IMG/VR virus record: IMGVR_UViG_3300027850_000002
Coordinates: 62,001 to 126,000 of that record
Source of the DNA: a virus
Length of the DNA: 64,000 nucleotides
Strand: one strand, 5' to 3'
The notes beneath the pieces were generated by a model. The model had not been told where the DNA came from and did no database searches. It saw only the letters and a program-made list of their open reading frames with translations. Made by a program: the position numbers and the translations under genes. This document shows, in pieces, positions 1 to 64,000 of this stretch. Each line of letters begins with the position of its first letter. Position 1 is the first letter of the stretch.

Positions 1-492
1 CTACAAACGAAACTCGCTGCTGACAACACGCTGCTCCTTGCACAAGCGGATTTCACATACAAACAAAGCCTGGTCCAAGGTGCGACGACCACGGTTTCTG
101 ACACGACCAATGTCAGCAACAAGTTCATATCTACGGTCACGCAGTACGGCTCGCTTCTCACCGCGGCCAACACGTTCTACTCGTTGAACACGGGTGGCGC
201 TGGTGCCGCGGCAATGGCCGCTGCCATCTCGACGGCGAATGCTCAACAGACGGCCATGCCGGGCTACCTGGCGGACGCGTTGGCTGCGATCACCAATGCC
301 ACCAGCTATCTGACCAATCGTCAAAACGACATGAATGCGGCAGGCACGGTTCAAGCAACCGCGCAGTCCAACGCCATCACACAGACGCAACTTCTCACGG
401 CTGCGAACGCGACAACGACTGCGGCTCTTGCGGCAGTCATCGCCATCTGTCCAGATTTCGACGCGACGACCATCGCGCTCGTCCCGGGCTGA
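1..492 (+). CDS. C-terminal part of a putative virion/fibre-like protein (5' end outside window)
   Basis: The frame is open from base 1 to a TGA at 490-492, giving 163 residues. It is rich in Ala, Thr, Asn and Gln with short polar heptad-like stretches such as AADNTLLLAQAD and ITQTQLLTAANA, which resembles the low-complexity helical or coiled shafts of phage fibre and whisker proteins. No catalytic motif is visible. It points right and is followed by a terminator-like element, so it closes a rightward late transcription unit that meets the leftward early cluster. The fibre assignment rests on composition only. Confidence 0.6.
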   Translation, partial: LQTKLAADNTLLLAQADFTYKQSLVQGATTTVSDTTNVSNKFISTVTQYGSLLTAANTFYSLNTGGAGAAAMAAAISTANAQQTAMPGYLADALAAITNATSYLTNRQNDMNAAGTVQATAQSNAITQTQLLTAANATTTAALAAVIAICPDFDATTIALVPG

Positions 493-494
493 TC

Positions 495-569
495 AAAAAA
501 AACCGGCGCCCGCAAGAGTAACGCGGGTGGAACGTTGCTCTACACGGTGGGAACCGTGGCGTGCGCCGG
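495..569 (-). terminator. Intrinsic terminator of the leftward cluster, with branched stem
   Basis: Read on the minus strand, a perfect 7-bp GC stem (503-509 with 563-569) is followed directly by eight U residues (A8 at 495-502 on the plus strand). Inside the outer stem sit two further perfect hairpins, 543-548/553-558 and 509-513/523-527, so the RNA can fold as a multi-branched structure. It lies downstream of the last minus-strand gene (ending at 673) and next to the stop of the convergent plus-strand gene. Confidence 0.7.
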
Positions 570-672
570 CCAAAAGAGGGCTGGTGAAACAGGACAAGTG
601 TCGGGCAGAAACGACACCCTATATCACCACGTTCATGTGTCTGCCAACCACACAAACGTTTGCCCAAAACGC

Positions 673-849
673 TTACTTCATCACACGAATCTGCCACACC
701 AGCTGCTTCACTAGAAGCGCAATTCCTGACGTCAGCGCTGCGTCTGCATCTTCGAGGATCTGAGACAGCTCTTCTTCGGTGAATCGCCGGTCAACCCTCT
801 GCAGTTCGCGCGCAAGCTTCTTCAGGCGTGTCGCGGCGCATGCACTCAC
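673..849 (-). CDS. Small hypothetical protein (58 aa)
   Basis: A GTG at 849 overlaps the TGA of the upstream gene (GTGA arrangement), with AAGGAG about 12 nt upstream inside that gene. The 58-residue product is charged and helical (RLKKLARELQRVDRRF, EEELSQILEDADAAL) with a hydrophobic patch near the C-terminus (IALLVKQLVWQI). The tight stop/start overlap matches the other genes of this leftward cluster and suggests translational coupling. No family recognised. Confidence 0.6.
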   Translation of the reverse strand: MSACAATRLKKLARELQRVDRRFTEEELSQILEDADAALTSGIALLVKQLVWQIRVMK

Positions 850-1997
850 GCTGCGATTTTCTCCTTGGGCGGGGCGAGCAACAACTGGCCGGCGATCTCC
901 TCCAGCTCGAGTCGACGCTCTGCCGTCGGAGCGCTCTTGGCGAACCACGACACCGCGTTCGAGAGACGCGCTTGTGTGGTTCCACGCGGTAGCACCTCGA
1001 CGTCTCCGTCCATGAAGACCTCCTTGATCTTGTCGACCTCGCCCTTGAGCAAGCCCATCTTGGGCAGCTCCTGCCACGCCTGCTTCGGGTCGATGCGCGT
1101 CTCGAGTGCTTCACCGATGCAGCCCACGAGCGCGTTCACCTTGTCGGGTGCGAGCACCTGCTGGACCATGTCCTGAATGGCCGAGACCTGTGTCTTGGTG
1201 TCGAGCAGGTAGGTCTCCTTGCTGAACTCCATGTCGTCCGACAGACGTTTGCCGAGGTGAACTTGGCGCATGACCTGCTCGAGGGTCGCCGTGTTGGTGC
1301 ACACGAGACGCGTGCAGAACGCGTTGAGCCCGAGCACACCCTTGCCGAAGTCGGAATTCGACAACTGCAACCCGAACGCAAGGACCTCCTCCATGCCACG
1401 CTTGGCCGCCGGCTGAAACACCATCGGCAAGATGGCCTTCACCGCCCAGCGCAGGTCACCGCCAATGCCCTCGACAGGCACCGCACCGATCTTTCCACAC
1501 GCCTTCGCGAACGCTTCGATGATGGGTCCCGAGTCCATGCGCTTGAACGAGTTCGACAGCACGCCGCGGACCTGGTCATTGACCGACCGGACGAGGAACT
1601 TCTTGTTCTCCTCCTCCTTGAAGATGCGTGACAGGTTCTCGACGATCAGCTCGCGGCCGTAGGGCCTCTCGAGCAGACGGTTGACGTAGGTACCAGGGAC
1701 GCCGGCGCGCTCGCAGACTTGGTCGAGCGCGTTCTTGTGCAACCCCTCCTCGAAGTAGTTCTTGGCCTTCTTGTTGCGCAAGCCCATCACGATGGTCTTG
1801 GTGTCATTGCCGTCGACCATGAACTGCAGCGACGTCGAGTCGGCAACCCGGTCAACCGGCGTCTCGCGCTGGACCTTCTCGATGACGGACATCGCAGATG
1901 CCTGCGTCTTGTGGATCATCTCCTCGAGCTTGACCTTGAAGCCTGCGGTGGCCTCACCGAGAGCTACGTCGTAATCCTTTTCGCTGTGGTGGATCAT
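846..1997 (-). CDS. DUF932 / phage-plasmid-like protein
   Basis: 383 residues from the ATG at 1997, preceded by a purine-rich AGAGAAGAAA. A longer GTG start at 2048 is open in frame but would overlap almost all of the small gene upstream, so 1997 is preferred. The central part GLNAFCTRLVCTNTATLEQV followed by VHLGKRLSDDMEF resembles the conserved core of DUF932/TIGR03299 'phage/plasmid-like' proteins, whose biochemical role is unknown. Its ATG overlaps the upstream TGA (ATGA) and its own TGA overlaps the next GTG, so it belongs to a coupled cluster with a metallopeptidase/VWA protein. Confidence 0.65.
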   Translation of the reverse strand: MIHHSEKDYDVALGEATAGFKVKLEEMIHKTQASAMSVIEKVQRETPVDRVADSTSLQFMVDGNDTKTIVMGLRNKKAKNYFEEGLHKNALDQVCERAGVPGTYVNRLLERPYGRELIVENLSRIFKEEENKKFLVRSVNDQVRGVLSNSFKRMDSGPIIEAFAKACGKIGAVPVEGIGGDLRWAVKAILPMVFQPAAKRGMEEVLAFGLQLSNSDFGKGVLGLNAFCTRLVCTNTATLEQVMRQVHLGKRLSDDMEFSKETYLLDTKTQVSAIQDMVQQVLAPDKVNALVGCIGEALETRIDPKQAWQELPKMGLLKGEVDKIKEVFMDGDVEVLPRGTTQARLSNAVSWFAKSAPTAERRLELEEIAGQLLLAPPKEKIAA

Positions 1998-2155
1998 TTT
2001 CTTCTCTTTTTCTTCTTCTTGGTGAATTCGATAACGCACCATAGGCACGTCACGATTTGATGTGATTTACGGGTCTTGCCGATGCGTGGATGTTCTGGGG
2101 ACCGATACATGGAGATTCCGCAGTGAATGATCCCTCTGTCATCCATCCAGTTCAT
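1994..2155 (-). CDS. Small Cys/Lys-rich hypothetical protein (53 aa)
   Basis: An ATG at 2155 lies 3 nt after the stop of the metallopeptidase/VWA gene, and its TGA overlaps the next ATG at 1997 (ATGA). The product has H-C near residues 11-12, a CLWC pair at residues 37-40 and a very basic tail (TKKKKKRRK), which could suit a nucleic-acid-binding or metal-binding miniprotein. The basic tail codons also form the purine-rich ribosome-binding region of the downstream gene. No family recognised; the call rests mainly on the stop/start chain. Confidence 0.55.
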   Translation of the reverse strand: MNWMDDRGIIHCGISMYRSPEHPRIGKTRKSHQIVTCLWCVIEFTKKKKKRRK

Positions 2156-2158
2156 GTC

Positions 2159-3592
2159 TCAGCTCTTATAGCGCTCGTTGTGTTCCGGGTCGCAGACGAT
2201 GATCTCGCCGTACCCCTCGTGGAAATGCTCGCTGTGTTGAGGTGTCACGAGCCACAACACCGGAATTTCGTGAGGTAGATGGTTCTGAGGGTCGACGGCA
2301 GGCGCATAACCGTCCGTGTAGACCACGACGATGTCGGGCATCTTATCGTCGTCCTTGGTGTACTGTTTCATGTGGATGAAGTACGCGTCGAAATCCGTAC
2401 CACCACGACCCACCATGTTCTTGGGAATCTCATCGCCAGAATGCAGCAAGACGTCCATATGTGTCGCAGCATCGCCCTGCATGTAACGAATCTCCATGTT
2501 GTCATCAACCGCGAGCATGTGCTGTAACTCGCTCTTGACGATTTCAAGTGACTCCGTAGACATTGAGCCAGACGTATCGACATAGAGAAACACGCGCCAC
2601 GCTTTGTCCCGTACGCGGCCAGGCGTTGGGATGATGCAGACGTCTTCCTCCGCCAAGGCCAGCAGCATGCGGTTGGGTTGCGCAACGCTCCGGCGATACT
2701 TCGACGTACGCGACATCCGTGCTCGCGTCGCAAAGATTTCCCACCACGGAACAATCGGCTCAGCCAGGTAGGCCTCGAGCCACTCCTGCATACCGCTCGG
2801 CAACGTCCCGCGCCCGACGCCGCCCATGGAACGAACGACCGAACGCATTGTTTGCTTGAGTTGCTCGCGGATGCGGTGTGCTTGAGAAAGCAGCTCGTCG
2901 GACGTCAGGTCCTTGAATGTGGAACCGCCGAACCCTTGCCCTTTCCCGTCACCGGGTTCCTCACCCGGTTTGCCGTCGCCGCTACCTGCGCCCTGGTCCT
3001 GCCCGTCGTTTTCGTCTTCGCCCTTGATCCACATCGAGTGGTCGGTGCCCCCGAGCAAACTCTCGATGTCGATGACCTTGACCTTGCGCATCAAGGACCA
3101 CTGGTAGAACTCGAACGATCCTTCGAGCGGTAGATCGAACTTCTCCGGCAGACACATCCCGTTGCGCGGATTGTCGGGGGCCTCCGGGTTCTTCTCCTTG
3201 ATCATCTTGATCACGAGAGCTTCGGTTTCGTCGAACCCTTCATGTTTTCGCAGCATCGTGTTGATGGCGCAGTCCATGCTGACGTTGGCCACTGCACCTG
3301 CTTTGGTACGCTCCAGCTCACTACGACAAAGCGCCAGCAGTTCGAGGTAGCGCGGGATGTGGTCGAGCATCAGATGCAACATCTCGTGCTCGAGGACGAA
3401 CAACGCCGACTTCAAGGTCAGGGCGGCGATGAACTCCGGGTCGTAGAACAACACCGCACGACCCTCGCGGATACCCACAGCAATGGTGCCCATCCCCGGA
3501 CGTGCAACGCGTTCCAGGCTCGAAGCCAGACGTCCGTAGAAACTTTTCTTCTGGATTAGATAGATGAAGAATTCTGAAAGTTTCAGTTTCAT
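2159..3592 (-). CDS. DUF2201-like metallopeptidase fused to a VWA domain
   Basis: 477 residues from the ATG at 3592. An in-frame N-terminal extension to 3724 is Pro/Arg-rich, lies inside the HNH gene on the other strand and is not believed. Residues 69-73 are HEMLH within FVLEHEMLHLMLDH, a zinc-metallopeptidase helix; the middle is an acidic Gly-rich linker. The C-terminal third contains DTSGSMS, the MIDAS motif of a von Willebrand A domain, in the context FLYVDTSGSMSTESLEIV. This matches the putative metallopeptidase plus VWA-like organisation of DUF2201 proteins, usually paired with a MoxR AAA ATPase. Such an ATPase is encoded at 5733-7019, so the two probably form a chaperone-like unit. 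Target unknown. Confidence 0.8.
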   Translation of the reverse strand: MKLKLSEFFIYLIQKKSFYGRLASSLERVARPGMGTIAVGIREGRAVLFYDPEFIAALTLKSALFVLEHEMLHLMLDHIPRYLELLALCRSELERTKAGAVANVSMDCAINTMLRKHEGFDETEALVIKMIKEKNPEAPDNPRNGMCLPEKFDLPLEGSFEFYQWSLMRKVKVIDIESLLGGTDHSMWIKGEDENDGQDQGAGSGDGKPGEEPGDGKGQGFGGSTFKDLTSDELLSQAHRIREQLKQTMRSVVRSMGGVGRGTLPSGMQEWLEAYLAEPIVPWWEIFATRARMSRTSKYRRSVAQPNRMLLALAEEDVCIIPTPGRVRDKAWRVFLYVDTSGSMSTESLEIVKSELQHMLAVDDNMEIRYMQGDAATHMDVLLHSGDEIPKNMVGRGGTDFDAYFIHMKQYTKDDDKMPDIVVVYTDGYAPAVDPQNHLPHEIPVLWLVTPQHSEHFHEGYGEIIVCDPEHNERYKS

Positions 3593-4079
3593 GTTATCCA
3601 CTGAGTTGATGGGCGGCGGTGGTAATCCCGAACGCAACCGTGCACGGGAGTGGTATCTCGTAAATCGAGAACGAGGCATTGCTCGTTCCAAGCAATGGGT
3701 TCTAGATAACAAAGAGACGCGCAAAGAGAATATGCGCGCATGGCGAGAAGCAAATAGATCGCGCCTACGGCAGTATTTACGAAATTGGTTTCTCGTACAT
3801 CCTGAGAAAAACCGAGAATACAGCCTTCGATATAGTTACCGCGCGTGTACAGCCCCGGGGTTCGCAACCGCCGAACAAATTGAAGCGAGGGTCGCCTTCT
3901 TTGGAGGGGTCTGCGCGTATTGCGGTGGTACGTACGATCATCTTGAGCACGCGATTTCATTGTCGCGTGGTGGGACGAACTGGCCCGCGAATCTCCATCC
4001 AGCCTGCCAACGTTGCAACCTGGCGAAGGGTGGCCGCACCATCTTTGAATTTCTTGATTGTTCACCTAAACGCCTATAA
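3564..4079 (+). CDS. Freestanding HNH homing endonuclease
   Basis: Up to 171 residues. The N-terminal two thirds is a basic repeat-like helix typical of phage HNH proteins (WYLVNRERG, MRAWREANRSR, FLVHPEKNREY). The C-terminus carries the zinc-HNH fold: CAYCGG, LEHAISLSRGG, then NLHPACQRCNLAKGG. By eye the gene is less GC-rich than its neighbours and sits alone between divergent genes, as expected of an inserted homing gene. The start is uncertain: ATGs at 3564, 3591 and 3609 are all possible, and the first two overlap the 5' end of the opposite gene. I favour 3609 biologically but give the full open frame. Confidence 0.8.
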   Translation: MKNSESFSFMLSTELMGGGGNPERNRAREWYLVNRERGIARSKQWVLDNKETRKENMRAWREANRSRLRQYLRNWFLVHPEKNREYSLRYSYRACTAPGFATAEQIEARVAFFGGVCAYCGGTYDHLEHAISLSRGGTNWPANLHPACQRCNLAKGGRTIFEFLDCSPKRL

Positions 4080-4080
4080 T
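4075..4080 (+). promoter_or_regulatory. -10 box (TATAAT) of a predicted leaderless promoter
   Basis: TATAAT within CGCCTATAATTGCAGC, ending exactly 6 nt before the ATG at 4087, so the expected transcription start coincides with the start codon. No Shine-Dalgarno is present. TTGATT at 4054-4059 is a possible but poorly spaced -35 (15 nt). The same arrangement recurs at 31751, 49175, 60625 and 63579. Confidence 0.65.
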
Positions 4081-4086
4081 TGCAGC

Positions 4087-5076
4087 ATGGCCGTTGTGGA
4101 CCAGTTCTCTGACCCTGTGATGGCGCACCTCGTGCGTCGTGTTTCCGACCGTCCGAAGCTCGCCGCCGCGATCCAGGACTTCGACGTGGACGGTGAGGAG
4201 TACGACAAGCTCCCCAACACGGCGTTCGCATGGTCGGAAAAGCGAGCTTTCCCTGTTCACACGCGCGAGCATGCGATGCTCTCGCGGGTCTACAGCGAGG
4301 GCCTTCCGAACCTCCCATCGCACGTCACTCGAGCCATCAAAGAGGCCTGCGAGGTCTACAACGTCGACGACACTCTCTACGCGCGCCCCAAGGTCGCGGC
4401 AGCCGTCGAGTCCCCCAACGCGTTTCTCCTGCCCGACATTCGCCGGATCCGCGTGACGCAGGCCAGCCACGTCAAGCTTGCCGAGGAGAAGCTTCGTAAC
4501 GAAGGCAAGAACCTCTCCATCGAGCATCGTGCGCTCGCGAGTCGTCGCCTGGTCGAGAAGGCTGCGTTCTACGGTGTCAGCGTACGTGACGAGATCCGCA
4601 AGATGGCGGGTTTGACCGTCACCGATCGTCAGCCGTTGGTCGACTGGCTTGAGGCACGCCGCGAAGCCGCGCCCATCGAACACAAGGACGGCTACCAGAA
4701 GCTCGCCAACGCCGTGAAGCGTATGCCGCTGGAGCTTCGCAATCGCCAGGAACAGATCAAGCTCGCTGAAGCCATCGGTGAAATGGACCAGCTCTCTGGA
4801 CTCGCGCGTCACTACGATCGCAAGCTGCCCGATCCGCTGATGACGGTGTTCAACTCGAGCAAGGTCGCCGGCCAGGGTGTCACCCTCGCAGGCCGCTTCC
4901 TGCCGATCGATCGCGTCGCGTCGTACCCCTCGACGTTCTACTCCGACATCCTCGGCCCCGACATCGTTCGCGAAGCGTCCGACAAGGCGGGTCACATGGA
5001 CCACCAACGCCTCGCGCAGGTGCTCGAGACACTGCCCGTCGACATGCAGCGCATGTTGTCGGCGCAGATGCGGTAG
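4087..5076 (+). CDS. Hypothetical protein (329 aa)
   Basis: Starts at the ATG 6 nt after a TATAAT box; a longer frame upstream runs back into the HNH gene and is rejected. The protein is mostly helical and charged with no recognised motif. It contains several K-x-A/L-E-K type patches (LVEKAAFYGV, YQKLANAVKR, LSGLARHYDR) resembling those in the late virion proteins of this genome. It is followed 9 nt later by the 5086 gene and probably co-transcribed with it. A structural or terminase-associated role is possible from its position near the terminase, but this is a guess. Confidence 0.75.
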   Translation: MAVVDQFSDPVMAHLVRRVSDRPKLAAAIQDFDVDGEEYDKLPNTAFAWSEKRAFPVHTREHAMLSRVYSEGLPNLPSHVTRAIKEACEVYNVDDTLYARPKVAAAVESPNAFLLPDIRRIRVTQASHVKLAEEKLRNEGKNLSIEHRALASRRLVEKAAFYGVSVRDEIRKMAGLTVTDRQPLVDWLEARREAAPIEHKDGYQKLANAVKRMPLELRNRQEQIKLAEAIGEMDQLSGLARHYDRKLPDPLMTVFNSSKVAGQGVTLAGRFLPIDRVASYPSTFYSDILGPDIVREASDKAGHMDHQRLAQVLETLPVDMQRMLSAQMR

Positions 5077-5085
5077 AGGTCTTGC

Positions 5086-5730
5086 GTGAGCAAAGACCTT
5101 CTCCGTGATCCGGACACTGCCGCCATTGTTCTGATGAAAGCCGCGTATGGATTGCTCGGAGACTTCCTTGCGTGGGAGCCCGAGTCGATTTGGCTCGAAC
5201 TGCAACATCAGGGTGTTGAGCTGCCCGACGGAAATCGGGCCAAGATCATGGCGGCGTTGACGTTGCGCCTCGTCCCCTCGTTCTACTGGGACGCCATCAC
5301 GTTCGAGAAAACGGCCATCGCCTTCGACGGTTCTCAGCCCAATCCCGACACGCTCGAAGAAGCATCTCCTGCCCGTCTTGCCTGGGCCGTCACCGAGGCG
5401 GCCTGGATCCTTCGTGCATCGAAAGACGCGTCGTGGGAGTTCAATAACGAGCCGCGTGGCTACGCCGGCGTGATCTTGAACCGTGCAGGGTTTGTACTCG
5501 CGCCTGAGCAGCTCGCGTTCGCACAGCCTGCGTTGAATCGAGAACGTCACCACACGCACCTCATCGACGAGGTCAAGGAACGCTGGTCTCACGTCAGCAA
5601 AGACAACCTCACGGCGCTGAGCCTTCAGGAAACACCTGTCGATGTTCAGATCGCCCGTCTCGCGGCGGTCGAACTTCACGTCCGTGAACGTCGAGTTCAA
5701 GCTGAACGGGATCTGGCTCGGGTTACATGA
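5086..5730 (+). CDS. Hypothetical protein (214 aa)
   Basis: GTG start 9 nt after the preceding stop. The product is a globular, acidic, Trp-containing protein (LAWEPESIWLEL, SFYWDAITFEKTAIAF, LAWAVTEAAWILRASKD) that I cannot assign. Its stop lies only 2 nt from the stop of the convergent MoxR gene with no terminator between them, so transcripts of the two strands must overlap. Part of a two-gene unit with 4087-5076. Confidence 0.75.
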   Translation: MSKDLLRDPDTAAIVLMKAAYGLLGDFLAWEPESIWLELQHQGVELPDGNRAKIMAALTLRLVPSFYWDAITFEKTAIAFDGSQPNPDTLEEASPARLAWAVTEAAWILRASKDASWEFNNEPRGYAGVILNRAGFVLAPEQLAFAQPALNRERHHTHLIDEVKERWSHVSKDNLTALSLQETPVDVQIARLAAVELHVRERRVQAERDLARVT

Positions 5731-5732
5731 CG

Positions 5733-7019
5733 TCACGACGGGCTGGCGTCCAACGCTGCCTTCTGCGCCGCGATCTTGGCGTGGTGCAGTCTCTTGAGAC
5801 CGTCCATGAAGTTGGGCTCCTGCCCCAGCTTTTGGTTCAACGTCTGGAGGAAGCTCTTCGCTTCGTTGCCCATCCGGTTGGCTTCGTCCGTCATCTTTTG
5901 GATGAACGAGACCAGGATCTCCTCGGGCAGATCACCGATGAAGATCGACAGCTGCTTGACCAATGCCTCCGGCTTCTTAGAGAGGTCCGAGAAGAGGCGA
6001 GTGGCCAGACCCATGGCCAGCTCGGTAACCTTGTCGAGCCGACCTTCACCGTCCTTTGGGATGTAGGCTTTGAAGCGCCGACGCGTCTCCGAGTCGATGC
6101 CGTAGTTGTTCAGCACATCGTCGGGCGTGACGACGAGTGTGTTGTCTCGAACGAAATCGAGGAACGCGGTCGCCGATGCAGAACCCACCGCACCTGCGAT
6201 CGCAGCTCGACCGATCGAACTGTTCAGCGGAATCTTTGCTTCGTCGAACTGAACACACAGACGCGAGACCGTCTCCCAGGTTGCAGGGCACGCGAACGCC
6301 TTGCCGGCCAGCGCAGCTTGGTCGTCGTACCCATGGCTTGGCTGAGCGCCGAGATGCCCGATGACGTGCTCGTGGAACTCTGCGTCGATGGCGTACTTCA
6401 TGAAGTCGCCGTAGTTGTACGCAACACCGATCGGCAAGAGCCGGCGTCGCATCGCGGGGTCACGCTCGAACTCGTTGACGTTCATCCCGCCGCCCGACGG
6501 GTTCATCGTCACCACGATCTGGATGCAGTCGAGCAGCTTGATGTCGCCGATCATGCGGTCGCCGATCAGAACGAAAGCAGCGCGCGTGACCGACTTGTCG
6601 ACGGCGCGATTCAGTTCTTCGATCGAGAGAATCGGGCACTGGTCCTTGGGAACCTTGCCCTTGTACTTCTTGGTCACCTCCGCGGCCCACTCGATGAGCG
6701 GCTGAAACAGGCGCGGCACGCGTTGGTCGAAATACAGCTTCGTGTCGGCGGCCGTGGTCGGAATGAAGAAACCTTCCTGCGTTGCGGTCGGCATGTGGAG
6801 GGCGACGTAGGGAACGCCCTTGCCGCCGTTCCTGCGTTTCGCCACCTGCGTCGGGATCGCGGTCTTACCGATGCCCGACGGACCGATCGCGCACACCACG
6901 TTGCGCGTCCCCGCATTCAGTTCAATCAGCTCTTCGAAGACGCGGGGCGTAACCATCTCGACGCCGAGCTTGGATGCGAAGGTTTCTTCCATCGACGTCT
7001 TGGTGTCAGCTTTGCTCAT
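5733..7019 (-). CDS. MoxR-family AAA+ ATPase
   Basis: 428 residues with a strong ribosome-binding site (TAGGAG) before the ATG. Walker A is GPSGIGKT at residues 46-53; Walker B is PILSIEELNRA; the sensor-1 region VVTMNPSGGG and the arginine region DPAMRRRLLPI follow in the order expected of MoxR/dynein-related AAA proteins. MoxR ATPases act as chaperones together with VWA-domain partners. The VWA/metallopeptidase gene at 2159-3592 is the obvious partner here although five other genes lie between or beside them. The start is divergent from the terminase gene with 25 nt between the two start codons. Confidence 0.85.
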   Translation of the reverse strand: MSKADTKTSMEETFASKLGVEMVTPRVFEELIELNAGTRNVVCAIGPSGIGKTAIPTQVAKRRNGGKGVPYVALHMPTATQEGFFIPTTAADTKLYFDQRVPRLFQPLIEWAAEVTKKYKGKVPKDQCPILSIEELNRAVDKSVTRAAFVLIGDRMIGDIKLLDCIQIVVTMNPSGGGMNVNEFERDPAMRRRLLPIGVAYNYGDFMKYAIDAEFHEHVIGHLGAQPSHGYDDQAALAGKAFACPATWETVSRLCVQFDEAKIPLNSSIGRAAIAGAVGSASATAFLDFVRDNTLVVTPDDVLNNYGIDSETRRRFKAYIPKDGEGRLDKVTELAMGLATRLFSDLSKKPEALVKQLSIFIGDLPEEILVSFIQKMTDEANRMGNEAKSFLQTLNQKLGQEPNFMDGLKRLHHAKIAAQKAALDASPS

Positions 7020-7044
7020 TTCATTCTCCTAGGTTCCCGTTGAT

Positions 7045-9723
7045 ATGTCGGAAGAGGTTTATCGTTCAACCATCGCGCAGGGGATGTTCTACGTCGACGG
7101 CAAGCCGTTGTCGCTACAGGACTACCCAATGTTCGGCGCGGTCTACGACGGTAAGTACCCTCGGCTTCTGTTGAAGACGGGGCGGCAGGTCACCAAGTCG
7201 ACCACCCTGGCCGCGTTCATGATCGCCGAGGCGGTCGCGACGCCAAACTTCAAGTCCTACTACGTTTCACCGACGCAAGAACAGACTCGAAAGTTCTCGC
7301 ATACACGCGTTGCCAAGATCCTCGCGTACAGCCCCGACCTTCGGAGGGGGTTCGTCAACGCGAATTCGATCGACAACGTGCTTCTGCGTATGTTCACAAA
7401 CGGTTCCGAGATGGCGTTCACATACGCTCTCGATGATCCGGACCGTGCACGTGGTTACTCGGCAGACCGATGCAACTTCGACGAAGTGCAGGACATCCTT
7501 TACGAGTCCGTCATTCCCGTCATCGAAGAATGTTTCGATTCACGTACAGAAGTTCTATGTAAACGAGGTTGGATTTCTGTAGCGGAAGTAAATCTCGCGG
7601 ACGAAATTGCGGATGTCGACGAAGACGGTCGAATCGAGTGGCATCATCCGACGCAACTGATTCAGAAACGCCATACAGGTCAGATGGTTTCGTTCAATCA
7701 CGACCAAATGTCTATCCGTGTGACCGGCGACCATATGATGTGGGTGCACCCGAAGGGCGAGACACGGTCCATGTCGCGAGCATCGTGGCGGTTCTCGAGT
7801 GCTCGCAGTATCGCAACAGATAAAGGCGAAGCATTTCGACTAACGGGTCCCGCAGGCCTTCGGACATCAACAACACCACTTCGTCGAACGTTTCCCGGCA
7901 TTTTAGGTGCGCACGGTCAGAACGCTCACGGAATCGATTTACCCTACGATGCCTTCGCGCGTCTTGTTGGTTGGTATCTTTCGGAAGGCTCTATACGTTG
8001 GGCTAAACGTAGAGGTGTTAAGACCTGTCCACGCCCCTGTATTACACAAAGCGAGGGGCGCTACCTGTCGGATATTATCGAAACGATCGAGCGTTGCGGG
8101 CTAACGTATTCCATCGCTTCGAACTCGAAAAAACCGTACATCAAACACGTTACGATCAACTCGCGAATTCTCGGTGAGTATTTTCATCGTCTCGGAAACA
8201 CCTTTGAAAAGTACATTCCCGACGAGTTCTTCATGTCGGAGGACCTACTTCGCCAAGTGCTCGCAGGCATTTACCTCGGAAATGCAACTGCCCGAGAAGG
8301 TATGTCTTGGGACCGTTGGACGTTGTTTACCGTTTCCAAGTCTTTGGCCGACAGTGTCCATCGCGCTTGGACCTTGTGTGGACGGTCACCTAATCAACGT
8401 GTACGTGAATACGTGCCTGACAAGATCGCTTACGAAATATGCGCTTACGTCGACAATTTCTTTGTCTTTTATCGGCGCAAGAACAGTACAACTACTGAAC
8501 ACGTAACAGATGAGCCCGTGTATTGTTTTACGGTTCCTCATCATCGGCCTGTCGTCCGCGGCGGTCCAGGACTGCGTCCGCTCATTACAGGTCAGTGTAT
8601 GGCTAACTCGCCATATCAGTATTCGGCCTACGCAGGCACACCCAAGACGATGGAGAACACCATTGAGTTCTTGTGGTCTCAGTCGTCGCAGACCGAATGG
8701 TGCATGCGGTGCAAGGGGTGTGGTAAGTGGACGTTTATCGACAGCACCAAGGGCTTGGGTAAGCTGGGTCCTATCTGTATTGGTTGTGGTACCTATCTCG
8801 ACCCTCGTAAGGGTCAGTGGGTCGACATGTCCAAGGACAAGGCTGTTGGCATCAAAGGCTTCCACATCTCCCAGGCGATCATGCCTGTCAACGTGCCCGC
8901 GTCATGGCAGCCGGGGTCCGTGGGATACGAAGGGGCCCTCGAGCGTTGGGGAAAGCTCCTCTACAAGATGGAATCGCCTCTCTATGGCGAGTCCCGTTTT
9001 CTAAACGAGTGCATCGGCGTCAGTACGTCGACAGGTGTTCGTCTTCTCACCAAGGAGATCCTCGAAGCCCTGTGCGACGAGAATCACGAGATGACGCGGT
9101 TGCCGCTGCCCCTTTCCAAGGAGGGCATCGTTCGCGTGACTGCCGGCGTCGACTGGTCTGGCGGAGGCGCCGAGATCAAGGGCAGCGAAGGTATGTTCAA
9201 GTCGCGCACGGTGCTCCATATCTGGGGCCAGCTCGCCGACGGTCGTCTCAAGACGCTCTTCTACAAGATCTTCCCCAACGGTCACGCGGTCGGCTGGGTC
9301 GACGAGATCGTCGAACTGTGCAACGCATGGGGCGTCCAGATGTTGGTCGGTGACGCCGGTGAAGGCGCCATCGGCAACTCGTACCTGCGTGCGAAGCTCG
9401 GAGACCATCGCGTCACGTCCATTCGTTACATGTCGCTGTCGAAGCCGTACGAGTGGAACCCGAACGCGATGGTCTACAGCGCCGACCGCACCACAATGAT
9501 CGACAACTTTGCGCGACAACTGCTGCACAAGCAGATGCTCTATCCGAACCTGAAGCAGGCAAGTCCGGCTATCAACGACATCCTCAACGTCTACGAGGAG
9601 GTCACGATGCAAGGCCGTAAGGTGTGGCGTCACGCGCCCACGCAGCCGGACGACTGCCTGCACGCCCAGCTGTTTGGCTGGTTCGCACACATCATCCTGA
9701 CGCAGAACTATCGGTTCCTGTAG
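7045..9723 (+). CDS. terL: Terminase large subunit with in-frame intein
   Basis: 892 residues including a 355-residue intein (163-517), leaving a 537-residue mature terminase. The ATPase half has the Walker A-like LKTGRQVTKSTTLA and the Walker B CNFDEVQDI. After the intein comes a four-Cys zinc ribbon (CMRCKGCGKW ... CIGCGTY). The RNase H-like nuclease follows with acidic positions in TAGVDWSGGG, MLVGDAGEGA and TQPDDCLHAQ. It drives ATP-dependent packaging and headful or site-specific cutting of concatemeric DNA at the portal. No small terminase was recognised. There is no clear Shine-Dalgarno. Confidence 0.93.
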   Translation: MSEEVYRSTIAQGMFYVDGKPLSLQDYPMFGAVYDGKYPRLLLKTGRQVTKSTTLAAFMIAEAVATPNFKSYYVSPTQEQTRKFSHTRVAKILAYSPDLRRGFVNANSIDNVLLRMFTNGSEMAFTYALDDPDRARGYSADRCNFDEVQDILYESVIPVIEECFDSRTEVLCKRGWISVAEVNLADEIADVDEDGRIEWHHPTQLIQKRHTGQMVSFNHDQMSIRVTGDHMMWVHPKGETRSMSRASWRFSSARSIATDKGEAFRLTGPAGLRTSTTPLRRTFPGILGAHGQNAHGIDLPYDAFARLVGWYLSEGSIRWAKRRGVKTCPRPCITQSEGRYLSDIIETIERCGLTYSIASNSKKPYIKHVTINSRILGEYFHRLGNTFEKYIPDEFFMSEDLLRQVLAGIYLGNATAREGMSWDRWTLFTVSKSLADSVHRAWTLCGRSPNQRVREYVPDKIAYEICAYVDNFFVFYRRKNSTTTEHVTDEPVYCFTVPHHRPVVRGGPGLRPLITGQCMANSPYQYSAYAGTPKTMENTIEFLWSQSSQTEWCMRCKGCGKWTFIDSTKGLGKLGPICIGCGTYLDPRKGQWVDMSKDKAVGIKGFHISQAIMPVNVPASWQPGSVGYEGALERWGKLLYKMESPLYGESRFLNECIGVSTSTGVRLLTKEILEALCDENHEMTRLPLPLSKEGIVRVTAGVDWSGGGAEIKGSEGMFKSRTVLHIWGQLADGRLKTLFYKIFPNGHAVGWVDEIVELCNAWGVQMLVGDAGEGAIGNSYLRAKLGDHRVTSIRYMSLSKPYEWNPNAMVYSADRTTMIDNFARQLLHKQMLYPNLKQASPAINDILNVYEEVTMQGRKVWRHAPTQPDDCLHAQLFGWFAHIILTQNYRFL
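7531..8595 (+). mobile_element. Intein with LAGLIDADG endonuclease domain, inserted in terL
   Basis: Begins at Cys (CFDSRTEVLCKRGW, block A) just after the Walker B region and contains block B (RVTGDHMMW). LVGWYLSEG is the first LAGLIDADG helix and LAGIYLGNA a degenerate second one. It ends with VYCFTVPHH and LITGQ, followed by extein Cys at 8596 (CMANSPYQYS). The C-terminal junction is Gly-Gln/Cys rather than the usual His-Asn/Cys. By eye the region is less GC-rich than the flanking exteins. The residue equivalent to the catalytic Asp in the second LAGLIDADG helix is Asn, so homing activity may be impaired while splicing can remain. Confidence 0.9.
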
Positions 9724-9726
9724 TCG

Positions 9727-10293
9727 TCAGTGCACAGTTGGGAACACCGTGTTGTACATCTCCATCAACTTCAGATAGACGCCGCGACACGCCTTTGCGT
9801 CACCCATCGCACGGTGAGCTTCATGTTCAATACCGAAGTGTGCGGCCAGCGTGACCAACTTGAGGTTGGGGACGTGTCCTGCCTTCAGGAGGGGTGTGGC
9901 CAGTGCGACGGTATCGATCTTGTGGTAGTCGCCGTTCCAGCGCTGGCCACGCGCAGCCATCGCCATCTCGAAGAATCCCCAGTCAAAGGGAGTGTTGTGT
10001 GCGACGAAGACAGAGTCACGTCCCATCCCCAACATCGTTACCATTGCAACATCGAGATTGATGGCCTCGGATGCCCACTTCTCCGTGTTGTAACCATTGA
10101 CCCGCGCTGCCCCGGGATCGACCGGCTTCTTCGGGTGGACCTTCGTGTGGTACTCGTTGAGGACTTTTTGTCCTGACGGGTCCGTCACGATACAGGCCAC
10201 CTCGACCATGTCTGCGGCAGCAGGATTCAATCCTCCTGTCTCACAGTCGAAGAAGAAGAGGTTGCAGTCCTTCATGGCAGGGCGTTGTGGCAT
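9727..10293 (-). CDS. DEDDh-family 3'-5' exonuclease (DnaQ/RNase T-like)
   Basis: 188 residues. ExoI FFDCETGGLNP, ExoII FVAHNTPFDWGFF and ExoIII HEAHRAMGDAKACRGVY give the D-E-D-D residues plus the His of the DEDDh class. It should trim 3' ends of DNA or RNA, perhaps as a proofreading or recombination exonuclease beside the polymerase. The ATG at 10293 is preferred because GAGG lies 5 nt upstream; an internal ATG at 10275 is the alternative. It is last in the replication transcript but has its own promoter candidate. Confidence 0.88.
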   Translation of the reverse strand: MPQRPAMKDCNLFFFDCETGGLNPAAADMVEVACIVTDPSGQKVLNEYHTKVHPKKPVDPGAARVNGYNTEKWASEAINLDVAMVTMLGMGRDSVFVAHNTPFDWGFFEMAMAARGQRWNGDYHKIDTVALATPLLKAGHVPNLKLVTLAAHFGIEHEAHRAMGDAKACRGVYLKLMEMYNTVFPTVH

Positions 10294-10309
10294 AGGTCCT
10301 CAGCTAAAG

Positions 10310-10339
10310 CTTATACCGTAAACGTGGCGTTTCTAACAA
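10310..10339 (-). promoter_or_regulatory. Sigma70-like promoter before the exonuclease gene
   Basis: On the minus strand TTGTTA (10339-10334) is separated by 18 nt from TATAAG (10315-10310), followed by a GAGG ribosome-binding site and the ATG at 10293. It overlaps the end of the polymerase gene (stop at 10340-10342). Unlike the late boxes it predicts a short 5' leader with a Shine-Dalgarno. Confidence 0.5.
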
Positions 10340-13294
10340 TCACGCTTTAGCACTAACGACGGACGCCAGCGCAGCTTCTTCTTCATCTTCCCGCAGCTCC
10401 TCCAGGGACTCTTCATCGAGAACCTGGAGGAACTCCTGGTCAAGCGTCATCGGCTTGGGCGGGTTTCGAGCGATGTAGTCCGCCAAGGCGATCGTCTCGC
10501 CGTAGTTGGACCCCACGCTCACGTCGTGTGCGAACGCGACCGGCAGCCATGGGAACTTCTGGCTGACACGTTCCACGCAGTAGTAGTCGAAGAACGCTTG
10601 AGCCTGCCCGATGTACTTCTTCTTGATGGTTCCGACGATCGAGTCGTGAACCGTAATGCAGCAACGACCGCCGAGCTGTCCAATGTTCTCGAAGATTTCA
10701 ATGAGCTGCGCCACAACGATGTCTGACGACGTCGACTGAATCTTCATGTTCTTGCCACGCCGTTCAGCTTGGCCACGGAAAAAGCCGTTGACCGTCTGGA
10801 GCGGGAACCGACGGCGGCGCCCGAACAAGGTCTCGACGAAGCCCTTCGTGTGGATCTGAGCCACGACCTCGTCCATGTAGTTCTTCAGGGACGGGAAGCG
10901 GTTGAACAGCTTGTCGATGACGTTTTGTGCAGCCTCTTCCGAGATGCCGGCGGTCTCGGCAATCTTCTTCGCCATAGCGCCGTAGAGAATGCCGAACACG
11001 ACGCGCTTGACCGTGGTGCGCGTCTTGGACATCTCGTCACTGATGTCCTTCTGGGCCTCGACCTCTTCGTAGGGAATCCCGAAGATCTCCTGCGTGAACC
11101 AGCTGTGAACGTCGAGTCCCGCGTTCAACGCCGTGATGAGTTGTTCGTCGGGCGCATACGCCGTGAACACGCGAATCTCGGCGCCCTTCCAGTCAACGTT
11201 GAAGATCAGCTCCTCCTCGGGGTCGTCCGGGATGAAGATCTTCTTGATGTTCACACCTGCCAGCTTCTTGGGCTGGTTCTGCATGTTGACGTTCGACGAA
11301 GACAGACGTCCCGTCGACGTGCCGTGCAAGTGGAAGCTGGTGTGCAGGTAGCCGTCGTACTCAGACAGTGCCTTAATGTCGTGAACGAAGCCCGTCAGTG
11401 CCTTGTGCGCAGCACGGTACTCGAGCAGCGTCTTCGAGAACGGACACTTCATGCGTTCGACGAACGCCTTGAGCATCTTCTTGTCGGTCTTGTACTTGTT
11501 CGATTTCTTGTTCCGCTCGATCCAATCCTCTGCGTAAGCACGCCGTCCGCCCTCGGGCTGCGGTACGCCGATGCCGTAAAGGATCGTCGCGATGTCTGCC
11601 GTGGAGTTTGGGTTGAATTCGATCCCCTTGGCCTTCTTGTCGGGGTCCCACATGCTCGCAAGCATGGCCTTCTTCTCGTCAACAATCTTGGCGAGGTCGA
11701 TTTCGAGCTTCTCGATGTAAGGCCGATCGACACGAAAGCCGTCGAACTCCATCTTTCCAAGCACACGCGAGGCCGGCACGCAGTGGGAGGACATCAGGGC
11801 GCGCGCGTTCTGCTGGAAGCCCTCTTGCTGCATTCGCACAAACTGGTGACGCAGGAGACGTCGCGTCAGGTCGGTGTCGACGGCGGCATAGATGAGCAAG
11901 GTGTCGAGGGCAACGCGTTCGTAGCCTTCGTCCATCGATCGCTTCTTGCGGTCGCGCTTGGTACCAAACAAGTAGGACTCTAGTTCCTTTTTGCTCAGCT
12001 CCATCGTCAGGCCGTCTTCGATACCCGGGATGCCTTTCTTCGGTTTGCCCTTGCGTGTCTTGATGAGCACGGTGCGGACACCTTCTTCTTCGGGCGTCAG
12101 CTGCTCCGCCAGCTCCTGCACCTTGTCGGCGTAGTTGCTGAACATCGGGAAGTAGCTGCGACCCAAGACCTTGAGGCCGTAGGAGCCCGTCATGTCCTCG
12201 CGCAGGAGGTGCTCGCCGAGCAGCGAATCCCACGCGACGTTATTGACGCGCCAACCATGTCTCAGCTCGATCATCTTGAGATCGAACTTGGCGTTGTGGA
12301 AGACCTTGGGCTTCGCACACTCGAGCACTCGCTGAACGTGCCCGATGACTTCTTCCAACTCCTCGTCCGTCCACGTCGCTTCCCGATGGAACAACGGAAT
12401 TGCGGTCGCCCGTCCTGTGTCCCATGAGAACGAGATGCACAGGATCTTGGCGTCCTTGCGATGAGGATTGACGGTGTTGGTCTCGGTGTCCACCGCGAGC
12501 GCGCATTGCGATGCGGTCTTGGCGCCCTCGACCACGTAGTCGATCATCGTGTCGCAGATCTCTTTGACCTCCGCCACCGTTTGCGGAATCCGGTAGTCCT
12601 TGGTGACCTCTTCGATAGTCGCGTGCGTTCCCGCTTCGTCGACGCCGCCGGCGATACGCACCGCACGGACAACGTCGGCATAGAACAGGTTGTAGAGGCC
12701 GGTCTTGGCCACAAGGTGTTTCGTCGAAAACGTCGGCAAGACCTTGTAGGTCCTGCCTGCAACGTCGATGTCGAGAAGCCGCCCGCGCGACTCCATGAAC
12801 CTGTCGCCTTTATAGCCCAGTGACTTGAGTGCGGTTGCACCAAACGCCACGACGATCGTGGGTGATCGATCGAGCAGCTCACGTTGCAGGTAACTCGAGC
12901 ACTGGCGAATCGTGCCAGCCGACGCAGTCGCGTTCTGATCGCGACCCTCTTCGACCTGGCACTTGACTGCGTAGGTGTCCCACTTCGACAGGTGGTTCAT
13001 CTTCAGATTGCCGCCCGAGCGTCTGTCCAGCTCCTTCAGTTCCTTCCATACATTGCGGATGATGCGACCACCGCGTCCGTAGAACACCTCCTGATTGTTG
13101 GTCGACCAGGACGACGGCGACTCGGACACGAACATGATGTCGACTTTGCCGCGTGTGCCCTGCCCGAGAACCCGCTGCTTGGGCAGCAGTTCGCAGTTCT
13201 GGCAGCCGAAGCCTTTGGTCTTGTTCTGACTGTCCGGGTCCAACGACGGATTGTCGATTGGAATGACCGGAAGCTTGATCTTCTTCTCGGCCAC
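10340..13294 (-). CDS. Family A DNA polymerase with N-terminal Fe-S UDG-like domain and 3'-5' exonuclease
   Basis: 984 residues from a GTG preceded by GGAGG. Residues ~25-205 resemble family 4/5 uracil-DNA glycosylases: cysteines at 31, 34, 112 and 132 match the Fe-S ligands and FYGRGGRIIRN matches the VGRAG region. However, the catalytic GExPG is SESPS and the HPS loop is STK. Next is a DnaQ-like exonuclease (LAVDTETNT, HNAKFDLKMIE). The polymerase follows with motif A DWKGAEIRV, motif B KRVVFGILYG and motif C VHDS (Ser in place of the usual Glu). It is the replicative polymerase. The glycosylase part is probably structural or for DNA scanning rather than base removal. Confidence 0.93.
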   Translation of the reverse strand: MAEKKIKLPVIPIDNPSLDPDSQNKTKGFGCQNCELLPKQRVLGQGTRGKVDIMFVSESPSSWSTNNQEVFYGRGGRIIRNVWKELKELDRRSGGNLKMNHLSKWDTYAVKCQVEEGRDQNATASAGTIRQCSSYLQRELLDRSPTIVVAFGATALKSLGYKGDRFMESRGRLLDIDVAGRTYKVLPTFSTKHLVAKTGLYNLFYADVVRAVRIAGGVDEAGTHATIEEVTKDYRIPQTVAEVKEICDTMIDYVVEGAKTASQCALAVDTETNTVNPHRKDAKILCISFSWDTGRATAIPLFHREATWTDEELEEVIGHVQRVLECAKPKVFHNAKFDLKMIELRHGWRVNNVAWDSLLGEHLLREDMTGSYGLKVLGRSYFPMFSNYADKVQELAEQLTPEEEGVRTVLIKTRKGKPKKGIPGIEDGLTMELSKKELESYLFGTKRDRKKRSMDEGYERVALDTLLIYAAVDTDLTRRLLRHQFVRMQQEGFQQNARALMSSHCVPASRVLGKMEFDGFRVDRPYIEKLEIDLAKIVDEKKAMLASMWDPDKKAKGIEFNPNSTADIATILYGIGVPQPEGGRRAYAEDWIERNKKSNKYKTDKKMLKAFVERMKCPFSKTLLEYRAAHKALTGFVHDIKALSEYDGYLHTSFHLHGTSTGRLSSSNVNMQNQPKKLAGVNIKKIFIPDDPEEELIFNVDWKGAEIRVFTAYAPDEQLITALNAGLDVHSWFTQEIFGIPYEEVEAQKDISDEMSKTRTTVKRVVFGILYGAMAKKIAETAGISEEAAQNVIDKLFNRFPSLKNYMDEVVAQIHTKGFVETLFGRRRRFPLQTVNGFFRGQAERRGKNMKIQSTSSDIVVAQLIEIFENIGQLGGRCCITVHDSIVGTIKKKYIGQAQAFFDYYCVERVSQKFPWLPVAFAHDVSVGSNYGETIALADYIARNPPKPMTLDQEFLQVLDEESLEELREDEEEAALASVVSAKA

Positions 13295-13329
13295 TACGTT
13301 TCCTCCGGTGTTGGCGGCATAAACATACT

Positions 13330-16300
13330 CTACGCGACGATTTCTCCGTCGTCTGTTCCTTGTGCTTTGTTCGGGTCGATCTCGGCCACCGTATCAACAG
13401 GCGTTGCAACCTTCGCCATCGCTTCGTCACGACGTGCGCGGGTTGCATCGAGCAGGTGCTTGATCGAGAACACCGAAATCAGATCGATGGGCTGACACGG
13501 TCCCATCACATCGACCAGACGTTCCAGCACACGGGCACGCTTCACTTCATCGTTGCCGATGTGATGAGGCGAGCGCTCGGACACTTGCTTGAGGAACGTT
13601 GGGGTCTCGGTGCGGTACCGCGTCTGCGCCAAGAGGCCCTGCGAAGCCTCGACCCAGTTCACGACGAGCCACTCCATCTTGGTATCGAGATAGACGCCCT
13701 TCTTGGTCTTGTTGATGTCGTCGAGCTTGTTCAAGTCGCCGAGCATCACGCGAATGGTCGTCATGCCGGACATCTGGTCCTGCGTGCCGACCGATGCTGT
13801 CTGGATGGCTGAGCCCAGGATGGTCTCGAAGATCTGCTCGTTCTCGGACGTCGTCTTGAGCCGTGCAAGCTGCTCGCGACGTGACTCCGCGAAGTCGTAG
13901 GCGAACTGCTGGTAGTTCGGAATCGGGTTCTCGCCTCCACGCTCCTTGGCCAAGCCGTTGAGCAAACGAAGCATCGCCAGGATCGGGAACATCGCTTCAC
14001 GGAACCGGGACGACGCGTGCGCGGGCAACCGACCGCCCGACACGTATTCCTGCTCGATCGCCGTCTGATGCTCGCGCAACGTCATCATGTGCGGCAAAAG
14101 CCCAACCACCATGTCGTGGCGCGTCTTGTTGATCAGGTCGTCGCCGAACTTGCCCGCGAGCGCCAGGACAGGGTCCTTGTGGGTCGCGTCCTTGACCAGC
14201 TCGAACTGCACGAAGCGCGACAGGGACGCAGCATCACGAAGCGGACGAATCGCGCACGCCACTAACGGGAACCGTAGGTGGTAGGTCCGGCTCTCGCCCG
14301 TCGTCGTTCCGATCGACCAGTTGACGGCGGTCTCGGAGATCAAGTCACGGCATAATTCGAGAACCTTGCGGACTGCGATCGACTTCGCATCGTTGCCGCC
14401 GTAGTCCTCGAACTCCTCCAAGCACAGTGTCAAGCTCGAGTTGTTGCGTTGCTGACGAATGGATGCAGCGGTGTAGCCCTGCATTGTGATCGCGTGCGCC
14501 ACAACATTGATGCGCGAGGCGCTGCCGCCGCCCACGAACCCTGCCGTGAACTTGCTCTTGCCCGACTCGTGCTCAGCGTTGAGGATGACCGCAGTCTGGC
14601 GCGTGAACACTGTCATCACCGAGAGGCACATGACGTAGGCCGCCAAGAACGTGCAGTCGAGCTGCTGATAGCGGAAGGCCCAGCCCGTTTCGACCATGTC
14701 CCGTACGCGCACGAATAAGTCCACCAGGTCGACGTTCGAGGACAGGTCCTTTGCGTCCTTGATGGTGTCGAGCCAAGGCGCGCCTGCGTTGTCGAAGATT
14801 GTGCCTTCGTGGCGCGGACCGTCGAGCGGCGTCGCCGTGTAGTTCGCGCCGTCGTGTAGCAGGCAGTACACGTCGCGGCCATTCACGAGGTAGGAGCGCA
14901 TGCGCCCCTCCGTCGTTTCCATCATGTGAATGCCTTGGCTCTTGATCGGGGCGTGATCCATCGACGGCAGGTCCTTTGCCATCATGAGCAGCGCGTAGTT
15001 CAAATACTCGCGGTACTTCTTCGCCTTCATCGTTACATTGAACTGAGACGCGTCCGGGTCATCACCCACAATGAAGGGCGGGTCGCCAACCGTCGCAGTG
15101 ATGAAGTCGTAGATGGGTCCGTAGTGTCGCGAGATGAGCGTCTCGGCGCTGCGCTCGTCGTTCAAGATGACCGTGTCAGTCGTTCGGCTTGCCTTGTTCC
15201 AGAGCGACAAGATGCGCTTGCGTCCTTCACCGTTCTGAATGCCGACGGGGTGGTACTTCTCGAGCAACGTCGTGTGCAGACGTTTGATGAACTCCTCTTC
15301 GTTGTCGTTCTTGACCAGGATGTCACGACGGAGAATCACGGCGTCGAGGTTGTGATCCTTGGCGACAGCTACGCAGTACGCGTTGCACACCTGCTCGTCC
15401 TTGAGCAGCGCGCCCCAGCGTTTCGCGGCGTGGCTGATCGCCGAGACGTCCGTCGTCCCGCTCTGGGCGATCTCCGCCGACATCTGGTCGTAGCACCACT
15501 CGTCTGTAGACGCGTACATCTTCTCGTTGTTGACGTACCGAACCCAGCGCGGGTACCCGATCTCCTTGATGGCGTTGTCGGGGTCCTTGATCCAAACGTT
15601 GGGTCGAGTGGGGTCATGCCAATCCACGTATTCATCCGGCCATCGAAAGACGCGGAACGAGAGGTTCTTGGCCTTGGATGCATCGAGGATCTGTTTGACG
15701 AAATTGTCACCGCCGCGATCTCGGTCAGGGACGATCCACACACGGTTGATGCCGAACGTTGCGAGACGGTCTACCGACTGGGACCCGCCGCCGCTGAGGG
15801 CGAGCGAGATGTAGTCATCGGACTGGCGTCGGATCTGTTGTGCGATTGCCGCGAGCGCGTCGAACTCGCCTTCCTTGCAGTGGCCGATGAAGCCCTTGTC
15901 GGGCCCGTCGGCTCCATGCTCTTCGGACGTCAGGTACGTGCGGTAGTAGCGTAGGCCGTAGAAGCCACGGAACCCGTCCATCTCAGGCTCGTAGGTATCC
16001 TCGACCCACGCCTGACTGACCGCGGGTGACACCGGCTCACGGAGCTTGAATCGACAGATCGTCGTGGGCGTATCGTCATAAGGGAACACGAGATGCCCGA
16101 TGTACGTTTGCCCGTCGGTGTACTTGCCGAAGTAGCTGCGGAAGAATTTGTACTCCTCAGAGGTATCCCCGAAGTGGTTCGCGATGTCGACGATGCGCGG
16201 AAAGATGCCGAGCAGTTCACGACCGAACAACGTGACCCACACGCCGTGTTGATCGAACGAGCCGTTGGGTTGATCCTTTTCAGCAACCAGCTCGTTGGGT

Positions 16301-16836
16301 GCCGTCTGTCCCAGCCGTCGCGTAAGCAGATAGTCGAGCGTTGGTTTGGTCCAGTTCAGGTCGTCCGTGACGAGCGTACCCGCAGCGTACGACTGCAGCG
16401 CCTTGTAGAGCAGGGCGCTGAAGTACGACATCAGGGCGTCCTTGTTCTTCTGGTAGACCTCATGGTCTCGGACCTTTTCGAACAGCTCCTTGGGAATCGC
16501 GGCGGAAAGACCCCAACGCTTCTTCGCGTAGATAAGAGCGTCGGAAACGCTCGTCTCATTGATCGCGGCGATGAAATGGATGGGGTTCCAGAACGAACGG
16601 TGGCAGCCAAAGCAACTCGCGCGATTCTTGTAAGGCGTGACCACGAATGACGCAGTACCGTCCGCATGGAACGGACAGCGCCCCTTGATGTGCGGACCTG
16701 AGATGTGGAAAGCCGCCTCCGGCTTCACCTCCGCAAGCCACGACATCCAGTCCATGTTCTGGACGTCGGTCCACACCCGATTGAGTCGGGTGAAGGCCAC
16801 CTTCGAATCCGTGTTCTTGGCCTTACGCGCCACCAA
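13330..16836 (-). CDS. Primase-helicase fusion (CHC2 zinc finger, TOPRIM, P-loop ATPase)
   Basis: 1168 residues. The N-terminus has a DnaG-type zinc finger (GRCPFHADG ... ASCFGCHRS, then NPIHFIA). A TOPRIM domain follows with KEGEFDALAA and the metal-binding VPDRDRGGD. The C-terminal half has a Walker A loop (ILNAEHESGKSKF) and reads as a superfamily 3/D5-like helicase ATPase (LCLEEFEDYGG as Walker B). It should prime and unwind DNA at the fork with the adjacent polymerase. The stop lies 35 nt before the polymerase GTG; the start overlaps the end of the upstream nuclease gene. Confidence 0.88.
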   Translation of the reverse strand: MVARKAKNTDSKVAFTRLNRVWTDVQNMDWMSWLAEVKPEAAFHISGPHIKGRCPFHADGTASFVVTPYKNRASCFGCHRSFWNPIHFIAAINETSVSDALIYAKKRWGLSAAIPKELFEKVRDHEVYQKNKDALMSYFSALLYKALQSYAAGTLVTDDLNWTKPTLDYLLTRRLGQTAPNELVAEKDQPNGSFDQHGVWVTLFGRELLGIFPRIVDIANHFGDTSEEYKFFRSYFGKYTDGQTYIGHLVFPYDDTPTTICRFKLREPVSPAVSQAWVEDTYEPEMDGFRGFYGLRYYRTYLTSEEHGADGPDKGFIGHCKEGEFDALAAIAQQIRRQSDDYISLALSGGGSQSVDRLATFGINRVWIVPDRDRGGDNFVKQILDASKAKNLSFRVFRWPDEYVDWHDPTRPNVWIKDPDNAIKEIGYPRWVRYVNNEKMYASTDEWCYDQMSAEIAQSGTTDVSAISHAAKRWGALLKDEQVCNAYCVAVAKDHNLDAVILRRDILVKNDNEEEFIKRLHTTLLEKYHPVGIQNGEGRKRILSLWNKASRTTDTVILNDERSAETLISRHYGPIYDFITATVGDPPFIVGDDPDASQFNVTMKAKKYREYLNYALLMMAKDLPSMDHAPIKSQGIHMMETTEGRMRSYLVNGRDVYCLLHDGANYTATPLDGPRHEGTIFDNAGAPWLDTIKDAKDLSSNVDLVDLFVRVRDMVETGWAFRYQQLDCTFLAAYVMCLSVMTVFTRQTAVILNAEHESGKSKFTAGFVGGGSASRINVVAHAITMQGYTAASIRQQRNNSSLTLCLEEFEDYGGNDAKSIAVRKVLELCRDLISETAVNWSIGTTTGESRTYHLRFPLVACAIRPLRDAASLSRFVQFELVKDATHKDPVLALAGKFGDDLINKTRHDMVVGLLPHMMTLREHQTAIEQEYVSGGRLPAHASSRFREAMFPILAMLRLLNGLAKERGGENPIPNYQQFAYDFAESRREQLARLKTTSENEQIFETILGSAIQTASVGTQDQMSGMTTIRVMLGDLNKLDDINKTKKGVYLDTKMEWLVVNWVEASQGLLAQTRYRTETPTFLKQVSERSPHHIGNDEVKRARVLERLVDVMGPCQPIDLISVFSIKHLLDATRARRDEAMAKVATPVDTVAEIDPNKAQGTDDGEIVA

Positions 16837-17665
16837 ACTTCTCCTTGAACGCTGAACACTGGTCTTGGTACTGACACCAGCCGCACGGCCACCCTGGTTG
16901 ATTATTCTTCTTCATGCGTGATTCTGCTGGTCGCATCTCGAACGGAAGGGTCAGGTTGTCAGCAGCCGCATTGATGCGTCCGAACAACCACGGCGTGTAC
17001 AACTCACGTAACCGCTCCGCTGGGATGAACGTTGTCCACTGCAACAGGCGTTCGGGCGGGCCCTGTAAGAAGTTGATACCGCCACGAACACCTGCGATGT
17101 CAGGCATGTTGGGCAGTGCGAGAACGCCGTACGCCTGTAGTTGCTGGCGCTTCTTCTGGTCGCGCTCGAGAGGCTTGGCGACGCCCGACTTGTGGTCGAT
17201 CAGATAGAGATCGTTGTCGCGCGTGAGCGCACCCAGATCGAGCTTGCCCCGGAAGAACACATCTTCGGCAAAGAAGCCCGCAGGCTTGTACGTGTCGGAG
17301 AAGCCCCAATCGGCTTCGACGAACACCTTCGATACACCCTGCGCTTTGCAGAAGGCATCGAAGCGCCGGAGGAACGCGTCCATGTTCTCCTTGAGCATGA
17401 GCAACATCTCTTGCTCGTTGGATGTCAGCGGGGTCTTCTCCGTGGCCAGTTTTTCTGCGGCGCCGGCAGCGGTTCCTTGCACGCGATGTTCGAGCACTGC
17501 ATGCGCTACGATTCCGACTTTGGTATCGGACGGAGCCGAGCCCGCAGCCGTCTTGGAAATGTGCTTGTGCCCGAACTGCGCAGGACAAGACTCTGCGGTC
17601 TCCATTTTGGAGAAGGACCAAGGGGCGAACTTTCGCGCGAGTTCCGTAATCTCAAACGCGGGCAT
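16823..17665 (-). CDS. PD-(D/E)XK nuclease, Cas4/AddB-like, with Fe-S cysteines
   Basis: 280 residues, GAGGAG before the ATG at 17665. A Cys in METAESCPAQ near the N-terminus plus CGWCQYQDQC near the C-terminus gives the 1+3 cysteine pattern of the Fe-S cluster in Cas4/AddB-type nucleases. The catalytic core shows FFRGKLDLGAL and LYLIDHKSGVAK, the D ... DxK elements of a RecB-family nuclease. Likely a 5' ssDNA exonuclease for recombination or end processing. Overlaps the primase-helicase start by 14 nt, so expression is coupled. Confidence 0.85.
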   Translation of the reverse strand: MPAFEITELARKFAPWSFSKMETAESCPAQFGHKHISKTAAGSAPSDTKVGIVAHAVLEHRVQGTAAGAAEKLATEKTPLTSNEQEMLLMLKENMDAFLRRFDAFCKAQGVSKVFVEADWGFSDTYKPAGFFAEDVFFRGKLDLGALTRDNDLYLIDHKSGVAKPLERDQKKRQQLQAYGVLALPNMPDIAGVRGGINFLQGPPERLLQWTTFIPAERLRELYTPWLFGRINAAADNLTLPFEMRPAESRMKKNNQPGWPCGWCQYQDQCSAFKEKFGGA

Positions 17666-17838
17666 CGCACTCCTCGTTGGTGAAAAAGAAAAGTGCCGTC
17701 TTTCCGGCTGTCAGTTGTCTCTCCAACCGTCACGACTATTCCGGGCGCCGACCAATTGGCTTGTTCCGTACCGGGCGCTACCCGGCATCAACTATCCCGA
17801 GGCTCAATCGTTTCCTTGGTCTCGTCGACCTTCTCAGG

Positions 17839-18888
17839 TCACATGGGCTTCGACGAAGAACGTGCCGCACCGCCCTTGGTGGGCTTGGCGCCTGCGGGCG
17901 TCGTTGCATCAACGGGGCTCAGGTCCGGCTCGATGCCGTTGTTGGCGAGGCCCGCTTCGAGCGCACCTGCCGCGAACTGGCCCTCGGCCTCGGCTGCAGC
18001 CCGCGGGGCACGTGCCGGACGTGCGTAACAGTCCGCGAGGAACAGCTTGCGCCCCGCGACGTACATGCCGTAGAGCGCCTCGGCAAGACGCATCACATGT
18101 TCCGGGTTGTCCTTGCCCGTGGGCTCGACCTTGTAGACGAAGTACAGGCCGAGATCGCCCGTCTTCTTCTCGGTGTTGAGGAGGTAACTCTGGCGCCACA
18201 CGGCGGTCTGCTGCCCTGCGAGCGAGAGTAGCGCCGAGCCCGCCTTGCGTGACGTCTTGCCGAACTGCAGCATGTAGACCTGCGGGTTCACGAGATCCGT
18301 CGACATCACGATCGCGACGATGTTGTTCTGGCAGTCCGTCTTGTGTTGTTCACCGCGGCCGGCGTTCTGCTTGCCGAACGGCAGGTGGGGGCACTTCAGA
18401 CACTCACCAAACGGCGAACCAAGCTTGGCATCAGGCGCCTGGCACACCGGGTTCTTTCCCTGCTGCGGGAAGTTGATGTTCTCTTCGAAGAAGTAGAGCG
18501 GGATGACGGGCGTTGGCCGTTCGAGGAGCTGACCCGACGAGGTGTAGAGATCGCCGTTCTTGGCGGCCTCCGGCTTGGTCTCGGACTGTGACGTCGGCTG
18601 CACGATGCTCACGCGGGGAACTCGCCACGCAGCGACCATCTCTTCCATGCCGGGCTTGTTCGGTGAGGCGAGAGCGGCGAGAGTCTTCACGGCCTGACGC
18701 GCCACGTCGGGCATCGTCGTGTCGTCGGCAAGGTTTGCCAGTTCCTCGCGCTTACGGATGACTGTTGCTTCGAGAACGGCGGGGTCGAGGGCGGCAGCCG
18801 CAGCGCCCATGGAAGACTTGACGACCAGGGCCTTGGCGGGGACGACGGATGCGTTGGAGTCATTGGAACCGTTGGGGGAATCAGTCAT
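17839..18888 (-). CDS. Cys-rich hypothetical protein, candidate ssDNA-binding protein
   Basis: 349 residues starting after AAAAGGA. The N-terminal ~100 residues are Ala/Ser-rich and helical. The centre has VPLYFFEENINFP-like hydrophobic sequence (PVIPLYFFEENINFPQQ) and a Cys cluster (NPVCQAPDAK, GECLKCPHLPFG, KTDCQNN) compatible with a zinc site. The C-terminal tail is low-complexity Ala/Pro/Lys. A zinc-containing core with a flexible tail inside a replication operon would fit a gp32-like single-strand binding protein, but the tail is not strongly acidic and I recognise no fold. It is the first gene of the leftward replication run; a 173-nt gap downstream contains a CCGGG/CCCGG hairpin. Confidence 0.7.
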   Translation of the reverse strand: MTDSPNGSNDSNASVVPAKALVVKSSMGAAAAALDPAVLEATVIRKREELANLADDTTMPDVARQAVKTLAALASPNKPGMEEMVAAWRVPRVSIVQPTSQSETKPEAAKNGDLYTSSGQLLERPTPVIPLYFFEENINFPQQGKNPVCQAPDAKLGSPFGECLKCPHLPFGKQNAGRGEQHKTDCQNNIVAIVMSTDLVNPQVYMLQFGKTSRKAGSALLSLAGQQTAVWRQSYLLNTEKKTGDLGLYFVYKVEPTGKDNPEHVMRLAEALYGMYVAGRKLFLADCYARPARAPRAAAEAEGQFAAGALEAGLANNGIEPDLSPVDATTPAGAKPTKGGAARSSSKPM

Positions 18889-18936
18889 GTCATGTCCTTT
18901 TGAAATGCTAGAAGGGAAGTCACTCTAGTGATTTCG

Positions 18937-19074
18937 ATGTTTGTTTGGCAAGCACTCACAGAAAGAAAATCTGGCGCTATTCCTGGGGTGCGTAACGAAA
19001 TGCTACGCAAGGGTGGTGGTGTACCCGCCGAGATTGGCACCCAACGGGTAGTGCCTGATCGTGGAACTATTTGA
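18937..19074 (+). CDS. Possible small leader ORF before the sigma factor (45 aa)
   Basis: An open frame from ATG 18937 to TGA 19072-19074 encodes a basic 45-residue peptide (begins MFVWQALTERKSG, ends VVPDRGTI). Its TGA overlaps the TTG at 19071 that opens the sigma-factor frame, the same stop/start coupling used elsewhere in this genome. Codon usage is only moderately like the neighbours and there is no convincing ribosome-binding site. It may instead be the untranslated control region between two divergent units. Confidence 0.3.
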   Translation: MFVWQALTERKSGAIPGVRNEMLRKGGGVPAEIGTQRVVPDRGTI

Positions 19075-19898
19075 TCACTCGTAAGACGCTTGGTAGTGTG
19101 TTCTTGAATATGGTGATCCCCCAGGCGCGTACCGCCTCGATGTACTACGCCGAAGTCGCACGGGTGCCGTTGGTGGATGACCCCACCGAAGAGAGGCGCC
19201 TGTTGCAACGATGGCAGCAACATCAAGACGTCAAGGCACGCAACGCCATCGTGCAAACCCATCTCCGCTTCGTCGTGAAGATGGCGCACAAGCGCAGCAA
19301 GGATCCCGAAGCCGTCAAGGACTTCATCGCGGCAGGAAACCTGGGTCTCCTTAAGGCGACCGACAAGTTTGACTGGGTACGCAAACCGTACATTCGCTTT
19401 CTGACGTACGCGGGTTGGTGGGTCTACGAAGAGATGTCGAATCAGGACTACACGACGGCCACGCTCGTTCACGTCCCCGCCCATCGCCAGAAAGCACAAC
19501 GCAGAAACGCACGGGAGTTCCGCGCGGCGGTCCAAGAGCACGGACCCGATGCTGCCTCGGTGCAGAAGATGAACCCCGGACTGTCCGAGAGCGTCGTCAT
19601 GCCGCTCGAGGCGGCGCGTTACACCACCAATGCGACCGAGAGTGAGCCGACGTCTACCTATGGGTCGGATCGGCTTCGTTCGATCGTTCGTGAGGTCATT
19701 GGTCGACTGCCTTCCCGAGAGCAGACCGTCCTCAACCTCTTCTACGGCATCAAAGACGATGCACGGAACTTGGTCCAGATCGCGGCCATCATGGGCATGT
19801 GCTCTGAGCGAGTTCGGCAAATCAAGACCAACGGGATGCGCTTACTTCAGGCTGAGTTCGAAGAAGAGCTGCTGACCGCCGAAGACGCGTATCTCTAG
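19071..19898 (+). CDS. Sigma70-family RNA polymerase sigma factor
   Basis: 275 residues from TTG 19071; ATGs at 19110 and 19140 are alternatives. Region 1.2-like sequence is YYAEVARVPLVDDPTEERRL. Region 2 is HLRFVVKMAHKRSKDPE, DFIAAGNLGLLKATDKFDW and IRFLTYAGWWVYEEM; region 3.0 is LVHVPAHRQKAQRR. Region 4 is REVIGRLPSREQTVLNLFYG with the helix-turn-helix QIAAIMGMCSERVRQIK. It is therefore a full primary-like sigma rather than an ECF factor. It is the only plus-strand gene between two leftward clusters. It probably redirects host or phage RNA polymerase to the TATAAT/TATCAT promoters of the late region. Confidence 0.9.
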   Translation: MITRKTLGSVFLNMVIPQARTASMYYAEVARVPLVDDPTEERRLLQRWQQHQDVKARNAIVQTHLRFVVKMAHKRSKDPEAVKDFIAAGNLGLLKATDKFDWVRKPYIRFLTYAGWWVYEEMSNQDYTTATLVHVPAHRQKAQRRNAREFRAAVQEHGPDAASVQKMNPGLSESVVMPLEAARYTTNATESEPTSTYGSDRLRSIVREVIGRLPSREQTVLNLFYGIKDDARNLVQIAAIMGMCSERVRQIKTNGMRLLQAEFEEELLTAEDAYL

Positions 19899-20368
19899 AA
19901 CCCGAGGTACTTCAGCTCTTCATAGCCGAGCTTTGGCTTGACCACGATGGGCGTCCCGTTCGCGGTGTAGCCCGTCACGTCACGCAAGTTACGGATGATC
20001 GTCTCGAGCCATTCGACCTGAGACTTCTCGCCGTCCATGTGGTCCTGCTCGGTGAGCAGGAAGTTGATGACGCCGGTGCCGATGGTGACTTCCTCCTGTA
20101 CGCCGCCAGTGCTCGTTTGAGCGTTCGACGTGTATGACATCCGGTTACGCTGCCTTGCTTTTTCCTGTGTGCGCATCTGGTTCTGGATGTCGATGAGTAC
20201 GGCATCAGTGACCTTGTGTTTCGTGCGCATCTTCTGAATGCGTACGCCGCGCTCTTCGATCTTGTTGCGGATGTCGACGCTCTTCTTCTTCTTGGCGGCC
20301 GTGACAATCTCGTCTGCGGTCTTCTCGAACGTGAAATTGAACATGTTGTCGATCCTCTGAACCTGCAT
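19895..20368 (-). CDS. Hypothetical protein (157 aa)
   Basis: Stops within the last codons of the convergent sigma gene (TCTAGA overlap). The product has a basic helical N-terminal half (EIVTAAKKKKSVDIRNKIEERG, QKMRTKHKVTD) and a C-terminal half with LLTEQDHMDGEKSQVEWLE. No family recognised. Last gene of the 25080-19895 leftward cluster, 8 nt after the preceding stop. Confidence 0.7.
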   Translation of the reverse strand: MQVQRIDNMFNFTFEKTADEIVTAAKKKKSVDIRNKIEERGVRIQKMRTKHKVTDAVLIDIQNQMRTQEKARQRNRMSYTSNAQTSTGGVQEEVTIGTGVINFLLTEQDHMDGEKSQVEWLETIIRNLRDVTGYTANGTPIVVKPKLGYEELKYLGF

Positions 20369-20376
20369 GGCGTCTC

Positions 20377-20865
20377 TTAGGGTTTGGATTCACGCGCCGA
20401 TGCAGCGATAGTCTCGTCGCACAGCGCTTGAATGTTGTTGAGGGTGTCCGGGCCTGGTTCGATCTCGAGTGTCTTGAAGATCGTCAGCTGACCTGCTTTG
20501 TTGAGGGCGAGTCCTGAGATCGATGTACCCATGAGATCGACGCGCAGTGCTGCCGATACGGTCTTCTTGGGATTGCGTGAAAGGACACGCACCATCGAAA
20601 AGTCGATTGCTGAAAACGCCCATCCATCTGGCTGCATTTGCATGAGGGTACCCATCAGGTTGATGGGATCGATGGGCGCCTGCCCGACCAGGGACATGAC
20701 GGCTTCGCCCGTCAAGATGCCGAGCTTCTGCAGCTTCGCGAGATTCTTGACCACGGACGGTGTTGGATATTCGGACAACGTTAGTTCAACGGACAGCGGC
20801 AGCTTGAGATTGAACACCTCGTCCGTCTCGGTGCCTGCCAGGTCTTCAAGCGATACGATGCTCAC
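20377..20865 (-). CDS. Hypothetical protein (162 aa)
   Basis: Begins MSIVSLEDLAGTETDEVFNL and continues as an alternating hydrophobic/charged, probably globular protein (VKNLAKLQKLGILTGEAVM, TVSAALRVDLMGTSISGLAL). Its start overlaps the stop of the small gene at 20862. No known domain is visible; an auxiliary replication or regulatory role is inferred only from its operon. Confidence 0.7.
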   Translation of the reverse strand: MSIVSLEDLAGTETDEVFNLKLPLSVELTLSEYPTPSVVKNLAKLQKLGILTGEAVMSLVGQAPIDPINLMGTLMQMQPDGWAFSAIDFSMVRVLSRNPKKTVSAALRVDLMGTSISGLALNKAGQLTIFKTLEIEPGPDTLNNIQALCDETIAASARESKP

Positions 20866-21014
20866 AGCGATCGTGCTTTCTTGACCAGGCTTTTCGCAGA
20901 CAGTCGAAGAGGACGATCGTCCCCGATACGTTGAGCGACTAAGGCCGCGAATGCGGCCACTTCAAGCAATAGGGTCCCGACGGCGCGAAGTCGCGCCGAC
21001 GTCATGATGCGCAT
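20862..21014 (-). CDS. Small hydrophobic protein (50 aa)
   Basis: ATG at 21014 with GAGGAG about 8 nt upstream. Begins MRIMTSARLRAVGTLLLEVA and continues AFAALVAQRIGDD, a possible single membrane helix or amphipathic helix, ending in a basic tail. It lies 4 nt after the preceding stop and overlaps the next start. Function unknown. Confidence 0.6.
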   Translation of the reverse strand: MRIMTSARLRAVGTLLLEVAAFAALVAQRIGDDRPLRLSAKSLVKKARSL

Positions 21015-21018
21015 GGAA

Positions 21019-21261
21019 CTACTCCTCAGCGTGCGCGATGACGCGCTCGCGATCGATGTTGCGCAGCGAAAGTGAGCGGAGAGTCCGCCCCTCCAAGATC
21101 TCACCCACGGCGTAGTAGAACTCCGCGGCGACGTCCGTCACGGTTTTGCTGGGGTCGTTCTGGACGGCACACCACACAGCACGGATGTCACGCAGGCGTC
21201 CGACCACGTCATTGGCGACGCGTGCGCTTACTCCGTTGCGACCTCCGCGACGCCTACTCAC
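21019..21261 (-). CDS. Small basic hypothetical protein (80 aa)
   Basis: I place the start at GTG 21261, which overlaps the TGA of the zinc-ribbon gene (GTGA). The longer frame back to 21348 would run through that gene in another register. The N-terminus is very basic (SRRRGGRNGVSARVAND), followed by LRDIRAVWCAVQNDP and VAAEFYYAVGEILEG. It may bind nucleic acid through the Arg-rich start. No family recognised. Confidence 0.6.
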   Translation of the reverse strand: MSRRRGGRNGVSARVANDVVGRLRDIRAVWCAVQNDPSKTVTDVAAEFYYAVGEILEGRTLRSLSLRNIDRERVIAHAEE

Positions 21262-21416
21262 GCCTTTGGCTCGAACGGCTTGGTTCCGCATGACGGGCAT
21301 GTTGGGACGTTGACGTTTGTCAGCAATGGCCTGGCGCAGGACGGGCATGTAGGGTGTGCCTTTTCGGACGCAGTCTTGGCGGCATCAGTCTCGACATCAA
21401 CACCGAGTTTCTCCAT
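21258..21416 (-). CDS. Zinc-ribbon miniprotein (52 aa)
   Basis: ATG at 21416 to TGA at 21258-21260. The C-terminal half has two CPSC knuckles (HPTCPSCARP and VPTCPSCGTKPFEPKA) about 14 residues apart, a clear zinc ribbon. The N-terminus (MEKLGVDVETDAAKTASEK) is helical and acidic. A different reading register has a longer open frame here, but the paired CPSC motifs and the GTGA overlap with the next gene identify this one. Such small ribbons often act as transcription or protein-interaction modulators; the partner is unknown. Confidence 0.75.
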   Translation of the reverse strand: MEKLGVDVETDAAKTASEKAHPTCPSCARPLLTNVNVPTCPSCGTKPFEPKA

Positions 21417-21425
21417 AGCGCTACT

Positions 21426-21764
21426 CTAGCGCAGGGAAACCTTCTTGCTGGTGCCGATTCGGTTGCCGCGGAGGACCGTATAGTCCGACGGAGACCCCTC
21501 GGCGTTGAGGAACTTCTCGGCCTTGTTGACCGAGTCGAACTCGTGAACCACGCCGACGACGACAAAGACCTTGCGAGCCATGCGGAACTTCTTATCATCC
21601 ACGGCCTCGTCCTTCTTATCGTCCGTTTTGACATCGGTTACGACCGTTACCAGCTTGGCATCAGCCGCCGTCTTCTTGTCATCCGGCTTCGCAGTTCCAG
21701 GGGTGGTGGCGGCCGTAGCAGCCTGCACACCCAGAGGCTTCTGATTCGTTTGTGCTTGCGTCAT
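21426..21764 (-). CDS. Hypothetical protein (112 aa) with charged low-complexity N-terminus
   Basis: The first ~60 residues are Ala/Thr/Lys/Asp-rich and probably disordered (PDDKKTAADAKLV, VKTDDKKDEAVDDKK). The last ~50 form a small folded domain (RKVFVVVGVVHEFDSVNKAE, KFLNAEGSPSDYTVLRG). It ends 9 nt before the zinc-ribbon start. No family recognised. Confidence 0.7.
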   Translation of the reverse strand: MTQAQTNQKPLGVQAATAATTPGTAKPDDKKTAADAKLVTVVTDVKTDDKKDEAVDDKKFRMARKVFVVVGVVHEFDSVNKAEKFLNAEGSPSDYTVLRGNRIGTSKKVSLR

Positions 21765-21797
21765 AAACCTGTCGTATCACGCGGTCGAATCAAACGT

Positions 21798-22715
21798 CTA
21801 CTGCTTGCCGCGACAATGCCTCCACATCGAGCACCACTTTTCACCGCACCACCAGTTGGAGGGATCGGTCATGGGAAAGTGTCCCAACGCCACGGACTTT
21901 GCGACACCGATGACGACCGCTTCTGCGTGCTTGACCATCCTGTCTGAGATGACGCCCGGCAGCTTCTCGTACCGTGGACGCGGTGTCTTCGCGCGCCCTT
22001 TCACGACCATGTCGACCTGGACATCAGGCACATGCTCAACGCCCGCATAGATAGCGAACTGGAGATCGTTGGCCAGATCAGTCTCGGACCACTTGTCCGT
22101 AACCACCTTGAGGTCGTGAACACGTTTGGGCTTGTTCGGCTGCTTGGACCCCAACGCTTCGCGGATGTCTTGGTACTCCTGTTCAGTGTGTGACTGCACC
22201 TGGATGCTGTCGATGCGACCGAGCACAGGTAGACGAACTTTCCCGTCCTCGCTTCTGAACACCGCGTGGAACGTCTTTTCGACTTCGATGGGGGTCGCGT
22301 CGATTGCGGCCTCATCGTAGTAGGCCTTCGTGCACTTCACGCCGGTGTCCTTGACCGAACCTTCGTCCTCGCCTTCCCAGTCTTCGATCAACTTCTTCGT
22401 TTCGTTGAACGAATCCGAGTAGGCGTCCGTCGCCATCTCCTGGGACATAAGAAGGCCCGTGGCGAGACGTTCCTTGAGGACCTTTTCGACCGCGTTGTGG
22501 ACTTGAATCCCCTGGAACATGCGCGCAACGGTGCGACGCGGTTTGTGCTGAAGGTACGCCAGCTCCCACGACCGGGGGCACTTGAGGAACATGCCAACCT
22601 GTGACGGCGACAGGTACCCGCGCGGCAGGATGTCGACCAGCTCGGGCTCGACGTCGGCCGGAACCTCGACCGCGGGGTCAAGGAACGCTTCTACTTCTTC
22701 CATTCCTACAGTCAT
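21798..22715 (-). CDS. PD-(D/E)XK superfamily nuclease (RecB/Cas4-like)
   Basis: 305 residues. The N-terminal signature YLSPSQVGMFLKCPRSWELA, with GIQVHNAVEKVL after it, is typical of RecB-family nucleases (PDDEXK_1). The catalytic region LPVLGRIDSIQV then VHDLKVVTDKW supplies D ... DxK. The C-terminus ends WWCGEKWCSMWRHCRGKQ, which with the N-terminal Cys in KCPRSW could bind an Fe-S cluster. It is the second such nuclease in the window and is only distantly similar to that at 16823. Its start overlaps the stop of the 22712 gene. Confidence 0.85.
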   Translation of the reverse strand: MTVGMEEVEAFLDPAVEVPADVEPELVDILPRGYLSPSQVGMFLKCPRSWELAYLQHKPRRTVARMFQGIQVHNAVEKVLKERLATGLLMSQEMATDAYSDSFNETKKLIEDWEGEDEGSVKDTGVKCTKAYYDEAAIDATPIEVEKTFHAVFRSEDGKVRLPVLGRIDSIQVQSHTEQEYQDIREALGSKQPNKPKRVHDLKVVTDKWSETDLANDLQFAIYAGVEHVPDVQVDMVVKGRAKTPRPRYEKLPGVISDRMVKHAEAVVIGVAKSVALGHFPMTDPSNWWCGEKWCSMWRHCRGKQ

Positions 22716-23098
22716 CGTTTATCCCCTCCGGGGTAATCAAAGGACTCCCCATCCATGAGCTGACGTTCGGGCACAGGGAACTTGCCGGGATTGGCAGCGT
22801 TCTTTTGGGATGCACGAAGAATCGCGTCCATGTCGACAGGCGCATTGCCTCCATCGACGACGGTGAGCGGAGGCGTCGGCGTCGCAGTAACTTCAGGTGC
22901 AGACGCTACGGGCGCGACAGGTGTTGCCTCAAGGTCATCGTCATCCGCGTCACCTTCGTCGACGTTATCGACGGAGACGACTACCGAATTCTTTTTGAAC
23001 ACGATGTTCTCGGCGGTTGCTTCAATGCCCCGCTTCGCGAGGCGCAAGCGCACCATCTTGATGATGTCTTTCTCCTCGTACGTAACCACAATCTTCAT
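22712..23098 (-). CDS. Hypothetical protein (128 aa)
   Basis: The N-terminal ~50 residues form a small alpha/beta unit (MKIVVTYEEKDIIKMVRLRL, ENIVFKKNSVVVSV). The rest is an acidic then Pro/Ala/Thr-rich linker ending PERQLMDGESFDYPGGDKR. It overlaps the helicase upstream and the nuclease downstream by 4 nt each, so the three are probably made in step. The short basic-acidic build would suit an adaptor, but no family is recognised. Confidence 0.7.
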   Translation of the reverse strand: MKIVVTYEEKDIIKMVRLRLAKRGIEATAENIVFKKNSVVVSVDNVDEGDADDDDLEATPVAPVASAPEVTATPTPPLTVVDGGNAPVDMDAILRASQKNAANPGKFPVPERQLMDGESFDYPGGDKR

Positions 23099-25080
23099 TT
23101 GGTCCTTTCACGGAGCATGGGCAAGGCATACGCCTTGATGACGGGACGGTCCACTTTCTTCGGGTGAACACACCCCTCTTGAAAGGGTTCGACACCTTTA
23201 GCAAGGCACTTCACCGTATGTGGACACAAGGCGCACTCGATCTTGTTCGTGAGCATCGAGTCAACATCGACCTTGTGATCGAGTAGATGTGCCACGGCGA
23301 GTTCAAGCGTGCCGTGACCGATCATCCGGTTAACGGTAACCTTGTTGTTTTGCCCGATTCGATAGTTACGGTCCAAGCACTGAGAGTACGAATTTAACGA
23401 GTACGGCAAGGAGCTATAGACCGTGTATGTAGCGGAGTTCAACGTGATGCCTAGGCCTGTCGTAACTTGCCCAATGTAAACACGTACGGCGGGATCGTCA
23501 TTGAACGCATCGACAGCGACCATCGGGTCACGCGTATTGCCGTCAACACGAACGTGGCCAATCTCTTCTTTGGTAAAACGCTCTTCAATCAGATCCATCT
23601 CGATGTGAAAGTTGCACCAGATGATCACCTTATGAGTCGACGAATCGAGGATGCTGGTAAGCAATTCCATGATCGCATCGAGTTTGGGATTCTCATCGAA
23701 TACGATGGTCGTTGAAGGCCAAGGTGTCGGGTCTACCAGACAACGCGGGGTTCGAGGGTTGATCTGACGCGCCGTACAATCGTCACGGTGTTCACACGGA
23801 GTACCATCACGAATCGTATCGCAATAGAACGGGTCCTTCTCGCTCTTGATGAGAAAGCCCGACGTGATCTGGAGAAGTTTCATCAACGCAGCCGCACGGT
23901 GTGGCATCTCGACCGCTGAGAGTTGGTGCGGCAATAGAGGTATCACCCCAGGTTCACCAGAACGAATCTGGATACCGAGCTGCGCAAGACCTGCAGGGTC
24001 GATACCCATATCAATGACGATCTTGTCGTAGGCGACCGATTGGGCGCGAGATAGTGAATAATCTACGTCTACGAACGTGCGTTCCGGCAGGTCCAGACAC
24101 TGCTCTTTAGTACGACGTATCGCCAAGAACGTGGTACGTGCATTGATAACGTCGAGATTCTTGTAACCAACCACGATGGGTGAGTTGGGACCGCGAGTGA
24201 CGACAAACGTTTTTTTGTATTTCCAGTACGTCTCGGGCATGAAGCAATCGCCCAGGATCTTGTAAGGGCCATACAGGTCCAGCGGATTGCCCTCGGTAGG
24301 CGAGCCCGTCATGAGGATTCGGCGCATCGCCTTCTGTGCGATCTCCCATGTTGTCTTCGTCCGCTCGGACTGCCAGGTCTTCACGCCGTGGCTTTCATCG
24401 CAGACCAGAATGCTGTAAGGCAGCCGTTCTACGAGCAAATCCACTAAACTTCTCGCAGTGTCGTACGTCGAAAGAACCATGTCGGTGCCCTCGGCCGCCG
24501 CGCGATCGAGGATCGCGCGCTTCTGTTTGGGCGTTCCGACCAGCGCTGCCCACGTCACCTGGCGGCCCGAGTGAAGGTCGATCTGACGACCCCAGTTCCG
24601 GACCGTGACACGCGGGCCGAGTACGAGTGCAGTTGCTGTATTGCCGGTATGGCGCAGAAGCCGGATGAGGTCGATCGCGATCTTCGACTTGCCGAGCCCT
24701 GGATCGTAGAACAACGCTGCCCGCATGTTGTAGAAGACGTGACAGAGTCCTTCGACCTGATGCTGATACGGCGACGTGACGTACTCGAATCCGACGGGCA
24801 GAGCTTGGGCCTCGAGCCGTTGGCGAACCTGTTCGAGGTCTTCGATGTGCCGTTGCGCAACGTCGGAGATCACAACGTTGACGTCGGAGGACACGGCCTG
24901 GAAGTCAGCAAGCACCTTGCTGGATGCCGGATAGAACGCGGGGTACATCCACAGCGCGCGATCGCTGTCCCACGTTGCACCAAACACGCGTCCGAACGTT
25001 TGGTTCTGGCCGTGTACCAGGAAGACGGGCGTTCCGTTGCCCGCACGACCGACACGGATTTCCATTTGGGCTCGACCCAT
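23095..25080 (-). CDS. SNF2/SF2 DNA helicase with C-terminal Cys cluster
   Basis: 661 residues. After an N-terminal HARP-like substrate domain come motif Q/I YQHQVEG ... FYDPGLGKSKIAID and motif II VCDESHGVK. Motif III is MTGSPTEGNPLDLY, and the second RecA lobe has KVIIWCNF, VYIGQVTTGLGITL and motif VI SQCLDRNYRIGQ. This is the phage SNF2-like remodeller/annealing helicase group. The C-terminus CALCPHTVKC with a later CVHP adds a four-Cys cluster that could hold Zn or Fe-S. It is first in a leftward operon with a RecB-type nuclease, suggesting a joint role in recombination or fork repair. Confidence 0.9.
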   Translation of the reverse strand: MGRAQMEIRVGRAGNGTPVFLVHGQNQTFGRVFGATWDSDRALWMYPAFYPASSKVLADFQAVSSDVNVVISDVAQRHIEDLEQVRQRLEAQALPVGFEYVTSPYQHQVEGLCHVFYNMRAALFYDPGLGKSKIAIDLIRLLRHTGNTATALVLGPRVTVRNWGRQIDLHSGRQVTWAALVGTPKQKRAILDRAAAEGTDMVLSTYDTARSLVDLLVERLPYSILVCDESHGVKTWQSERTKTTWEIAQKAMRRILMTGSPTEGNPLDLYGPYKILGDCFMPETYWKYKKTFVVTRGPNSPIVVGYKNLDVINARTTFLAIRRTKEQCLDLPERTFVDVDYSLSRAQSVAYDKIVIDMGIDPAGLAQLGIQIRSGEPGVIPLLPHQLSAVEMPHRAAALMKLLQITSGFLIKSEKDPFYCDTIRDGTPCEHRDDCTARQINPRTPRCLVDPTPWPSTTIVFDENPKLDAIMELLTSILDSSTHKVIIWCNFHIEMDLIEERFTKEEIGHVRVDGNTRDPMVAVDAFNDDPAVRVYIGQVTTGLGITLNSATYTVYSSLPYSLNSYSQCLDRNYRIGQNNKVTVNRMIGHGTLELAVAHLLDHKVDVDSMLTNKIECALCPHTVKCLAKGVEPFQEGCVHPKKVDRPVIKAYALPMLRERTK

Positions 25081-25123
25081 GAGGCGTCCGCCTTTCTATC
25101 ATGCGATGATTGCGGGGTAAACC

Positions 25124-26914
25124 ATGGCCATTGATGGAATGTTCGACTCGGGCGTTTCCGATCTGTCGACGCACAACACGTCGTCACACGGTAGTCCACT
25201 GTTCGACTTCCTCACGGCGTTCGCGCCTAGGAAGCTCAAGGACCTCTTTCGTCTTTGCGAGTACCTCTACTTCAACAGCGCCCAGATCTACGCGGCATTG
25301 CAGAAGTTCTGTACGTATCCCGTCACGGACATCGTCTACGAGACGCAGAACGAAGCGCTCAAGGATTACTACGAAGACCTACACAACAAGACGCTCAAGA
25401 CCAAACGCATCTTGATCCGTGCGGCCGTCGACAAGTTCGTCTACGGAAACGCGTTCTTCTCGATGTACGCGCCGTTCGTTCGCTTCCTCAAGTGTCCGAA
25501 GTGCGCGACGCTGACCAACATCCAGCAGGTCACCTACAAGTTCAAGTTGAAGAAGCTGGCGTTCAACTACACGTGCAAGGGCTGCAGCGTTCGCGTCGAC
25601 GTCACTGACAAGGACGTCATCGATCGCAAGATCACACGCAAGGATCGTATCTCAGTGATCCGCTGGGATCCGAAGCTGATGGACATCGACTACAACCCCA
25701 TCACCGGACACAGCGAGTACTACTACACGATCCCCAAGGAAATTAAGGAGCGTTGCGCCAAGGGGAACAAGCACCTCATCGACACCATGCCGATGGAGTT
25801 CTTGAAGGCGATCCGCGAGGACAAGATCTTCAAGTTCGACGAGGGTCAAGTCTTCCACATGCGCATGGATGCGCCTGCGGGTATCGAAGCGCAGTGGGGC
25901 TTCCCGCCACTCGCGTCGACGATCAAGCTGTTCTTCTACGCGGCCGTGCTGCGTAAGGCGAACGAGGCCATCGCGCTCGAGTACATCGTTCCCCTGCGCA
26001 TCATCTCGCCGAAGCAGTCGACGGCAAACGCTGATCCGATGACCACCATCTCCTTGGCCAAGTGGTCCGAGGAGATGAAGACGTCGGTCAAGAAGTGGCG
26101 CCGCGATCCACTGCACATCATGTGGTCGCCAATCCCCGCCGAAGTCACACACCTCGGTGGACAGGCGCGCGCACTCATGACGCTCGGCGAAGTCCAGGCG
26201 GCTGAAGACAACATCATTGCAGCGATGGGGTTGCCCAAGGAGTTCATCTACGGAGGTTTCTCCGCGATGGGCTCGGGCATTCAGTTGCGCGTCCTCGAGA
26301 ATCAGCTCGTCCACCAAACCGGCGACCTCAATGACCTTCTTCAATGGGTCACTGACAAATCCGCGAAGCAGCTCGGACGTGGCACCGTGGTGGTCTCGCT
26401 CGCTCCGTTCCGTTTCATCGACGACGTCCAACAGAAATCCCTTCTGCTGCAGCTCAACGGCGCAGACCCATCGACGGGTCCTTGGATTTCCAAGCGCACG
26501 ATCGGCGTGGCGTTCGACATCGATCCAAGCGACGAGCGCAAGTGGCGCAAGCAAGAGGCGCTCGACGATGCGCGTGTCGCGCAAGAGCTGCAGGTCGAGA
26601 TGCAGAAGCGGCAGAACAACCTTGGAGCCCAGGCACGTGCGCAGGCTCAGCAAGGTCAGCAAGGGCTGTCCTACGACCAGCAGGCCGTGATCGCAGAGGC
26701 AGATCAGCTCGTGCAACAACTGATGGGGTTGGACCCGGGAACGCGGCAATCGCAAATGCACGCGCTTCAGACCGAAGACATGGTGATGTACGCCGTGGTC
26801 AAGGAACGTCTGCACGACCAGACCACGCAGCAAAACCAGCAAGCGATCGCAGCGGCCCGCCAAGGCGGCGATCCCGCAGCCAACGGAGTGCCCCCTCCAG
26901 GCGCCGTGGGTTGA
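25124..26914 (+). CDS. Portal protein
   Basis: 596 residues, preceded by GGGGTAAACC. The fold signature of large-phage portals is seen in PRKLKDLFRLCEYLY, AAVDKFVYGNAFFSMY, LRIISPKQS, ALMTLGEVQAAEDNIIAAMG and LPKEFIYGGFSAMG, ending in a Gln-rich tail. A four-Cys zinc knuckle (LKCPKCATL ... YTCKGCSVR, about residues 125-160) is inserted near the stem domain. It forms the dodecameric ring through which DNA is packaged and to which the neck binds. First gene of the 39-kb rightward late region, divergent from the helicase operon. A TATCAT at 25097-25102 is a weak promoter candidate. Confidence 0.88.
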   Translation: MAIDGMFDSGVSDLSTHNTSSHGSPLFDFLTAFAPRKLKDLFRLCEYLYFNSAQIYAALQKFCTYPVTDIVYETQNEALKDYYEDLHNKTLKTKRILIRAAVDKFVYGNAFFSMYAPFVRFLKCPKCATLTNIQQVTYKFKLKKLAFNYTCKGCSVRVDVTDKDVIDRKITRKDRISVIRWDPKLMDIDYNPITGHSEYYYTIPKEIKERCAKGNKHLIDTMPMEFLKAIREDKIFKFDEGQVFHMRMDAPAGIEAQWGFPPLASTIKLFFYAAVLRKANEAIALEYIVPLRIISPKQSTANADPMTTISLAKWSEEMKTSVKKWRRDPLHIMWSPIPAEVTHLGGQARALMTLGEVQAAEDNIIAAMGLPKEFIYGGFSAMGSGIQLRVLENQLVHQTGDLNDLLQWVTDKSAKQLGRGTVVVSLAPFRFIDDVQQKSLLLQLNGADPSTGPWISKRTIGVAFDIDPSDERKWRKQEALDDARVAQELQVEMQKRQNNLGAQARAQAQQGQQGLSYDQQAVIAEADQLVQQLMGLDPGTRQSQMHALQTEDMVMYAVVKERLHDQTTQQNQQAIAAARQGGDPAANGVPPPGAVG

Positions 26915-26929
26915 TAGGATAAACACACC

Positions 26930-27307
26930 ATGCCTCAAGAGTCTGAAGACTTCGCCGACGTCATCGAGAAAGCCCAGCGCATCGGTGGCGACATGGGCAG
27001 CCTGTTCAACGGGCCCGGCCGTGTTGCGTTCGAAGCGCAACAGCCGAATCGTGCAGGACCTGTCCAAGACTACGAGGCGCATTCCGAAGTCTTTGCGCTC
27101 CCGGCTGATCGAGAAGCCTACGAAGACGTCATGAACCAAGTCCTGCGCGGTGAAGCGATCATGCGCTACGAGGTCCGTACATTCTCCAAGGAGGGGGACT
27201 TCATGGTTGCGCTGGTCTACCTGACGCCGCTTGCGCGTCCAGCACCAGCACACGATCGAGACGCAGGCGATGCCGAGCCTGTCGAACGACCGCGACGGCT
27301 GCCCTAG
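26930..27307 (+). CDS. Hypothetical protein (125 aa)
   Basis: Starts 15 nt after the portal stop. The product is acidic and helical at the N-terminus (EDFADVIEKAQRIGG), has a short beta-rich middle (AIMRYEVRTFSKEGDFMVAL) and ends in Pro/Arg. No family recognised. Its place between portal and RNA polymerase suggests a virion or packaging accessory. Confidence 0.7.
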   Translation: MPQESEDFADVIEKAQRIGGDMGSLFNGPGRVAFEAQQPNRAGPVQDYEAHSEVFALPADREAYEDVMNQVLRGEAIMRYEVRTFSKEGDFMVALVYLTPLARPAPAHDRDAGDAEPVERPRRLP

Positions 27308-27339
27308 TGGAGTCTTGTACCAAAAAGGACGCGTAACTC

Positions 27340-30300
27340 ATGGTGCCGCTACGCCCAATGCTCGAAGACGCGGCCACGCGTCGCGAGATGATCCGCAAGA
27401 AGGTCATCGAGGGTCTCGAACAATCGTTCCCGCTGAAGGCGGGCAAACACATGGTCGAGCTGTCCAACGTTCGGGTGGACCCGCAGGAGTTTTCCTCCCG
27501 CGAACAGAAGCGTGCGGTGCTCGAAGGCAAGACGTTATCGGAACGTGTACGCGGTGACATCACGGTCAAGAACGCAGCGGGCGGTGTCGTCGACCACTCG
27601 AAGGACTTCACACTGCTTCAGCTGCCGTACTTTACGCCGCGACACACGTTCATCCTCGACGGCACAGAGTACTCCGTATCGAATCAGCTGCGCACCAAAC
27701 CAGGCGCGTACGTCCGTCGCCGCGGCAACGAAGAGCTGGAGGCGACGTTCAACCTTTCAAAGGGCGCCAACTTCCGTGTGTCGATGGAGCCCGAGAAGGG
27801 CCTCCTCTACATGCAGCCGTCACACACGACGACCAAGATCCCGTTGCATCCCATCCTACGCGCGCTGGGGATGCCGCATCAGGACATCGCGGCCGGATGG
27901 GGCTCCGAAATCGCGGGCATGAATCGTGACGCTTGGAAGAATCCAGACAAGCACGTCAGCAAGCTTTACGAGACGCTCATCCATCCCGCGAAACAGGTCG
28001 CAGCGACCACAGAAGATCGAGCACACGCGTTGCGTGAATACTTCAGTGCAACGGCGATGGACCCTGAGGTCACTGCACACACGCTCGGTTATCCGTACGA
28101 CAAAGCTTCGTCATCGTCGATCCTGGCGGCATCCAAGAAACTGCTCGACGTGCACAGGGCCGCCGCCGATGTCGACGACCGTGACTCGTTGGCGTTCAAA
28201 ACGTTTCACTCCGTAGACGACTTCGTCAAAGAACGGGTTCAGCTGGAAGCGCGTGCGATGCGCGCAAAGCTTGGCTGGAAACTGGACGCGAGCCACGGCA
28301 ACCTGAAGAAGGCGCTGCCCGCAGGACCGTTCACGCGTTCGATGCACGGTCTCTTGGTGGGCTCGTCGCTTTCGGCGGTCCCCATGCAGATCAATCCGAT
28401 GGAGCTGCTCGACGAGGCGTCACGCGTCACGATGCTTGGTGAAGGTGCGATTGCGTCCGAGCGCGCGATCCCCCTCGAGGCTCGTGATGTTCATCCAACC
28501 CACTTCGGAATTCTGGACCCTGCACGCACGCCTGAAAGCTTCAAGGTGGGCGTGGACCTGCGCGCAACAATCGGCGCACGGCGTGATGACAAGGGAAACC
28601 TCTACGCGCCCGTGCGCGATATCAAGAGCGGCGCAGCGACGTATCTCAAGGCGGGCGACATGGCGAAGTCCGTCATCGCATTCCCTGGCGAACATGTCGG
28701 GCCAGGAAAAATGGTCGATGCGATGGCGCACGGAGTGGTGTCGCGTGTGTCGTCCGACAAGGTCACGCACCAGCTCGAACACGTCGCTGATCAGTACGGG
28801 CCGACCTCAAACCTGTTGCCGTTGGTCTACGGTATCCAGGCAAACCGCGTGCTCATGGCCAGCAAACACCAAGGCCAGGCATTGCCGCTCACGTACCGTG
28901 AAGCGCCGCTCGTACAGGTCGCGTCGTGGAAGCCAGGGACGTCTGTCGAACGAGAGATGGTCAAACTGATTGTTCCAACCGCGCGCTTCGCCGGCATGGT
29001 CACAAAGATCGACGACGATCACATCCACATCACGCCGCACACAGACAAACACGCATCTGAGGCCGCATCTGAAGTCGAGACGCGGTTGGAACGTGTGAAG
29101 GTGGCAGCGACGGAGCCTCACAAACTCCATTACGACGTGCACTTTCCGCTCGCTGCCAAGACGATGCTCCACAATGAGCTAACCGTGAAGGTGGGCGACC
29201 GTGTCGAAAAGGACCAGCTCCTCGCGCACTCGAACTTCACCAAGGACGGAACGCTCGCCCTCGGGACCAACCTGCGCGTGGCGTACATGCCCTACCGCGG
29301 CCTCAACACCAACGATGGCATCGTCGTATCGCAAGGCGCTGCGGACAAGCTCACCAGCGAACACATGTACCAACACGCGCTCTCACGTGACGGTGATGTT
29401 CAGCTAGGTCGAGAAAAACATCGTACGTACTTCGGCAGTCGCTACACCGCAGAGCAGTACAACAAGCTAGACGACGACGGTGTCGTCAAACCCGGTACGA
29501 CATTGCACAAGGGTGACTTGATTGTCGCGGGTATTCGAGAGAACAAAGTCACGGGGGACGCGCTCCTCCTTGGCAAGCTGTCCAAGTCCTTGGTCAAGCC
29601 GTATCAAGAAGTCACGCAAGTCTGGACGCACGACCATCCCGGTACGGTGATCGACGTTGCCAAGACCGCCAAGCAAGCCGCTGCATCTGTTCGTACGCAA
29701 GAAACGCTTCAAATCGGCGACAAGCTGTCCAACCGATTCGGCAACAAGGGCGTCATCGCGAAGATCATCCCAGATCATCAGATGATCCAGGACGAACACG
29801 GGCGCCCTGTCGACCTGCTGTTCACCTCCGCGGGCATCGTCTCGCGCATTAACCCCGCGCAGGTCATCGAGACAGCGCTCGGCAAAGTTGCTGAGAAGAT
29901 CGGCAAACCGATCGTCGTACCGCAATACACGCCGGGCCGAGACAACATCCAGTTCGCCAAGAACCTGCTCAAGGAGCACGGGCTCACCGACAAGGAAACG
30001 GTCCTCGACCCGATGACGGGAAAGAAAATCCCGAACATCGTCGTGGGCAAGAGCTACATCCTCAAGCTGTTCAAGACGACGGACTCGAACTGGGCAGCAC
30101 ACGGCGCCGAGAAGTACGACTACAACCAGCAGCCCGCACGTGGTGGTGACGAAGGCGCCAAGGGCATCGGCAAGATGGAGTTCGACGGGCTCGTGGCACA
30201 CAACGCCCGGAATGTGTTGCGTGAAGCTGCGTCCATCAAGAGCCAACGTAACGACGAGTTCTGGCGTGCAATTCAACTCGGGCTTCCAACACCCTCGCCC

Positions 30301-31755
30301 AAGACGCCGTTCGCCTACGACAAGCTGCAGAGCATGCTTACGGGCGCCGGCGTCAAGGTCACAAAGACAGGCTCGAGGCTCGCGTTGGGACCTTTGACCG
30401 ACGCCGACGTCAAGTCGATGTCCTCAGGTGCGCTCAAGGATCCGAGCAAGCTCATTCGCGCCAAGGACCTTCGTCCCGAGACACACGGTCTGTTCGACCC
30501 CGGCATGACCGGCGGTATGGCAGGAACGAAATGGTCACACGTCGATTTGCACGAACCGATCGTCAACCCAGTGTTCGAAGAGCCGGTCCGTCGACTGCTT
30601 GGGCTCACGCAGAAGGAGTTCACGGAGCGCGTCGGCAAAGGCGGGCAGTGGTTCAAAACCGCACTCAATGAGATTCACGTCGACAACAAACTGAAGGACC
30701 TGACAGCACAGTCAAAGAAGGCGCGCGGACCAGCGCTCGATGGTGTGGTGAAGCAGATCAAGTATCTCGGGGCGCTAAAGGAACGTGGCCTCAAGCCTGC
30801 GGACGCCTACGTCATCTCAATGGTGCCCGTGACACCGCCCGTGATTCGTCCAATCCTTCCGCTTCAAGATGGGCGACTGCAGGTCAGCGATGCGAACCTC
30901 CTCTACAAGGATGCATTCCTCGCGAACCACCAACTCCGAGAATCAGCGAAGACGTTGCCGTCGTCGGAACTTCCGATGCCTCGTCAACATCTCTACGACG
31001 CGGTGAGCGCGCTTTACGGCGTGGGTGACCCCGTCAGCCCAGGTGCAGAGAAGCGCGGAGCCAAAGGCTACCTCGCGGCCATCACAGGTACGCGCCCTGG
31101 AAGTGGGTTCTTCCAGTCCAAGATCATGAAGCGTCAACAAGACGTCAGTGGTCGCGCGACCATCGCGCCTGACCCTACCTTGTCAATGGACGAGATTGGC
31201 GTGCCTGAAGGCATGCTCTGGGGCATGTATGGAAAGTTCGTCATCGGGCGCTTGGTCCGACGCGGCTATACAGCAACGGATGCGCAGAAGATGGTGGATG
31301 ATCGTGTCCCGACTGCACGGGATGAATTGATCAATGAATCACATGAACGTCCGGTCATGGTCAACCGAGCACCGTCATTGCATCGTTTCAACATCGTGGG
31401 GGCGTATCCCAAGATTGTTGAGGGAAAGACGCTCAAGCTAAACCCGTTCGCTGAAAAAGGGATGAACGCGGACTACGATGGGGATGCGCTACAGATCCAC
31501 GCTCCGGTAACACCTGGAGGCATCGAAGACGTCAAAAAGATGACGCTCTCGCACCTGATCTTCGCGGACAAACGTCCCGGCGTCTTGAACATCGCGCCTG
31601 ACATGGAGGCCGTGCTCGGGCTGCACCGTGCCACGCAGGTGGCCACCAATAAGAAGCTCAAGCACTTCGAGTCGCAAGAAGAAGCGATGGCGGCGTACCA
31701 CCGCGGGGACATCACCCTCAACGACCCCATCGAAATCAAAGGCAAGCACCTATAA
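27340..31755 (+). CDS. RNA polymerase beta subunit fused to N-terminal half of beta-prime
   Basis: 1471 residues. The beta part shows GTNLRVAYMPYRGLNTNDG and GDKLSNRFGNKGVIAKIIP, with K795 and K803 at the places of the E. coli active-centre lysines K1065 and K1073, then GGDEGAKGIGKMEFDGLVAH. Around residue ~1040 it passes directly into beta-prime (LRPETHGLFDPGMTGG, WSHVDLHEPIVNPVF). The beta-prime N-terminal zinc ribbon is missing between these two segments. It continues through VPVTPPVIRPILPLQDGR, QDVSGRATIAP and RPVMVNRAPSLHR to NADYDGDALQIHAP, with Mg-binding D1378, D1380 and D1382. It stops just after NIAPDMEAVLGLHRAT, before the bridge helix, which is in the gene at 32549. Sitting between portal and capsid genes, it may be a virion-packaged polymerase. 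Confidence 0.93.
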   Translation: MVPLRPMLEDAATRREMIRKKVIEGLEQSFPLKAGKHMVELSNVRVDPQEFSSREQKRAVLEGKTLSERVRGDITVKNAAGGVVDHSKDFTLLQLPYFTPRHTFILDGTEYSVSNQLRTKPGAYVRRRGNEELEATFNLSKGANFRVSMEPEKGLLYMQPSHTTTKIPLHPILRALGMPHQDIAAGWGSEIAGMNRDAWKNPDKHVSKLYETLIHPAKQVAATTEDRAHALREYFSATAMDPEVTAHTLGYPYDKASSSSILAASKKLLDVHRAAADVDDRDSLAFKTFHSVDDFVKERVQLEARAMRAKLGWKLDASHGNLKKALPAGPFTRSMHGLLVGSSLSAVPMQINPMELLDEASRVTMLGEGAIASERAIPLEARDVHPTHFGILDPARTPESFKVGVDLRATIGARRDDKGNLYAPVRDIKSGAATYLKAGDMAKSVIAFPGEHVGPGKMVDAMAHGVVSRVSSDKVTHQLEHVADQYGPTSNLLPLVYGIQANRVLMASKHQGQALPLTYREAPLVQVASWKPGTSVEREMVKLIVPTARFAGMVTKIDDDHIHITPHTDKHASEAASEVETRLERVKVAATEPHKLHYDVHFPLAAKTMLHNELTVKVGDRVEKDQLLAHSNFTKDGTLALGTNLRVAYMPYRGLNTNDGIVVSQGAADKLTSEHMYQHALSRDGDVQLGREKHRTYFGSRYTAEQYNKLDDDGVVKPGTTLHKGDLIVAGIRENKVTGDALLLGKLSKSLVKPYQEVTQVWTHDHPGTVIDVAKTAKQAAASVRTQETLQIGDKLSNRFGNKGVIAKIIPDHQMIQDEHGRPVDLLFTSAGIVSRINPAQVIETALGKVAEKIGKPIVVPQYTPGRDNIQFAKNLLKEHGLTDKETVLDPMTGKKIPNIVVGKSYILKLFKTTDSNWAAHGAEKYDYNQQPARGGDEGAKGIGKMEFDGLVAHNARNVLREAASIKSQRNDEFWRAIQLGLPTPSPKTPFAYDKLQSMLTGAGVKVTKTGSRLALGPLTDADVKSMSSGALKDPSKLIRAKDLRPETHGLFDPGMTGGMAGTKWSHVDLHEPIVNPVFEEPVRRLLGLTQKEFTERVGKGGQWFKTALNEIHVDNKLKDLTAQSKKARGPALDGVVKQIKYLGALKERGLKPADAYVISMVPVTPPVIRPILPLQDGRLQVSDANLLYKDAFLANHQLRESAKTLPSSELPMPRQHLYDAVSALYGVGDPVSPGAEKRGAKGYLAAITGTRPGSGFFQSKIMKRQQDVSGRATIAPDPTLSMDEIGVPEGMLWGMYGKFVIGRLVRRGYTATDAQKMVDDRVPTARDELINESHERPVMVNRAPSLHRFNIVGAYPKIVEGKTLKLNPFAEKGMNADYDGDALQIHAPVTPGGIEDVKKMTLSHLIFADKRPGVLNIAPDMEAVLGLHRATQVATNKKLKHFESQEEAMAAYHRGDITLNDPIEIKGKHL

Positions 31756-31756
31756 T
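31751..31756 (+). promoter_or_regulatory. -10 box (TATAAT) overlapping the rpoBC-like stop codon
   Basis: TATAAT contains the TAA stop of the polymerase fusion and ends 5 nt before the GTG at 31762. The transcription start would fall at or next to that GTG, so the mRNA would be leaderless. No good -35 is seen. Confidence 0.6.
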
Positions 31757-31761
31757 AAAGC

Positions 31762-32130
31762 GTGTCCTTCGTCAGCAACGCGCACGGTCGAGGCGTGGTC
31801 GCCGCTCTCGTGCGGTTCGGTCTCAAGAACGCAGCCGAGGAGCTGCGGCTGAAAATCCCGAGCCGTACGTTTCACGGATTCGACGCGGCCCACAAAACAG
31901 AAGCGGACCGCGGCGCGAAGAAAGCAGCTGACGAGATCGAGGGCAACGCGAACAACCTCGCGGACATGTTCAAGCAGCTCGAAGAGGGTGTTTCACCCGC
32001 CGTTCAGCTTGCCTCGCGTGACCCGCTCGATCGACAAGTGTCGTGGGGCGCACCGTCGAACCTTGCGGCCGGCGATGCGGGGAACCGCGTTAGTGATATG
32101 GGACAACCAACCGGCTTTGGAGGCGTCTGA
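31762..32130 (+). CDS. Small tagged protein between the two polymerase genes (122 aa)
   Basis: GTG start 5 nt after TATAAT. The N-terminus has the recurrent module NAHGRGVVAALVRFGLK. The rest is charged and helical (AAHKTEADRGAKKAADEIEG, ADMFKQLEEGVSPAV) and ends in a Gly/Asn-rich tail (GDAGNRVSDMGQPTGFGG). Not similar to any polymerase part I know. It lies exactly in the break of beta-prime. Proposed to be a virion or polymerase-associated protein; function unknown. Confidence 0.75.
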   Translation: MSFVSNAHGRGVVAALVRFGLKNAAEELRLKIPSRTFHGFDAAHKTEADRGAKKAADEIEGNANNLADMFKQLEEGVSPAVQLASRDPLDRQVSWGAPSNLAAGDAGNRVSDMGQPTGFGGV

Positions 32131-32537
32131 TGCTCGATCGTTTTGTTAACCAGGGTCGCATTGACGCGATGGTGCGTTTCAAGGTCAGCATGTCGCTGGG
32201 TAAACCAGGTGGCGGGAGTCGCTTCAGCGCTCCGCCAATGGCAGCAGCACCGGCTGCGGCTGCCGCCAGTGCGGGCGGCGGCGGTTTCATGGACAAGGCC
32301 AAAGCGTTCGGCAGTGGCCAGCTCGGGGCCGCGAAGGACCTTCTGGGCAATATGCGCCAAGGCCTCGGCGGAGCAGCGTCCCCCGAGCTAGGTGCGGCAG
32401 CTCGCGGTGCTGCGCTCGGCAATCTCAAGACTCTCGCGCCGTCGCTCCTCGCAGGCGGCGGTCTCTACTTGATGCACAAGCACAAGCAGGAGCAGGCGCA
32501 GGCGCGGCAGCAGCAGATGATGCCGGGCAGTTTCTGA
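32130..32537 (+). CDS. Tagged Gly/Ala-rich hydrophobic protein (135 aa)
   Basis: ATG overlaps the previous stop (TGATG). Residues 3-18 carry the module DRFVNQGRIDAMVRFKV. It is followed by Ala/Gly-rich segments (APAAAAASAGGGGFMDKAKA, GQLGAAKDLLGNMRQGLGG, LKTLAPSLLAGGGLYLMHKH) able to form glycine-zipper membrane or channel helices, and a Gln-rich end. Small glycine-rich proteins with this module recur in the late region and may be internal virion proteins ejected with DNA. Confidence 0.75.
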   Translation: MLDRFVNQGRIDAMVRFKVSMSLGKPGGGSRFSAPPMAAAPAAAAASAGGGGFMDKAKAFGSGQLGAAKDLLGNMRQGLGGAASPELGAAARGAALGNLKTLAPSLLAGGGLYLMHKHKQEQAQARQQQMMPGSF

Positions 32538-32548
32538 AACGTTGAACC

Positions 32549-34330
32549 ATGCCGACGACCCTTGGCCAACATCTCGTCGATTCGATCCTTCCACAGAAGT
32601 GGAAGGGTGGCGGCGTTCTGACCAAGGGCGCGTTGAACACCATGCTTCTGGGTGTGGCCAAGGACGACGTGCACAAGTACCCCGACGTCGTGACACGGCT
32701 CAAAAGGCTGGGTGACGAGGTCGCTACGCTCGACGGAATTTCCGTCGGTCTCGACGACATTGCACCGCACGCAACCGACCGTGACGCCGCGTTGAAGCCG
32801 CACGCTGACGCGTTCCACCAGGCGACGAACAACCCCGACAAGATCAAGGCCCTCATCGGCGGGCAGAACGCGATGCTCAACCTCGCGCGCAATCACCCCG
32901 GCACGATGGGTGAGATGGTACGTGCTGGCGGACGCGGCAACGCCGCGCAGCTCATGCGTACGGTTGGAGCGCCGGTGTTTGCCGAAGATTCCAAAGGGAA
33001 AGTCATCCCGTGGTTCGTCAACAAGAGCTTCTCCGAAGGACTCAAGCCGGCAGACGCATGGGTGATGGGCGGGCAGGCGCGCGTCAATGCGGTGGTCTCG
33101 AACATTTCGGTCGTTGAACCAGGAGACCTTGCCAAAATTCTCGTCAACAACATGGGCGACCAGCTCGTGTCGTCCGTCGACTGCGGAACGCACAATGGTC
33201 TCGCGATGCTTCCGACCGATGCCCACATCATCGATCGGTACCTGGCAGGCACGAATCAACTGATCACGCCGCAGCTTGCGTCGCACCTCGCCAAAGAAGG
33301 CAAGGACGTCATCGTGCGTTCACCGATGACTTGTCAGGCCGCACACGGTGTCTGTCAACACTGCCAGGGCTTGTCGACGTCAGGACACGCCCACCCCATC
33401 GGGACGAACATCGGCGTACGCGCGGCACAGGCCCTCGCGGAACCTCTCACCCAGTTCGCGCTCAACGCCAAGCACGGCGGACGTGTGGTTGGTGTCGACG
33501 ACGAGAAGCGGCTCGAGGGCATCAAAGGCGTGCGAGCACTGCTCGAGATTCCATCGTCGTTCGCGCACAAGGCCGTGCTCTCGGATCGTGACGGGTCGGT
33601 GTCAAAGATCGACAAGGCACCACAAGGCGGTCACTTCGTCTTCGTCGGCGCCGGCAGTCACTACGTACCGCCCGCGCACAAGGTGACGGTCAACGTCGGC
33701 CAGTCAATGTACGCGGGCGACCTGCTCTCAGACGGCGTTCCCAAGCCAGACGAAATCGTTCAACACAAGGGACTCGGCGAAGGACGGCGTTACCTCGTCG
33801 ACGCGCTCTCGGACGTCTACAAACGTGCCGGCTCCGAGATCGACAAACGGCACCTGGAAATCTTGGCCAAGAGCGTGCTCAACCACGTTCAGATCACAGA
33901 CCCAGGTCCGCACGATGCCTTTCTCAAAGGTGACATCGTCAACTACAACCAGTTCCAGTCGGCGGTCGCTGCGTCGAAACAACGGCGTCCGACGGCAGAC
34001 GCGATCGGCGAAACGCTTGCCGAAGGCGTCCTACATCACACTGCGGGCACGTCCATGACACAGCCGATGGTCGATCAACTCGTTCGCCACGGAATCACAA
34101 CCGTCGCGACCGCGAATCCCGGTCCGCGCGCACTGCCTTTCATGCGGCCCGCGTCACGTACGCCGCTGCTCAACCCTGATTGGATGGCACGTCTCGCACA
34201 CCGTTACTTGAAAGAGTCACTGTTGACGGGCATCCACCGTGGTGATGTTTCGAACTTGCATGGAGCGTCACCCGTACCTGCGTACGTTGCAGGCACTGAG
34301 TTTGGCTTAGGCGAAGAGGGCCATTACTGA
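32549..34330 (+). CDS. RNA polymerase beta-prime subunit, C-terminal half
   Basis: 593 residues. The bridge-helix region is MVRAGGRGNAAQLMRTVG and AWVMGGQARVNAVVSNISVV (E. coli MADSGARGSAAQ and STHGARKGLADTAL). The second zinc site is intact: C212 in SVDCGTH and C262, C269, C272 in TCQAAHGVCQHCQG. The trigger helix is IGVRAAQALAEPLTQFALNA. The C-terminal part (VNVGQSMYAGDLLSDGVP and LEILAKSVLNHVQI) follows the beta-prime order to the end. It must assemble with the product of 27340-31755 to form a catalytic centre. The large lineage insertion in the trigger loop is absent. Confidence 0.92.
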   Translation: MPTTLGQHLVDSILPQKWKGGGVLTKGALNTMLLGVAKDDVHKYPDVVTRLKRLGDEVATLDGISVGLDDIAPHATDRDAALKPHADAFHQATNNPDKIKALIGGQNAMLNLARNHPGTMGEMVRAGGRGNAAQLMRTVGAPVFAEDSKGKVIPWFVNKSFSEGLKPADAWVMGGQARVNAVVSNISVVEPGDLAKILVNNMGDQLVSSVDCGTHNGLAMLPTDAHIIDRYLAGTNQLITPQLASHLAKEGKDVIVRSPMTCQAAHGVCQHCQGLSTSGHAHPIGTNIGVRAAQALAEPLTQFALNAKHGGRVVGVDDEKRLEGIKGVRALLEIPSSFAHKAVLSDRDGSVSKIDKAPQGGHFVFVGAGSHYVPPAHKVTVNVGQSMYAGDLLSDGVPKPDEIVQHKGLGEGRRYLVDALSDVYKRAGSEIDKRHLEILAKSVLNHVQITDPGPHDAFLKGDIVNYNQFQSAVAASKQRRPTADAIGETLAEGVLHHTAGTSMTQPMVDQLVRHGITTVATANPGPRALPFMRPASRTPLLNPDWMARLAHRYLKESLLTGIHRGDVSNLHGASPVPAYVAGTEFGLGEEGHY

Positions 34331-34776
34331 TGCTTGAGCGTGCACATACGAAGGGCATCGACGATGCCCTCACGTGTTTCCAGATCAAAGAGTCACGCTT
34401 TATTGATTCGGTCAAACGTATGGCGATCGGTCAACCTGGACGTGTCTTCGTCGAAGGGCCCAAGGCGTTCGCTCCCGGCGGTCTACTCGGACACAAGAAC
34501 GTCTGGTGGCCCGATGTCAAAGGCGCGCCTCTGAACTGGCTCGGTCGTGCGGGTACAGTCGCCGCACCCCTCATGGCATTGTCTGCTATGCGCTCAAATC
34601 CACACGAAGGCACTTTGTCAAACGCGCTTGGTGCGCTTGGTGGTATCGCAGGAAGCGCGTACGGTTTCCCTGCGCTCGGTATGATCGGTGGTCCTATGCT
34701 CGGAGCTGCGGGTGCGCATCTCGGGCGTGGTGTTGGCCACTTGCTCAGCAGTGAACCAAAGAATCCAAACCAATGA
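34330..34776 (+). CDS. Tagged Gly-rich hydrophobic protein (148 aa)
   Basis: ATG overlaps the polymerase stop (TGATG), so translation is coupled. The N-terminal module is ERAHTKGIDDALTCFQIK. After a basic region and a Gly/Pro turn come two hydrophobic glycine-zipper helices (AGTVAAPLMALSAMRS and ALGALGGIAGSAYGFPALGM with IGGPMLGAAGAHLG). It resembles small membrane-penetrating or core proteins, but no family is recognised. Confidence 0.75.
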   Translation: MLERAHTKGIDDALTCFQIKESRFIDSVKRMAIGQPGRVFVEGPKAFAPGGLLGHKNVWWPDVKGAPLNWLGRAGTVAAPLMALSAMRSNPHEGTLSNALGALGGIAGSAYGFPALGMIGGPMLGAAGAHLGRGVGHLLSSEPKNPNQ

Positions 34777-34985
34777 TCAACAACGCGTACAACAAAGGCC
34801 GAGCTGACGCACTCACACGCTTCAAGCTCAGCAATATACAAACGGGTGCAGCTGGCGCAAATCCGATGCTCGGCGGTCAAGCCGCGACAGGTTCGCGACC
34901 ACAGCCAGGCACTTCTTTGGCGCCGCCAACTTCTTCTGCTCCTCCAATGGCGGCAGCCGCTCCGAAGGCTCACGCCCTCGGTTAG
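34773..34985 (+). CDS. Small tagged protein (70 aa)
   Basis: ATG overlaps the previous TGA (ATGA). It shows the clearest form of the module, MINNAYNKGRADALTRFKLS, followed by a disordered Gly/Ala/Pro/Thr tail (QAATGSRPQPGTSLAPPTSS). It has essentially nothing but the module and a linker, which argues that the module itself is the functional part. Confidence 0.75.
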   Translation: MINNAYNKGRADALTRFKLSNIQTGAAGANPMLGGQAATGSRPQPGTSLAPPTSSAPPMAAAAPKAHALG

Positions 34986-34993
34986 TGCAACTG

Positions 34994-35022
34994 TTGGATA
35001 TTTGAGAGTCCCGCCCTATCAT
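34994..35022 (+). promoter_or_regulatory. Late promoter: TTGGAT-17-TATCAT
   Basis: TTGGAT at 34994-34999, a 17-nt spacer and TATCAT at 35017-35022 in the context CCCTATCATTTCG. It precedes the 35058 gene with a 35-nt leader. Spacing and -10 match the promoters at 44754-44782 and 60602-60630. Confidence 0.65.
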
Positions 35023-35057
35023 TTCGTCAATCTCTGTACGACTTCCCCGAGGCAAAA

Positions 35058-36362
35058 ATGTTCAAGCATGCGTACGTCCGAGGCATCCAGACCGCGTTGG
35101 TCAACAACGGCGCAGCCGTGTTCCCCGACGAGACCACCGCGGCCAAGGTCGCGGACTACATCGCAGAGCGTGTCGAGATCGACCCGCTGACGGCGGTGCC
35201 ACGTGAGCTGACCCACAAGGTCGCCACTGACATCGTCGCTGCTTCGGATTGGATCAAGAAGCAGCCGAACTTCAAGGCGGCATCGTTCAACAAGCTCGCG
35301 ACGTGGGAAGACGTTGCGCAGGTCGCGGACCGCAACGCGACCCAGTTGATGACGAAGGCCGCCGAGGGTTCCACCATCGAAGGTGGCGACAAGGGAAACA
35401 CCGAGGGCCAGTCGCCTGTTGGTGAGACCAAGATGGACGCGACCCAGCGTCCTCCGGGCTACGCCGAGAACAGCCTCGGCAAGACCGACGTCGACACCCG
35501 TCCGGGCGCAGTTGGCAAGGAAGAGCCGCAGCCGGTTCAGCCCAAGGAGACTGACCACAAGGACAACTCGGTCGTGGAGCACTCGCGCACCGCGTCGCTC
35601 GCGGACATGTTCCGCAAGTCGGCTGAGGGTTCGACGATCCTCGGCGGAGACAAGGGCAACAAGGAGCCGACGACTGGCGAAGGCAAGATGGACGCGACGC
35701 AGCGTCCTCCGGGCTATGCCGTCCTTCCCCACCAGGGCGCCCTCGGTGCCATGATGGAGCAGGTCACGGGCCCCGCAGTGATCGGTCGCGAGACCCCGCA
35801 GCCGCACATGCCGAAGGAGTCGCCGAGCGGTTCGAACTCGCTCACCGAGCACTCGGCCAAGGCCGCTGCTGAAGACCCGTACATCACGCTCTTCAAGAAG
35901 GTCGCGTCCGAGATCCACGAGTACCTTCCGGGCGGTCTTCACGAGGACAGCAAGATCGCCGCGGTTCGCGCCTGCATGGGCATGACGACCGAAGAGAAGG
36001 CGTACTACCTCCGTGGCTTGCAGAAGGAAGCGGCCGACGCGTCGGTTGGTTCGGAAACGCGCACGGGTATGGGTCGCTCGCGTCCCGGTGCCTACGACGG
36101 TCGCTCTGCCAACCAGAGCACCAAGCAGACCGATGACCTTCCGCCGTTCATGAAGAAGGACGACGACGAGAAGAAGGACGAGAAGAAGGACGACGACAAG
36201 GGTGAGAGCAAGGGCGGAATGCCGGCATTCATCCAAGACAAGATCGACGCCCGCAACGCCGACAAGAAGGACGGCAACAAGGACGAGAAGAAGGATGACG
36301 ACAAGAAGGAAGCTTCGTTGCGCGACTTCTTCCGTCGCATCGACGCGGCCCAGCGCGCGTGA
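35058..36362 (+). CDS. Repeat-containing charged virion/scaffold-like protein (434 aa)
   Basis: N-terminal module form FKHAYVRGIQTALVNNGAA. Residues ~102-136 and ~189-221 are two copies of a Gly/Thr/Pro unit (AEGSTIEGGDKGN ... KMDATQRPPGYA). A helical part follows (YITLFKKVASEIHEYLPGG, GMTTEEKAYYLRGLQKEAAD). The last 80 residues are a Lys/Asp-rich tract (KKDDDEKKDEKKDDDKGESK-like) ending KKEASLRDFFRRIDAAQRA. The highly charged, low-complexity build would suit a scaffold or an internal head protein. It has its own late promoter. Confidence 0.75.
   Translation: MFKHAYVRGIQTALVNNGAAVFPDETTAAKVADYIAERVEIDPLTAVPRELTHKVATDIVAASDWIKKQPNFKAASFNKLATWEDVAQVADRNATQLMTKAAEGSTIEGGDKGNTEGQSPVGETKMDATQRPPGYAENSLGKTDVDTRPGAVGKEEPQPVQPKETDHKDNSVVEHSRTASLADMFRKSAEGSTILGGDKGNKEPTTGEGKMDATQRPPGYAVLPHQGALGAMMEQVTGPAVIGRETPQPHMPKESPSGSNSLTEHSAKAAAEDPYITLFKKVASEIHEYLPGGLHEDSKIAAVRACMGMTTEEKAYYLRGLQKEAADASVGSETRTGMGRSRPGAYDGRSANQSTKQTDDLPPFMKKDDDEKKDEKKDDDKGESKGGMPAFIQDKIDARNADKKDGNKDEKKDDDKKEASLRDFFRRIDAAQRA
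35361..35720 (+). repeat. Two imperfect copies of a ~100-bp coding repeat
   Basis: 35361-35465 and 35622-35720 are diverged direct repeats, in frame, sharing GAGGGTTC, GGCGACAAGGG-like and AAGATGGACGCGAC, then CAGCGTCCTCCGGGCTA. They encode AEGSTI-x-GGDKGN and KMDATQRPPGYA. Confidence 0.75.
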
Positions 36363-36526
36363 GCCTTCTGCGTCACATCCGAGAAGCAGGTCGTCTCGCC
36401 GTCGAGAGCAAGCTCGCCGAGATCCTGAACCCTAGCCTCGGCACGCTCAAAGCGAAGAAGACGAAGGAGCTAGGCGGCCTCCCTGACGCAAATCTTCCCA
36501 AGGTCGTCTCTTTTCCCGCAGCGTAG
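36359..36526 (+). CDS. Small hypothetical protein with module-like start (55 aa)
   Basis: GTG overlaps the preceding TGA (GTGA). The product begins MSLLRHIREAGRLAVESKLA, a weak version of the recurrent N-terminal module, then ILNPSLGTLKAKKTKELGG and a short tail. Its first residues also resemble the start of the 49372 product (MSLLRQRSAEGGRAAL). No other motif. Confidence 0.6.
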   Translation: MSLLRHIREAGRLAVESKLAEILNPSLGTLKAKKTKELGGLPDANLPKVVSFPAA

Positions 36527-36538
36527 ACGAGGTCCCAT

Positions 36539-39526
36539 ATGCCGGCGATGAGCCCACGCACACAGCAATTTCAAGCGGGCATGAATACCGGTCCGGACCA
36601 AGAGTCCGCTCTGTTCGAGCAGGGCATGTCCGAGATGGCATACAACCTGTTGTCATCGCGCATGCCCGACTTGATGCAGGACGTGGTCACCTTCAAGGTG
36701 CTCAACGTCGACATCGACAAGGGATCTGGTGTTGGTGCGTTCGTGGTCTTGCGCCAAGACTCGCCGATCTACGTCCCGGTCGTGATGGTCGACAATGCCA
36801 TCAAGCCGCTGGAAATTTTCTACCACAAGGCGCTGAGCGTCTTTCTGCCCCTCTCCAAGGGGTGGCTGGATGAGATCGAAAAGACGGCGCTCGCGTCACT
36901 CGGCTCTGGTGTCAAAACGCCCGAGACGCTCTACACGGACGTCGACATCCGCAACGTGGTCGTTCCCCCGATCACGGGTCGGTTCTCGTACGCCGCGTGG
37001 GTTCCCGCGGCTCTCGTTGACGTCGCACGTGTGATGTCCTCTGAGACCCTCGAGAAGGTCGCAAGCGAAGGAAGCCTCATGCTTCCGTCGCTCCTCACAG
37101 CTGCGCCGAACCGTCTGAAAACGGCGTACACCAAGCTGCTCGAACGCAACCCTCAGCTGTTCAAGCAGGCAGCTGCAACGTACGGCGTGTCCGTACTTGC
37201 TGCAGCGTTGCAGCACCGGCTCGAGAAGGTCGCTGCCAAGCAGCAGCACGGTGGCGCGCTTTGGATCGCGGACTCCGACAACACACCGACTGATTTCAGA
37301 CGCATCTTCGGCGACAAGGCCGGAGAAGCGTACGCAGGCGTGCGCGTGAAGGGCTACGCGTCGAAGGACGAGCGGCTGAACCGCAACCTGGCAGTGCAAG
37401 AGCAACCCTACGCGCAGTGGGTCGAGCCCAAGCAGCCGGGCGTCTACACGCTCTTCGCTTCTGATGCGAAGGAGCGCACTGCGTTTGTGATGCCTTTCCC
37501 GATTGACCTGTTCGACAAGGGCACGCGCTACGGCCGACGTCCGGCAGTGCCGGGACACAACCCGCTCATCAACAACTCGTACACAGACCCTGGTACCGAG
37601 AACCAGATCAAGACGTACCCCCACAGTCGGCCAAACGAGGGGGACTTTGCAACCCGTCGGCGTTTTGGCGCTGAACCGTTCCTCGCGGTGTTCGACAACG
37701 GAGACTACATCGAGCCGTCGATGCTCGTGGGACGTCCTTCCGTTGCAGATGATCTCAGCGGGTCACTGCACAAGCGGATGTTCACAGATGTGAGCGGAGC
37801 GCCGAAGGTCGGCAAGGGCTTCTTCGTTCGTCAGATGGGTACGACGTACCAAGCCACGGTGCCCATCGAGATCAAGTCGATGTCGACGGGCTCGGACGGT
37901 GTTCGTCGCATCAAGGCGACCAGCATGGGTGGCTACGAAGAGAAGACGATCGCAACAGACCCCGAGCATCCGTACAACACGATCTGGATGCCCAAGGGCG
38001 CGGACATCGCGTACCTCCCTGCGGACTTCATCTGGGTGCCGCTCAAGGAGCGCCTCAACGAGAAGTCCTGGTTCAGGTCTGCACTTGACCTACAGGCACA
38101 CGTTTCGTCGATGTTGGCTTCAGCAGGCGCGAAGAAGGTCGCGATCAAAGACGCGGGTGCCAAGCAGTTCTCCATCAACGGGATGGCACCACTCAGCTAC
38201 GTCCCTGCGCTCAAGAAACTTGCGCACGGTTGCAACATCTCGGTCGATGACGCTGAAGCACTGCTCGAAAAGACTGCGGCCGATCGATCAACGACCGCAT
38301 GGATCGCCACGAAGATGCAGCTCGCACAGGTGCAGATGCACCTCGACAAGCTTGCCGAGGACGGAGACAAGAAGAAGTCCGACGACAAGCCGAAGAAGAA
38401 GGCGCCTCCGAGCGATTCCGGAGCGCCTCCGGATGGCGGTGATCCAGGCATGGACCCGGGCATGGATCCAAACCTCGGCCAGGACGCGGCGATGGCTGCA
38501 ATGGGCCCTCCGCCGGCACCGCCGCAGCCAGCGCCGCTCGACCTCGCCGCAATGGAAATGGACCAGCACATCCAGCAGGAGATGCAGAAGCTGGTCGACA
38601 AACAGCAGACCATCCAGATGCTGCTGCAGCGTTCGAGTGAGATTGCAGGCGGCGCACCGCCCGCACCTACCGTTCAGACTCAAGCGATGGGCGCACCTCC
38701 GTCGTCGATGAACCTCGCGACGGGCGCTCCAGGCATGCAGCCCGGCATGACCGCCAGCATGGGTCAGCCGCAGCAGCCCGGCATGGATCCGTCGATGCAG
38801 GGTGGAGCGTTTCCACCTGCAGCGAACGACCCGTCGATGATGGGTGGACAGCCGCCCGGCGGTGGTCAGCCCGGCATGGACCCATCGATGGGCATGGACC
38901 CGACGATGGGTGGTCAGCCCGGCATGGACCCATCGATGGGCATGGACCCATCGATGGGCATGGACCCGACGATGGGTGGTCAGCCCGGCATGGATCCGTC
39001 GATGGGCATGGACCCGACGATGGGTGGTCAGCCCGGCATGGATCCGTCGATGGGTGCAGGCGGACCGCCTGCTATGGGTCAGGATCCGTCAATGATGGGC
39101 GGCATGGGCGGACAGCCCAGCATGGAACAGCCGCCACAACAGCCCAGCGCAATGATGCCGCCGGATGGTCCGAACGCGCAGACGCTTCCTCAGGAAGTCA
39201 ATCCGCACTTCCTCGACCAGGCGGCGCAGTTGCATTCGGCCGACATGTTCGACGCCGCAGCCGTTGCGACGCTCGCCCAGTCGCCGGCGCTTCACGGGAT
39301 CGTCGGGCAGTACCTGCCGAACCTCGAGAAGGCTGTCGACAACCTTGCACGTGTTCTCTTGACCTTGTGGATGCAGGAGTCGGACCTCAAGCCGCAGATC
39401 GGCGAACAGACCTTCTCGGGCCTCGAGGACAACCTGCAGACGACGTTCAAGGGTCTCGGAGACCTCGTGCTCCGTTTGAGCCGTGGTGTTCAGGCGGTCA
39501 AGGAGCCGGACAACCATGCGTCATGA
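36539..39526 (+). CDS. Large structural protein with Gly/Met/Pro repeat tail (995 aa)
   Basis: GAGG precedes the ATG. Residues 1-~600 look globular (QDVVTFKVLNVDIDKGSGVG, IYVPVVMVDNAIKPLEIFYH, FLPLSKGWLDEIEKTALASL) and include several K-x-A patches (LEKVASEG, LEKTAADR, LDKLAEDG). Residues ~600-890 are low complexity: Lys/Pro, then Pro/Met/Gly repeats of GGQPGMDPSMGMDPTM. The last ~100 residues are helical again (LPNLEKAVDNLARVLLTLW). A virion protein is likely from its place among head genes and its size; the exact role is unknown. Confidence 0.75.
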   Translation: MPAMSPRTQQFQAGMNTGPDQESALFEQGMSEMAYNLLSSRMPDLMQDVVTFKVLNVDIDKGSGVGAFVVLRQDSPIYVPVVMVDNAIKPLEIFYHKALSVFLPLSKGWLDEIEKTALASLGSGVKTPETLYTDVDIRNVVVPPITGRFSYAAWVPAALVDVARVMSSETLEKVASEGSLMLPSLLTAAPNRLKTAYTKLLERNPQLFKQAAATYGVSVLAAALQHRLEKVAAKQQHGGALWIADSDNTPTDFRRIFGDKAGEAYAGVRVKGYASKDERLNRNLAVQEQPYAQWVEPKQPGVYTLFASDAKERTAFVMPFPIDLFDKGTRYGRRPAVPGHNPLINNSYTDPGTENQIKTYPHSRPNEGDFATRRRFGAEPFLAVFDNGDYIEPSMLVGRPSVADDLSGSLHKRMFTDVSGAPKVGKGFFVRQMGTTYQATVPIEIKSMSTGSDGVRRIKATSMGGYEEKTIATDPEHPYNTIWMPKGADIAYLPADFIWVPLKERLNEKSWFRSALDLQAHVSSMLASAGAKKVAIKDAGAKQFSINGMAPLSYVPALKKLAHGCNISVDDAEALLEKTAADRSTTAWIATKMQLAQVQMHLDKLAEDGDKKKSDDKPKKKAPPSDSGAPPDGGDPGMDPGMDPNLGQDAAMAAMGPPPAPPQPAPLDLAAMEMDQHIQQEMQKLVDKQQTIQMLLQRSSEIAGGAPPAPTVQTQAMGAPPSSMNLATGAPGMQPGMTASMGQPQQPGMDPSMQGGAFPPAANDPSMMGGQPPGGGQPGMDPSMGMDPTMGGQPGMDPSMGMDPSMGMDPTMGGQPGMDPSMGMDPTMGGQPGMDPSMGAGGPPAMGQDPSMMGGMGGQPSMEQPPQQPSAMMPPDGPNAQTLPQEVNPHFLDQAAQLHSADMFDAAAVATLAQSPALHGIVGQYLPNLEKAVDNLARVLLTLWMQESDLKPQIGEQTFSGLEDNLQTTFKGLGDLVLRLSRGVQAVKEPDNHAS
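38861..39060 (+). repeat. Coding tandem repeat, 48-bp unit
   Basis: Four consecutive copies start with GGTGGTCAGCCCGGCATGGA at 38861, 38909, 38975 and 39023. Units are 48, 66 and 48 bp, then a truncated copy; the 66-bp unit holds an extra 18 bp GGCATGGACCCATCGATG. They encode GGQPGMDPSMGMDPTM. The near identity suggests recent slippage expansion. Confidence 0.9.
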
Positions 39527-40187
39527 ACGCAGTCCCGACGACCGATTTCACGCCACTCTCCGGTCTCCGCATGCACCGGCGCATCCGTACGAAAACGCAC
39601 TCTGGCAGCACAAGACCGCGGGTGTGGCTGATGCCGTCGTTGAGCGTGTAGTCGACGCATACGAAGACCACTTCGAGCGCGAACTGCTTCAGGCATGGAT
39701 CATTGCGGGTGCAACCGACGAAGACATCAACAGGCGCATCGGCATGTCGCTTGATATGTTGATTCAGTACCGCCATCTCTGCTGCAACGTTTTCGCGTTT
39801 CGCGACAAACTAGAGATGATGCGATGGGTCAATAACTACAAGGGTTCTCGCTCGGGCAAGATTCTGCTCGAGAAGGCGCTCCACTTCGACGGCATCGAAG
39901 CAATCGCACACTTGAGCGGTCTTCCGACCAATCTCAGCGCAGACCATGTCAACGAGCAAGTACTGCGTGAATCATACTTCCGAGGCATCAGCACACTACG
40001 CGCCTCGAGCATCTCGGGACCTGACGCATTGGCCGCACATCAACTGATGAAGACTGCGACTGCTACGGCTGCGGCTGTGGCAAATCGAGGTGGACCGAAC
40101 ATGTCGGAGACGTTGCTCAAACTCAAGCACCGCGAGGTGACGTGGCATGTCGAGGACATCGCGCCTCACGGGGAGATTCTTCACTGA
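39516..40187 (+). CDS. Hypothetical protein (223 aa)
   Basis: ATG 39516 overlaps the end of the large structural gene by 11 nt; an in-frame extension further upstream is not supported. The protein is helical with ADAVVERVVDAYEDHFEREL, LLQAWIIAGATDEDINRRIG and MLIQYRHLCCNVFAFRDKLE. The IIAGATDEDINRRIGMSLDML segment looks like a small DNA-binding-type helical turn. Near the C-terminus RESYFRGISTLRASS weakly echoes the recurrent module. No family assigned. Confidence 0.7.
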   Translation: MRHERSPDDRFHATLRSPHAPAHPYENALWQHKTAGVADAVVERVVDAYEDHFERELLQAWIIAGATDEDINRRIGMSLDMLIQYRHLCCNVFAFRDKLEMMRWVNNYKGSRSGKILLEKALHFDGIEAIAHLSGLPTNLSADHVNEQVLRESYFRGISTLRASSISGPDALAAHQLMKTATATAAAVANRGGPNMSETLLKLKHREVTWHVEDIAPHGEILH

Positions 40188-41203
40188 TGCGTGCATTCCG
40201 AGAACAAGACTTCGATCAGATGGCTGAGCGTGTCGTCGATCGTTTCATGAATGGCGCAAAGCTTGCGGATGCAGCGACTGCTGAAGCCGCGGGCGGTGCG
40301 TTGAACCCCGACCAGATCGCGCGCATGGTCCAGGCGGCGAACACACAGGCGTTCTTGCGTCTCATGGACCAACAGAAGGCCCAGGGCGTTCCGGACATGA
40401 CGAACGAGTTCGACCCCATCGACGCTCGCCAGATCGTCCAGCAGCTGATCAACCAGGTCCACGTTCCACACATGGACGGTCCCGGCGGCGAAATGCCTTC
40501 GATGCCAGGCGCAGGCGGAATGCCTCCACACGGTCCCGAAGACGACGCGATGTTGCCGCCGCACGCAGAACCTGACGGTGACGAAGGCGGGATGCCTCCG
40601 ATGCCACCCGGCGGCGACGACGGTCCGTTGCCGAACGAGATGGGTCTGCACGACCTCAGCGGCGATGAACCGGACGAGCCTGCGCACGGCGCCGGTGATG
40701 ACGACGACGGTCCGTTCCCCAAGGGCAAGAAGCAGAAGGCCAAGGACGACGGCGACAAGAAAGACAAGAAGAAGTCGCCGTTCCCGCCCAAGAAGGACGA
40801 AGCGAAGGAAGCGGCGTTCCGCGGTCGTCGCATCGACAAACTCGCGAGCGTACTCGAGGACCAGTACAAGCAGGCAGAGTGGGCGTTCGAAGACGTGTTC
40901 GCCAATCTCGGTCAGCAACTACGCCGTGCACACGGTGCACCTTCGGCAGCGGCATTCGAAAAGGACGCTCTCGCACTTCACAATCATGAGATCGGCCTCG
41001 TCGTGCTGAACATGGTCAAGGAGAGCCAAGGGCTGCCCCCAATCTCTGCGGATGACGCGGCCACGAAGACCGCGGCACTCGCAGACCGACATCTCGTCGA
41101 CGACACCGAGACCAATCGGACGTTCGCAACCCTGGTCAAGATCGCGGTCGACGCGAATCGTCTATGCCTCGGCGCCGCCCATGCGAGGTCCCAGTGCAGC
41201 TGA
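40187..41203 (+). CDS. Acidic, Pro/Met/Gly-rich hypothetical virion protein (338 aa)
   Basis: ATG overlaps the previous TGA (TGATG). The start MRAFREQDFDQMAERVVDRF is helical. The middle (~100-190) is a low-complexity acidic Gly/Pro/Met tract, then a Lys-rich stretch (KGKKQKAKDDGDKKDKKKS). The end is a folded helical domain (RIDKLASVLEDQYKQAEWAF, LALHNHEIGLVVLNMVKESQ). The composition resembles its neighbours at 35058 and 36539, suggesting the same internal-head or scaffold class. No family recognised. Confidence 0.7.
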   Translation: MRAFREQDFDQMAERVVDRFMNGAKLADAATAEAAGGALNPDQIARMVQAANTQAFLRLMDQQKAQGVPDMTNEFDPIDARQIVQQLINQVHVPHMDGPGGEMPSMPGAGGMPPHGPEDDAMLPPHAEPDGDEGGMPPMPPGGDDGPLPNEMGLHDLSGDEPDEPAHGAGDDDDGPFPKGKKQKAKDDGDKKDKKKSPFPPKKDEAKEAAFRGRRIDKLASVLEDQYKQAEWAFEDVFANLGQQLRRAHGAPSAAAFEKDALALHNHEIGLVVLNMVKESQGLPPISADDAATKTAALADRHLVDDTETNRTFATLVKIAVDANRLCLGAAHARSQCS

Positions 41204-41988
41204 CCGATGTGCTTCTACTGGCCGTGCGTGAAGGCGTACGTCGTCATGTCGAGAAACGTGCGGGTATCATGTTGCCACTCGCGGTCGGAGCGATGCTTCC
41301 CGGCATCGTGAACAAGGTGGTCAACCGCGCACACTCGACCGAGAAGCAGATCGAAAAGACGCACTACGACCCGATGAAGGTGGCAGCCATGTCGTCGTTG
41401 GCCGGGCTTTTTGGAGGCCTGGGTCGAGGTGCGTCGTCCGCAGGACACGGGATGTTTGGACAAGAAAACAAAAGCAACAAACCCAGCGGCTTTCGTGGTG
41501 GCCTCAGTGACCTGGGCGCGTCTCCAGTCGCGGGTGTTGCGAAGGGCATCTCTGGCGGCATCGGTCGTCGCATTGACCAAATGTTCGGCGGCCACGAGTT
41601 CGGTGAAAAAAAGGACCCGTACCACATGGGTGCGGGCGCCGCTGTACAGTCGTTCGGCAAAGAGATGGGTACGTCAGGGGCAAACCTGCTACGCGATATC
41701 GCGAACAAGGCGATGGAGGCAGCGGGTCACACAGGCGACGCTTCGGCACGCGAAGCCATCATCGGCGACCTCAAGCGTTCCGATTCCGTCCTCGCGAACG
41801 CGGACGACAAGACGCTCATGGAGGCCTACCACACGATGGCGCGCTTCGCGCCCGTGCTCTCGACGGACAAGAACGCCGTACGATCGTTCCTCCGCCAGGC
41901 CGTGATGGCTGGCTCAGGTCCTGACTTCATGTCCATCAAGCTGCTCGCAGACTCCGAACGCGCCGTCACGGGCGACAAGGATCGATAA
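41194..41988 (+). CDS. Gly-rich hypothetical virion protein (264 aa)
   Basis: I take GTG 41194 (10-nt overlap with the previous gene); GTG 41209 is an alternative. The N-terminus LLLAVREGVRRHVEKRAGIM is a distant form of the recurrent module. Next come hydrophobic/Gly-rich stretches (LPLAVGAMLPGIVNKVVNRA, MSSLAGLFGGLGRGASSAGH). The C-terminal half is helical and polar (LMEAYHTMARFAPVLSTDKN). It could be an ejection or neck protein; unassigned. Confidence 0.65.
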   Translation: MQLTDVLLLAVREGVRRHVEKRAGIMLPLAVGAMLPGIVNKVVNRAHSTEKQIEKTHYDPMKVAAMSSLAGLFGGLGRGASSAGHGMFGQENKSNKPSGFRGGLSDLGASPVAGVAKGISGGIGRRIDQMFGGHEFGEKKDPYHMGAGAAVQSFGKEMGTSGANLLRDIANKAMEAAGHTGDASAREAIIGDLKRSDSVLANADDKTLMEAYHTMARFAPVLSTDKNAVRSFLRQAVMAGSGPDFMSIKLLADSERAVTGDKDR

Positions 41989-42446
41989 TGACCCTCGACG
42001 ACCTCATCCCGCCGAACGTCACTGCTGCTGTTCGCGATCTTGGACTTCACAAGATCGCAGGCGCGATGCTCGGCGTCCCTGAGCTGACCATCAAAGAGGC
42101 TGTGGCCACGGTTGGCGCGAAGGCCTACCTCCGTCGCAAGGAAGCGCGCAGCATCGTCGATGGCATCGTAGCCTTCGCCGCACTGACGAACGAGAAGGTC
42201 GCGGACAACGCTGCGCTCATGGCGATGCTTCGCCGTGCTGCAATGCCGGCGCTCGCGGGCGCGGGTATCGCGGCGATTCCCCAGCTCATGTCGAACGACC
42301 CGAACCAATATGGTCACGAAAGTCTCTTGCCCGCGATGGGTATGGGCGCCCTACTCGGCGGCGGCATGGGTGCGATGAACTCCATGCGGCAGCTCCCACC
42401 TGATGTCAGCCAAGGCGCGGCACACGCTTTCCGCCAGATGCCATGA
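41988..42446 (+). CDS. Hypothetical protein (152 aa) with Gly-rich C-terminal half
   Basis: ATG overlaps the previous stop (TAATG). The first half is helical (VRDLGLHKIAGAMLGVPELT, EARSIVDGIVAFAALTNEKV). The second half is hydrophobic and Gly/Met-rich (MLRRAAMPALAGAGIAAIPQ, LLPAMGMGALLGGGMGAMNS). Part of the series of glycine-zipper proteins in the head region. Function unknown. Confidence 0.7.
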   Translation: MTLDDLIPPNVTAAVRDLGLHKIAGAMLGVPELTIKEAVATVGAKAYLRRKEARSIVDGIVAFAALTNEKVADNAALMAMLRRAAMPALAGAGIAAIPQLMSNDPNQYGHESLLPAMGMGALLGGGMGAMNSMRQLPPDVSQGAAHAFRQMP

Positions 42447-43012
42447 CGTCCTTTGCTCGCGCTCTCGAAACGTCGGTCCTTCTCGCGGAGAAGATCGCGT
42501 CGTCGCGCTCGGAAAACCCGACGTTACGAGAGAAGCTCGCGCTCGCTGACTTCGCTGCGTTCGGCCTCTTCAAGCGGGCAGCGCTCGACCCAGCGGCCTT
42601 GTCTTCGCTGCAGCGTGGACTCGGTTGGGGTGTTGGGCTCGGAATCCCCGCGCTCGCTGCGGGACACATGTTCTTGAACGATGCGCGCGACCACAGCGGC
42701 GAAGTCCTGCGTGATGCACGCAACCAAGCGCTCATCACGGCAGCGGGCGTTGGCGGCATGCAAGCGCTCGGGGAGGCTTTCAAACGGAAGCCACAACCGT
42801 CGCAACACAACGTCAACGTTTCAATGCCGCAACAGCCAGAGCAGCCACAGCTCGACGATCAGCAAAGGCTCGCCGCCGCCATCATGGTCGATGATGTGCT
42901 CGAGGCAGCGTGCAGTCAGCTTAGCGATCCTGTCGCAAAGCACGCAGCGCTCGTGGAACTCATCAAACACCGCAGTGAAGCGACGAACCTTCTACGGAGT
43001 CTTTTGTCGTGA
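42443..43012 (+). CDS. Hypothetical protein (189 aa)
   Basis: ATG overlaps the preceding TGA (ATGA). Contains LADFAAFGLFKRAALDPAAL, a Gly-rich hydrophobic stretch (LQRGLGWGVGLGIPALAAGH), a Gln/Pro linker (MPQQPEQPQLDDQQRLAAA) and a helical end. It precedes and overlaps the maturation protease. Probably a virion or scaffold-associated protein by position; unassigned. Confidence 0.7.
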   Translation: MTSFARALETSVLLAEKIASSRSENPTLREKLALADFAAFGLFKRAALDPAALSSLQRGLGWGVGLGIPALAAGHMFLNDARDHSGEVLRDARNQALITAAGVGGMQALGEAFKRKPQPSQHNVNVSMPQQPEQPQLDDQQRLAAAIMVDDVLEAACSQLSDPVAKHAALVELIKHRSEATNLLRSLLS

Positions 43013-44751
43013 AGAAGATCATCGAGCTGGATGACTACTTTCCGACGGGTGAACCGACCGTTCAAATCATCCTGCCGTGGAACAACGGACGTAGCGTCGA
43101 CACGAGTCGTGTTACCAAGTACGCGTCCGAAGCGCTCGATTACATCAAGCACGTCGCACCTGAGCCTGGCAAAACCGCGCTCCTGCTCAACGCGATGGGC
43201 GCCGAGGAGACCTACGGACCGAACCGCAACGGCGATGGGTTCCCTGAGTTTCCCGTCCCAGCTCGCGGCAAGATTGCATCGGCAGATCGTCGTTGGTTCG
43301 TACCACCGGGCGAAGAGCTGACGCACCATTACGCGTCGTTCGAAAAGAATCCTGCCCACGCGTTCATGCACCACGCAAACCGAGATCCGTCGAAGGCCTC
43401 TGGCGTGGTGAAGAAGGCGTTCTGGAATCCGCGCATGCATCGCGTGGAGCTGCTTACCCTTGTCGACAACGACAAGGACCCCGAGTGGATCAAGCGTGCG
43501 AGCGACGGTGAGTTCGTGCCCGTCAGCATGGGCTGTCGAATCAAGCGTGATGTCTGCGCACGATGCGGCAACGAAGCGCCCACGCGCGCGGACTACTGCG
43601 ACCACGTGAAGTTCGCGATGAATCAGGTCGACTCGAACGGGTTCAAGGACTATGTCCACAACCCATCGCCCGACTTTTTCGACATCTCGCGCGTGTTCCG
43701 CCCTGCGGATCGTACGGGCTACACACTCAAGAAAGTCGCAGAGACCTACGAGGTCCGACTCTCGGCAGACCTCGGCGAGATCGCCGATCGTCTCGCGCTC
43801 AAGAGCGGTGCTTCGCAAAAGCTATCCGACATCGACAAAGTGATTCGCGCTGAACCGCTCGCGTCCAGTACGCTCACACCAGACGAGAAATCGTTCATCG
43901 TAAAATTCCGGGACCACGCGGGTCCCAAGCTCGCGGCTGCACCGCGCATCAACACGGCAGGTCTGCATGTGTGGTCTCTCGGAGAGACGCTCACCGCTGC
44001 CGCAAAACACGGTGTCGTATTCAACGACCGTGAATTCATCGGACTCGCAACAAGCAAGCTCGCAGGACATCCAGTCACATTGCTTGAAGCACAGACGGAC
44101 AAGATCGCAGCCGCCGGTCGTTGGTCGCTCGCGCTGTTTGCTGAACGCCCTGAGCTACTCGCCGAAGTGATTGATAGCGGCGTGCTCGAGTCTTCAAAGA
44201 CCGCGAAGGAGTTAGATGTATTCTTCGCGAGTGTGAGCGAGAAGCGTGCGTACGCCGGAGAGATGCTCTATCGACGTCTCGTACCTGAAGATATCGGACT
44301 TGGCCCTGACGCTGCGCCCACCACGGACGTGCTGCACACGCAATACGGTGACACCACACGCGGTGCAGCGATCGATGCACAAGACGCAGTCACGCGAGCA
44401 CACATGGGCAAGGTGGTTGGCGGTGCAGGTCTGCTCCTCGGCGGATACAAAGCGCTCACTGCATTTCCATGGATGCGTAAATTCAAGGTGCCGCTTGCGA
44501 TCGGAGCAGGGGCTCTCGGCGCATCCACGTTGGGCAAACGTCCTGGTGGAACAATGCGTACCGATGAAGGCTACGACATTCCAGACATCACAGAACTGAC
44601 GTCGAAGACTGCATCGCAGGCGGCGTTTGTTCACCTTATCGAATGCGCACAAACAATGACGCGCAGATTCGATTTCTCGAGTATCAAGGTTGCGAACCTG
44701 GCGTCGTTAGATCAGGTGGCCATGGCGCTCGGTTCCATCGTCTTGACTTGA
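43009..44751 (+). CDS. Capsid maturation (prohead) protease with long C-terminal extension
   Basis: 580 residues, GTG start overlapping the previous stop. The first ~250 residues match large-phage prohead proteases: GPNRNGDGFPE, HAFMHHANRDPSKASG (candidate catalytic His 121/122), MHRVELLTLVDNDK and FVPVSMGCRIKRDVCARCGN, with catalytic Ser 173 and a zinc-like C183/C186/C197 followed by YCDHV. The protease domain should cleave scaffold and core proteins. The remaining ~330 residues are unlike a protease and include a Gly-rich hydrophobic helix (GKVVGGAGLLLGGYKALTAF). This may be a fused scaffold or core part, or the region removed by self-cleavage. Confidence 0.82.
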   Translation: MKKIIELDDYFPTGEPTVQIILPWNNGRSVDTSRVTKYASEALDYIKHVAPEPGKTALLLNAMGAEETYGPNRNGDGFPEFPVPARGKIASADRRWFVPPGEELTHHYASFEKNPAHAFMHHANRDPSKASGVVKKAFWNPRMHRVELLTLVDNDKDPEWIKRASDGEFVPVSMGCRIKRDVCARCGNEAPTRADYCDHVKFAMNQVDSNGFKDYVHNPSPDFFDISRVFRPADRTGYTLKKVAETYEVRLSADLGEIADRLALKSGASQKLSDIDKVIRAEPLASSTLTPDEKSFIVKFRDHAGPKLAAAPRINTAGLHVWSLGETLTAAAKHGVVFNDREFIGLATSKLAGHPVTLLEAQTDKIAAAGRWSLALFAERPELLAEVIDSGVLESSKTAKELDVFFASVSEKRAYAGEMLYRRLVPEDIGLGPDAAPTTDVLHTQYGDTTRGAAIDAQDAVTRAHMGKVVGGAGLLLGGYKALTAFPWMRKFKVPLAIGAGALGASTLGKRPGGTMRTDEGYDIPDITELTSKTASQAAFVHLIECAQTMTRRFDFSSIKVANLASLDQVAMALGSIVLT

Positions 44752-44753
44752 AT

Positions 44754-44782
44754 TTGTTTTTCACCGCACGGCCCCCTATCAT
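44754..44782 (+). promoter_or_regulatory. Late promoter: TTGTTT-17-TATCAT
   Basis: TTGTTT 44754-44759, 17-nt spacer, TATCAT 44777-44782 in CCCCCTATCATTTTC. Its hexamers and spacing are identical to those at 60602-60630. It lies in the 58-nt gap after the protease gene; an ACGGAGAC ribosome-binding site precedes the ATG at 44810. Confidence 0.75.
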
Positions 44783-44809
44783 TTTCACCGTAACGGAGAC
44801 GGCAATTCC

Positions 44810-45388
44810 ATGAAGCTCTCAAACGCACTCGGGATGATCAAAGGCGGCGAAAAGACCGCGAGCGCACCTGCGCCCACGGGAACTGCCTCTTCGTCGAGCG
44901 ACGCCGGCGAGCGCCTCAAGCAGGCACTCAAAGAAGCGACCGCTCCGGCACTACAGGCCAAGACGGCGGGTCAAGCCTCGCCCATCGAGGACCTGACCAA
45001 GATCGCCAATGACCTGAGCAAGGCCGAACATGACGCGCTGACCAAGGAGGCGCAGATGTATGGCGCCGCGGTCTGCGATGGTTTCATGGCGCGCGCAGCT
45101 CAGTACCAGGAAGCGGCCACGAAGGTCGCGGCCACGATGCCCACGAAGACCGCCGCGGTTGCAGGGGGCACATCGGACTTCGAGAAGTTCGCGTTCGAGA
45201 ACCCCGACCTGGTGAAGGAAGCCGCGGAACTCGGCTACGCCACCACGAAGAACCAGCTCGAGAAGCTCGGCGAAGCAGCCTACGCCAAGGGCTGGAACGA
45301 CACGGTCGAGACAATCCACAAGACGGCGAGCGATGCATTCATCGCCGGCTTCAAGGACACCCTCGCTCTGTTCGAGGGCGCACGCTGA
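44810..45388 (+). CDS. Helical protein with two internal module copies (192 aa)
   Basis: Driven by a strong late promoter. Mostly helical and Ala/Lys-rich: the first 50 residues are low complexity, then LTKIANDLSKAEHDALTKEA. Near the C-terminus two module-like units occur in tandem, AAYAKGWNDTVETIHKTA and DAFIAGFKDTLALFEGA. Position just after the protease and before capsid genes, and the helical charged build, would fit a scaffold or core protein. No family recognised. Confidence 0.72.
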   Translation: MKLSNALGMIKGGEKTASAPAPTGTASSSSDAGERLKQALKEATAPALQAKTAGQASPIEDLTKIANDLSKAEHDALTKEAQMYGAAVCDGFMARAAQYQEAATKVAATMPTKTAAVAGGTSDFEKFAFENPDLVKEAAELGYATTKNQLEKLGEAAYAKGWNDTVETIHKTASDAFIAGFKDTLALFEGAR

Positions 45389-45391
45389 TCC

Positions 45392-45667
45392 ATGTCCGAT
45401 GTGAGCTACATCGACGCGGTCTCTCGCCTCAAGCATGCAGCTGAGGTGAAGGCCGCCGCAGATCCGGCGCTCGTCAAGGCGCTGCTCGGCGGAGGTGCAC
45501 TACTCGGTGGTGGTGCACTGCTCGGAAGCCATGTCGCGCACAAGCGCGATGAGGCAGCGCGCGAGCGCGCGAAGAACACTGGCTTCGGAGCTGGTGTTGC
45601 AACAGGTATGGTGGGTCCCCAGATCATTGATGCATTGCACGCCGTGATGCACCGAGGTGGTCAGTGA
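45392..45667 (+). CDS. Small Gly-rich hydrophobic protein (91 aa)
   Basis: ATG 3 nt after the preceding stop. The centre is a glycine zipper (VKALLGGGALLGGGALLGSH), then a charged helix (HKRDEAARERAKNTG) and GAGVATGMVGPQIIDALHAV. It could form a membrane or pore helix. Similar Gly-rich segments occur in the 32130, 34330, 54574 and 55035 products. Confidence 0.68.
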   Translation: MSDVSYIDAVSRLKHAAEVKAAADPALVKALLGGGALLGGGALLGSHVAHKRDEAARERAKNTGFGAGVATGMVGPQIIDALHAVMHRGGQ

Positions 45668-45873
45668 GCCGCGTCCATCTTTCTCTTGTCGTTGACGAGG
45701 TGCTCGCCGAGGCGAACACCGTGTCCATGCGCAAGAACGCCGAAACGACTGCGATCAAGGTCGCAGCAGCGCAACCCAAGACCGAGACAGCGCGCAGCCT
45801 GCGTGCCCTCGCTGACGAAGTTCGTACTGCATCTGACGATGTGACGTACGATGACTTCACGGGTGCACTGTGA
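45664..45873 (+). CDS. Small hypothetical protein (69 aa)
   Basis: GTG overlaps the previous TGA. The product is helical and polar (LVVDEVLAEANTVSMRKNAE, SLRALADEVRTASDDVTYDD). It ends by overlapping the next GTG (ACTGTGAAG). No motif recognised; the coupling places it in the head-gene series. Confidence 0.62.
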   Translation: MSRVHLSLVVDEVLAEANTVSMRKNAETTAIKVAAAQPKTETARSLRALADEVRTASDDVTYDDFTGAL

Positions 45874-46025
45874 AGGAATCTGAAATGCTTCGTTCGATTG
45901 CGAATGACCTGCGCGAGCAGGGCACAAAGCAAGCCGAGACCCGCAAGGTCAAGGCAGCAAGCATCCTCGTTGCAGCGACCGGATTCGGTATGCTGCGCGC
46001 CAAGCTCGGAGGCACTCGTGGTTAA
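45870..46025 (+). CDS. Small hypothetical protein (51 aa)
   Basis: GTG 45870 overlaps the previous stop; an in-frame ATG at 45885 is the alternative start. Sequence features: MLRSIANDLREQGTKQAETR then a hydrophobic segment ASILVAATGFGMLRAKLG. It overlaps the next gene's GTG by 8 nt. Function unknown. Confidence 0.55.
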   Translation: MKESEMLRSIANDLREQGTKQAETRKVKAASILVAATGFGMLRAKLGGTRG

Positions 46026-46371
46026 TCACGCCAAGCTCGCGGCGGTCTTCGACGCGATGGCCGACTACATCGACGAAGTCGAGACCGAGAAGACCTCATC
46101 TGTCGAAAGCGCGCGTCAAGCTCGCATCGACAAGGTTGCAACCCTACACGCCGCCGCGCACGGTGAAGAGTTGTCCGAGACCACACGCAAGAAGCTCGCT
46201 TCTAGCGATGCGGCCCTCGATTATGTCGAGGACTTGCTGTCCAAGCAGGCCGGCGTCGTTACTCCCCTCGGTGCAGGAGCGTCATCGGACGATGACACTC
46301 AGCCCAAGACAATCAAACAAGCAGCTGATGCGGCGGACGAACGATTCGTCAGCTGGATCGTTTCCTCGTAG
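46018..46371 (+). CDS. Hypothetical helical protein (117 aa)
   Basis: GTG 46018 chosen because the longer in-frame extension is Arg/Ser/Cys-rich and runs through the gene before it. Begins MVNHAKLAAVFDAMADYIDE (GTG read as Met) and is charged and helical (ETEKTSSVESARQARIDKVA, LDYVEDLLSKQAGVVTPLG). The product precedes the decoration and capsid genes and may be a small scaffold or chaperone; no family recognised. Confidence 0.65.
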   Translation: MVNHAKLAAVFDAMADYIDEVETEKTSSVESARQARIDKVATLHAAAHGEELSETTRKKLASSDAALDYVEDLLSKQAGVVTPLGAGASSDDDTQPKTIKQAADAADERFVSWIVSS

Positions 46372-46397
46372 CGCATTCTTTCCGGAGGCAGACTAAG

Positions 46398-46862
46398 ATG
46401 ATCCTGAACAGCAAGTTCGACGTTCTGCGCGGTTGGCCCCGTGAAGGCGCAATCGACGAGTCCTTCACCATCAAACAGACCGTGCCCGGAACGGATGACC
46501 TGCTGCCACTCGGCACGGTCATCTCCGTTACCGCGACCGGCGTCGTTGCAGTGACTTCCACGCCAAATCGTGCAACGACCAACCCCGTTGCAACATGGGT
46601 CGTGGTCGCCGGCAACGACGACTTCTCGAGCCAGTTCGTCCACAAGGTTGTGGCGCTCCGCAGCAATGCAGAGTTCAAGCTGGACCCAGCGAACTTCAAC
46701 GCAGGTGTCTACACCCCGGGCACCAAGCTGACGTTCAGCGCCGGCAAGTGGCAGCCCGCCGTCGCGGGCAACCAGATCATCGGTGAGGTCCTCCAGGACA
46801 ACACCGCGACCGACGGCACGATCGTCGTGTTCTACACCGGCGGCGACGCCGCGGCCCTCTGA
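46398..46862 (+). CDS. Capsid decoration/stabilising protein (154 aa)
   Basis: CCGGAGG ribosome-binding site. The all-beta, Thr/Val-rich sequence (LGTVISVTATGVVAVTSTPN, TNPVATWVVVAGNDDF) ends with KWQPAVAGNQIIGEVLQDN and IVVFYTGGDAAAL. Immediately upstream of the major capsid gene, it resembles lambda gpD-type or Hoc-like decoration proteins by position and fold style. It should bind the capsid surface after expansion. Confidence 0.72.
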   Translation: MILNSKFDVLRGWPREGAIDESFTIKQTVPGTDDLLPLGTVISVTATGVVAVTSTPNRATTNPVATWVVVAGNDDFSSQFVHKVVALRSNAEFKLDPANFNAGVYTPGTKLTFSAGKWQPAVAGNQIIGEVLQDNTATDGTIVVFYTGGDAAAL

Positions 46863-46889
46863 GCCCTGGACTAAGGAGAACCACACAAC

Positions 46890-47828
46890 ATGTCGGCAGC
46901 GTACAAAACTCAGACCCAGCAGGTCTCGGCTCAGTTCATCAACTCCAACTTCGTCCGTAAGGTCGAGGACGGTCGCACCAAGGAGGCGGAGGCCGAGGGC
47001 ACCGCCTTCATCCGCCAGAAGCTCCGTCAGGAATCCTTCGCGCGCGAGATCATCGAGCCAGTCATGCTGGCGGACGATGAGATCGACCGCGACGAGAACA
47101 CGGATCAGCCCAAGAAGATCGTCGAGAAGGAGCCCGACTCCGTCGCCACGTTCGTGCCGTTCAACGGTACGGCGCAGCGCACGTGGTTCCGTGGCAAGCG
47201 CTTCTCGGTCTTCTTCGGCAAGACCGAGTCGCAGCGGTTCACCAAGAACAAGTTCGAGCTGATGACGTATCAGAACGACATCCGCAAGATCCTCTCCGAC
47301 AACTCGGTGAAGGACATGTCGGACCAGGAAGACCAGAAGTTCCTGGACACCATCAACGCGATCATCGCGTTGAACCTCGCGACGCAGCGCACCCTCGCGG
47401 GCGCGTTCAACTCGAGCGCGTTCAAGCAAGGCTTCCAGGCGCTCGTCAATCGGAAGCAGCCAATCGGCAAGCTCCTGATGTCGAAGTCGACGTACTACGA
47501 GGCCCTCGACCTGCCGGCGACCGCCGTCGGTAACGACGTGGCGTCGCGGCACTACGACGTGGGCATCGAGGCCGAGGAGAAGCTGTGGGGCATCCCCGTG
47601 GTTTCGACCATCAAGCGTGAGATCGTCGACGACGTCGCCGGTGCCACCCGCCGCTCGGTCTACGTGTTCGCGCCGCAGAACTACCTCGGCGTGTTCTTCC
47701 TGCTGCAGGACGCAACCCTGTACATCAAGCAGGAAGCCGACATCATCGAGTTCTGGAGCTACGCAGCCCCGGGCATCGGGATCGGCAACACGCTCGCGTC
47801 GCAGCGTATCGACCTGCCGTTCGCCTGA
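46890..47828 (+). CDS. Major capsid protein, HK97 fold
   Basis: 312 residues with AAGGAG before the ATG. Features of HK97-type capsids: charged N-terminal arm (VRKVEDGRTKEAEAEG), E-loop-like region around FVPFNGTAQRTWFRGKRFSV, long spine helix (SDQEDQKFLDTINAIIALNL) and C-terminal domain (LWGIPVVSTIKREIVDDVAG, VFFLLQDATLYIKQEADIIE). It builds the icosahedral shell. No long N-terminal delta domain is present, so scaffolding is presumably supplied by separate proteins upstream. A strong hairpin follows the gene. Confidence 0.85.
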   Translation: MSAAYKTQTQQVSAQFINSNFVRKVEDGRTKEAEAEGTAFIRQKLRQESFAREIIEPVMLADDEIDRDENTDQPKKIVEKEPDSVATFVPFNGTAQRTWFRGKRFSVFFGKTESQRFTKNKFELMTYQNDIRKILSDNSVKDMSDQEDQKFLDTINAIIALNLATQRTLAGAFNSSAFKQGFQALVNRKQPIGKLLMSKSTYYEALDLPATAVGNDVASRHYDVGIEAEEKLWGIPVVSTIKREIVDDVAGATRRSVYVFAPQNYLGVFFLLQDATLYIKQEADIIEFWSYAAPGIGIGNTLASQRIDLPFA

Positions 47829-47855
47829 ACAGCGTCCCTAACCCAGGGTAGGCTG

Positions 47856-47898
47856 AGGCCTTCTTCCTCCCTTGTTTGGGGATTCAGGAAGAGGGCCT
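47856..47898 (+). terminator. Strong hairpin 3' of the capsid gene (terminator or mRNA-stabiliser)
   Basis: 47857-47868 pairs with 47886-47897 over 12 bp with one G-U pair, extended by A47856/T47898. An inner CCC/GGG pairing (47869-47871/47878-47880) shortens the loop. The following bases TTCGTCGTTT form only a weak T-tract, so partial termination or protection of the abundant capsid mRNA is more likely than full termination. Confidence 0.6.
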
Positions 47899-47923
47899 TC
47901 GTCGTTTCACCATTGGAGACTTC

Positions 47924-48361
47924 ATGTCGAACAAGATCATCAAGAACACACAAGAGAGCACCCTTGACCTTACGCCGATGCGAGACGTCTTCGATGTCGT
48001 CCTCGTCCTGCGTCCGAAAGGAACGCCCGGCGACTCGCGCGAGATCTCCGAGGAGACTGCGAACGATGAAGTGGTCGCACGTGTTCTGGGAGCCCGCTGG
48101 GTGACCCTCAGCGACGCGACCTCGACCGCTGTCGCTGAGATCACCGTCGCCCCGCCCGTTGCGGAAGTCGTGACACCCGTCGACACCGCACCGATGTTCG
48201 AGGAGCCCAAGGCCGAAGAGTCCAAGGCGGAGCCGGAGCCGGTCGCCGAGGAGCCCAAGACCGAAGTGCCGACGGAAGCTGCGACGGTGTCTGAGACGCC
48301 GGTCGAGCCCAGCAGCCGTACGTTTCCCGCCGAGCCGCCACACAAGTCCAAGCGCCGCTAA
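47924..48361 (+). CDS. Hypothetical protein with acidic Pro/Glu-rich tail (145 aa)
   Basis: ATG 47924 has TTGGAGA upstream; a longer frame starting at 47876 would lie inside the hairpin and is rejected. The first ~70 residues are compact (TPMRDVFDVVLVLRPKGTPG, NDEVVARVLGARWVTLSDAT). The remainder is a low-complexity Glu/Pro/Ala/Val tract (EEPKAEESKAEPEPVAEEPK) with a basic end (HKSKRR). It directly follows the capsid gene, where head-completion proteins are usual; not assigned. Confidence 0.7.
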   Translation: MSNKIIKNTQESTLDLTPMRDVFDVVLVLRPKGTPGDSREISEETANDEVVARVLGARWVTLSDATSTAVAEITVAPPVAEVVTPVDTAPMFEEPKAEESKAEPEPVAEEPKTEVPTEAATVSETPVEPSSRTFPAEPPHKSKRR

Positions 48362-48370
48362 GTCTTCGGC

Positions 48371-48376
48371 TACAAT
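48371..48376 (+). promoter_or_regulatory. Possible -10 box (TACAAT)
   Basis: TACAAT in TTCGGCTACAATAGAGGC, 11 nt before ATG 48388 and 43 nt before the 48420 gene. No -35 match. It departs from the TATMAT pattern, so it is a weak call. Confidence 0.35.
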
Positions 48377-48387
48377 AGAGGCACGTC

Positions 48388-48420
48388 ATGTTTAGCCTCG
48401 AGAGGACGTTCACACGCTAA
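48388..48420 (+). CDS. Possible 10-codon leader peptide
   Basis: ATG 48388 opens MFSLERTFTR and its TAA overlaps the ATG of the 48420 gene (TAATG). It contains GAGAGG, which also serves as ribosome-binding site for that gene. It may couple translation or be chance. Confidence 0.25.
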   Translation: MFSLERTFTR

Positions 48421-48899
48421 TGCCGGTCATTGGAACACCGACGACGCCGACGGTGGTCTCAAAGGACCAAGTCCGCATGTTCATGCGTGACTATGCGAAC
48501 AACAACATCCTCCTCGACGATGTACAGTTCACCGATAAAGAACTGAACCTGGCGCTAGCCATGGCGACGAGTGCGTTCAATACCGTCACTCCCCAGACGA
48601 ACTTCACACCGTCGACATTTCCTCCGCAGCTGATGTACCTCCTGCTCATTGGTACGGTTCGATTCCTGCTCATGAGCGAGTCGTTCATGCAGGCAAGAAA
48701 CCAGGCGACCGTGCAGGACGGTGACATCTCACCAATCGGCATTTCAGATAAGGCCCAGCTGTATTCGTCGCTGGCGCAACAACTCAAGGCCGAGTGGGAT
48801 GAACTAACACGCGGTGTGAAGACGCAGAACAACATGGAAGCGGCCTACGCTTCATTGGGTTCTGGGTACCGAAACACGTCGCGGTTCAATCACTCGTGA
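48420..48899 (+). CDS. Putative head-tail connector / head completion protein (159 aa)
   Basis: GAGAGG 14 nt upstream. The helical sequence (KDQVRMFMRDYANNNILLDD, FTDKELNLALAMATSAFNTV) is followed by PQLMYLLLIGTVRFLLMSES and GISDKAQLYSSLAQQLKAEW. This all-helical build and the place two genes after the capsid resemble gp6/gp15-type connector adaptors. Its TGA overlaps the next GTG. Confidence 0.55.
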   Translation: MPVIGTPTTPTVVSKDQVRMFMRDYANNNILLDDVQFTDKELNLALAMATSAFNTVTPQTNFTPSTFPPQLMYLLLIGTVRFLLMSESFMQARNQATVQDGDISPIGISDKAQLYSSLAQQLKAEWDELTRGVKTQNNMEAAYASLGSGYRNTSRFNHS

Positions 48900-49165
48900 C
48901 CGTTCGCGCGTCATACGTGTGCGGACGGAATGCAGCGCTCGCACGGTTCAAGCTCGCAGGTACGATGGGTGCGAGCATCGGCGTCCAGCCAAAAGGTCCC
49001 GAGGTCAGCCACGGCACGGATCGCACGCAGTACCCGCCACAATCCGGCGGCACCAGTGCAGCACGTTCGAACATGCCTGATTGGTTGTGGGACCACTTCA
49101 CATCCTACGACAAGGTCGCGCCAGGGCGCGCGGATGGTACGTACGGACAAGAAGTCATCGGGTAA
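48896..49165 (+). CDS. Small tagged protein (89 aa)
   Basis: GTG overlaps the preceding TGA. The N-terminal module is RASYVCGRNAALARFKLAG, followed by a disordered Gly/Pro/Ser region (GPEVSHGTDRTQYPPQSGGT) and a short C-terminal motif (MPDWLWDHFTSYDKVAPG). Same build as the 34773 product. Confidence 0.72.
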   Translation: MTVRASYVCGRNAALARFKLAGTMGASIGVQPKGPEVSHGTDRTQYPPQSGGTSAARSNMPDWLWDHFTSYDKVAPGRADGTYGQEVIG

Positions 49166-49174
49166 AATTCGCCC

Positions 49175-49180
49175 TATAAT
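49175..49180 (+). promoter_or_regulatory. -10 box (TATAAT) of a predicted leaderless promoter
   Basis: TATAAT in GCCCTATAATTCAACC ends exactly 6 nt before ATG 49187. No Shine-Dalgarno and no obvious -35. Confidence 0.65.
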
Positions 49181-49186
49181 TCAACC

Positions 49187-49363
49187 ATGTCGAACCACCT
49201 GAAGACCGCACACGAGTACGGCGTCCAGAAGGCGCTCGAGAACGTCGGATACAAGAGCGCGGAGGAAGTCCGCCGCGATGCCGAGGCGCTCGGCATTCTC
49301 GAGCAGCCGACGAAGACGGCATCGACCTCGCTCGACGACCTGTTCCGCGCGCTCCAGAAGTAA
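49187..49363 (+). CDS. Small tagged protein (58 aa)
   Basis: Leaderless start after TATAAT. The module is KTAHEYGVQKALENVGYKS, followed by a helical linker (AEEVRRDAEALGILEQP) and a short end (KTASTSLDDLFRALQK). Like the 34773 and 48896 products it is little more than the module plus a tail. Function unknown. Confidence 0.72.
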   Translation: MSNHLKTAHEYGVQKALENVGYKSAEEVRRDAEALGILEQPTKTASTSLDDLFRALQK

Positions 49364-49371
49364 ACACACCC

Positions 49372-49767
49372 ATGTCGCTGTTGCGCCAAAGGTCGGCTGA
49401 GGGCGGGCGCGCAGCGCTCGCGGCCTTTGGCGTGGTTAAGACTGCGACGGGGTTCAAGCAACCGGGGTTCAAGTCCGTCGGAATCCTACTTCCGAAGGCT
49501 GCGGATCTTCCGCCGATCCCACCGCCAAGCGTGCCTTCGCCGCTCGGTATTGGTAGGATCGAGAGCAACTACGACTTCGTACCCAAGGTCGCCTTCAACG
49601 TCGGAATGGGGGCTTCGACTTCCACTGACGGAGCGGGCGCTCAGCGGGGAGTTCCAGCGGATACGGGACGTCGTCAACGCAGCGTCATCGACCGGGCGTT
49701 CCAACGCAACGAAGACGATTACGCAACAAGCAGCATGCCGTTGCCAGGGGACGTTGTCGCGCCATGA
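49372..49767 (+). CDS. Tagged hypothetical protein (131 aa)
   Basis: ATG 8 nt after the previous stop. Module-like start RQRSAEGGRAALAAFGVVK. The rest is Pro/Gly-rich and basic (KAADLPPIPPPSVPSPLGIG, GAQRGVPADTGRRQRSVIDR) and looks largely disordered. Its stop overlaps the next ATG (ATGA). Unassigned. Confidence 0.68.
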   Translation: MSLLRQRSAEGGRAALAAFGVVKTATGFKQPGFKSVGILLPKAADLPPIPPPSVPSPLGIGRIESNYDFVPKVAFNVGMGASTSTDGAGAQRGVPADTGRRQRSVIDRAFQRNEDDYATSSMPLPGDVVAP

Positions 49768-50561
49768 CGCTCGAACTCATCTACGCAAATGGGCAGCTCG
49801 CGGCACTCGAACGCTACAAGCTCGGATTCCCCGCGCACCCAACGGTCGCGAACAGCGCCGTGCTGACGACGAAGAAAACTTCACCGACACTGCCCGCTGC
49901 AGCACAGCAGGGGATGGCGCCACCATCAACGCCCATGGGCCTCTCTCAGATCTTCGATGCGCACGAACAAGGTGAAACGCGCTCGGAACCTCGGCGCAAG
50001 CTGTCGGCCGATAATCTATGCACGTCGTGCCGAAGGATGAAGCACTACGGCAAATGCAGTCGTCCGCGTGCGATTCCCGAGAAGGCCGCTGATTTAAACA
50101 TCGGGATGCAGGGCTACAGCCCTGAACAGGGCAACAACCCATCCACGAGCCCTAACTACCGCTCAGCGGTCAGCTCGATCAGCTCGCTCACGCGCGCGTT
50201 AGAGGGTCGCCCCGCCGATGAGCAGGCAGCATCTGGGTTCGCGGACCTGTACCGCGGGGGCGGGATTTCGAACATGGCGGATGAGCCGGGCCAGATGTCG
50301 GGCAGCCTCGCCAAAGTCGCGAACAAGCTCAGCGCCTTCATGTTGCCCGACGCAGGGCTCCATTCGATGCACGAGCAGCGGGGACCGACCGTGAACCCGT
50401 ACGAAGAGCAGCGAACACGGATGGGAGCGCCTGTCGGCTTCGGCGACGAGGGGCTGCAACGCATCAATCGGGCCTTCAATCAGATCGACCACGCGGCCGA
50501 CACCACGAACATCGGGGGCGGCGCCGGCGATCCAGAGCCAGGGCCGGCGGTCCTTGGCTGA
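49764..50561 (+). CDS. Tagged protein with Cys knuckle (265 aa)
   Basis: ATG overlaps the previous TGA. The module is ELIYANGQLAALERYKLG. Around residues 85-100 NLCTSCRRMKHYGKCSRPR may bind zinc. The rest is Gly/Pro/Ser-rich and probably extended (MQGYSPEQGNNPSTSPNYRS, FADLYRGGGISNMADEPGQ) with a helical SLAKVANKLSAFML. It precedes connector genes. A virion role is likely but the exact role is unknown. Confidence 0.68.
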   Translation: MTLELIYANGQLAALERYKLGFPAHPTVANSAVLTTKKTSPTLPAAAQQGMAPPSTPMGLSQIFDAHEQGETRSEPRRKLSADNLCTSCRRMKHYGKCSRPRAIPEKAADLNIGMQGYSPEQGNNPSTSPNYRSAVSSISSLTRALEGRPADEQAASGFADLYRGGGISNMADEPGQMSGSLAKVANKLSAFMLPDAGLHSMHEQRGPTVNPYEEQRTRMGAPVGFGDEGLQRINRAFNQIDHAADTTNIGGGAGDPEPGPAVLG

Positions 50562-51396
50562 AGTTCACATCACGCGAACTACCGCACTGTTTCCGAGCGC
50601 CGTGTTCGTGCAATGGAACGTGGAATCGGAGGAGAGTGGAGCGTTCTTCGTCGATGTTGCGCGATCCGAGAGTCCCGACGGCCCATGGGAATACATCGCG
50701 ACAGGTCTTCGTGAAGCGTACAACTTCGTCGACGATCAGTTCAACCTGCCTCCAGCAGACCCGCGGAACGCAGGTCGCGAGGGCTTGAACCTGTTCTCGC
50801 TCGCGCGTGCGGTCTACTACCAAATTACAGTGACGCCGCCGTCGGGCTCCGCGAACGCGTTTCACAGCCACGCGGAACCTGTCGAACCTGGACTTGACCG
50901 ACGCACACGTTTGTTCAAACGCAAAATCCTCCACGATCAAGCGGTCGGATACCGACGTCTAAACGGGATCCCACTCATCGTGTTGAAACGTCGTCGCTGG
51001 GGTGACCGTTGTCCGAAATGCTACGACCCCGTGACACGGGAATCGACACTCGAGCACTGCTTGACGTGCTTTGGAACGACGTTCGTCGGAGGCTACTGGA
51101 CTCCGACGCCGATCCGCGGACGTCGTGAAGCAGCGACGGTCGAAACGAACATCACGGCACATGGCGATAGCGACGTGAAGTTCAACGACTTCAATATCCT
51201 TGACTACCCTCTTGTCGAATACAAAGACATCATTGTTGATGTCGTACGGAATGAACGCTACCAAGTTCAACGCGTTCACCCTACAGAACTGAAAAGCGTC
51301 ACGGTACACCAGAAACTAACGACGTCTCTACTCGGTCACAACTCGATTGAATACAAGCTGCTCGTGGACCTGACGGCAACGCCGTCTCTGTACTAA
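50554..51396 (+). CDS. Putative neck/connector protein with zinc knuckle (280 aa)
   Basis: TTG start at 50554 overlapping the previous gene by 8 nt. The N-terminal ~110 residues form a beta-sandwich, fibronectin-III-like domain (FPSAVFVQWNVESEESGAFF, DGPWEYIATGLREAYNFVDD). Then RRLNGIPLIVLKRRRWGDRC with CPKCYDPVTRESTLEHCLTC forms a four-Cys site. The end is beta-rich (EYKDIIVDVVRNERYQVQRV). This arrangement with a zinc ribbon is seen in neck proteins of large myoviruses; assignment is by position and partial resemblance. Confidence 0.6.
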   Translation: MAEVHITRTTALFPSAVFVQWNVESEESGAFFVDVARSESPDGPWEYIATGLREAYNFVDDQFNLPPADPRNAGREGLNLFSLARAVYYQITVTPPSGSANAFHSHAEPVEPGLDRRTRLFKRKILHDQAVGYRRLNGIPLIVLKRRRWGDRCPKCYDPVTRESTLEHCLTCFGTTFVGGYWTPTPIRGRREAATVETNITAHGDSDVKFNDFNILDYPLVEYKDIIVDVVRNERYQVQRVHPTELKSVTVHQKLTTSLLGHNSIEYKLLVDLTATPSLY

Positions 51397-51399
51397 CCC

Positions 51400-52107
51400 A
51401 TGGCCGACAACTATCCCAAGTACGTACCGGACCCGAAGGTAGTACCTTCACCGGAAGAAACGCAGCAAGTCAGCATCCGTCCTGGGTCAAAACTTGCGGT
51501 GTTGGGAGTATTTGTCGAAATCATCCGAAGGCGTTTCGGGCGAGACATCGTGGGGGATGAATTCCAGTGGCGCTGGGACTCAGATATCAAGGTCACAAAG
51601 CTAGCCGTCGAGAGCGCGTTCAACGAAGACAAAACGCACCGGAACTTCCGTCCTGCCGTCTACGTGGATTGTGACGACCAGACGATGGGCCGTGTCGTAC
51701 TCGGAGACCGGGCGGGTCTCAACCTCAAGACCGGGCTTGAAGGCTTCTGGAATCTGCAAACGGTTCCAATCCTGATCGAGTGCGTCACGGGAAAGCGCGC
51801 AGAGAGTGCTGCACTCGGCGACATCATCGGAATTTTCTTGCAGGCCTCGAGTGACCTCATCCAAGGCAAGTTCGGTTTCCACGACATGACGCCTGTTACG
51901 GTTGGACGAACACAGCCAGCGCAGCGCGACAAAGACCAATGGGTGACGTCCGTGACTTTCGTGGTGCAGTACCCGCAGCGTTGGACGAATGCTCCAACGG
52001 CACCGCTGCTGCGAGAGCTGGAGATGGATATCTCCCGTTCCGGTGCAGAATCAGCGACCGAGTTCTTCGAGTCTATCGCCCTGTCTTGGCAGGACGTGCC
52101 CGAGTAG
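51400..52107 (+). CDS. Putative tail completion/neck protein (235 aa)
   Basis: ATG 3 nt after the previous stop. The product is alpha/beta with LAVLGVFVEIIRRRFGRDIV, RNFRPAVYVDCDDQTMGRVV, GLEGFWNLQTVPILIECVTG and WVTSVTFVVQYPQRW. This fits a tail terminator-like fold that caps the tube before head joining. It directly precedes the sheath gene, the usual place for such proteins in myoviruses. Confidence 0.55.
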   Translation: MADNYPKYVPDPKVVPSPEETQQVSIRPGSKLAVLGVFVEIIRRRFGRDIVGDEFQWRWDSDIKVTKLAVESAFNEDKTHRNFRPAVYVDCDDQTMGRVVLGDRAGLNLKTGLEGFWNLQTVPILIECVTGKRAESAALGDIIGIFLQASSDLIQGKFGFHDMTPVTVGRTQPAQRDKDQWVTSVTFVVQYPQRWTNAPTAPLLRELEMDISRSGAESATEFFESIALSWQDVPE

Positions 52108-52139
52108 GGCCCTTCGTCGTGTTTCGTTGCCCAACACCC

Positions 52140-52145
52140 TATAAT
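52140..52145 (+). promoter_or_regulatory. -10 box (TATAAT) before the sheath gene
   Basis: TATAAT in ACACCCTATAATTTCCG, 32 nt before the sheath ATG (52178), which also has CGGAG. This is a leadered version of the late box. An in-frame-less ATG at 52158 lies between them. Confidence 0.6.
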
Positions 52146-52177
52146 TTCCGCAACCCTATGGACTCGGAGAACTGATC

Positions 52178-54571
52178 ATGGCCATCCGACCTGTCGTACT
52201 TGTTTACCAGGACCTGGCCACGCCGACGATTACGCCGACGTCGCCAGACCTGAACTGTTTGGTCGTTGGTCCGGCGTTTTGGATCCAGGACTACTTCCAA
52301 CCCGGCACCACCGACTACGCAGACAAGGCCGATATTCAGGTCACGTCTGCGTACGGTGCGCTGGAAACCAGCCCCGCTGCAGCGTTGCCGACGGGGGCCG
52401 CCGTGATCACGGTGGCATCGCCGCCAAACAACGCGGTGGGAGCGCTACTCGACGGAGACAGCGTCCAGATCTACTTCGACCAGGCCCGTGTTCGCATCGC
52501 GGGCAAAGGCGTCGACGTTGGTGGCGGCGTTCAAGGAACGACCACGGTCCTGACGCCGAACGTGTTCGACACGGCCGAGGGAACTCCGACCACGTTCGCG
52601 ACGCCTGGTCCCGGTCGTGCTCTTCCCGGTGACCGTTTGGTCATCGTGGATGCAGGCGCAGTCGTCATCGCGCGCACCGTGCTCACGGTTGTTACGGACA
52701 CGCAGCTGCTGCTCACGTCGGATGTGACCGGCGGTACGTTCGTGCCCGCGGCGAACCAGAGCTGGTACATCGAGCGCCAGGTCAACGACATCCAGATCAA
52801 CTCGTCGTTCGTTTCCAGCACCGGAAACATCGTGAAGATCGCTGGTGGCGTCACGCTCCCCGTCACCGGCCAGGGCAGCAAGCCCGTGTCGTACGCGGTC
52901 GTGTACGAGGCGTATCGCAGCCTCCAGCAGTCGCTGGTCGATCTCGACACCGTCGAGTCGCTGGTGGACATCGAGTCGAAGATCGGTCGTGTCGACGCGC
53001 GCAACCCACTCGCGACGGGTGCCTTCGTGGCGCTTCAAAACACGACGTCCGTCGTTCAGTTCATCGGTGTCGTGTCGGACGATCTCCAGGGACATGTGTC
53101 CGTGCGAGACCATCTCTCGGCGCGACCCGACGTCTACGCCATCGTTCCGATGACGACGGACATTTCCATCTTCGTGATGTGGAATGTCGACTGTGTCGGT
53201 CTCGCACTGCCCGACAACGTTCGCGGCCGTCCGCAGCGTTTCCGTGTCGTGATCGGTAGCGGCACGCTGCCCGTCACTAAGACGATCATCGAGCCTTCGG
53301 CCACCGGCCAGTCCGTGCAGCTCGCGGCCAGCGCGCCCACGGCAATCACCCGCCTCACGCTGACCGGCACGCTGAGCTTGGTCACGAACGGCGTGATTCC
53401 GGGCGACGTCCTGAGCGTCACCGTCACCAGCGCTGCGGGTGTTGTTGCGCTCGGTCTGTACCCGATCGGTGCCGTCGAAAATGCGACGATCGTCGAGGTC
53501 GACACAACGTCGCCCTTCGCGAGCGCCGGTGTCGCCAACATCAGCGTCACGATCTTCGAAGCGGACGGTGTGACGGTTCGTCTCGCGTCACAGGCACTGG
53601 TCGGCACAGTCACCGCGACGAGCGACGACCTCTATCTGATCCTCAAGGATCCGAGCGGGACGTTCGTCGTGAGCGGTGTTGTAGCCGGTGATCTCATCAA
53701 GATCCCCGTCGACCCGAACGCGGCCATCGACGACAACAGCGTGTTCGTCACCCTTGTGGTGAACAACATCATCAGCGACCAACGCTTGCAGCTCGTAAAT
53801 AACGGGCAGGACTTGTCGACGGCTCAAAATGAGCTGCCGCACGGCGTGAAGCGAACCGGCAGCGCTCTTGTCGGCCTGACGACGATCAACTACCAAGTCG
53901 TGCGTACGCTGTCGAAAAGCCAGCAGGTGACCGAGCTGGTTGCGGTTGCGCAGTCGTTCAACTCCAAGCGCACGATTCTCGTGTGGCCGGATCGTTGTGA
54001 TGTCGCAGGCGTGACCGGCGGCAACAACCAGCCGGGCTACTACCTCGCAGCGGCAGTTGGCGGCATGACTGCAGGTCTGCCGTCGCAGCAGGGGTTCACG
54101 AACCTCGGCATCGCCGGCGTCAGTCAGATCTTCAACTCAAACACGTACTTCACGGACACCCAGCTCACTGACATCTCGAACGGCGGTTGGTACGTGTTCG
54201 CGCAGCAGACGACGACGTCGTTGCCGTACACCATCCACCAGCTCACGACGGATCCTTCGACGCTCGAGTCGGGCGAATTCTCGGTCGTCAAGAACTTCGA
54301 CTTCGTGTCGCTGTTCTTCGTCGACATCGTCGAGGACTTCCTCGGTCAGTACAACGTCACGGTCGACACGCTGACGTTGCTCGGCGCCGCGCTCAACACG
54401 GGAGCGCAGCTTCTCTTGCTGCGTACCGTTGCGAAGATCGGCGCACCGCTGACCTCGTTCACGCTCACCGGCATCAACGTCTCGCCGGCGTCGGCAGACC
54501 GTGTGCTCGTGTACTGCGCAATCGGTCTACCGAAGCCGCTCAACGTCATCGAACTCCACCTGGTGGCATAA
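52178..54571 (+). CDS. Tail sheath protein
   Basis: 797 residues; CGGAG before the ATG. The start RPVVLVYQDLATPTITPTSP with LNCLVVGPAFWIQDYF is typical of contractile sheath N-termini. The beta-rich middle carries insert domains (VTSAAGVVALGLYPIGAVEN). The conserved C-terminal domain shows KRTILVWPDRCDVAGVTGGN, QPGYYLAAAVGGMTAGLPSQ, GWYVFAQQTTTSLPYTIHQL and FSVVKNFDFVSLFFVDIVED. Subunits polymerise around the tube and contract on infection. It proves a myovirus tail. Confidence 0.92.
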   Translation: MAIRPVVLVYQDLATPTITPTSPDLNCLVVGPAFWIQDYFQPGTTDYADKADIQVTSAYGALETSPAAALPTGAAVITVASPPNNAVGALLDGDSVQIYFDQARVRIAGKGVDVGGGVQGTTTVLTPNVFDTAEGTPTTFATPGPGRALPGDRLVIVDAGAVVIARTVLTVVTDTQLLLTSDVTGGTFVPAANQSWYIERQVNDIQINSSFVSSTGNIVKIAGGVTLPVTGQGSKPVSYAVVYEAYRSLQQSLVDLDTVESLVDIESKIGRVDARNPLATGAFVALQNTTSVVQFIGVVSDDLQGHVSVRDHLSARPDVYAIVPMTTDISIFVMWNVDCVGLALPDNVRGRPQRFRVVIGSGTLPVTKTIIEPSATGQSVQLAASAPTAITRLTLTGTLSLVTNGVIPGDVLSVTVTSAAGVVALGLYPIGAVENATIVEVDTTSPFASAGVANISVTIFEADGVTVRLASQALVGTVTATSDDLYLILKDPSGTFVVSGVVAGDLIKIPVDPNAAIDDNSVFVTLVVNNIISDQRLQLVNNGQDLSTAQNELPHGVKRTGSALVGLTTINYQVVRTLSKSQQVTELVAVAQSFNSKRTILVWPDRCDVAGVTGGNNQPGYYLAAAVGGMTAGLPSQQGFTNLGIAGVSQIFNSNTYFTDTQLTDISNGGWYVFAQQTTTSLPYTIHQLTTDPSTLESGEFSVVKNFDFVSLFFVDIVEDFLGQYNVTVDTLTLLGAALNTGAQLLLLRTVAKIGAPLTSFTLTGINVSPASADRVLVYCAIGLPKPLNVIELHLVA

Positions 54572-54573
54572 CC

Positions 54574-55026
54574 GTGTCGGACTCCTTTTTCGACAAGTTC
54601 ATCGCTGACCTCGTGAAAGGTGCCAACACCAACTCGAGGGAGAATGGCGGGCCCGGCGTGAACATCATCGTGGCGCGCGAAAACCACGGATGTGAAGAGA
54701 AACTCGCGAGCGAGAAGCTTGGAACGATCGCAGACGCCTATGCCAACGGTGCAACGGCAGCTGCTGCGGCGTTCGGAGTCAAGGAAGCGTTTCTCCCGGC
54801 GCTCCTTCCGCTCGCTGGTTCTCTGCTTGGAGGCACTGCGCTCCGTGCCGGTGCGGGCGCCGTCGCCAAAGGGGCGATGGGTCGCGGTGCAGCCGGTCTT
54901 GCTTCCAAGGTGGTGCCGAAGATGACGGGCGGCATCGGTGGCGCAGCCACGGACATGGCAGGTTCGATGGTAGGCGGTGCCATCGGCAACAAGCTCGCGC
55001 CGCAGCCGCAGCAGCAGCCGCAATAG
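54574..55026 (+). CDS. Gly-rich protein with an internal module copy (150 aa)
   Basis: GTG start 2 nt after the sheath stop. Residues ~51-67 contain the module DAYANGATAAAAAFGVK. Directly after it come LPALLPLAGSLLGGTALRAG and GAGAVAKGAMGRGAAGLASK, then GGAATDMAGSMVGGAIGNKL, a long glycine-zipper region, and a Pro/Gln end. It unites the two recurring features of this genome in one protein. Function unknown; a virion membrane-active protein is suspected. Confidence 0.7.
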   Translation: MSDSFFDKFIADLVKGANTNSRENGGPGVNIIVARENHGCEEKLASEKLGTIADAYANGATAAAAAFGVKEAFLPALLPLAGSLLGGTALRAGAGAVAKGAMGRGAAGLASKVVPKMTGGIGGAATDMAGSMVGGAIGNKLAPQPQQQPQ

Positions 55027-55034
55027 ATGAACTG

Positions 55035-55634
55035 ATGAGCGTCGAACGTTTCAAGATCAAGACCGCAAGCTTCGCTTCCGTGTTCCCGTCAGTGGCGGGA
55101 CCTGCGGTAGGCGGCTTTGTGGGCTATGGCCTGGGACGTCGATACGGCAACCCAGAACTGGGTGCGTTGCTCGGCACGCTCACCATGGGCACTGCAGGCA
55201 AGCTTCTCGGCGAGAAGGTCCAGCAGGCAGAGGCGCAGGCACAGGCGGTTCCGCCAGGTGCGCCCTTCGATCTCGACGCTACGTCCCAAGACATTCCGGC
55301 GTGGGCGCTGCAGGGTGCGCACCTACTACAGCCACAGATAAAGCAGTCTGGGCACTTCGACGACATCGTAGGCAGCGACATGATGGGCGCCGCATGGCCG
55401 GTCGTCGAAGGTGTTCGCGAACACCAGCCGGCAGGGCAAATCGCGAAAAATGTTGCTGGTCAGGGTCTCGGAACTTTGGGCGGCGGACTGGTCGGACACG
55501 GACTCGGTGCACTCATCAACAATGCCGCGGGACACCAGGTCCCCGGTATTCTCGGCGTTCCTCTTTCAACCCTGTTAACTGGTCTTGGCGCTACAATCGG
55601 TAACGTCAAGGGCCTCGATTTCGCACGCAAGTAA
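55035..55634 (+). CDS. Gly-rich hydrophobic protein (199 aa)
   Basis: Two glycine-rich hydrophobic regions, VAGPAVGGFVGYGLGRRYGN with LGALLGTLTMGTAGKLLG near the N-terminus and LGTLGGGLVGHGLGALINNA with PLSTLLTGLGATIGN near the C-terminus, flank a polar middle (PFDLDATSQDIPAWALQGAH). Looks like a membrane-inserting or pore-forming virion protein. TACAAT at 55592-55597 inside its end may be a promoter for the tube gene. Confidence 0.68.
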   Translation: MSVERFKIKTASFASVFPSVAGPAVGGFVGYGLGRRYGNPELGALLGTLTMGTAGKLLGEKVQQAEAQAQAVPPGAPFDLDATSQDIPAWALQGAHLLQPQIKQSGHFDDIVGSDMMGAAWPVVEGVREHQPAGQIAKNVAGQGLGTLGGGLVGHGLGALINNAAGHQVPGILGVPLSTLLTGLGATIGNVKGLDFARK

Positions 55635-55643
55635 GGAGCAACC

Positions 55644-56414
55644 ATGGCGCTCGGTGTAGTCAAAGGTTTCGATACCTGGTCCTTCCAGGAAAGCTACGTC
55701 GAGCGCGTGATGGACAACGCTGCGTACACCGCAGCGCATCCTGACGACACGCTCGTTCTCGCAGGGCCTGCGCGAAAGCAGAACCTGTCGCAGGGTTTTG
55801 CCAACCTCCTCGCAATCGGCATGCTGCAGGCGGTCAACTTCACCCAGACCAAGCCGACACAGCCGATGATGGCGATCGGTTCAGGCCGCTCGTTCTACGT
55901 CAGCGGTAAGGCGCAGACACAGTGGACGATGGGTCGCCTGTTCGTGAACGGACGCAACCTACTTCGCGTGCTCTCGCACAACGCGGTCGCCAGCGGCATC
56001 GACGTGTCACAGTTTGACGACATTGCGGCCGAGTCAGATCCGCAGAGCAAGAAGTACTTCATCAACCTCGACTCCGAGCTGTTCCTCATTCCGTTCGGGA
56101 TGGGAGCGGTGTTCCGGGACAAGACGCACGGCTTCTGCGGCGGGTTCTACGCTGAGCTGTCGATGATCACGTCGTACGCGATCGGCTGGAACGCGGGTCA
56201 GAACCTGGTGCTCGAGAACGTCTCGGGTATGTCGGATCGGTTGCTTCCGTTCGGACACAACGCGACGCCGCCGGGTCTTCGACCGCACGCACAGGGCGGT
56301 ATCGGTGTTCGTGCATCCAGCATCGATGCGGTGCTTGGATTCATTGATGACAACAACACCGGTGACAATCAGTCGAATGCGCCAGGGGACACGATCCCCA
56401 ACGAAAACGTCTAA
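55644..56414 (+). CDS. Tail tube protein
   Basis: 256 residues; AAGGAG before the ATG. The compact beta-rich sequence starts VVKGFDTWSFQESYVERVMD and continues with MMAIGSGRSFYVSGKAQTQW, TMGRLFVNGRNLLRVLSHNA and FINLDSELFLIPFGMGAVFR, resembling tube proteins of large myoviruses. Located shortly after the sheath, the usual order. It stacks as hexamers to form the DNA channel. Assignment combines position and style, not a strict motif. Confidence 0.68.
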   Translation: MALGVVKGFDTWSFQESYVERVMDNAAYTAAHPDDTLVLAGPARKQNLSQGFANLLAIGMLQAVNFTQTKPTQPMMAIGSGRSFYVSGKAQTQWTMGRLFVNGRNLLRVLSHNAVASGIDVSQFDDIAAESDPQSKKYFINLDSELFLIPFGMGAVFRDKTHGFCGGFYAELSMITSYAIGWNAGQNLVLENVSGMSDRLLPFGHNATPPGLRPHAQGGIGVRASSIDAVLGFIDDNNTGDNQSNAPGDTIPNENV

Positions 56415-56680
56415 TGCGCTACTCCCGTGAATGGTTTTTCCTCGTCATCGCTGTGCTCTGTATGGGTGCGGACAGTGCGAGCACAAACACGGACATCGCG
56501 GGGTTGCTCAGGGAGTTCGGATTTCCAATCTTCGTTAGCCTCTGGTTCATGTGGCGTGTCGAGAAACGTATGGACCGTTTCACCGATACGATCCAAAACC
56601 TGCTCACGGCAGTCACCGTCATGGCGAAAACCATTGACGGCCTGCCGCCCCGAGCATCAACACACCAGCCGCATCCGTAA
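56414..56680 (+). CDS. Small membrane protein (88 aa), holin-like
   Basis: ATG overlaps the tube stop (TAATG). It has a signal-like hydrophobic start (EWFFLVIAVLCMGADSAS) and a second segment (EFGFPIFVSLWFMWRVEKRM), then an amphipathic helix (FTDTIQNLLTAVTVMAKTID) and a Pro-rich end. The layout resembles BhlA/UviB-type small holin or bacteriocin-related proteins. Another holin candidate lies at 60899. Confidence 0.6.
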   Translation: MRYSREWFFLVIAVLCMGADSASTNTDIAGLLREFGFPIFVSLWFMWRVEKRMDRFTDTIQNLLTAVTVMAKTIDGLPPRASTHQPHP

Positions 56681-56689
56681 GGGAACTCC

Positions 56690-56923
56690 ATGTCTTGGAT
56701 CATGACAGGCGTTCTGGCGTTCGTGGTGGGGGTGATTGTGTGGGCGGAGATTCGTTGCGGTCGTCGCAACAAGATCTTCCAAGCAATGATCGACCCCGAG
56801 ATCGACACGCTCAAGACCAACGCCATTTCCAAGTATCGTGAACGGTTTGGCAAGGACCCCACGGGCCCGTACCTGATCGTCAGCGAACCTCGCGCACGCG
56901 ACGGGCTCGAAAAACGGTCATGA
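56690..56923 (+). CDS. Small single-pass membrane protein (77 aa)
   Basis: AAGGGAACTCC precedes the ATG. The N-terminal helix SWIMTGVLAFVVGVIVWAEI is followed by a basic charged cytoplasmic-type domain (RCGRRNKIFQAMIDPEIDTL). Its stop overlaps the next ATG (TCATGACC). Function unknown; one of three adjacent membrane proteins. Confidence 0.65.
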   Translation: MSWIMTGVLAFVVGVIVWAEIRCGRRNKIFQAMIDPEIDTLKTNAISKYRERFGKDPTGPYLIVSEPRARDGLEKRS

Positions 56924-57270
56924 CCATCGCGCTCGTCGTCGCTTCAATCGTGCTCGCGATTGCGTGGCTCCCGCTCGCCGTTCGCTTCCTGCGCGGTTGG
57001 CGAAACCGTAAGAACCCCGTCAGCCTCGCCATCTGCGCAGCGCTCTGTTTGTTCGCGTACTCGAACATCATGTTCGCGCTTGTGCTCATCGACGGTGCGT
57101 CACTGCGATTTCTCGCTGTTGCGACCCACACGTTTGAACTCGTCGTCTTGGCCAACTTCTACGTCGCGTTCAAATGGTCTGCGAAAAAGTTTCCAGACGC
57201 GCGCACTAGCAAGCCGCCCGAGTACACCGTGCCGCCAATGAACACGTCGAACACCTCGCGCGAGGCGTGA
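56920..57270 (+). CDS. Multi-pass membrane protein (116 aa)
   Basis: ATG overlaps the previous TGA. Predicted transmembrane segments are IALVVASIVLAIAWLPLAVR, VSLAICAALCLFAYSNIMFA plus LVLIDGASLRFLAVATHTFE, and LVVLANFYVAFKW, followed by a polar Pro/Thr-rich C-terminus. Possibly part of a lysis or superinfection function with its two neighbours; unassigned. Confidence 0.65.
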   Translation: MTIALVVASIVLAIAWLPLAVRFLRGWRNRKNPVSLAICAALCLFAYSNIMFALVLIDGASLRFLAVATHTFELVVLANFYVAFKWSAKKFPDARTSKPPEYTVPPMNTSNTSREA

Positions 57271-57282
57271 TACGGTCGGGTC

Positions 57283-58689
57283 GTGAAGGACCCTCTAAGC
57301 GCACAACGTGGCGCCGCCAACCGCGGCGCTGCAGGTCTAGGACGTGTCGGTAAGGGGAACTGGGAGTTGGGGGTAGTTGTCGCCTACAACTCAGCGACTC
57401 ATACGTCCATCGTGCGTACGCACAGTGGACGCCCTCTCCATGACGTGCCGCAGATCAAAGCGAGCGCGAGTGGCTTCGACCACATTCCCACAGGAACAAC
57501 CGTTGTGATCTCGTGGGACCTCGGCATTCCAGCAATCGTTGGATGTATGGACATGCCGCGCTCTCCCCAGCCGGCGACGCAATCTCCCACGCTCACGGGC
57601 GTCGAGGGAGTTGGAAACGCAGACCCAACCCAGCTGACGCAGGGTTCGAACAACTACAAACCGACGAACGCACCCACCGACATGGGACAGGGTGACTGGG
57701 CCCAAGTAGGCACGATGGGCAACCACGTTGCCGTGCTCGAGGGCGGCGTCTCGCTCTTGGGCAGCCCCTCCGCACACCTGCAGTCGCTGGGGACGTCTGG
57801 AACGATGCGAACCATCGCGCGACGCATCCAACAGTTCTCGGACTTCGGTCAAATGCGAATCGAGAACGACCAAGGCAAGACGTCGTTCATCCTTCGCGCG
57901 GGGTCCAACCAGACAACACAAACGGGGCAAGACGAACAGCACTGGACCATTCGATTGGACCTAGGCGCCACCGGCGACATGTTCGACTTCCGAATCCTTG
58001 AGCCCGAAGGTGCTGTGCTGTTCCGCCTCCACGCGGGCGCGGATGGACGTGTTCAGATCTTCGGCGAAGGCGGTGTCGATCTATCGTCGGGAGCGAGTGG
58101 GACCGGTCAAATGCGTCACGACATCGCAGGAGCCCGCGCGACTACCGTAGCCGGCGATGACACCCACGTCGTGGATGGGGCTTCTGACACCGTCGTTGCT
58201 GCGTCCGCAACCTACGCCATCGGACGGGACATAACACGTTCGGTAGGACGCAACGCAACGGAGTTCATCGGAGGGGGCCGAGATGTTGGCGTGAGCGGCG
58301 ATGAAACGCTCGCAACCGCCGGTGATCGATCTACCAAAGTAGGTGGTAACGATAAGACCGATGTCACAGGAAACTCGACCATCAAGGCGATACGGGTAAA
58401 CACGATCGACGGTGTTCAGGTCAAGCTCGGTTCGAACGCGGTGCAACCCGTCACCCGGAGCCTGGATTTTGGATCGAAGGTGCTAGCGCCTATCAGCGCA
58501 GCAGCGACCACGCTACTCGCGGGGGCAGCCGCCGCCACGGTCATCGGTTCGGCGCTCCCCGGCCCGCCCGTGACCACTCCGTTGGCGCTCGCCGCACTGA
58601 ATGCAGCAGTATCGAGCTTTGCATCCGCGGTGATCTCAGCCATCGCTGCATTCCCAGGAACCCTCTCCACGAAAGTGAAGACGGAGTAA
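57283..58689 (+). CDS. Baseplate central spike protein (gp5/VgrG-like)
   Basis: 468 residues, GTG start. The N-terminal OB-fold domain reads LGVVVAYNSATHTSIVRTHS and IPTGTTVVISWDLGIPAIVG, as in gp5/gpV spikes. A beta-domain follows (EQHWTIRLDLGATGDMFDF). Then a run of short G-x-x-T-x-x-V-like beta-helix repeats (HDIAGARATTVAGDDTHVVD, EFIGGGRDVGVSGDETLATA, DRSTKVGGNDKTDVTG) forms the needle. The C-terminus is a long Ala/Thr-rich hydrophobic helix (AAATTLLAGAAAATVIGSAL), unusual for a spike tip. No lysozyme domain is present. It should puncture the envelope. Confidence 0.8.
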   Translation: MKDPLSAQRGAANRGAAGLGRVGKGNWELGVVVAYNSATHTSIVRTHSGRPLHDVPQIKASASGFDHIPTGTTVVISWDLGIPAIVGCMDMPRSPQPATQSPTLTGVEGVGNADPTQLTQGSNNYKPTNAPTDMGQGDWAQVGTMGNHVAVLEGGVSLLGSPSAHLQSLGTSGTMRTIARRIQQFSDFGQMRIENDQGKTSFILRAGSNQTTQTGQDEQHWTIRLDLGATGDMFDFRILEPEGAVLFRLHAGADGRVQIFGEGGVDLSSGASGTGQMRHDIAGARATTVAGDDTHVVDGASDTVVAASATYAIGRDITRSVGRNATEFIGGGRDVGVSGDETLATAGDRSTKVGGNDKTDVTGNSTIKAIRVNTIDGVQVKLGSNAVQPVTRSLDFGSKVLAPISAAATTLLAGAAAATVIGSALPGPPVTTPLALAALNAAVSSFASAVISAIAAFPGTLSTKVKTE

Positions 58690-58691
58690 GC

Positions 58692-58850
58692 ATGGCTGAA
58701 GACCCCAAATGGGACGGTACACCTGCGTTAGGCGTCATCCTTGCGCGGATGGCTGAACTCTACGCACGCGTGGTTCAAGTAGAACTCGCGCAGCAAAAAA
58801 AGAACGCGGACCGCGTCGCTGCAATGTTCACAGAGAGCCCGTCCAAATGA
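58692..58850 (+). CDS. Small hypothetical protein (52 aa)
   Basis: ATG 2 nt after the spike stop; its TGA overlaps the next ATG (ATGA). Helical: WDGTPALGVILARMAELYAR then VVQVELAQQKKNADRVAAM. It could be a small baseplate chaperone or adaptor; unassigned. Confidence 0.6.
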   Translation: MAEDPKWDGTPALGVILARMAELYARVVQVELAQQKKNADRVAAMFTESPSK

Positions 58851-60592
58851 GTACGTGGAACTCCATCAACCCGAATCAGTTGATCCCCAGTAGTGTCGTT
58901 GCAGCCGTAACCGCGATAGGCGACACCCTCACAAGTGCAATCAGTGCAGCGTCAAATCCGCTCAGTAAATTTCCTTCCTTATCGGCACCGAACGTTCCCG
59001 ACCCCATCACAGCAGTCGTTAATGCGATTTTGGATACATTGTCAGGTCTCCTCAAGGCCGGTCGTATTCACACACTTGCCGTACCCATTGTAAAAACGGT
59101 TCCTAACAAACCGTCGCCTCGGTTGCCGTCCACTCTAAACGACCTACAAGCCATGCTTGCAGTGCGATTAGGTCCCGCGTCTACCGCGGAACATGACGCA
59201 TATACGAACATGGTCATGCGTACAGGTGGTAATGCGGGCTTCTACCAAACATTCGCCGCGTCGATCATGGATCCGCAAGACTCCAACAGACCGAAATATG
59301 ACAACGGTAAAGATGCCGTTGCGATGACGGTCTTAATGATCGGTGCGCCAAGGTTCTCAAGCATCGCATCAGCAGCATCGACGCTAGACCTTCTAACGCG
59401 TCCGACGAGTGACAACAGCTTCGTCTCTCGCATCATCCCTGTCCCACAAAATCTAGGTACGAAAGTTGTAGGGTCTACGAAACCTCCGGGAATTGGTGTA
59501 CGTCTCGATTGGGATCCTCCAAAACCAGAGAACACACGTCAATTCTTCCCAGGTCTATCTGTCGAAGTAAAACGTTATGCCGTCATTCGAACAACGGACC
59601 CACGCGGAGCACGTGCACGCATGGTCATGGACTTGTTCAAGACGCAAAAGCTGACTGAAGGTCTAACAACAGGAAAGGCCAAGGTCGTCAAAATCGGGTC
59701 GGGCAGAAATACAGCGTATCTAGATACCGACGCGAGCCTCAAGCCCGCGACCCCCGTCTACTACTTCATCGCGTGGGAATGCACCGTGAAAGAGAACGGG
59801 GAGACTGTCACACTACCGTTCGATAAACTTTCGAACGTGTCCAAGGTTGCGGTAACGAGTCCTGCTGCACCGCAAACGGGAAGCGCACCCAACTGGGTTG
59901 CTACGGACTCGGCGATCTCTGCATTTCCAAGTCTCGATAACGCGGCCCGTCGCCTCATCGCAGAGACCCAAGTTCTGCTCAAGCCTTCCGCGAGTCCGCT
60001 GTCGCGCATTGATGCGGCGCTCAAAATATCTAAGGATGCAACTGCACGCTTGTCTGCGCGTTCAACGGAATTGATTGACGACGTCAAGCGGTTGACTGCA
60101 GCGCTGTCGGCGCCCATTCCCGCGGTCTACGTCACCCAGATGTCGAGCGCTACAGGCGGAACAGCGTTTCTTCTAGCTGAGCTAGCTAAACGTCTCGGCG
60201 ATACAAGTGACCCTTCACGCCCCCCGTTTGATAACGGTGAGTATGTGATTGGTGTTTGCTTTGTTGCAGGTGCGCCCCGTCTCGCGGACCTAGCGAAGGT
60301 CATCGCATTCTTCAAGGCGCTATTCGGTCCTGCCAACGCTGCGAATCCGCTACTCGGTCTTCTTGCTTCAATCGACACATTGGTGGCTCAAGCAGAAACG
60401 GTAGTTTTCCAGCCAGACATGACGCCGTTCCCTCCAGGAACGGACCTGACGGCCATCGACCCCGCGACGGGACGGCCTCCAACACTTGGTACGGCGGTGA
60501 TCGCTGCAGATGGAACGCCTGTCGCAGCTGACAGCCCGGACAATCCGAACGCAGGTAACACGAACGTCCCGCCGTCTGCCGAGCGCTGCTAG
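58847..60592 (+). CDS. Structural/baseplate-type protein with internal duplication (581 aa)
   Basis: By eye the codon usage is less GC-rich than that of its neighbours. Two related segments recur, DSNRPKYDNGKDAVAMTVLM followed by IGAPRFSSIASAASTLDLL (~residues 145-185), and DPSRPPFDNGEYVIGVCFVA followed by GAPRLADLAKVIAFFKALF (~460-500). Between them lies a beta-rich, fibronectin-like region (GIGVRLDWDPPKPENTRQFF, TPVYYFIAWECTVKENGETV). It may be a baseplate or fibre-anchor protein. The different base composition suggests a more recent origin than the flanking genes. Confidence 0.65.
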   Translation: MSTWNSINPNQLIPSSVVAAVTAIGDTLTSAISAASNPLSKFPSLSAPNVPDPITAVVNAILDTLSGLLKAGRIHTLAVPIVKTVPNKPSPRLPSTLNDLQAMLAVRLGPASTAEHDAYTNMVMRTGGNAGFYQTFAASIMDPQDSNRPKYDNGKDAVAMTVLMIGAPRFSSIASAASTLDLLTRPTSDNSFVSRIIPVPQNLGTKVVGSTKPPGIGVRLDWDPPKPENTRQFFPGLSVEVKRYAVIRTTDPRGARARMVMDLFKTQKLTEGLTTGKAKVVKIGSGRNTAYLDTDASLKPATPVYYFIAWECTVKENGETVTLPFDKLSNVSKVAVTSPAAPQTGSAPNWVATDSAISAFPSLDNAARRLIAETQVLLKPSASPLSRIDAALKISKDATARLSARSTELIDDVKRLTAALSAPIPAVYVTQMSSATGGTAFLLAELAKRLGDTSDPSRPPFDNGEYVIGVCFVAGAPRLADLAKVIAFFKALFGPANAANPLLGLLASIDTLVAQAETVVFQPDMTPFPPGTDLTAIDPATGRPPTLGTAVIAADGTPVAADSPDNPNAGNTNVPPSAERC

Positions 60593-60601
60593 CTGCCTGA
60601 T

Positions 60602-60630
60602 TTGTTTATTAGGTAAGCGGCGCCTATCAT
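60602..60630 (+). promoter_or_regulatory. Leaderless late promoter: TTGTTT-17-TATCAT
   Basis: TTGTTT 60602-60607, 17-nt spacer, TATCAT 60625-60630 in GGCGCCTATCATTCCGC, ending 5 nt before GTG 60636. This is the only site where a full two-hexamer promoter and a leaderless start coincide. Confidence 0.75.
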
Positions 60631-60635
60631 TCCGC

Positions 60636-60899
60636 GTGCCCAAGATTCGTGAATACACGTGCGATTGTGGTGCCCGTTTCGAACACATGCACATGACCGA
60701 AGATGAGGTCGCGCTGTGTCCGACGTGCGCGCAATCAGTCGGTCCAAAGGACGAAATGTTGGGCGGGCATTCGTGTACAACAATCGTTCCGATGTCCCGG
60801 ACCTCGTTGAAAAACAAGGCGGGCTACGTCCACTCGCACGGCGACAAGCCGGCTGAAAAGGGCTCGGTTAGCGTGCCGAGCAACAAGGGGAGCTTCTGA
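60636..60899 (+). CDS. FmdB-type zinc-ribbon protein (87 aa)
   Basis: GTG 60636 chosen because it lies 5 nt after TATCAT and gives the family-typical start MPKIREYTCDCGARFEHMHM (GTG read as Met). The longer frame upstream runs into the preceding gene. The second knuckle is ALCPTCAQSVGP. This CxCG ... CPxC pattern is that of FmdB-like regulatory proteins, common in phages, of unknown target. The C-terminal half is Gly/Lys/Ser-rich. It opens the lysis region. Confidence 0.78.
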   Translation: MPKIREYTCDCGARFEHMHMTEDEVALCPTCAQSVGPKDEMLGGHSCTTIVPMSRTSLKNKAGYVHSHGDKPAEKGSVSVPSNKGSF

Positions 60900-61405
60900 T
60901 GCAGGACCAGATCGAAACCGTCAGCATGTTGATCGTCAAGGGTGTTGTACTGCCGCTCGTAGGACTCTTTGTCGCGTGGGCATCCATGATGCTGCCGGCG
61001 TGGATCAAGGCAAAGGTGAAGAACGAGAGTGTCGCGGGCGTCCTCGAGCGCCTCTCGACGCTTGCGTTCTCCGTCGTAACGGAGATCCAGCAGACGATCG
61101 TCTCAGGTCTCGGCGACCAAGCGACCACAGAAGAGCTGCAAAAGGCGCGCGACCAAGCGATCGCAACCCTAAAATCACACCTCGGTGCGAAGGGTATGAA
61201 GGAACTGATGACAGTGTTGGGTCTTGCGGACGCCGCCGTCAACAAGCTGCTCGTCACATTCATCGAATCGGCGGTGCACAACCTTCCAAAGACGTTGATG
61301 GCAGGAACGTTGATCGAGACAAAGTCGACCACGACACCAGAAACGGCGAGCGAACCAGCTACCACCACTGTCACTACCACCGCAGCAACTTCGACCCCGA
61401 CCTGA
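60899..61405 (+). CDS. Holin, LL-H-like
   Basis: 168 residues; ATG overlaps the previous TGA (TGATG). One N-terminal membrane helix (MLIVKGVVLPLVGLFVAWAS) is followed by AWIKAKVKNESVAGVLERLS, a long amphipathic region and LKSHLGAKGMKELMTVLGLA. This is the build of the phage LL-H holin family (Phage_holin_6). The C-terminus is a Thr/Glu-rich disordered tail. It should time lysis by opening the inner membrane for the hydrolases at 61821 and 62564. Confidence 0.7.
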   Translation: MQDQIETVSMLIVKGVVLPLVGLFVAWASMMLPAWIKAKVKNESVAGVLERLSTLAFSVVTEIQQTIVSGLGDQATTEELQKARDQAIATLKSHLGAKGMKELMTVLGLADAAVNKLLVTFIESAVHNLPKTLMAGTLIETKSTTTPETASEPATTTVTTTAATSTPT

Positions 61406-61416
61406 AAGGCCTTCCT

Positions 61417-61824
61417 ATGCGCTTCATTCTCGTCCTCGTTCTCGTCATCGGTCTGGCCAGCACGACCGCGTGTCCTCCAGGTCCAGGTCCTGTCGGTCCG
61501 GTGATCAACGCCGTTGTCGATTGTCTCGGTGCGAACCGCCCGCAAATCGACACCCTTATCAACGAGTTCAAGGGACCGATTCTCGGTGGTGGTTCGGTCT
61601 CGTGGCCGGACGTCAAGCTTCGGGCAACACAGGCCGGCAAGGACATCGGCGGCTGTTTCATCATGGAACTGACGCAGTGGTTCCTCAGTGGAACGCGCGC
61701 AGCGCCGGATGCAAAGGCGGCGCACGACGCTGCAGAGGAATTCCGTAGGACCGTCGGAGGAAACGCGACGTACTCCACGATCTGCGTGCGGGAAGACGGT
61801 ACCAAGTCGGCGTGTAAGCTGTGA
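61417..61824 (+). CDS. Lipoprotein, possible spanin-like lysis protein (135 aa)
   Basis: The N-terminus MRFILVLVLVIGLASTTAC is a lipoprotein signal peptide with lipobox-like TTAC, Cys 19 being lipidated. A Pro/Gly-rich linker (PPGPGPVGPVINAVVDC) follows, then a small domain with further Cys residues (AGKDIGGCFIMELTQWFLSG, TYSTICVREDGTKSACKL). Placed between holin and endolysin it may act as an outer-membrane spanin, although it is longer than usual and has disulfide-type cysteines. Its stop overlaps the next GTG. Confidence 0.6.
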   Translation: MRFILVLVLVIGLASTTACPPGPGPVGPVINAVVDCLGANRPQIDTLINEFKGPILGGGSVSWPDVKLRATQAGKDIGGCFIMELTQWFLSGTRAAPDAKAAHDAAEEFRRTVGGNATYSTICVREDGTKSACKL

Positions 61825-62567
61825 CGCTGAAGATCGGCAAAACGGGCGCAGTACCGTCGCGACATGATCCAAAGACGGTCACGTACAAGGCGATCCACAA
61901 AGCGCTCGCAATTGCCGATCCGAGACGTACACCGCCATTTCACGTCGACACTCGGCCACGCAACGCACGCTGGGACATCAACGGCAACGACCGCTACGGC
62001 TGCTGCACGTTCGCTGGCATCGTCCGTATCATGCAGAACAACGCGGCCCGCAAGGGCCGTACGCTTGACATCACGGACGAGGACGTCATCAAGGCGTACC
62101 TGGACAGCACAGGTGGCGTCGACGCAGGGCAGATGCCGATCAACGCGCTGAACTACATGCGCAGCATCGGCATCAAGGGCCACAAGGTGTTGGCGTATGC
62201 ACGGGTCGGTGACCGAGACGTGTACGAACGACAAAGCGCGCTCGCGACGTTCGGTTCGCTGTACGTCGCCGCAGGGCTGCCTGCCAAACTCAATGATGAT
62301 CGGGACCTACGGTGGGAGTTGACGCCGCGTGAGAAACGCACGGCTAGCGACGAGCCGCGCTCGATGGGCGGACACGCCTACCCGATTTTTGGTTTTCAAC
62401 GCGGTGAAGAGTTCTCCGTACCGTGGGACCAGGAGGTCATCGAAGAGGCCAACTGGACGGACTATTACCGCGAGGAGACCTGGGTGTTCGCTGACAACCA
62501 GGAAACGGACCAACTTCTGCTCGGTGTCATGTTCGCGCAACTCGCAGCGATCAAGGAGACCGCATGA
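61821..62567 (+). CDS. Papain-like cysteine peptidase-type protein (248 aa)
   Basis: GTG overlaps the previous TGA. The motif NGNDRYGCCTFAGIVRIMQN resembles the active-site Cys helix of the phage/actinobacterial 'GNDxYGDC' papain-fold family. SMGGHAYPIFGF would carry the His, and WVFADNQETDQLL a later polar residue. No signal peptide. Next to the endolysin it may cut peptidoglycan peptides or proteins during lysis, or be injected. Overlaps the endolysin start by 4 nt. Confidence 0.6.
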   Translation: MTLKIGKTGAVPSRHDPKTVTYKAIHKALAIADPRRTPPFHVDTRPRNARWDINGNDRYGCCTFAGIVRIMQNNAARKGRTLDITDEDVIKAYLDSTGGVDAGQMPINALNYMRSIGIKGHKVLAYARVGDRDVYERQSALATFGSLYVAAGLPAKLNDDRDLRWELTPREKRTASDEPRSMGGHAYPIFGFQRGEEFSVPWDQEVIEEANWTDYYREETWVFADNQETDQLLLGVMFAQLAAIKETA

Positions 62568-63562
62568 CCCTCAAGCTAGGCAGTCAAGGACCCGAGGTCG
62601 AACAGCTGCAGCTCAAGTTGAAGGCCGCCGGGTACGACCCTGGCAACGTCGATGGAGACTACGGCAAGCGTACTGTGGACGCCGTGCTCGCGTTCCAAAC
62701 AGACCGTCCAGATCTCGACGATGACGGTGCTGCAGGTCCAATGACCCTCGGCGCTCTGGATGCTGCGATTGCAAAGACGAAGCCCGCGTCTGCAACGCCC
62801 GTGGCGCCGACATCCACCGTGCCTTGCGACGCGACAACGTGGGCCGCTTTCATGTCACTTGTCGACAAGGTCACAAAGCTTCCCGTCAAGTACGGACCTG
62901 GGCGAGGTCTTTGGTCCAAAGACAAATTCGTCATCACGTACAATCCCGGATCGCTCGTGAAAGACGTCAGGTGGACCGGCTGGCCGAACGTTCTCGGAAA
63001 GCCGTACCCAAGCTTTCACTGTACGTCGTGGTGCAACTTCTTCATGAGCTGGTTGTGTCGCCGCAACCAGGACTACACGCACGCGGGCAACATCCCCTCG
63101 CTGTTCGACCTTCTTTCGAAAGGTCCAGAGGTCCATCAGAACCCGGGCGCTGGTCCGTACCGAGGCTTTGGGGACGTGTGCTATCCGATTGTCCCCGATG
63201 GGTCAGCTGTGAAGCGCAGCGGCGTGCCCAAGGTCATGGATGTACGTGAGCTGTACGCACGTCGGGCGGACTTGCCGACCTTCGTCGTGTTCGGCCAATC
63301 GACGAAGAAAACCGGCGGCTGGAATTGGTGGCATCACACAGGGCTGTACGTCGCGCGCGACGGCAAGCTGTTCCGGATCGCCGCCGATGGCTTCAAGGGG
63401 TCGAACGGCTACTCTGCGAGCCCGATGAAGTACGTGGAAATCACGCCCCAGAACCTCAGTGCGTTCGACGGCTGTGTGTACCGCTGCTACGGCGTCCGCA
63501 CGACGGACGGTACCTACGGCGACAAGAGCAGGCCGTACGCGACCGTGGACTTCGAAGCGTAA
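62564..63562 (+). CDS. Endolysin: peptidoglycan-binding domain plus NlpC/CHAP-like peptidase
   Basis: 332 residues. The N-terminal PG_binding_1 domain (~1-65) shows LGSQGPEVEQLQLKLKAAGY, GDYGKRTVDAVLAFQ and DGAAGPMTLGALDAA. After a Pro/Ala/Thr linker comes a cysteine-peptidase-like domain, with Cys in YPSFHCTSWCNFFMSWLCRR and His in GGWNWWHHTGLYVARDGKLF, spaced as in CHAP/NlpC-P60 enzymes. It should degrade the cell wall after holin action. No signal peptide, consistent with holin dependence. Confidence 0.82.
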   Translation: MTLKLGSQGPEVEQLQLKLKAAGYDPGNVDGDYGKRTVDAVLAFQTDRPDLDDDGAAGPMTLGALDAAIAKTKPASATPVAPTSTVPCDATTWAAFMSLVDKVTKLPVKYGPGRGLWSKDKFVITYNPGSLVKDVRWTGWPNVLGKPYPSFHCTSWCNFFMSWLCRRNQDYTHAGNIPSLFDLLSKGPEVHQNPGAGPYRGFGDVCYPIVPDGSAVKRSGVPKVMDVRELYARRADLPTFVVFGQSTKKTGGWNWWHHTGLYVARDGKLFRIAADGFKGSNGYSASPMKYVEITPQNLSAFDGCVYRCYGVRTTDGTYGDKSRPYATVDFEA

Positions 63563-63578
63563 TCCCGCGTCGGTCCAC

Positions 63579-63584
63579 TATAAT
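63579..63584 (+). promoter_or_regulatory. -10 box (TATAAT) of a predicted leaderless promoter
   Basis: TATAAT in GTCCACTATAATTAGGGC ends exactly 6 nt before ATG 63591. It lies in the 28-nt gap after the endolysin gene. No -35 seen. Confidence 0.62.
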
Positions 63585-63590
63585 TAGGGC

Positions 63591-63956
63591 ATGGCGCAGA
63601 CCCTGACCGTCGCTGGCGCGGCCTCCTGTCCTTTCGTGGACGGTGGCGCCGTTGCTCCCATTCCCCTTGCGACTGCTCTCGGCTTCACGTCACGAGCAGA
63701 CTTCCAGCGGAGCTATCTCGGCGCCATTGTCGATGATCCTGTCAACTTCGGGACGCTCGCAGTGCCGGGTGCCAAGGGCGTCATCGTCATGTGCACGGCA
63801 GGCAGTTGCACGATCAAGTTCAACGGCGGTCTCGATGCGTGGCCCCTCTCGCCCGGCGGCTACTTCATTTGGATCAACACCGCGCAGCCATTCCCGACGT
63901 CGGCTCTGATCTCGACGACAGGTGCTGCAGGCGTGTTCTTCCTCGCGGTAGGATGA
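63591..63956 (+). CDS. Hypothetical beta-rich protein (121 aa)
   Basis: Leaderless start after TATAAT. Sequence is Gly/Ala/Val-rich with Cys residues at ASCPFVDGG, VMCTAGSCTIKFNGG, then WPLSPGGYFIWINTAQPF and AGVFFLAVG. It is a small beta-sandwich-like protein, possibly a decoration, fibre-tip or baseplate component. No family recognised. Confidence 0.68.
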   Translation: MAQTLTVAGAASCPFVDGGAVAPIPLATALGFTSRADFQRSYLGAIVDDPVNFGTLAVPGAKGVIVMCTAGSCTIKFNGGLDAWPLSPGGYFIWINTAQPFPTSALISTTGAAGVFFLAVG

Positions 63957-63959
63957 CCA

Positions 63960-64000
63960 ATGCTACAAAGGGCTTTCGAACAGGGCTGTAGCAACGCGTG
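63960..64000 (+). CDS. Start of another tagged protein (3' end outside window)
   Basis: ATG 63960, 3 nt after the preceding stop, opens MLQRAFEQGCSNA before the window ends. This matches the first half of the recurrent module (A-F-x2-G-x3-A), so a further family member begins here. Confidence 0.6.
   Translation, partial: MLQRAFEQGCSNA

Follow-up and report, generated by a model that had tools for sequence, protein, structure and literature searches.

Tailed phages of the multimeric-RNAP-encoding Caudovirales (mReC; Weinheimer and Aylward 2020, PMC7481178) carry an RNA polymerase that branches apart from those of cells. The phage described here shares with them beta and beta-prime subunits that are cell-like by profile and hold the NADxDGD motif; the searched parts of that paper's main text mention neither a single-chain fusion nor a cut inside beta-prime. 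In jumbo-phage polymerases of the phiKZ/AR9 type (PMC7598289), as in our phage, beta-prime is cut after the active-site barrel (DPBB) and alpha is missing, and a virion form exists. In cyanobacteria and plastids (rpoC1/rpoC2), beta-prime is likewise made as two polypeptides split 3' of the active site. Finally, Salmonella phage Arash shares with our phage a fused and cut polymerase and the portal-polymerase order, both parts being abundant in its virions according to the available part of its description (PMC10585845), which names the parts beta and beta-prime and does not describe the recut.

The locus studied here lies in a stretch of 64,000 nucleotides (the window), which spans bases 62001-126000 of a virus record 175,415 bases long. 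It departs from the last three of these systems as follows. Beta is whole and fused to the N-terminal part of beta-prime, whereas in phiKZ/AR9-type enzymes (PMC7598289) beta is also cut and the two subunits are unfused; the sequence is much nearer to cells than theirs, and a sigma factor is encoded. No alpha subunit was detectable in the window genome. The cyanobacterial cut lies about 60 residues further C-terminal, the fused part of the window ending near residue 560 of 625 of cyanobacterial gamma, and beta is separate there. Arash has homologs, in the same order, of the portal, of the two polymerase parts and of several genes 3' of them; unlike the window, it has a 4.8 kb gap between the polymerase parts with reverse-strand genes, including Ala/Gly-rich ones, and neither the W-tail nor the tag described below is detectable. 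Of published groups, the mReC phages and the jumbo-phage polymerases come closest; the window arrangement matches neither of the split patterns described before. We consider it probable, if some way from certain, that the window encodes a phage RNA polymerase which was repartitioned by a new cut, which in all likelihood serves as a virion enzyme and whose tagged neighbours are probably packaged partners.

Organization of the polymerase locus

Gene order runs from the portal through a small gene to the beta/beta-prime-N fusion, g1, g2, beta-prime-C, g3 and g4, beyond which lie more structural genes and then a capsid gene (46890-47828). The features of the window are as follows.

19098-19898, plus strand: sigma-70-like factor
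25124-26914, plus strand: portal protein, homologous to Arash gp204 (E 3.9e-84), 5' of the polymerase
27340-31755, plus strand: whole beta joined to the N-part of beta-prime, 1471 aa (Pfam Rpb2_6 3.6e-47, Rpb1_2 1.9e-20; PDB beta and beta-prime matches)
31749-31756, plus strand: CCTATAAT, promoter-like element (enriched; conserved at the junction in relatives)
31762-32130, plus strand: g1, 122 aa, GTG start; N-terminal tag and C-terminal W-tail
31774-31827, plus strand: tag of g1 (SNAHGRGVVAALVRFGLK), 22.6 bits
about 32020-32127, plus strand: W-tail of g1 (DPLDRQVSWGAPSNLAAGDAGNRVSDMGQPTGFGGV)
32130-32537, plus strand: g2, 135 aa; N-terminal tag and Ala/Gly-rich hydrophobic body
32549-34330, plus strand: beta-prime C-part, 593 aa (Pfam Rpb1_5 1.8e-17; PDB beta-prime matches; junction alignment)
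34330-34776, plus strand: g3, tagged glycine-rich protein, 148 aa
34773-34985, plus strand: g4, tagged 70-aa protein; best tag match (27.2 bits)
35058-36362, plus strand: tagged 434-aa protein (MFKHAYVRGIQTALVNNGAAV), tag 20.8 bits
48896-49165, plus strand: tagged protein, 13.4 bits
49187-49363, plus strand: tagged protein, 17.1 bits, immediately 3' of a CCTATAAT copy at 49175-49180
49764-50561, plus strand: tagged protein, 16.3 bits

A preliminary description, made from the sequence of the window, had reported two tagged genes between two polymerase parts at the break of beta-prime, and their coordinates were confirmed. The stop codon of the fused gene, TAA at 31753-31755, lies inside a TATAAT at 31751-31756, and the GTG start of g1 follows 5 nt later; g1 and g2 overlap by 1 nt, and the start of g3 is the final base of the beta-prime-C stop codon. 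These junction features are all confirmed as non-chance. The first polymerase part of that description is real and is more than N-terminal beta-prime: it comprises the whole of beta and the first third of beta-prime in one frame, and its translation includes the NADYDGD motif.

The fused part ends in ...GDITLNDPIEIKGKHL (NDPIEIKGKHL), and beta-prime-C opens with MPTTLGQ, in which PTTLGQ is the counterpart of DTTVGR in E. coli. The break falls in the linker that follows the active-site domain with NADYDGD, between the pre-linker strand and the conserved TT(V/L)GR, at about residues 553-573 of E. coli beta-prime. Aligned against the proteins of E. coli, of Saccharibacteria and of phages with an uncut chain, the two parts show zero residues lost, so that nothing is absent from beta-prime at the break; g1 as a substitute for an absent beta-prime segment was ruled out on this ground.

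When g1, g2 and g3 were compared with relatives, differences amounted to 0.48-0.55 at third codon positions and 0.11-0.25 at the other two, an excess which marks them as real genes under coding constraint. None of g1 to g4 had a match in Pfam or PHROGs. The AlphaFold model of g1 is of low confidence (pLDDT 62), and for this reason we give g1 no functional reading from structure.

Cut and uncut relatives

Scans of viral contigs returned well over a hundred loci, 98 of them with distinct gaps between the polymerase parts. All relatives of the window clade in which both parts lie close together are cut at the same point. Gap length ranged from 500 to 5,719 bp, and the same split without intervening genes was absent among the 98 distinct gaps (0/98 empty). 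The comparison of intact with split beta-prime found both states, in sister clades. Four contigs of the third scan (L178, L187, L192 and L197) hold a single uncut frame of 2,015-2,168 aa, and the sister clade as a whole is characterized by single-chain beta-beta-prime proteins of about 2,000-2,200 aa. A scan seeded with these four uncut contigs yielded 80 loci. Single-chain status was assigned to 79 of them, and an open frame of 1,800 aa or longer is present in at least 76. One sister-clade contig (L338) comes from metagenome 3300017989, the source of two of the three named mReC representatives (PMC7481178, available part), a link that consists of the shared metagenome only.

A phylogeny of 76 taxa built with FastTree, in which the contigs are metagenomic, gave the cut clade support of 1.0 and the uncut clade 0.97. 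Trees from either half alone returned the cut clade at 1.0 both times and the uncut clade at 0.96 and 0.51. The phage clade was monophyletic at 0.99 relative to a narrow outgroup of E. coli and five Saccharibacteria only. With cells outside the phage clades, the shortest history is one fusion followed by one cut. The ancestor carried beta and beta-prime as one polypeptide, as the sister clade shows; tree and alignment together show a single cut of this chain, in the cut clade and in the linker past the active-site domain, and the two pieces presumably must reassemble into one enzyme. The reverse course, in which a two-piece ancestor was re-fused in the sister clade, is possible in principle and favoured by no result. 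Beta-prime is uncut in cells, and the cellular root falls outside the cut clade, which forms a single branch, so that re-fusion needs one extra event; we regard it as highly improbable. Recutting has long been inferred for split phage polymerases, for which an intact relative had been lacking. With fused and recut states both surviving in sister clades, the fusion and recutting of a universal enzyme are documented.

The proposal that small genes split an ancestral rpoBC gene is thus borne out insofar as the gene was split, as the uncut relatives and the monophyletic cut clade indicate. The small genes may have caused the split: the gap is never empty and usually holds the W-tail gene described below, often with an Ala/Gly-rich one. 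What fills it differs, however, and the cut is old. A mobile element, either a homing endonuclease or an intein, may have made the cut and later have been replaced by the small genes. Three conserved sites of the fused polymerase, corresponding to window residues of about 400, 797 and 1385, the last inside the NADYDGD motif, are occupied in relatives by inteins (LAGLIDADG, Intein_splicing; L003 1325-2307, called from its ends only, Pfam giving no match; L020 2961-4018; L013 554-2013). A free-standing LAGLIDADG endonuclease gene (L003 5493-6038) sits exactly at the promoter and g1 start, with g1 displaced downstream, and intron mobility has been proposed for the split jumbo-phage polymerases (PMC7598289). 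Most relatives, however, have no endonuclease at the junction, and the event is too old for a direct view; we treat this origin of the cut as conceivable but doubtful. The inserts in the fused genes of relatives were also considered as extra splits, and this was ruled out, the inserts being in-frame inteins.

Three contigs from bacterial assemblies (L202; L203, Desulfovibrio; L204, a Thermotogota MAG) carry the same phage polymerase, a hint of either the host or phage contamination of the assemblies.

Contents of the gap

A profile grown from g1 recovered its family in 64 of the 98 distinct gaps at E<1e-3 and in 73 at E<0.1; for 44 of these 64, no more than 13 nt separate the end of the gene from beta-prime-C. 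Matches outside the gaps of the searched loci were few, covered the tag half only and never included the tryptophan tail. This W-tail, with the consensus LNRxTxWGxPxxLxxGD...GGV, is found at the C-terminus of small proteins or of LigD-type primase-polymerases of about 500 aa. An Ala/Gly-rich protein often lies beside the W-tail gene. Deeply branching members of the cut clade (L173, L175, L179, L183 and L115) have a short tagged gene with a W-tail-like end followed by a tagged Ala/Gly-rich gene; L022, L024 and L193 join a W-tail and a g2-like Ala/Gly-rich stretch in the same gene. The Ala/Gly-rich bodies may resemble glycine-zipper membrane segments, which would suit ejection proteins.

Individual gaps held further genes. 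In L020 (6454-7983), and in similar gap genes, a LigD-type primase-polymerase with a LigD_N phosphoesterase domain ends in a tag and W-tail module like g1. A ferritin-like gene comes first after the fused part in L010 (Pfam Ferritin, 1.5e-11) and, as judged by eye, in L011, L012, L027, L030 and L114. The gap of L059 contains an SNF2 helicase, and that of L101 a tagged protein with an ADP-ribosyltransferase-like YHGSPRKLKTL stretch, recognized by eye only.

Some relatives have polymerase halves more than 9 kb apart, and about 36 kb in L200, suggesting that linkage is useful and not essential. Such distances, the differing gap contents (homing endonuclease, ferritin-like protein, LigD-type primase, SNF2 helicase) and the mostly opposite-strand gap genes of Arash could indicate an ancient, neutral cut, with the gap as a tolerated landing site and the small genes as passengers without a role in the polymerase. 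This appears unlikely to us: the W-tail family occurs in 64-73 of 98 gaps, is restricted to them in the searched loci and usually abuts beta-prime-C, the pairing of g1 and g2 recurs in deep branches, and a promoter element is conserved at the junction. We read the gap as a stable nest of small genes, in which translation of the W-tail protein is usually coupled to that of beta-prime-C and an Ala/Gly-rich protein is often present.

The N-terminal tag

The tag is a motif of 16-18 residues, AYxxGxxxALxxFxL-like, present on at least nine proteins and predicted with low confidence to be helical (residues 3-18 in g1). Its profile gave nine matches above 13 bits in the genome, seven of them in or very near the training set and two (49187 and 48896) outside it. 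Each begins 2-5 residues past a start codon, and all are on the plus strand between 93.7 and 126.7 kb of the record; reversed ORFs of the genome gave zero matches. Across the 98 cut loci there were 83 matches, all on the polymerase strand and 79 of them near a start codon, and none in reversed sequences. Near uncut polymerases no match reached 12 bits, and weaker look-alikes exist. In position and recurrence the tag may parallel the capsid targeting sequence of T4-like phages, a short N-terminal peptide that directs proteins to the head.

Tagged genes flank the polymerase genes, which might suggest that the tag is a polymerase-docking peptide and not a signal for virion packaging. Further tagged genes, however, are found at a distance of about 14-30 kb, next to genes for capsid and tail, and we rate docking alone as a rather improbable role. 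A packaging role is preferred because of gene position, the extreme N-terminal placement of the tag and the virion proteomics of Arash; the tagged proteins would probably be in the virion with the polymerase, the tag serving as a packaging or docking signal. As a short sequence, the tag is testable as a virion-cargo label.

Probable virion association

According to the available part of the Arash paper (PMC10585845), virions of this phage hold both polymerase parts, the sigma factor and an Ala/Gly-rich gap protein. Spectra for gp206 (3516) and gp216 (1210) are among the most numerous, compared with 877 for the portal, 467 for sigma gp10, and 143 and 111 for the gap proteins gp213 and gp210; the virion list is long (116 proteins), and its authors allow for carry-over. 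Dividing the published counts by length, we obtained 2.3 spectra per residue for gp206, 2.0 for gp216, 2.0 for gp10 and 1.5 for the portal. The similar values of the first three are consistent with equal amounts of holoenzyme. The likening of gp213 to g2 is by composition and place only.

The suggestion that the tagged proteins and the polymerase act together gains from conserved linkage, from coupling and from the joint presence of polymerase parts and gap proteins in Arash virions as given there (PMC10585845, available part), and loses from the relatives whose halves are far apart. For the window phage we infer packaging, as well as the roles of the tag, the W-tail and the Ala/Gly-rich proteins. 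A more far-reaching proposal, which we offer tentatively and think less likely than its negation, is that the tag is a new virion-cargo address of the whole phage clade, that the W-tail protein is a dedicated partner of the cut polymerase, helping to rejoin, package or eject its halves, and that insertion of such a cargo gene into single-chain beta-beta-prime made the cut. The cultured relatives, Arash and Vibrio D69, are systems in which polymerase assembly and packaging can be tested.

The promoter-like element

TATAAT occurs 14 times in 175 kb; 11 copies have CC in front and 8 lie 4-12 nt 5' of an ORF start (ORFs of at least 100 aa), with few or no instances for unrelated hexamer permutations. 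The longer CCTATAAT was counted 11 times across the 175 kb, where about 0.2 copies are expected; for CTATAATT the count is 10 against 0. Nine of ten distinct close relatives, with polymerase identity as low as about 54%, have CCTATA(A/C)T where the gap begins, usually as the sole copy in the stretch and, where readable, 4-12 nt 5' of the g1 start. In L045 the stop codon has shifted and the spacing of the element to the GTG is kept. Enrichment, conservation at the junction and kept spacing point to CCTATAAT as a phage promoter with predicted near-leaderless transcripts. In the genus of the window, its position over the first stop would give a leaderless message that begins at g1 and runs through g2, beta-prime-C, g3 and g4. 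No -35 box was found, and a host sigma-70 promoter of the kind that has one was ruled out on this ground.

Copies resembling CCTATAAT also occur at window positions 4075, 49175, 52140 and 63579, of which three lie 6 nt 5' of an ATG, and such copies could define a phage regulon.

Follow-up and report, generated by a model that had tools for sequence, protein, structure and literature searches.

Why does one short module stand at the start of many small, otherwise unrelated proteins in a large uncultivated lineage of phages? We examined this in a window of 64,000 nucleotides, by which we mean the whole stretch of DNA analysed (positions 62,001 to 126,000 of the 175,415-base IMG/VR record IMGVR_UViG_3300027850_000002). 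The module, or tag, has the pattern A-[YFH]-x2-G-x3-A-L-x2-F, with small residues A, G and A at every fourth position, and lies near the N-terminus, where it is usually followed by K-x-A/S. Five carriers on the plus strand flank the second RNA polymerase gene: proteins of 122 aa (31762–32130; tag to FGLK-N-A, 31762–31833), 135 aa (32130–32537; tag to F-K-V-S, 32130–32189), 148 aa (34330–34776; tag to K-E-S, 34330–34395), 70 aa (34773–34985; tag to F-K-L-S, 34773–34832), which is barely more than the tag and a Pro/Gly-rich tail, and 434 aa (35058–36362; helix 35058–35111), in which the nearest K-x-A is at +13 and none stands directly behind the helix. Further along the same strand are proteins of 89 aa (48896–49165; tag to F-K-L-A, 48896–48958), 58 aa (49187–49363; tag to K-S-A, 49187–49261), 131 aa (49372–49767; tag to K-T-A, 49372–49446; helix weak by leave-one-out scoring) and 265 aa (49764–50561; tag to Y-K-L-G, 49764–49826, a K-x-G without K-x-A/S). 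A tag ending F-G-V-K-I-A begins a plus-strand protein that is cut by the window end (63960–64000) and goes on in the full record as MLQRAFEQGCSNACARFGVKIAA, with a total length of 149 aa.

A preliminary description of this DNA had listed nine clear N-termini, three weaker ones and two proteins with internal copies, and had proposed a profile search. All nine clear N-termini translate as quoted there. A 17-column profile was built from 12 N-termini, namely these nine, 49372 and two additional carriers beyond the window at record positions 126409 and 138514, both chosen by eye from the gene list. Leave-one-out scores were 11.3–31.1 for 11 of the 12 members, all nine clear cases being recovered, and 5.5 for 49372. 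The search found enrichment over shuffled sequence, with 0.15 chance matches per genome among shuffled N-termini at a score of at least 10. Regular expressions applied to the first 40 residues agreed (strict: 6 matches versus a shuffle mean of 0.22, maximum 3 in 1000 shuffles; core: 10 versus 0.88, maximum 6; loose: 15 versus 5.4, maximum 14), and leave-one-out scoring and shuffles rule out chance similarity as the source of the motif. The top-scoring other gene, at record position 16504 (9.5), was taken as a chance match; it and its look-alike G007_183 were omitted from the site, strand, spacing and body-identity counts, and G007_028 and G006_142, also judged chance matches, were additionally omitted from the 67/84 site count, the tally of 93 sites and the pairwise-identity count given below.

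Among the weaker cases, 49372 held up, as its relatives G005_109, G006_054 and G007_081 scored 16.8, 11.8 and 21.7 with the window profile, and 36359 and 41194 were dropped with scores of −3.2 and −1.8. The internal copy in the plus-strand protein at 54574–55026 was confirmed by the profile at 54733–54783 (DAYANGATAAAAAFGVK then EA; score 21.0). The tandem copies described at 44810 had been over-called, the best score in that protein being 7.2 (P = 0.14 versus shuffles). Homology of the module with two C-terminal helices of the 44810 protein was attractive, as 11 of 15 relatives have Y-x2-G...K-x-[AS], with Y/F/W/R/I allowed in first place, from residue 115 onwards (a pattern count made without a control). 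It was rejected because profile scores are within the shuffles in most cases.

The tag recurs across related genomes. Ten related records, three of which (G001–G003) were themselves chosen via the DNA pattern of the tag, hold 52 tagged N-termini versus a summed shuffle expectation of 0.75, with up to 13 carriers per genome, and six further related records hold 16 versus 0.4 expected. Profile column 1 begins at residue 1–10 in 55 of 58 non-redundant tags (first 45 residues searched), and the strand of the capsid gene holds 55 of the 58 tagged genes versus 51% of all genes. At E 0.01 just two tagged proteins of the window have BLAST relatives in G001 or G002, the 434-aa protein in both records and the 148-aa protein in G002; G001 and G002 carry different tagged proteins of their own, and the 434-aa protein is the only one with a BLAST relative in all ten records of the first round. 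Outside the tag, these proteins often have no detectable relation to each other. Pfam and PHROGs searches with 41 chosen tagged proteins gave only one DUF5661 match and one weak PHROG match. Gly-rich uncharged stretches occur in 5 of 58 tagged proteins versus 3.1% of untagged ones (P = 0.04), so that glycine zippers are weak as a general trait of the tagged bodies, and hydrophobic segments are not commoner in tagged proteins (22% versus 25%). By an expanded profile, G008 has four tags scoring at least 18 and the sole tagged protein of G009 and of G010 is the relative of the 434-aa protein; the tag is therefore rare in the G008–G010 branch, although all three records retain the K-x-A sites, which counts against the reading favoured below.

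Beyond these records, a 30-residue tagged N-terminus used as a query against 50,697 phage records gave no match at E values of 10 or less. Unrelated phages were also probed by three pattern scans of IMG/VR, one of which gave 76 stretches. Seventeen of the records behind them were tested, the remaining stretches being known relatives or assessed by eye; 8 have the capsid protein and protease of this lineage, and the other 9 (9.9–51 kb) have neither. Five of those 9 (L165, L167, L203, L216 and L223) have tag-type N-termini with K-x-[AS] behind, and L187, L188, L193 and L212 have a different look-alike set (MIKEAYQEGYYQALDE and similar) in which K-x-[AS] is absent or found only near residue 29–33. 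The preliminary description knew of no described function for the module, and we likewise found no description of the tag sequence in open-licence papers.

Of 84 tagged N-termini, 67 have K-x-[AS] between −1 and +13 relative to the F of the module, versus 15% of untagged and 20% of shuffled ones; in the replication set 15 of 16 tagged N-termini have it between −1 and +14, versus a background of 19%. Part of this signal falls inside the profile columns; outside them, a site appears between +2 and +9 in 23 of the 37 non-redundant tags that lack one in register, versus a 9.4% background (binomial tail 4e-15). Among 93 sites chosen to be of K-x-A/S/G form, the third residue is A in 76, S in 10 and G in 7. 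In most relatives of the 434-aa protein K-x-[AS] is found only 12–13 residues on, inside a likely helix. A common helix and, in most cases, an adjoining site are directly supported, and K-x-A/S behind the helix resembles a cleavage site for the head protease that the phage itself encodes.

This protease would be the product of the plus-strand gene at 43009–44751, which has sequence similarity to head maturation proteases: phrog_18299, annotated 'head maturation protease' in PHROGs, matches it in 10 of 10 members (best 1.6e-10). Two phages among the listed tblastn matches carry the annotation capsid maturation protease or prohead protease, most of the listed matches being without one, and searches of Pfam, NCBIfam and PDB sequences gave nothing relevant. 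An invariant S173 stands in V-S-M-G-C, with an intein-like insert at the same place in two relatives. The protease has an invariant K37-x-A39 (43117–43125), a candidate self-cleavage site, kept in 13 of 13 aligned sequences and in 5 of 6 further ones, the sixth (G025_117) being aligned only from query residue 183. In the major capsid protein (46890–47828, plus strand), K31-E-A33 (46980–46988) ends the N-arm and is kept in 13 of 13 aligned sequences and in all 5 further ones found, none having been called in the sixth record, G025. Between the two, a plus-strand gene (44810–45388) encodes a protein whose position suggests a scaffold or core role, with invariant K-x-A at residues 51–53, 64–66 and 79–81 (44960–44968, 44999–45007 and 45044–45052), all three kept in 11 of 11 aligned sequences. 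Structure models of the protease and capsid protein were too low in confidence for use (pLDDT 48 and 42).

The same string is concentrated in the head genes generally. The 35 proteins of the head block contain 124 K-x-A versus 64 expected and 9 KTA[ASG] versus 0.8 expected, although this block includes tagged genes and its enrichment is not fully independent of the tag-site count; 37 tail and other structural proteins contain 38 K-x-A versus 48 expected and one KTA[ASG] versus 0.7. Of all gapped residue pairs with 6 or more occurrences in the head block, K-x-A has the highest z, and the same is true of the head block of Salmonella phage Arash (50 versus 23.8). K-T-A-[ASG] is also mildly enriched outside head and tail genes (6 versus 2.4). 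Site conservation in three core head proteins and site concentration in head genes are direct observations.

These sites bear on an alternative in which the module is a permanent docking helix that is never removed and by which small accessory proteins are anchored on the portal, on the inside of the capsid or on the virion RNA polymerase, with K-x-A incidental or structural. The pattern A-x3-G-x3-A, aromatic, L and F suits stable helix packing, five window carriers flank the second RNA polymerase gene, and K-x-[AS] is missing at −1 to +9 in 14 of 58 non-redundant tags. We nevertheless regard this alternative as unlikely, given K-x-A behind most tags at variable spacing, its fixed places in the protease, capsid protein and scaffold-like protein, and a duplicated DNA cassette that ends at K-x-A. 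The cassette is directly visible in five neighbouring genes of G027, where DNA identity is 0.27 upstream, 0.88 over codons 1–22, 0.44 over codons 23–25 and 0.30 after; K-x-A occupies codons 22–24 in all five, and the identity break falls there.

In these genes the tag, at the least, has clearly been duplicated, which could be taken to favour a relic of common descent, that is, a fast-diverging paralogous family whose N-terminus is conserved by happenstance and has no targeting role. This we consider very improbable, as the tag DNA is 88% identical but the bodies, directly behind K-x-A, show at most near-chance identity. When tagged proteins of the same genome were compared in 339 pairs, identity was near chance (0.05–0.12; chance 0.06) from the residue after the site. 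Moreover, the tag seems to move as a unit, because copies occur inside the 54574 protein and, by the gene calls of this analysis, in four relatives of the 31762 protein, where the tag sits 38–44 residues from the N-terminus. Least probable of all is a signal for another compartment, whether membrane export by a signal peptide or import into a phage-built host compartment, for which the small end residue resembles a processing site in general and some bodies have Gly-rich uncharged stretches, but the tag sequence has no hydrophobic core, the site is common to the capsid protein and protease, both head proteins, hydrophobic segments are no more frequent in tagged proteins, and Lys third before the cut disfavours signal peptidase I.

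The module is therefore best read as a cleavable N-terminal head-targeting propeptide that resembles the T4 capsid-targeting sequence (CTS) with different tag and cut sequences, and we consider this reading, with its packaging and cleavage steps, probable. The preliminary description had proposed a shared address tag, with packaging inside the head as one example, and this stands as the best-supported part of its account; the findings speak neither for nor against its other suggestions, portal binding and co-ejection with the RNA polymerase. It overlooked the K-x-A/S ending, and the recurrence of this ending in the protease, capsid and scaffold-like proteins suggests a propeptide that is cut off, not a module that stays in place. 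Its suggestion that the module is the functional part is, on the cleaved-propeptide reading, likely wrong for the mature protein. We envisage that the amphipathic tag helix would dock the precursor on the growing prohead, probably on the core or scaffold or on the inside of the shell. After closure of the prohead, the protease would activate itself by a cut at K37-x-A39; judging from the conserved sites, it would then remove the capsid protein's 33-residue N-arm at K-E-A, cleave the scaffold-like protein at several K-x-A positions and separate the tag from the cargo after K-x-A/S. The freed cargo may stay with the DNA beside the virion RNA polymerase and be delivered into the host.

Taken together, these elements would form a mobile cargo-loading code, in which a cassette of ~22–24 codons (helix plus protease site) was copied before unrelated genes across the lineage, so that any late protein could enter the head as cargo, be released there by the maturation protease and be injected beside the virion RNA polymerase, the K-x-A protease system being older (shared with Arash and Vibrio phage D69) and the tag a later addition; we give this joint reading an even chance. 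If true, a sequence rule would pick out head cargo proteins where most late genes lack known function, T4-style tag-and-cut loading would exist in a form that uses another tag and another cut sequence, and a protease not studied so far would have a predicted cleavage specificity. A short removable tag would also serve for loading proteins into phage heads.

The nearest isolates are Salmonella phage Arash and Vibrio phages D69, D148 and D181 (RNA polymerase 34–35% and capsid protein 38–41% identical). Portal, RNA polymerase, protease, capsid protein, sheath and tube all have homologues in Arash that follow one another in the same order, placing it in the same lineage, and K-x-A is conserved in the protease and capsid protein of Arash and D69. 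Part of the model is directly testable because these sites also occur in cultivated Arash, for which virion spectra have already been taken. Unlike in the phage studied here, no N-terminus scores above 8.5 with the window profile in the whole Arash record or in the 50 kb of D69 that were searched. The only published virion proteome (PMC10585845) is therefore no test of the tag itself. In phage P1, according to excerpts of PMC9024508, the N-terminal 30 residues of DarB suffice to load a reporter into the head and BLAST finds no consensus among Dar N-termini, whereas the tagged proteins here have a common motif and a candidate cut site on many proteins. SPN3US and phiKZ-type phages, as described in excerpts of PMC5694885 and PMC10052503, likewise have a virion RNA polymerase and numerous internal proteins, and their N-terminal propeptides are believed to direct proteins to the prohead, but these propeptides are cut by a gp245-type protease after A-X-E, and 6 of 8 in SPN3US exceed 100 residues, with no one shared tag. 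The T4 CTS on internal proteins IPI–IPIII and Alt, cut by gp21, a prohead protease whose substrates include scaffold and capsid protein as well (excerpts of PMC9026906, PMC3012670 and PMC5694885), is an established loading system, whereas packaging and cleavage of the tagged proteins here are predicted; the motifs differ (by description, not alignment), T4 is cut after L/I-x-E while the string common to the tags is K-x-A/S/G, with K-x-A at the conserved head-protein sites and as the inferred cut site, and up to 13 proteins per genome carry the tag here. Like the T4 CTS, as these excerpts describe it, the tag is a short peptide at the extreme N-terminus that is common to late proteins (late as judged from strand and neighbours) with divergent bodies, and it adjoins a candidate prohead protease site that is also present in the scaffold-like and capsid proteins.

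The N-terminal helix A-[YFH]-x2-G-x3-A-[LM]-x2-[FY] (the tag) was found exactly as quoted in all nine proteins that the preliminary description listed as clear carriers (window 31762, 32130, 34330, 34773, 35058, 48896, 49187, 49764 and 63960). Using a position-specific profile of 12 N-termini, left-out scores were at least 11.3 for 11 of the 12, and shuffled N-termini scored at least 10 only 0.15 times per genome. Profile scores were sharply two-peaked: 24–38 for the twelve against 9.5 for the gene ranked next. Two carriers lie outside the window, at record positions 126409 and 138514; these were picked by eye from the gene list before profile building and thus do not constitute a blind test. 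Among the weaker and internal copies proposed earlier, that at 54574 is a good profile match, while profile scoring did not support those at 36359 and 41194, and the copies at 44810 were non-significant. Genes of this record and its relatives were called with a simple purpose-made caller. By these calls, 38–44 residues precede the tag in four relatives of the protein at 31762, and a gene of one scanned record (L012, 14363–14815) has an N-terminus reading MPFRSESQRRFMYARHPEMAKEWQEHTPEGAKLPEK followed by the tag, where two N-terminal modules seem to have been joined.

In the aligned tags the helix runs out in K-x-A or K-x-S at variable spacing (FK-L-S, FGLK-N-A, FGVV-K-T-A, EKF-A, DGTE-K-T-A). 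This site, a candidate cut site, occurs in 67 of 84 tagged N-termini versus 15% of untagged and 20% of shuffled N-termini. As the profile columns already take in part of the K and A positions, a fair test has to count outside them; there the site was found in 23 of 37 tags versus a background of 9.4%. Five adjacent genes of a related record (G027) start MNPMLKIAYDYGC, with K-x-A at codons 22–24, although one of them has a possible start four codons upstream. Their DNA identity, compared ungapped and counted from the ATG of MNPMLKIAYDYGC, is 27% before the ATG, 88% over codons 1–22, 44% over codons 23–25 and 30% thereafter. When tagged proteins of the same genome were aligned pairwise at the site (339 pairs, with K and A/S/G fixed by the choice of site), identity was 0.16–0.26 before and 0.05–0.12 after it, with 0.06 expected by chance. 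The copied unit thus stretches from near the start codon as far as the presumed cut.

Searching ten related records with the profile from window sequences alone, we found 52 tagged N-termini at scores of at least 11 (13 in G002, 10 in G007, 9 each in G006 and G012, 6 in G005, 4 in G001, 1 in G008 and none in G003, G009 and G010), whereas the shuffle means add up to 0.75; seven of these records were reached via RNA polymerase and G001–G003 via a tag pattern. Another tag pattern gave further lineage records, of which 6 of 8 yielded 16 tagged N-termini at scores of at least 10 (expected 0.4), a count biased by selection through the tag. This second pattern stops ahead of the site, so the sequence behind it is unbiased, and the replication set carried the site in 15 of 16 cases versus a 19% background. 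In G001 and G002, BLAST found relatives of the 434-aa protein (35058) and one of the 148-aa protein (34330) but of none of the window's other tagged proteins; the tag is therefore shared where the rest of the protein differs. On the capsid-gene strand lie 55 of 58 non-redundant tagged genes, versus 51% of all genes. The branch of G008–G010 has K-x-A sites and few tags. No N-terminal tag was found in the isolates searched, Salmonella phage Arash (whole record) and 50 kb of Vibrio phage D69, so the Arash proteome has no bearing on the tag.

Two look-alikes were also seen. An Arash (L037) head-block protein (149012–149638) contains an internal MYHLGRTDQLKKQAG resembling the tag plus K-x-A, spotted by eye and unscored. 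Five IMG/VR records of another phage group (L187, L188, L193, L198 and L212) have up to three genes per contig starting MIKEAYQ[EA]GY..AL[DN]E, a similar N-terminal module without a nearby K-x-A; the capsid protein and protease of the window's lineage were not found in them. Seven small minus-strand proteins of the present record (716–11489 and 158929–164130, outside the window) share another recurring short motif near the N-terminus, a G-L-V-H-[IV]-like string, by a loose and uncontrolled pattern.

The same site recurs in head proteins. K-x-A is invariant at residues 37–39 of the protease (window 43009–44751), Arash and D69 included, and stands at residues 31–33 of the capsid protein (46890–47828) in 13/13 and 5/5 cases, as K-T-A or K-Q-A in two. 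In the scaffold-like protein (44810–45388), which has no BLAST match in Arash or D69 at E 0.001, K-x-A is invariant at three places, making up six of the fifteen invariant columns. K-x-A is in twofold excess by composition over the 35-protein head block, and tail proteins are without excess. Head-region genes are frequent among the twelve proteins per record with the largest excess, the scaffold-like protein being among the twelve in 7/7 records listed. Away from the head block, a 329-aa protein (window 4087–5076; record 66087–67076) has the genome's highest K-x-A excess by z (8 versus 1.2 expected), and proteins of similar length head the excess list in G007, G005 and G002. The protease was called from PHROG and tblastn matches only; searches of Pfam, NCBIfam and PDB sequences yielded no usable hit, and the predicted structures of protease and capsid protein were both too poor to use. 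The protease genes of G012 (115857–118694) and G005 (71660–74527) have an in-frame insert of ~364 aa at V-S-M-G-C, which begins C-F-L-A-G, ends V-H-N before C and resembles an intein placed at what is presumed to be the active site.

The record is 175,415 bases long, the window covering its positions 62001–126000, and 27 IMG/VR loci lie on related contigs with RNA polymerase identities of 48–100%. By BLAST, the gene order portal, RNA polymerase (1471 aa), RNA polymerase (593 aa), protease, capsid protein, sheath and tube is matched in Arash and D69. Arash is a myovirus whose RNA polymerase is reported as the most-detected protein of purified particles (3516 spectra), some enzymes among its 116 listed proteins being possible carry-over according to its authors (PMC10585845). 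The function-unknown family phrog_25354 matches the first RNA polymerase protein (window 27340–31755) over its C-terminal quarter (profile 172–540) and also the second (32549–34330; profile 860–1105); as the two match different profile parts, one subunit seems to be split, with its front part fused to the other subunit. The gene related to the second is 975–1103 aa in G008, G009 and G010 versus 593 aa here, and the first has in-frame inserts of ~130–350 codons at three different places in G012, G006, G003 and G002, possibly inteins in part.

We propose that the tag would be the equivalent of the T4 capsid targeting sequence (CTS), with K-x-A as putative cut site. The scaffold, shell, portal and polymerase are all candidates for what it may dock on. 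Of 15 papers mentioning capsid targeting sequences, judged by titles and abstract openings and with most subscription journals outside the search, none concerns the window's lineage. For T4 IPIII, the requirement is reported to extend no further than the first 10 residues (PMC9026906, PMC5694885, PMC3012670), and P1 DarB has a comparable 30-residue N-terminal signal (PMC9024508). Giant-phage propeptides are mostly longer than the tag and are cut after A-X-E (PMC10052503) rather than at a putative K-x-A. The tag may work like the T4 CTS, but is not classed as one because the putative cleavage sequence differs; by analogy, the tag and site parts fit a logic already known from the T4 CTS.
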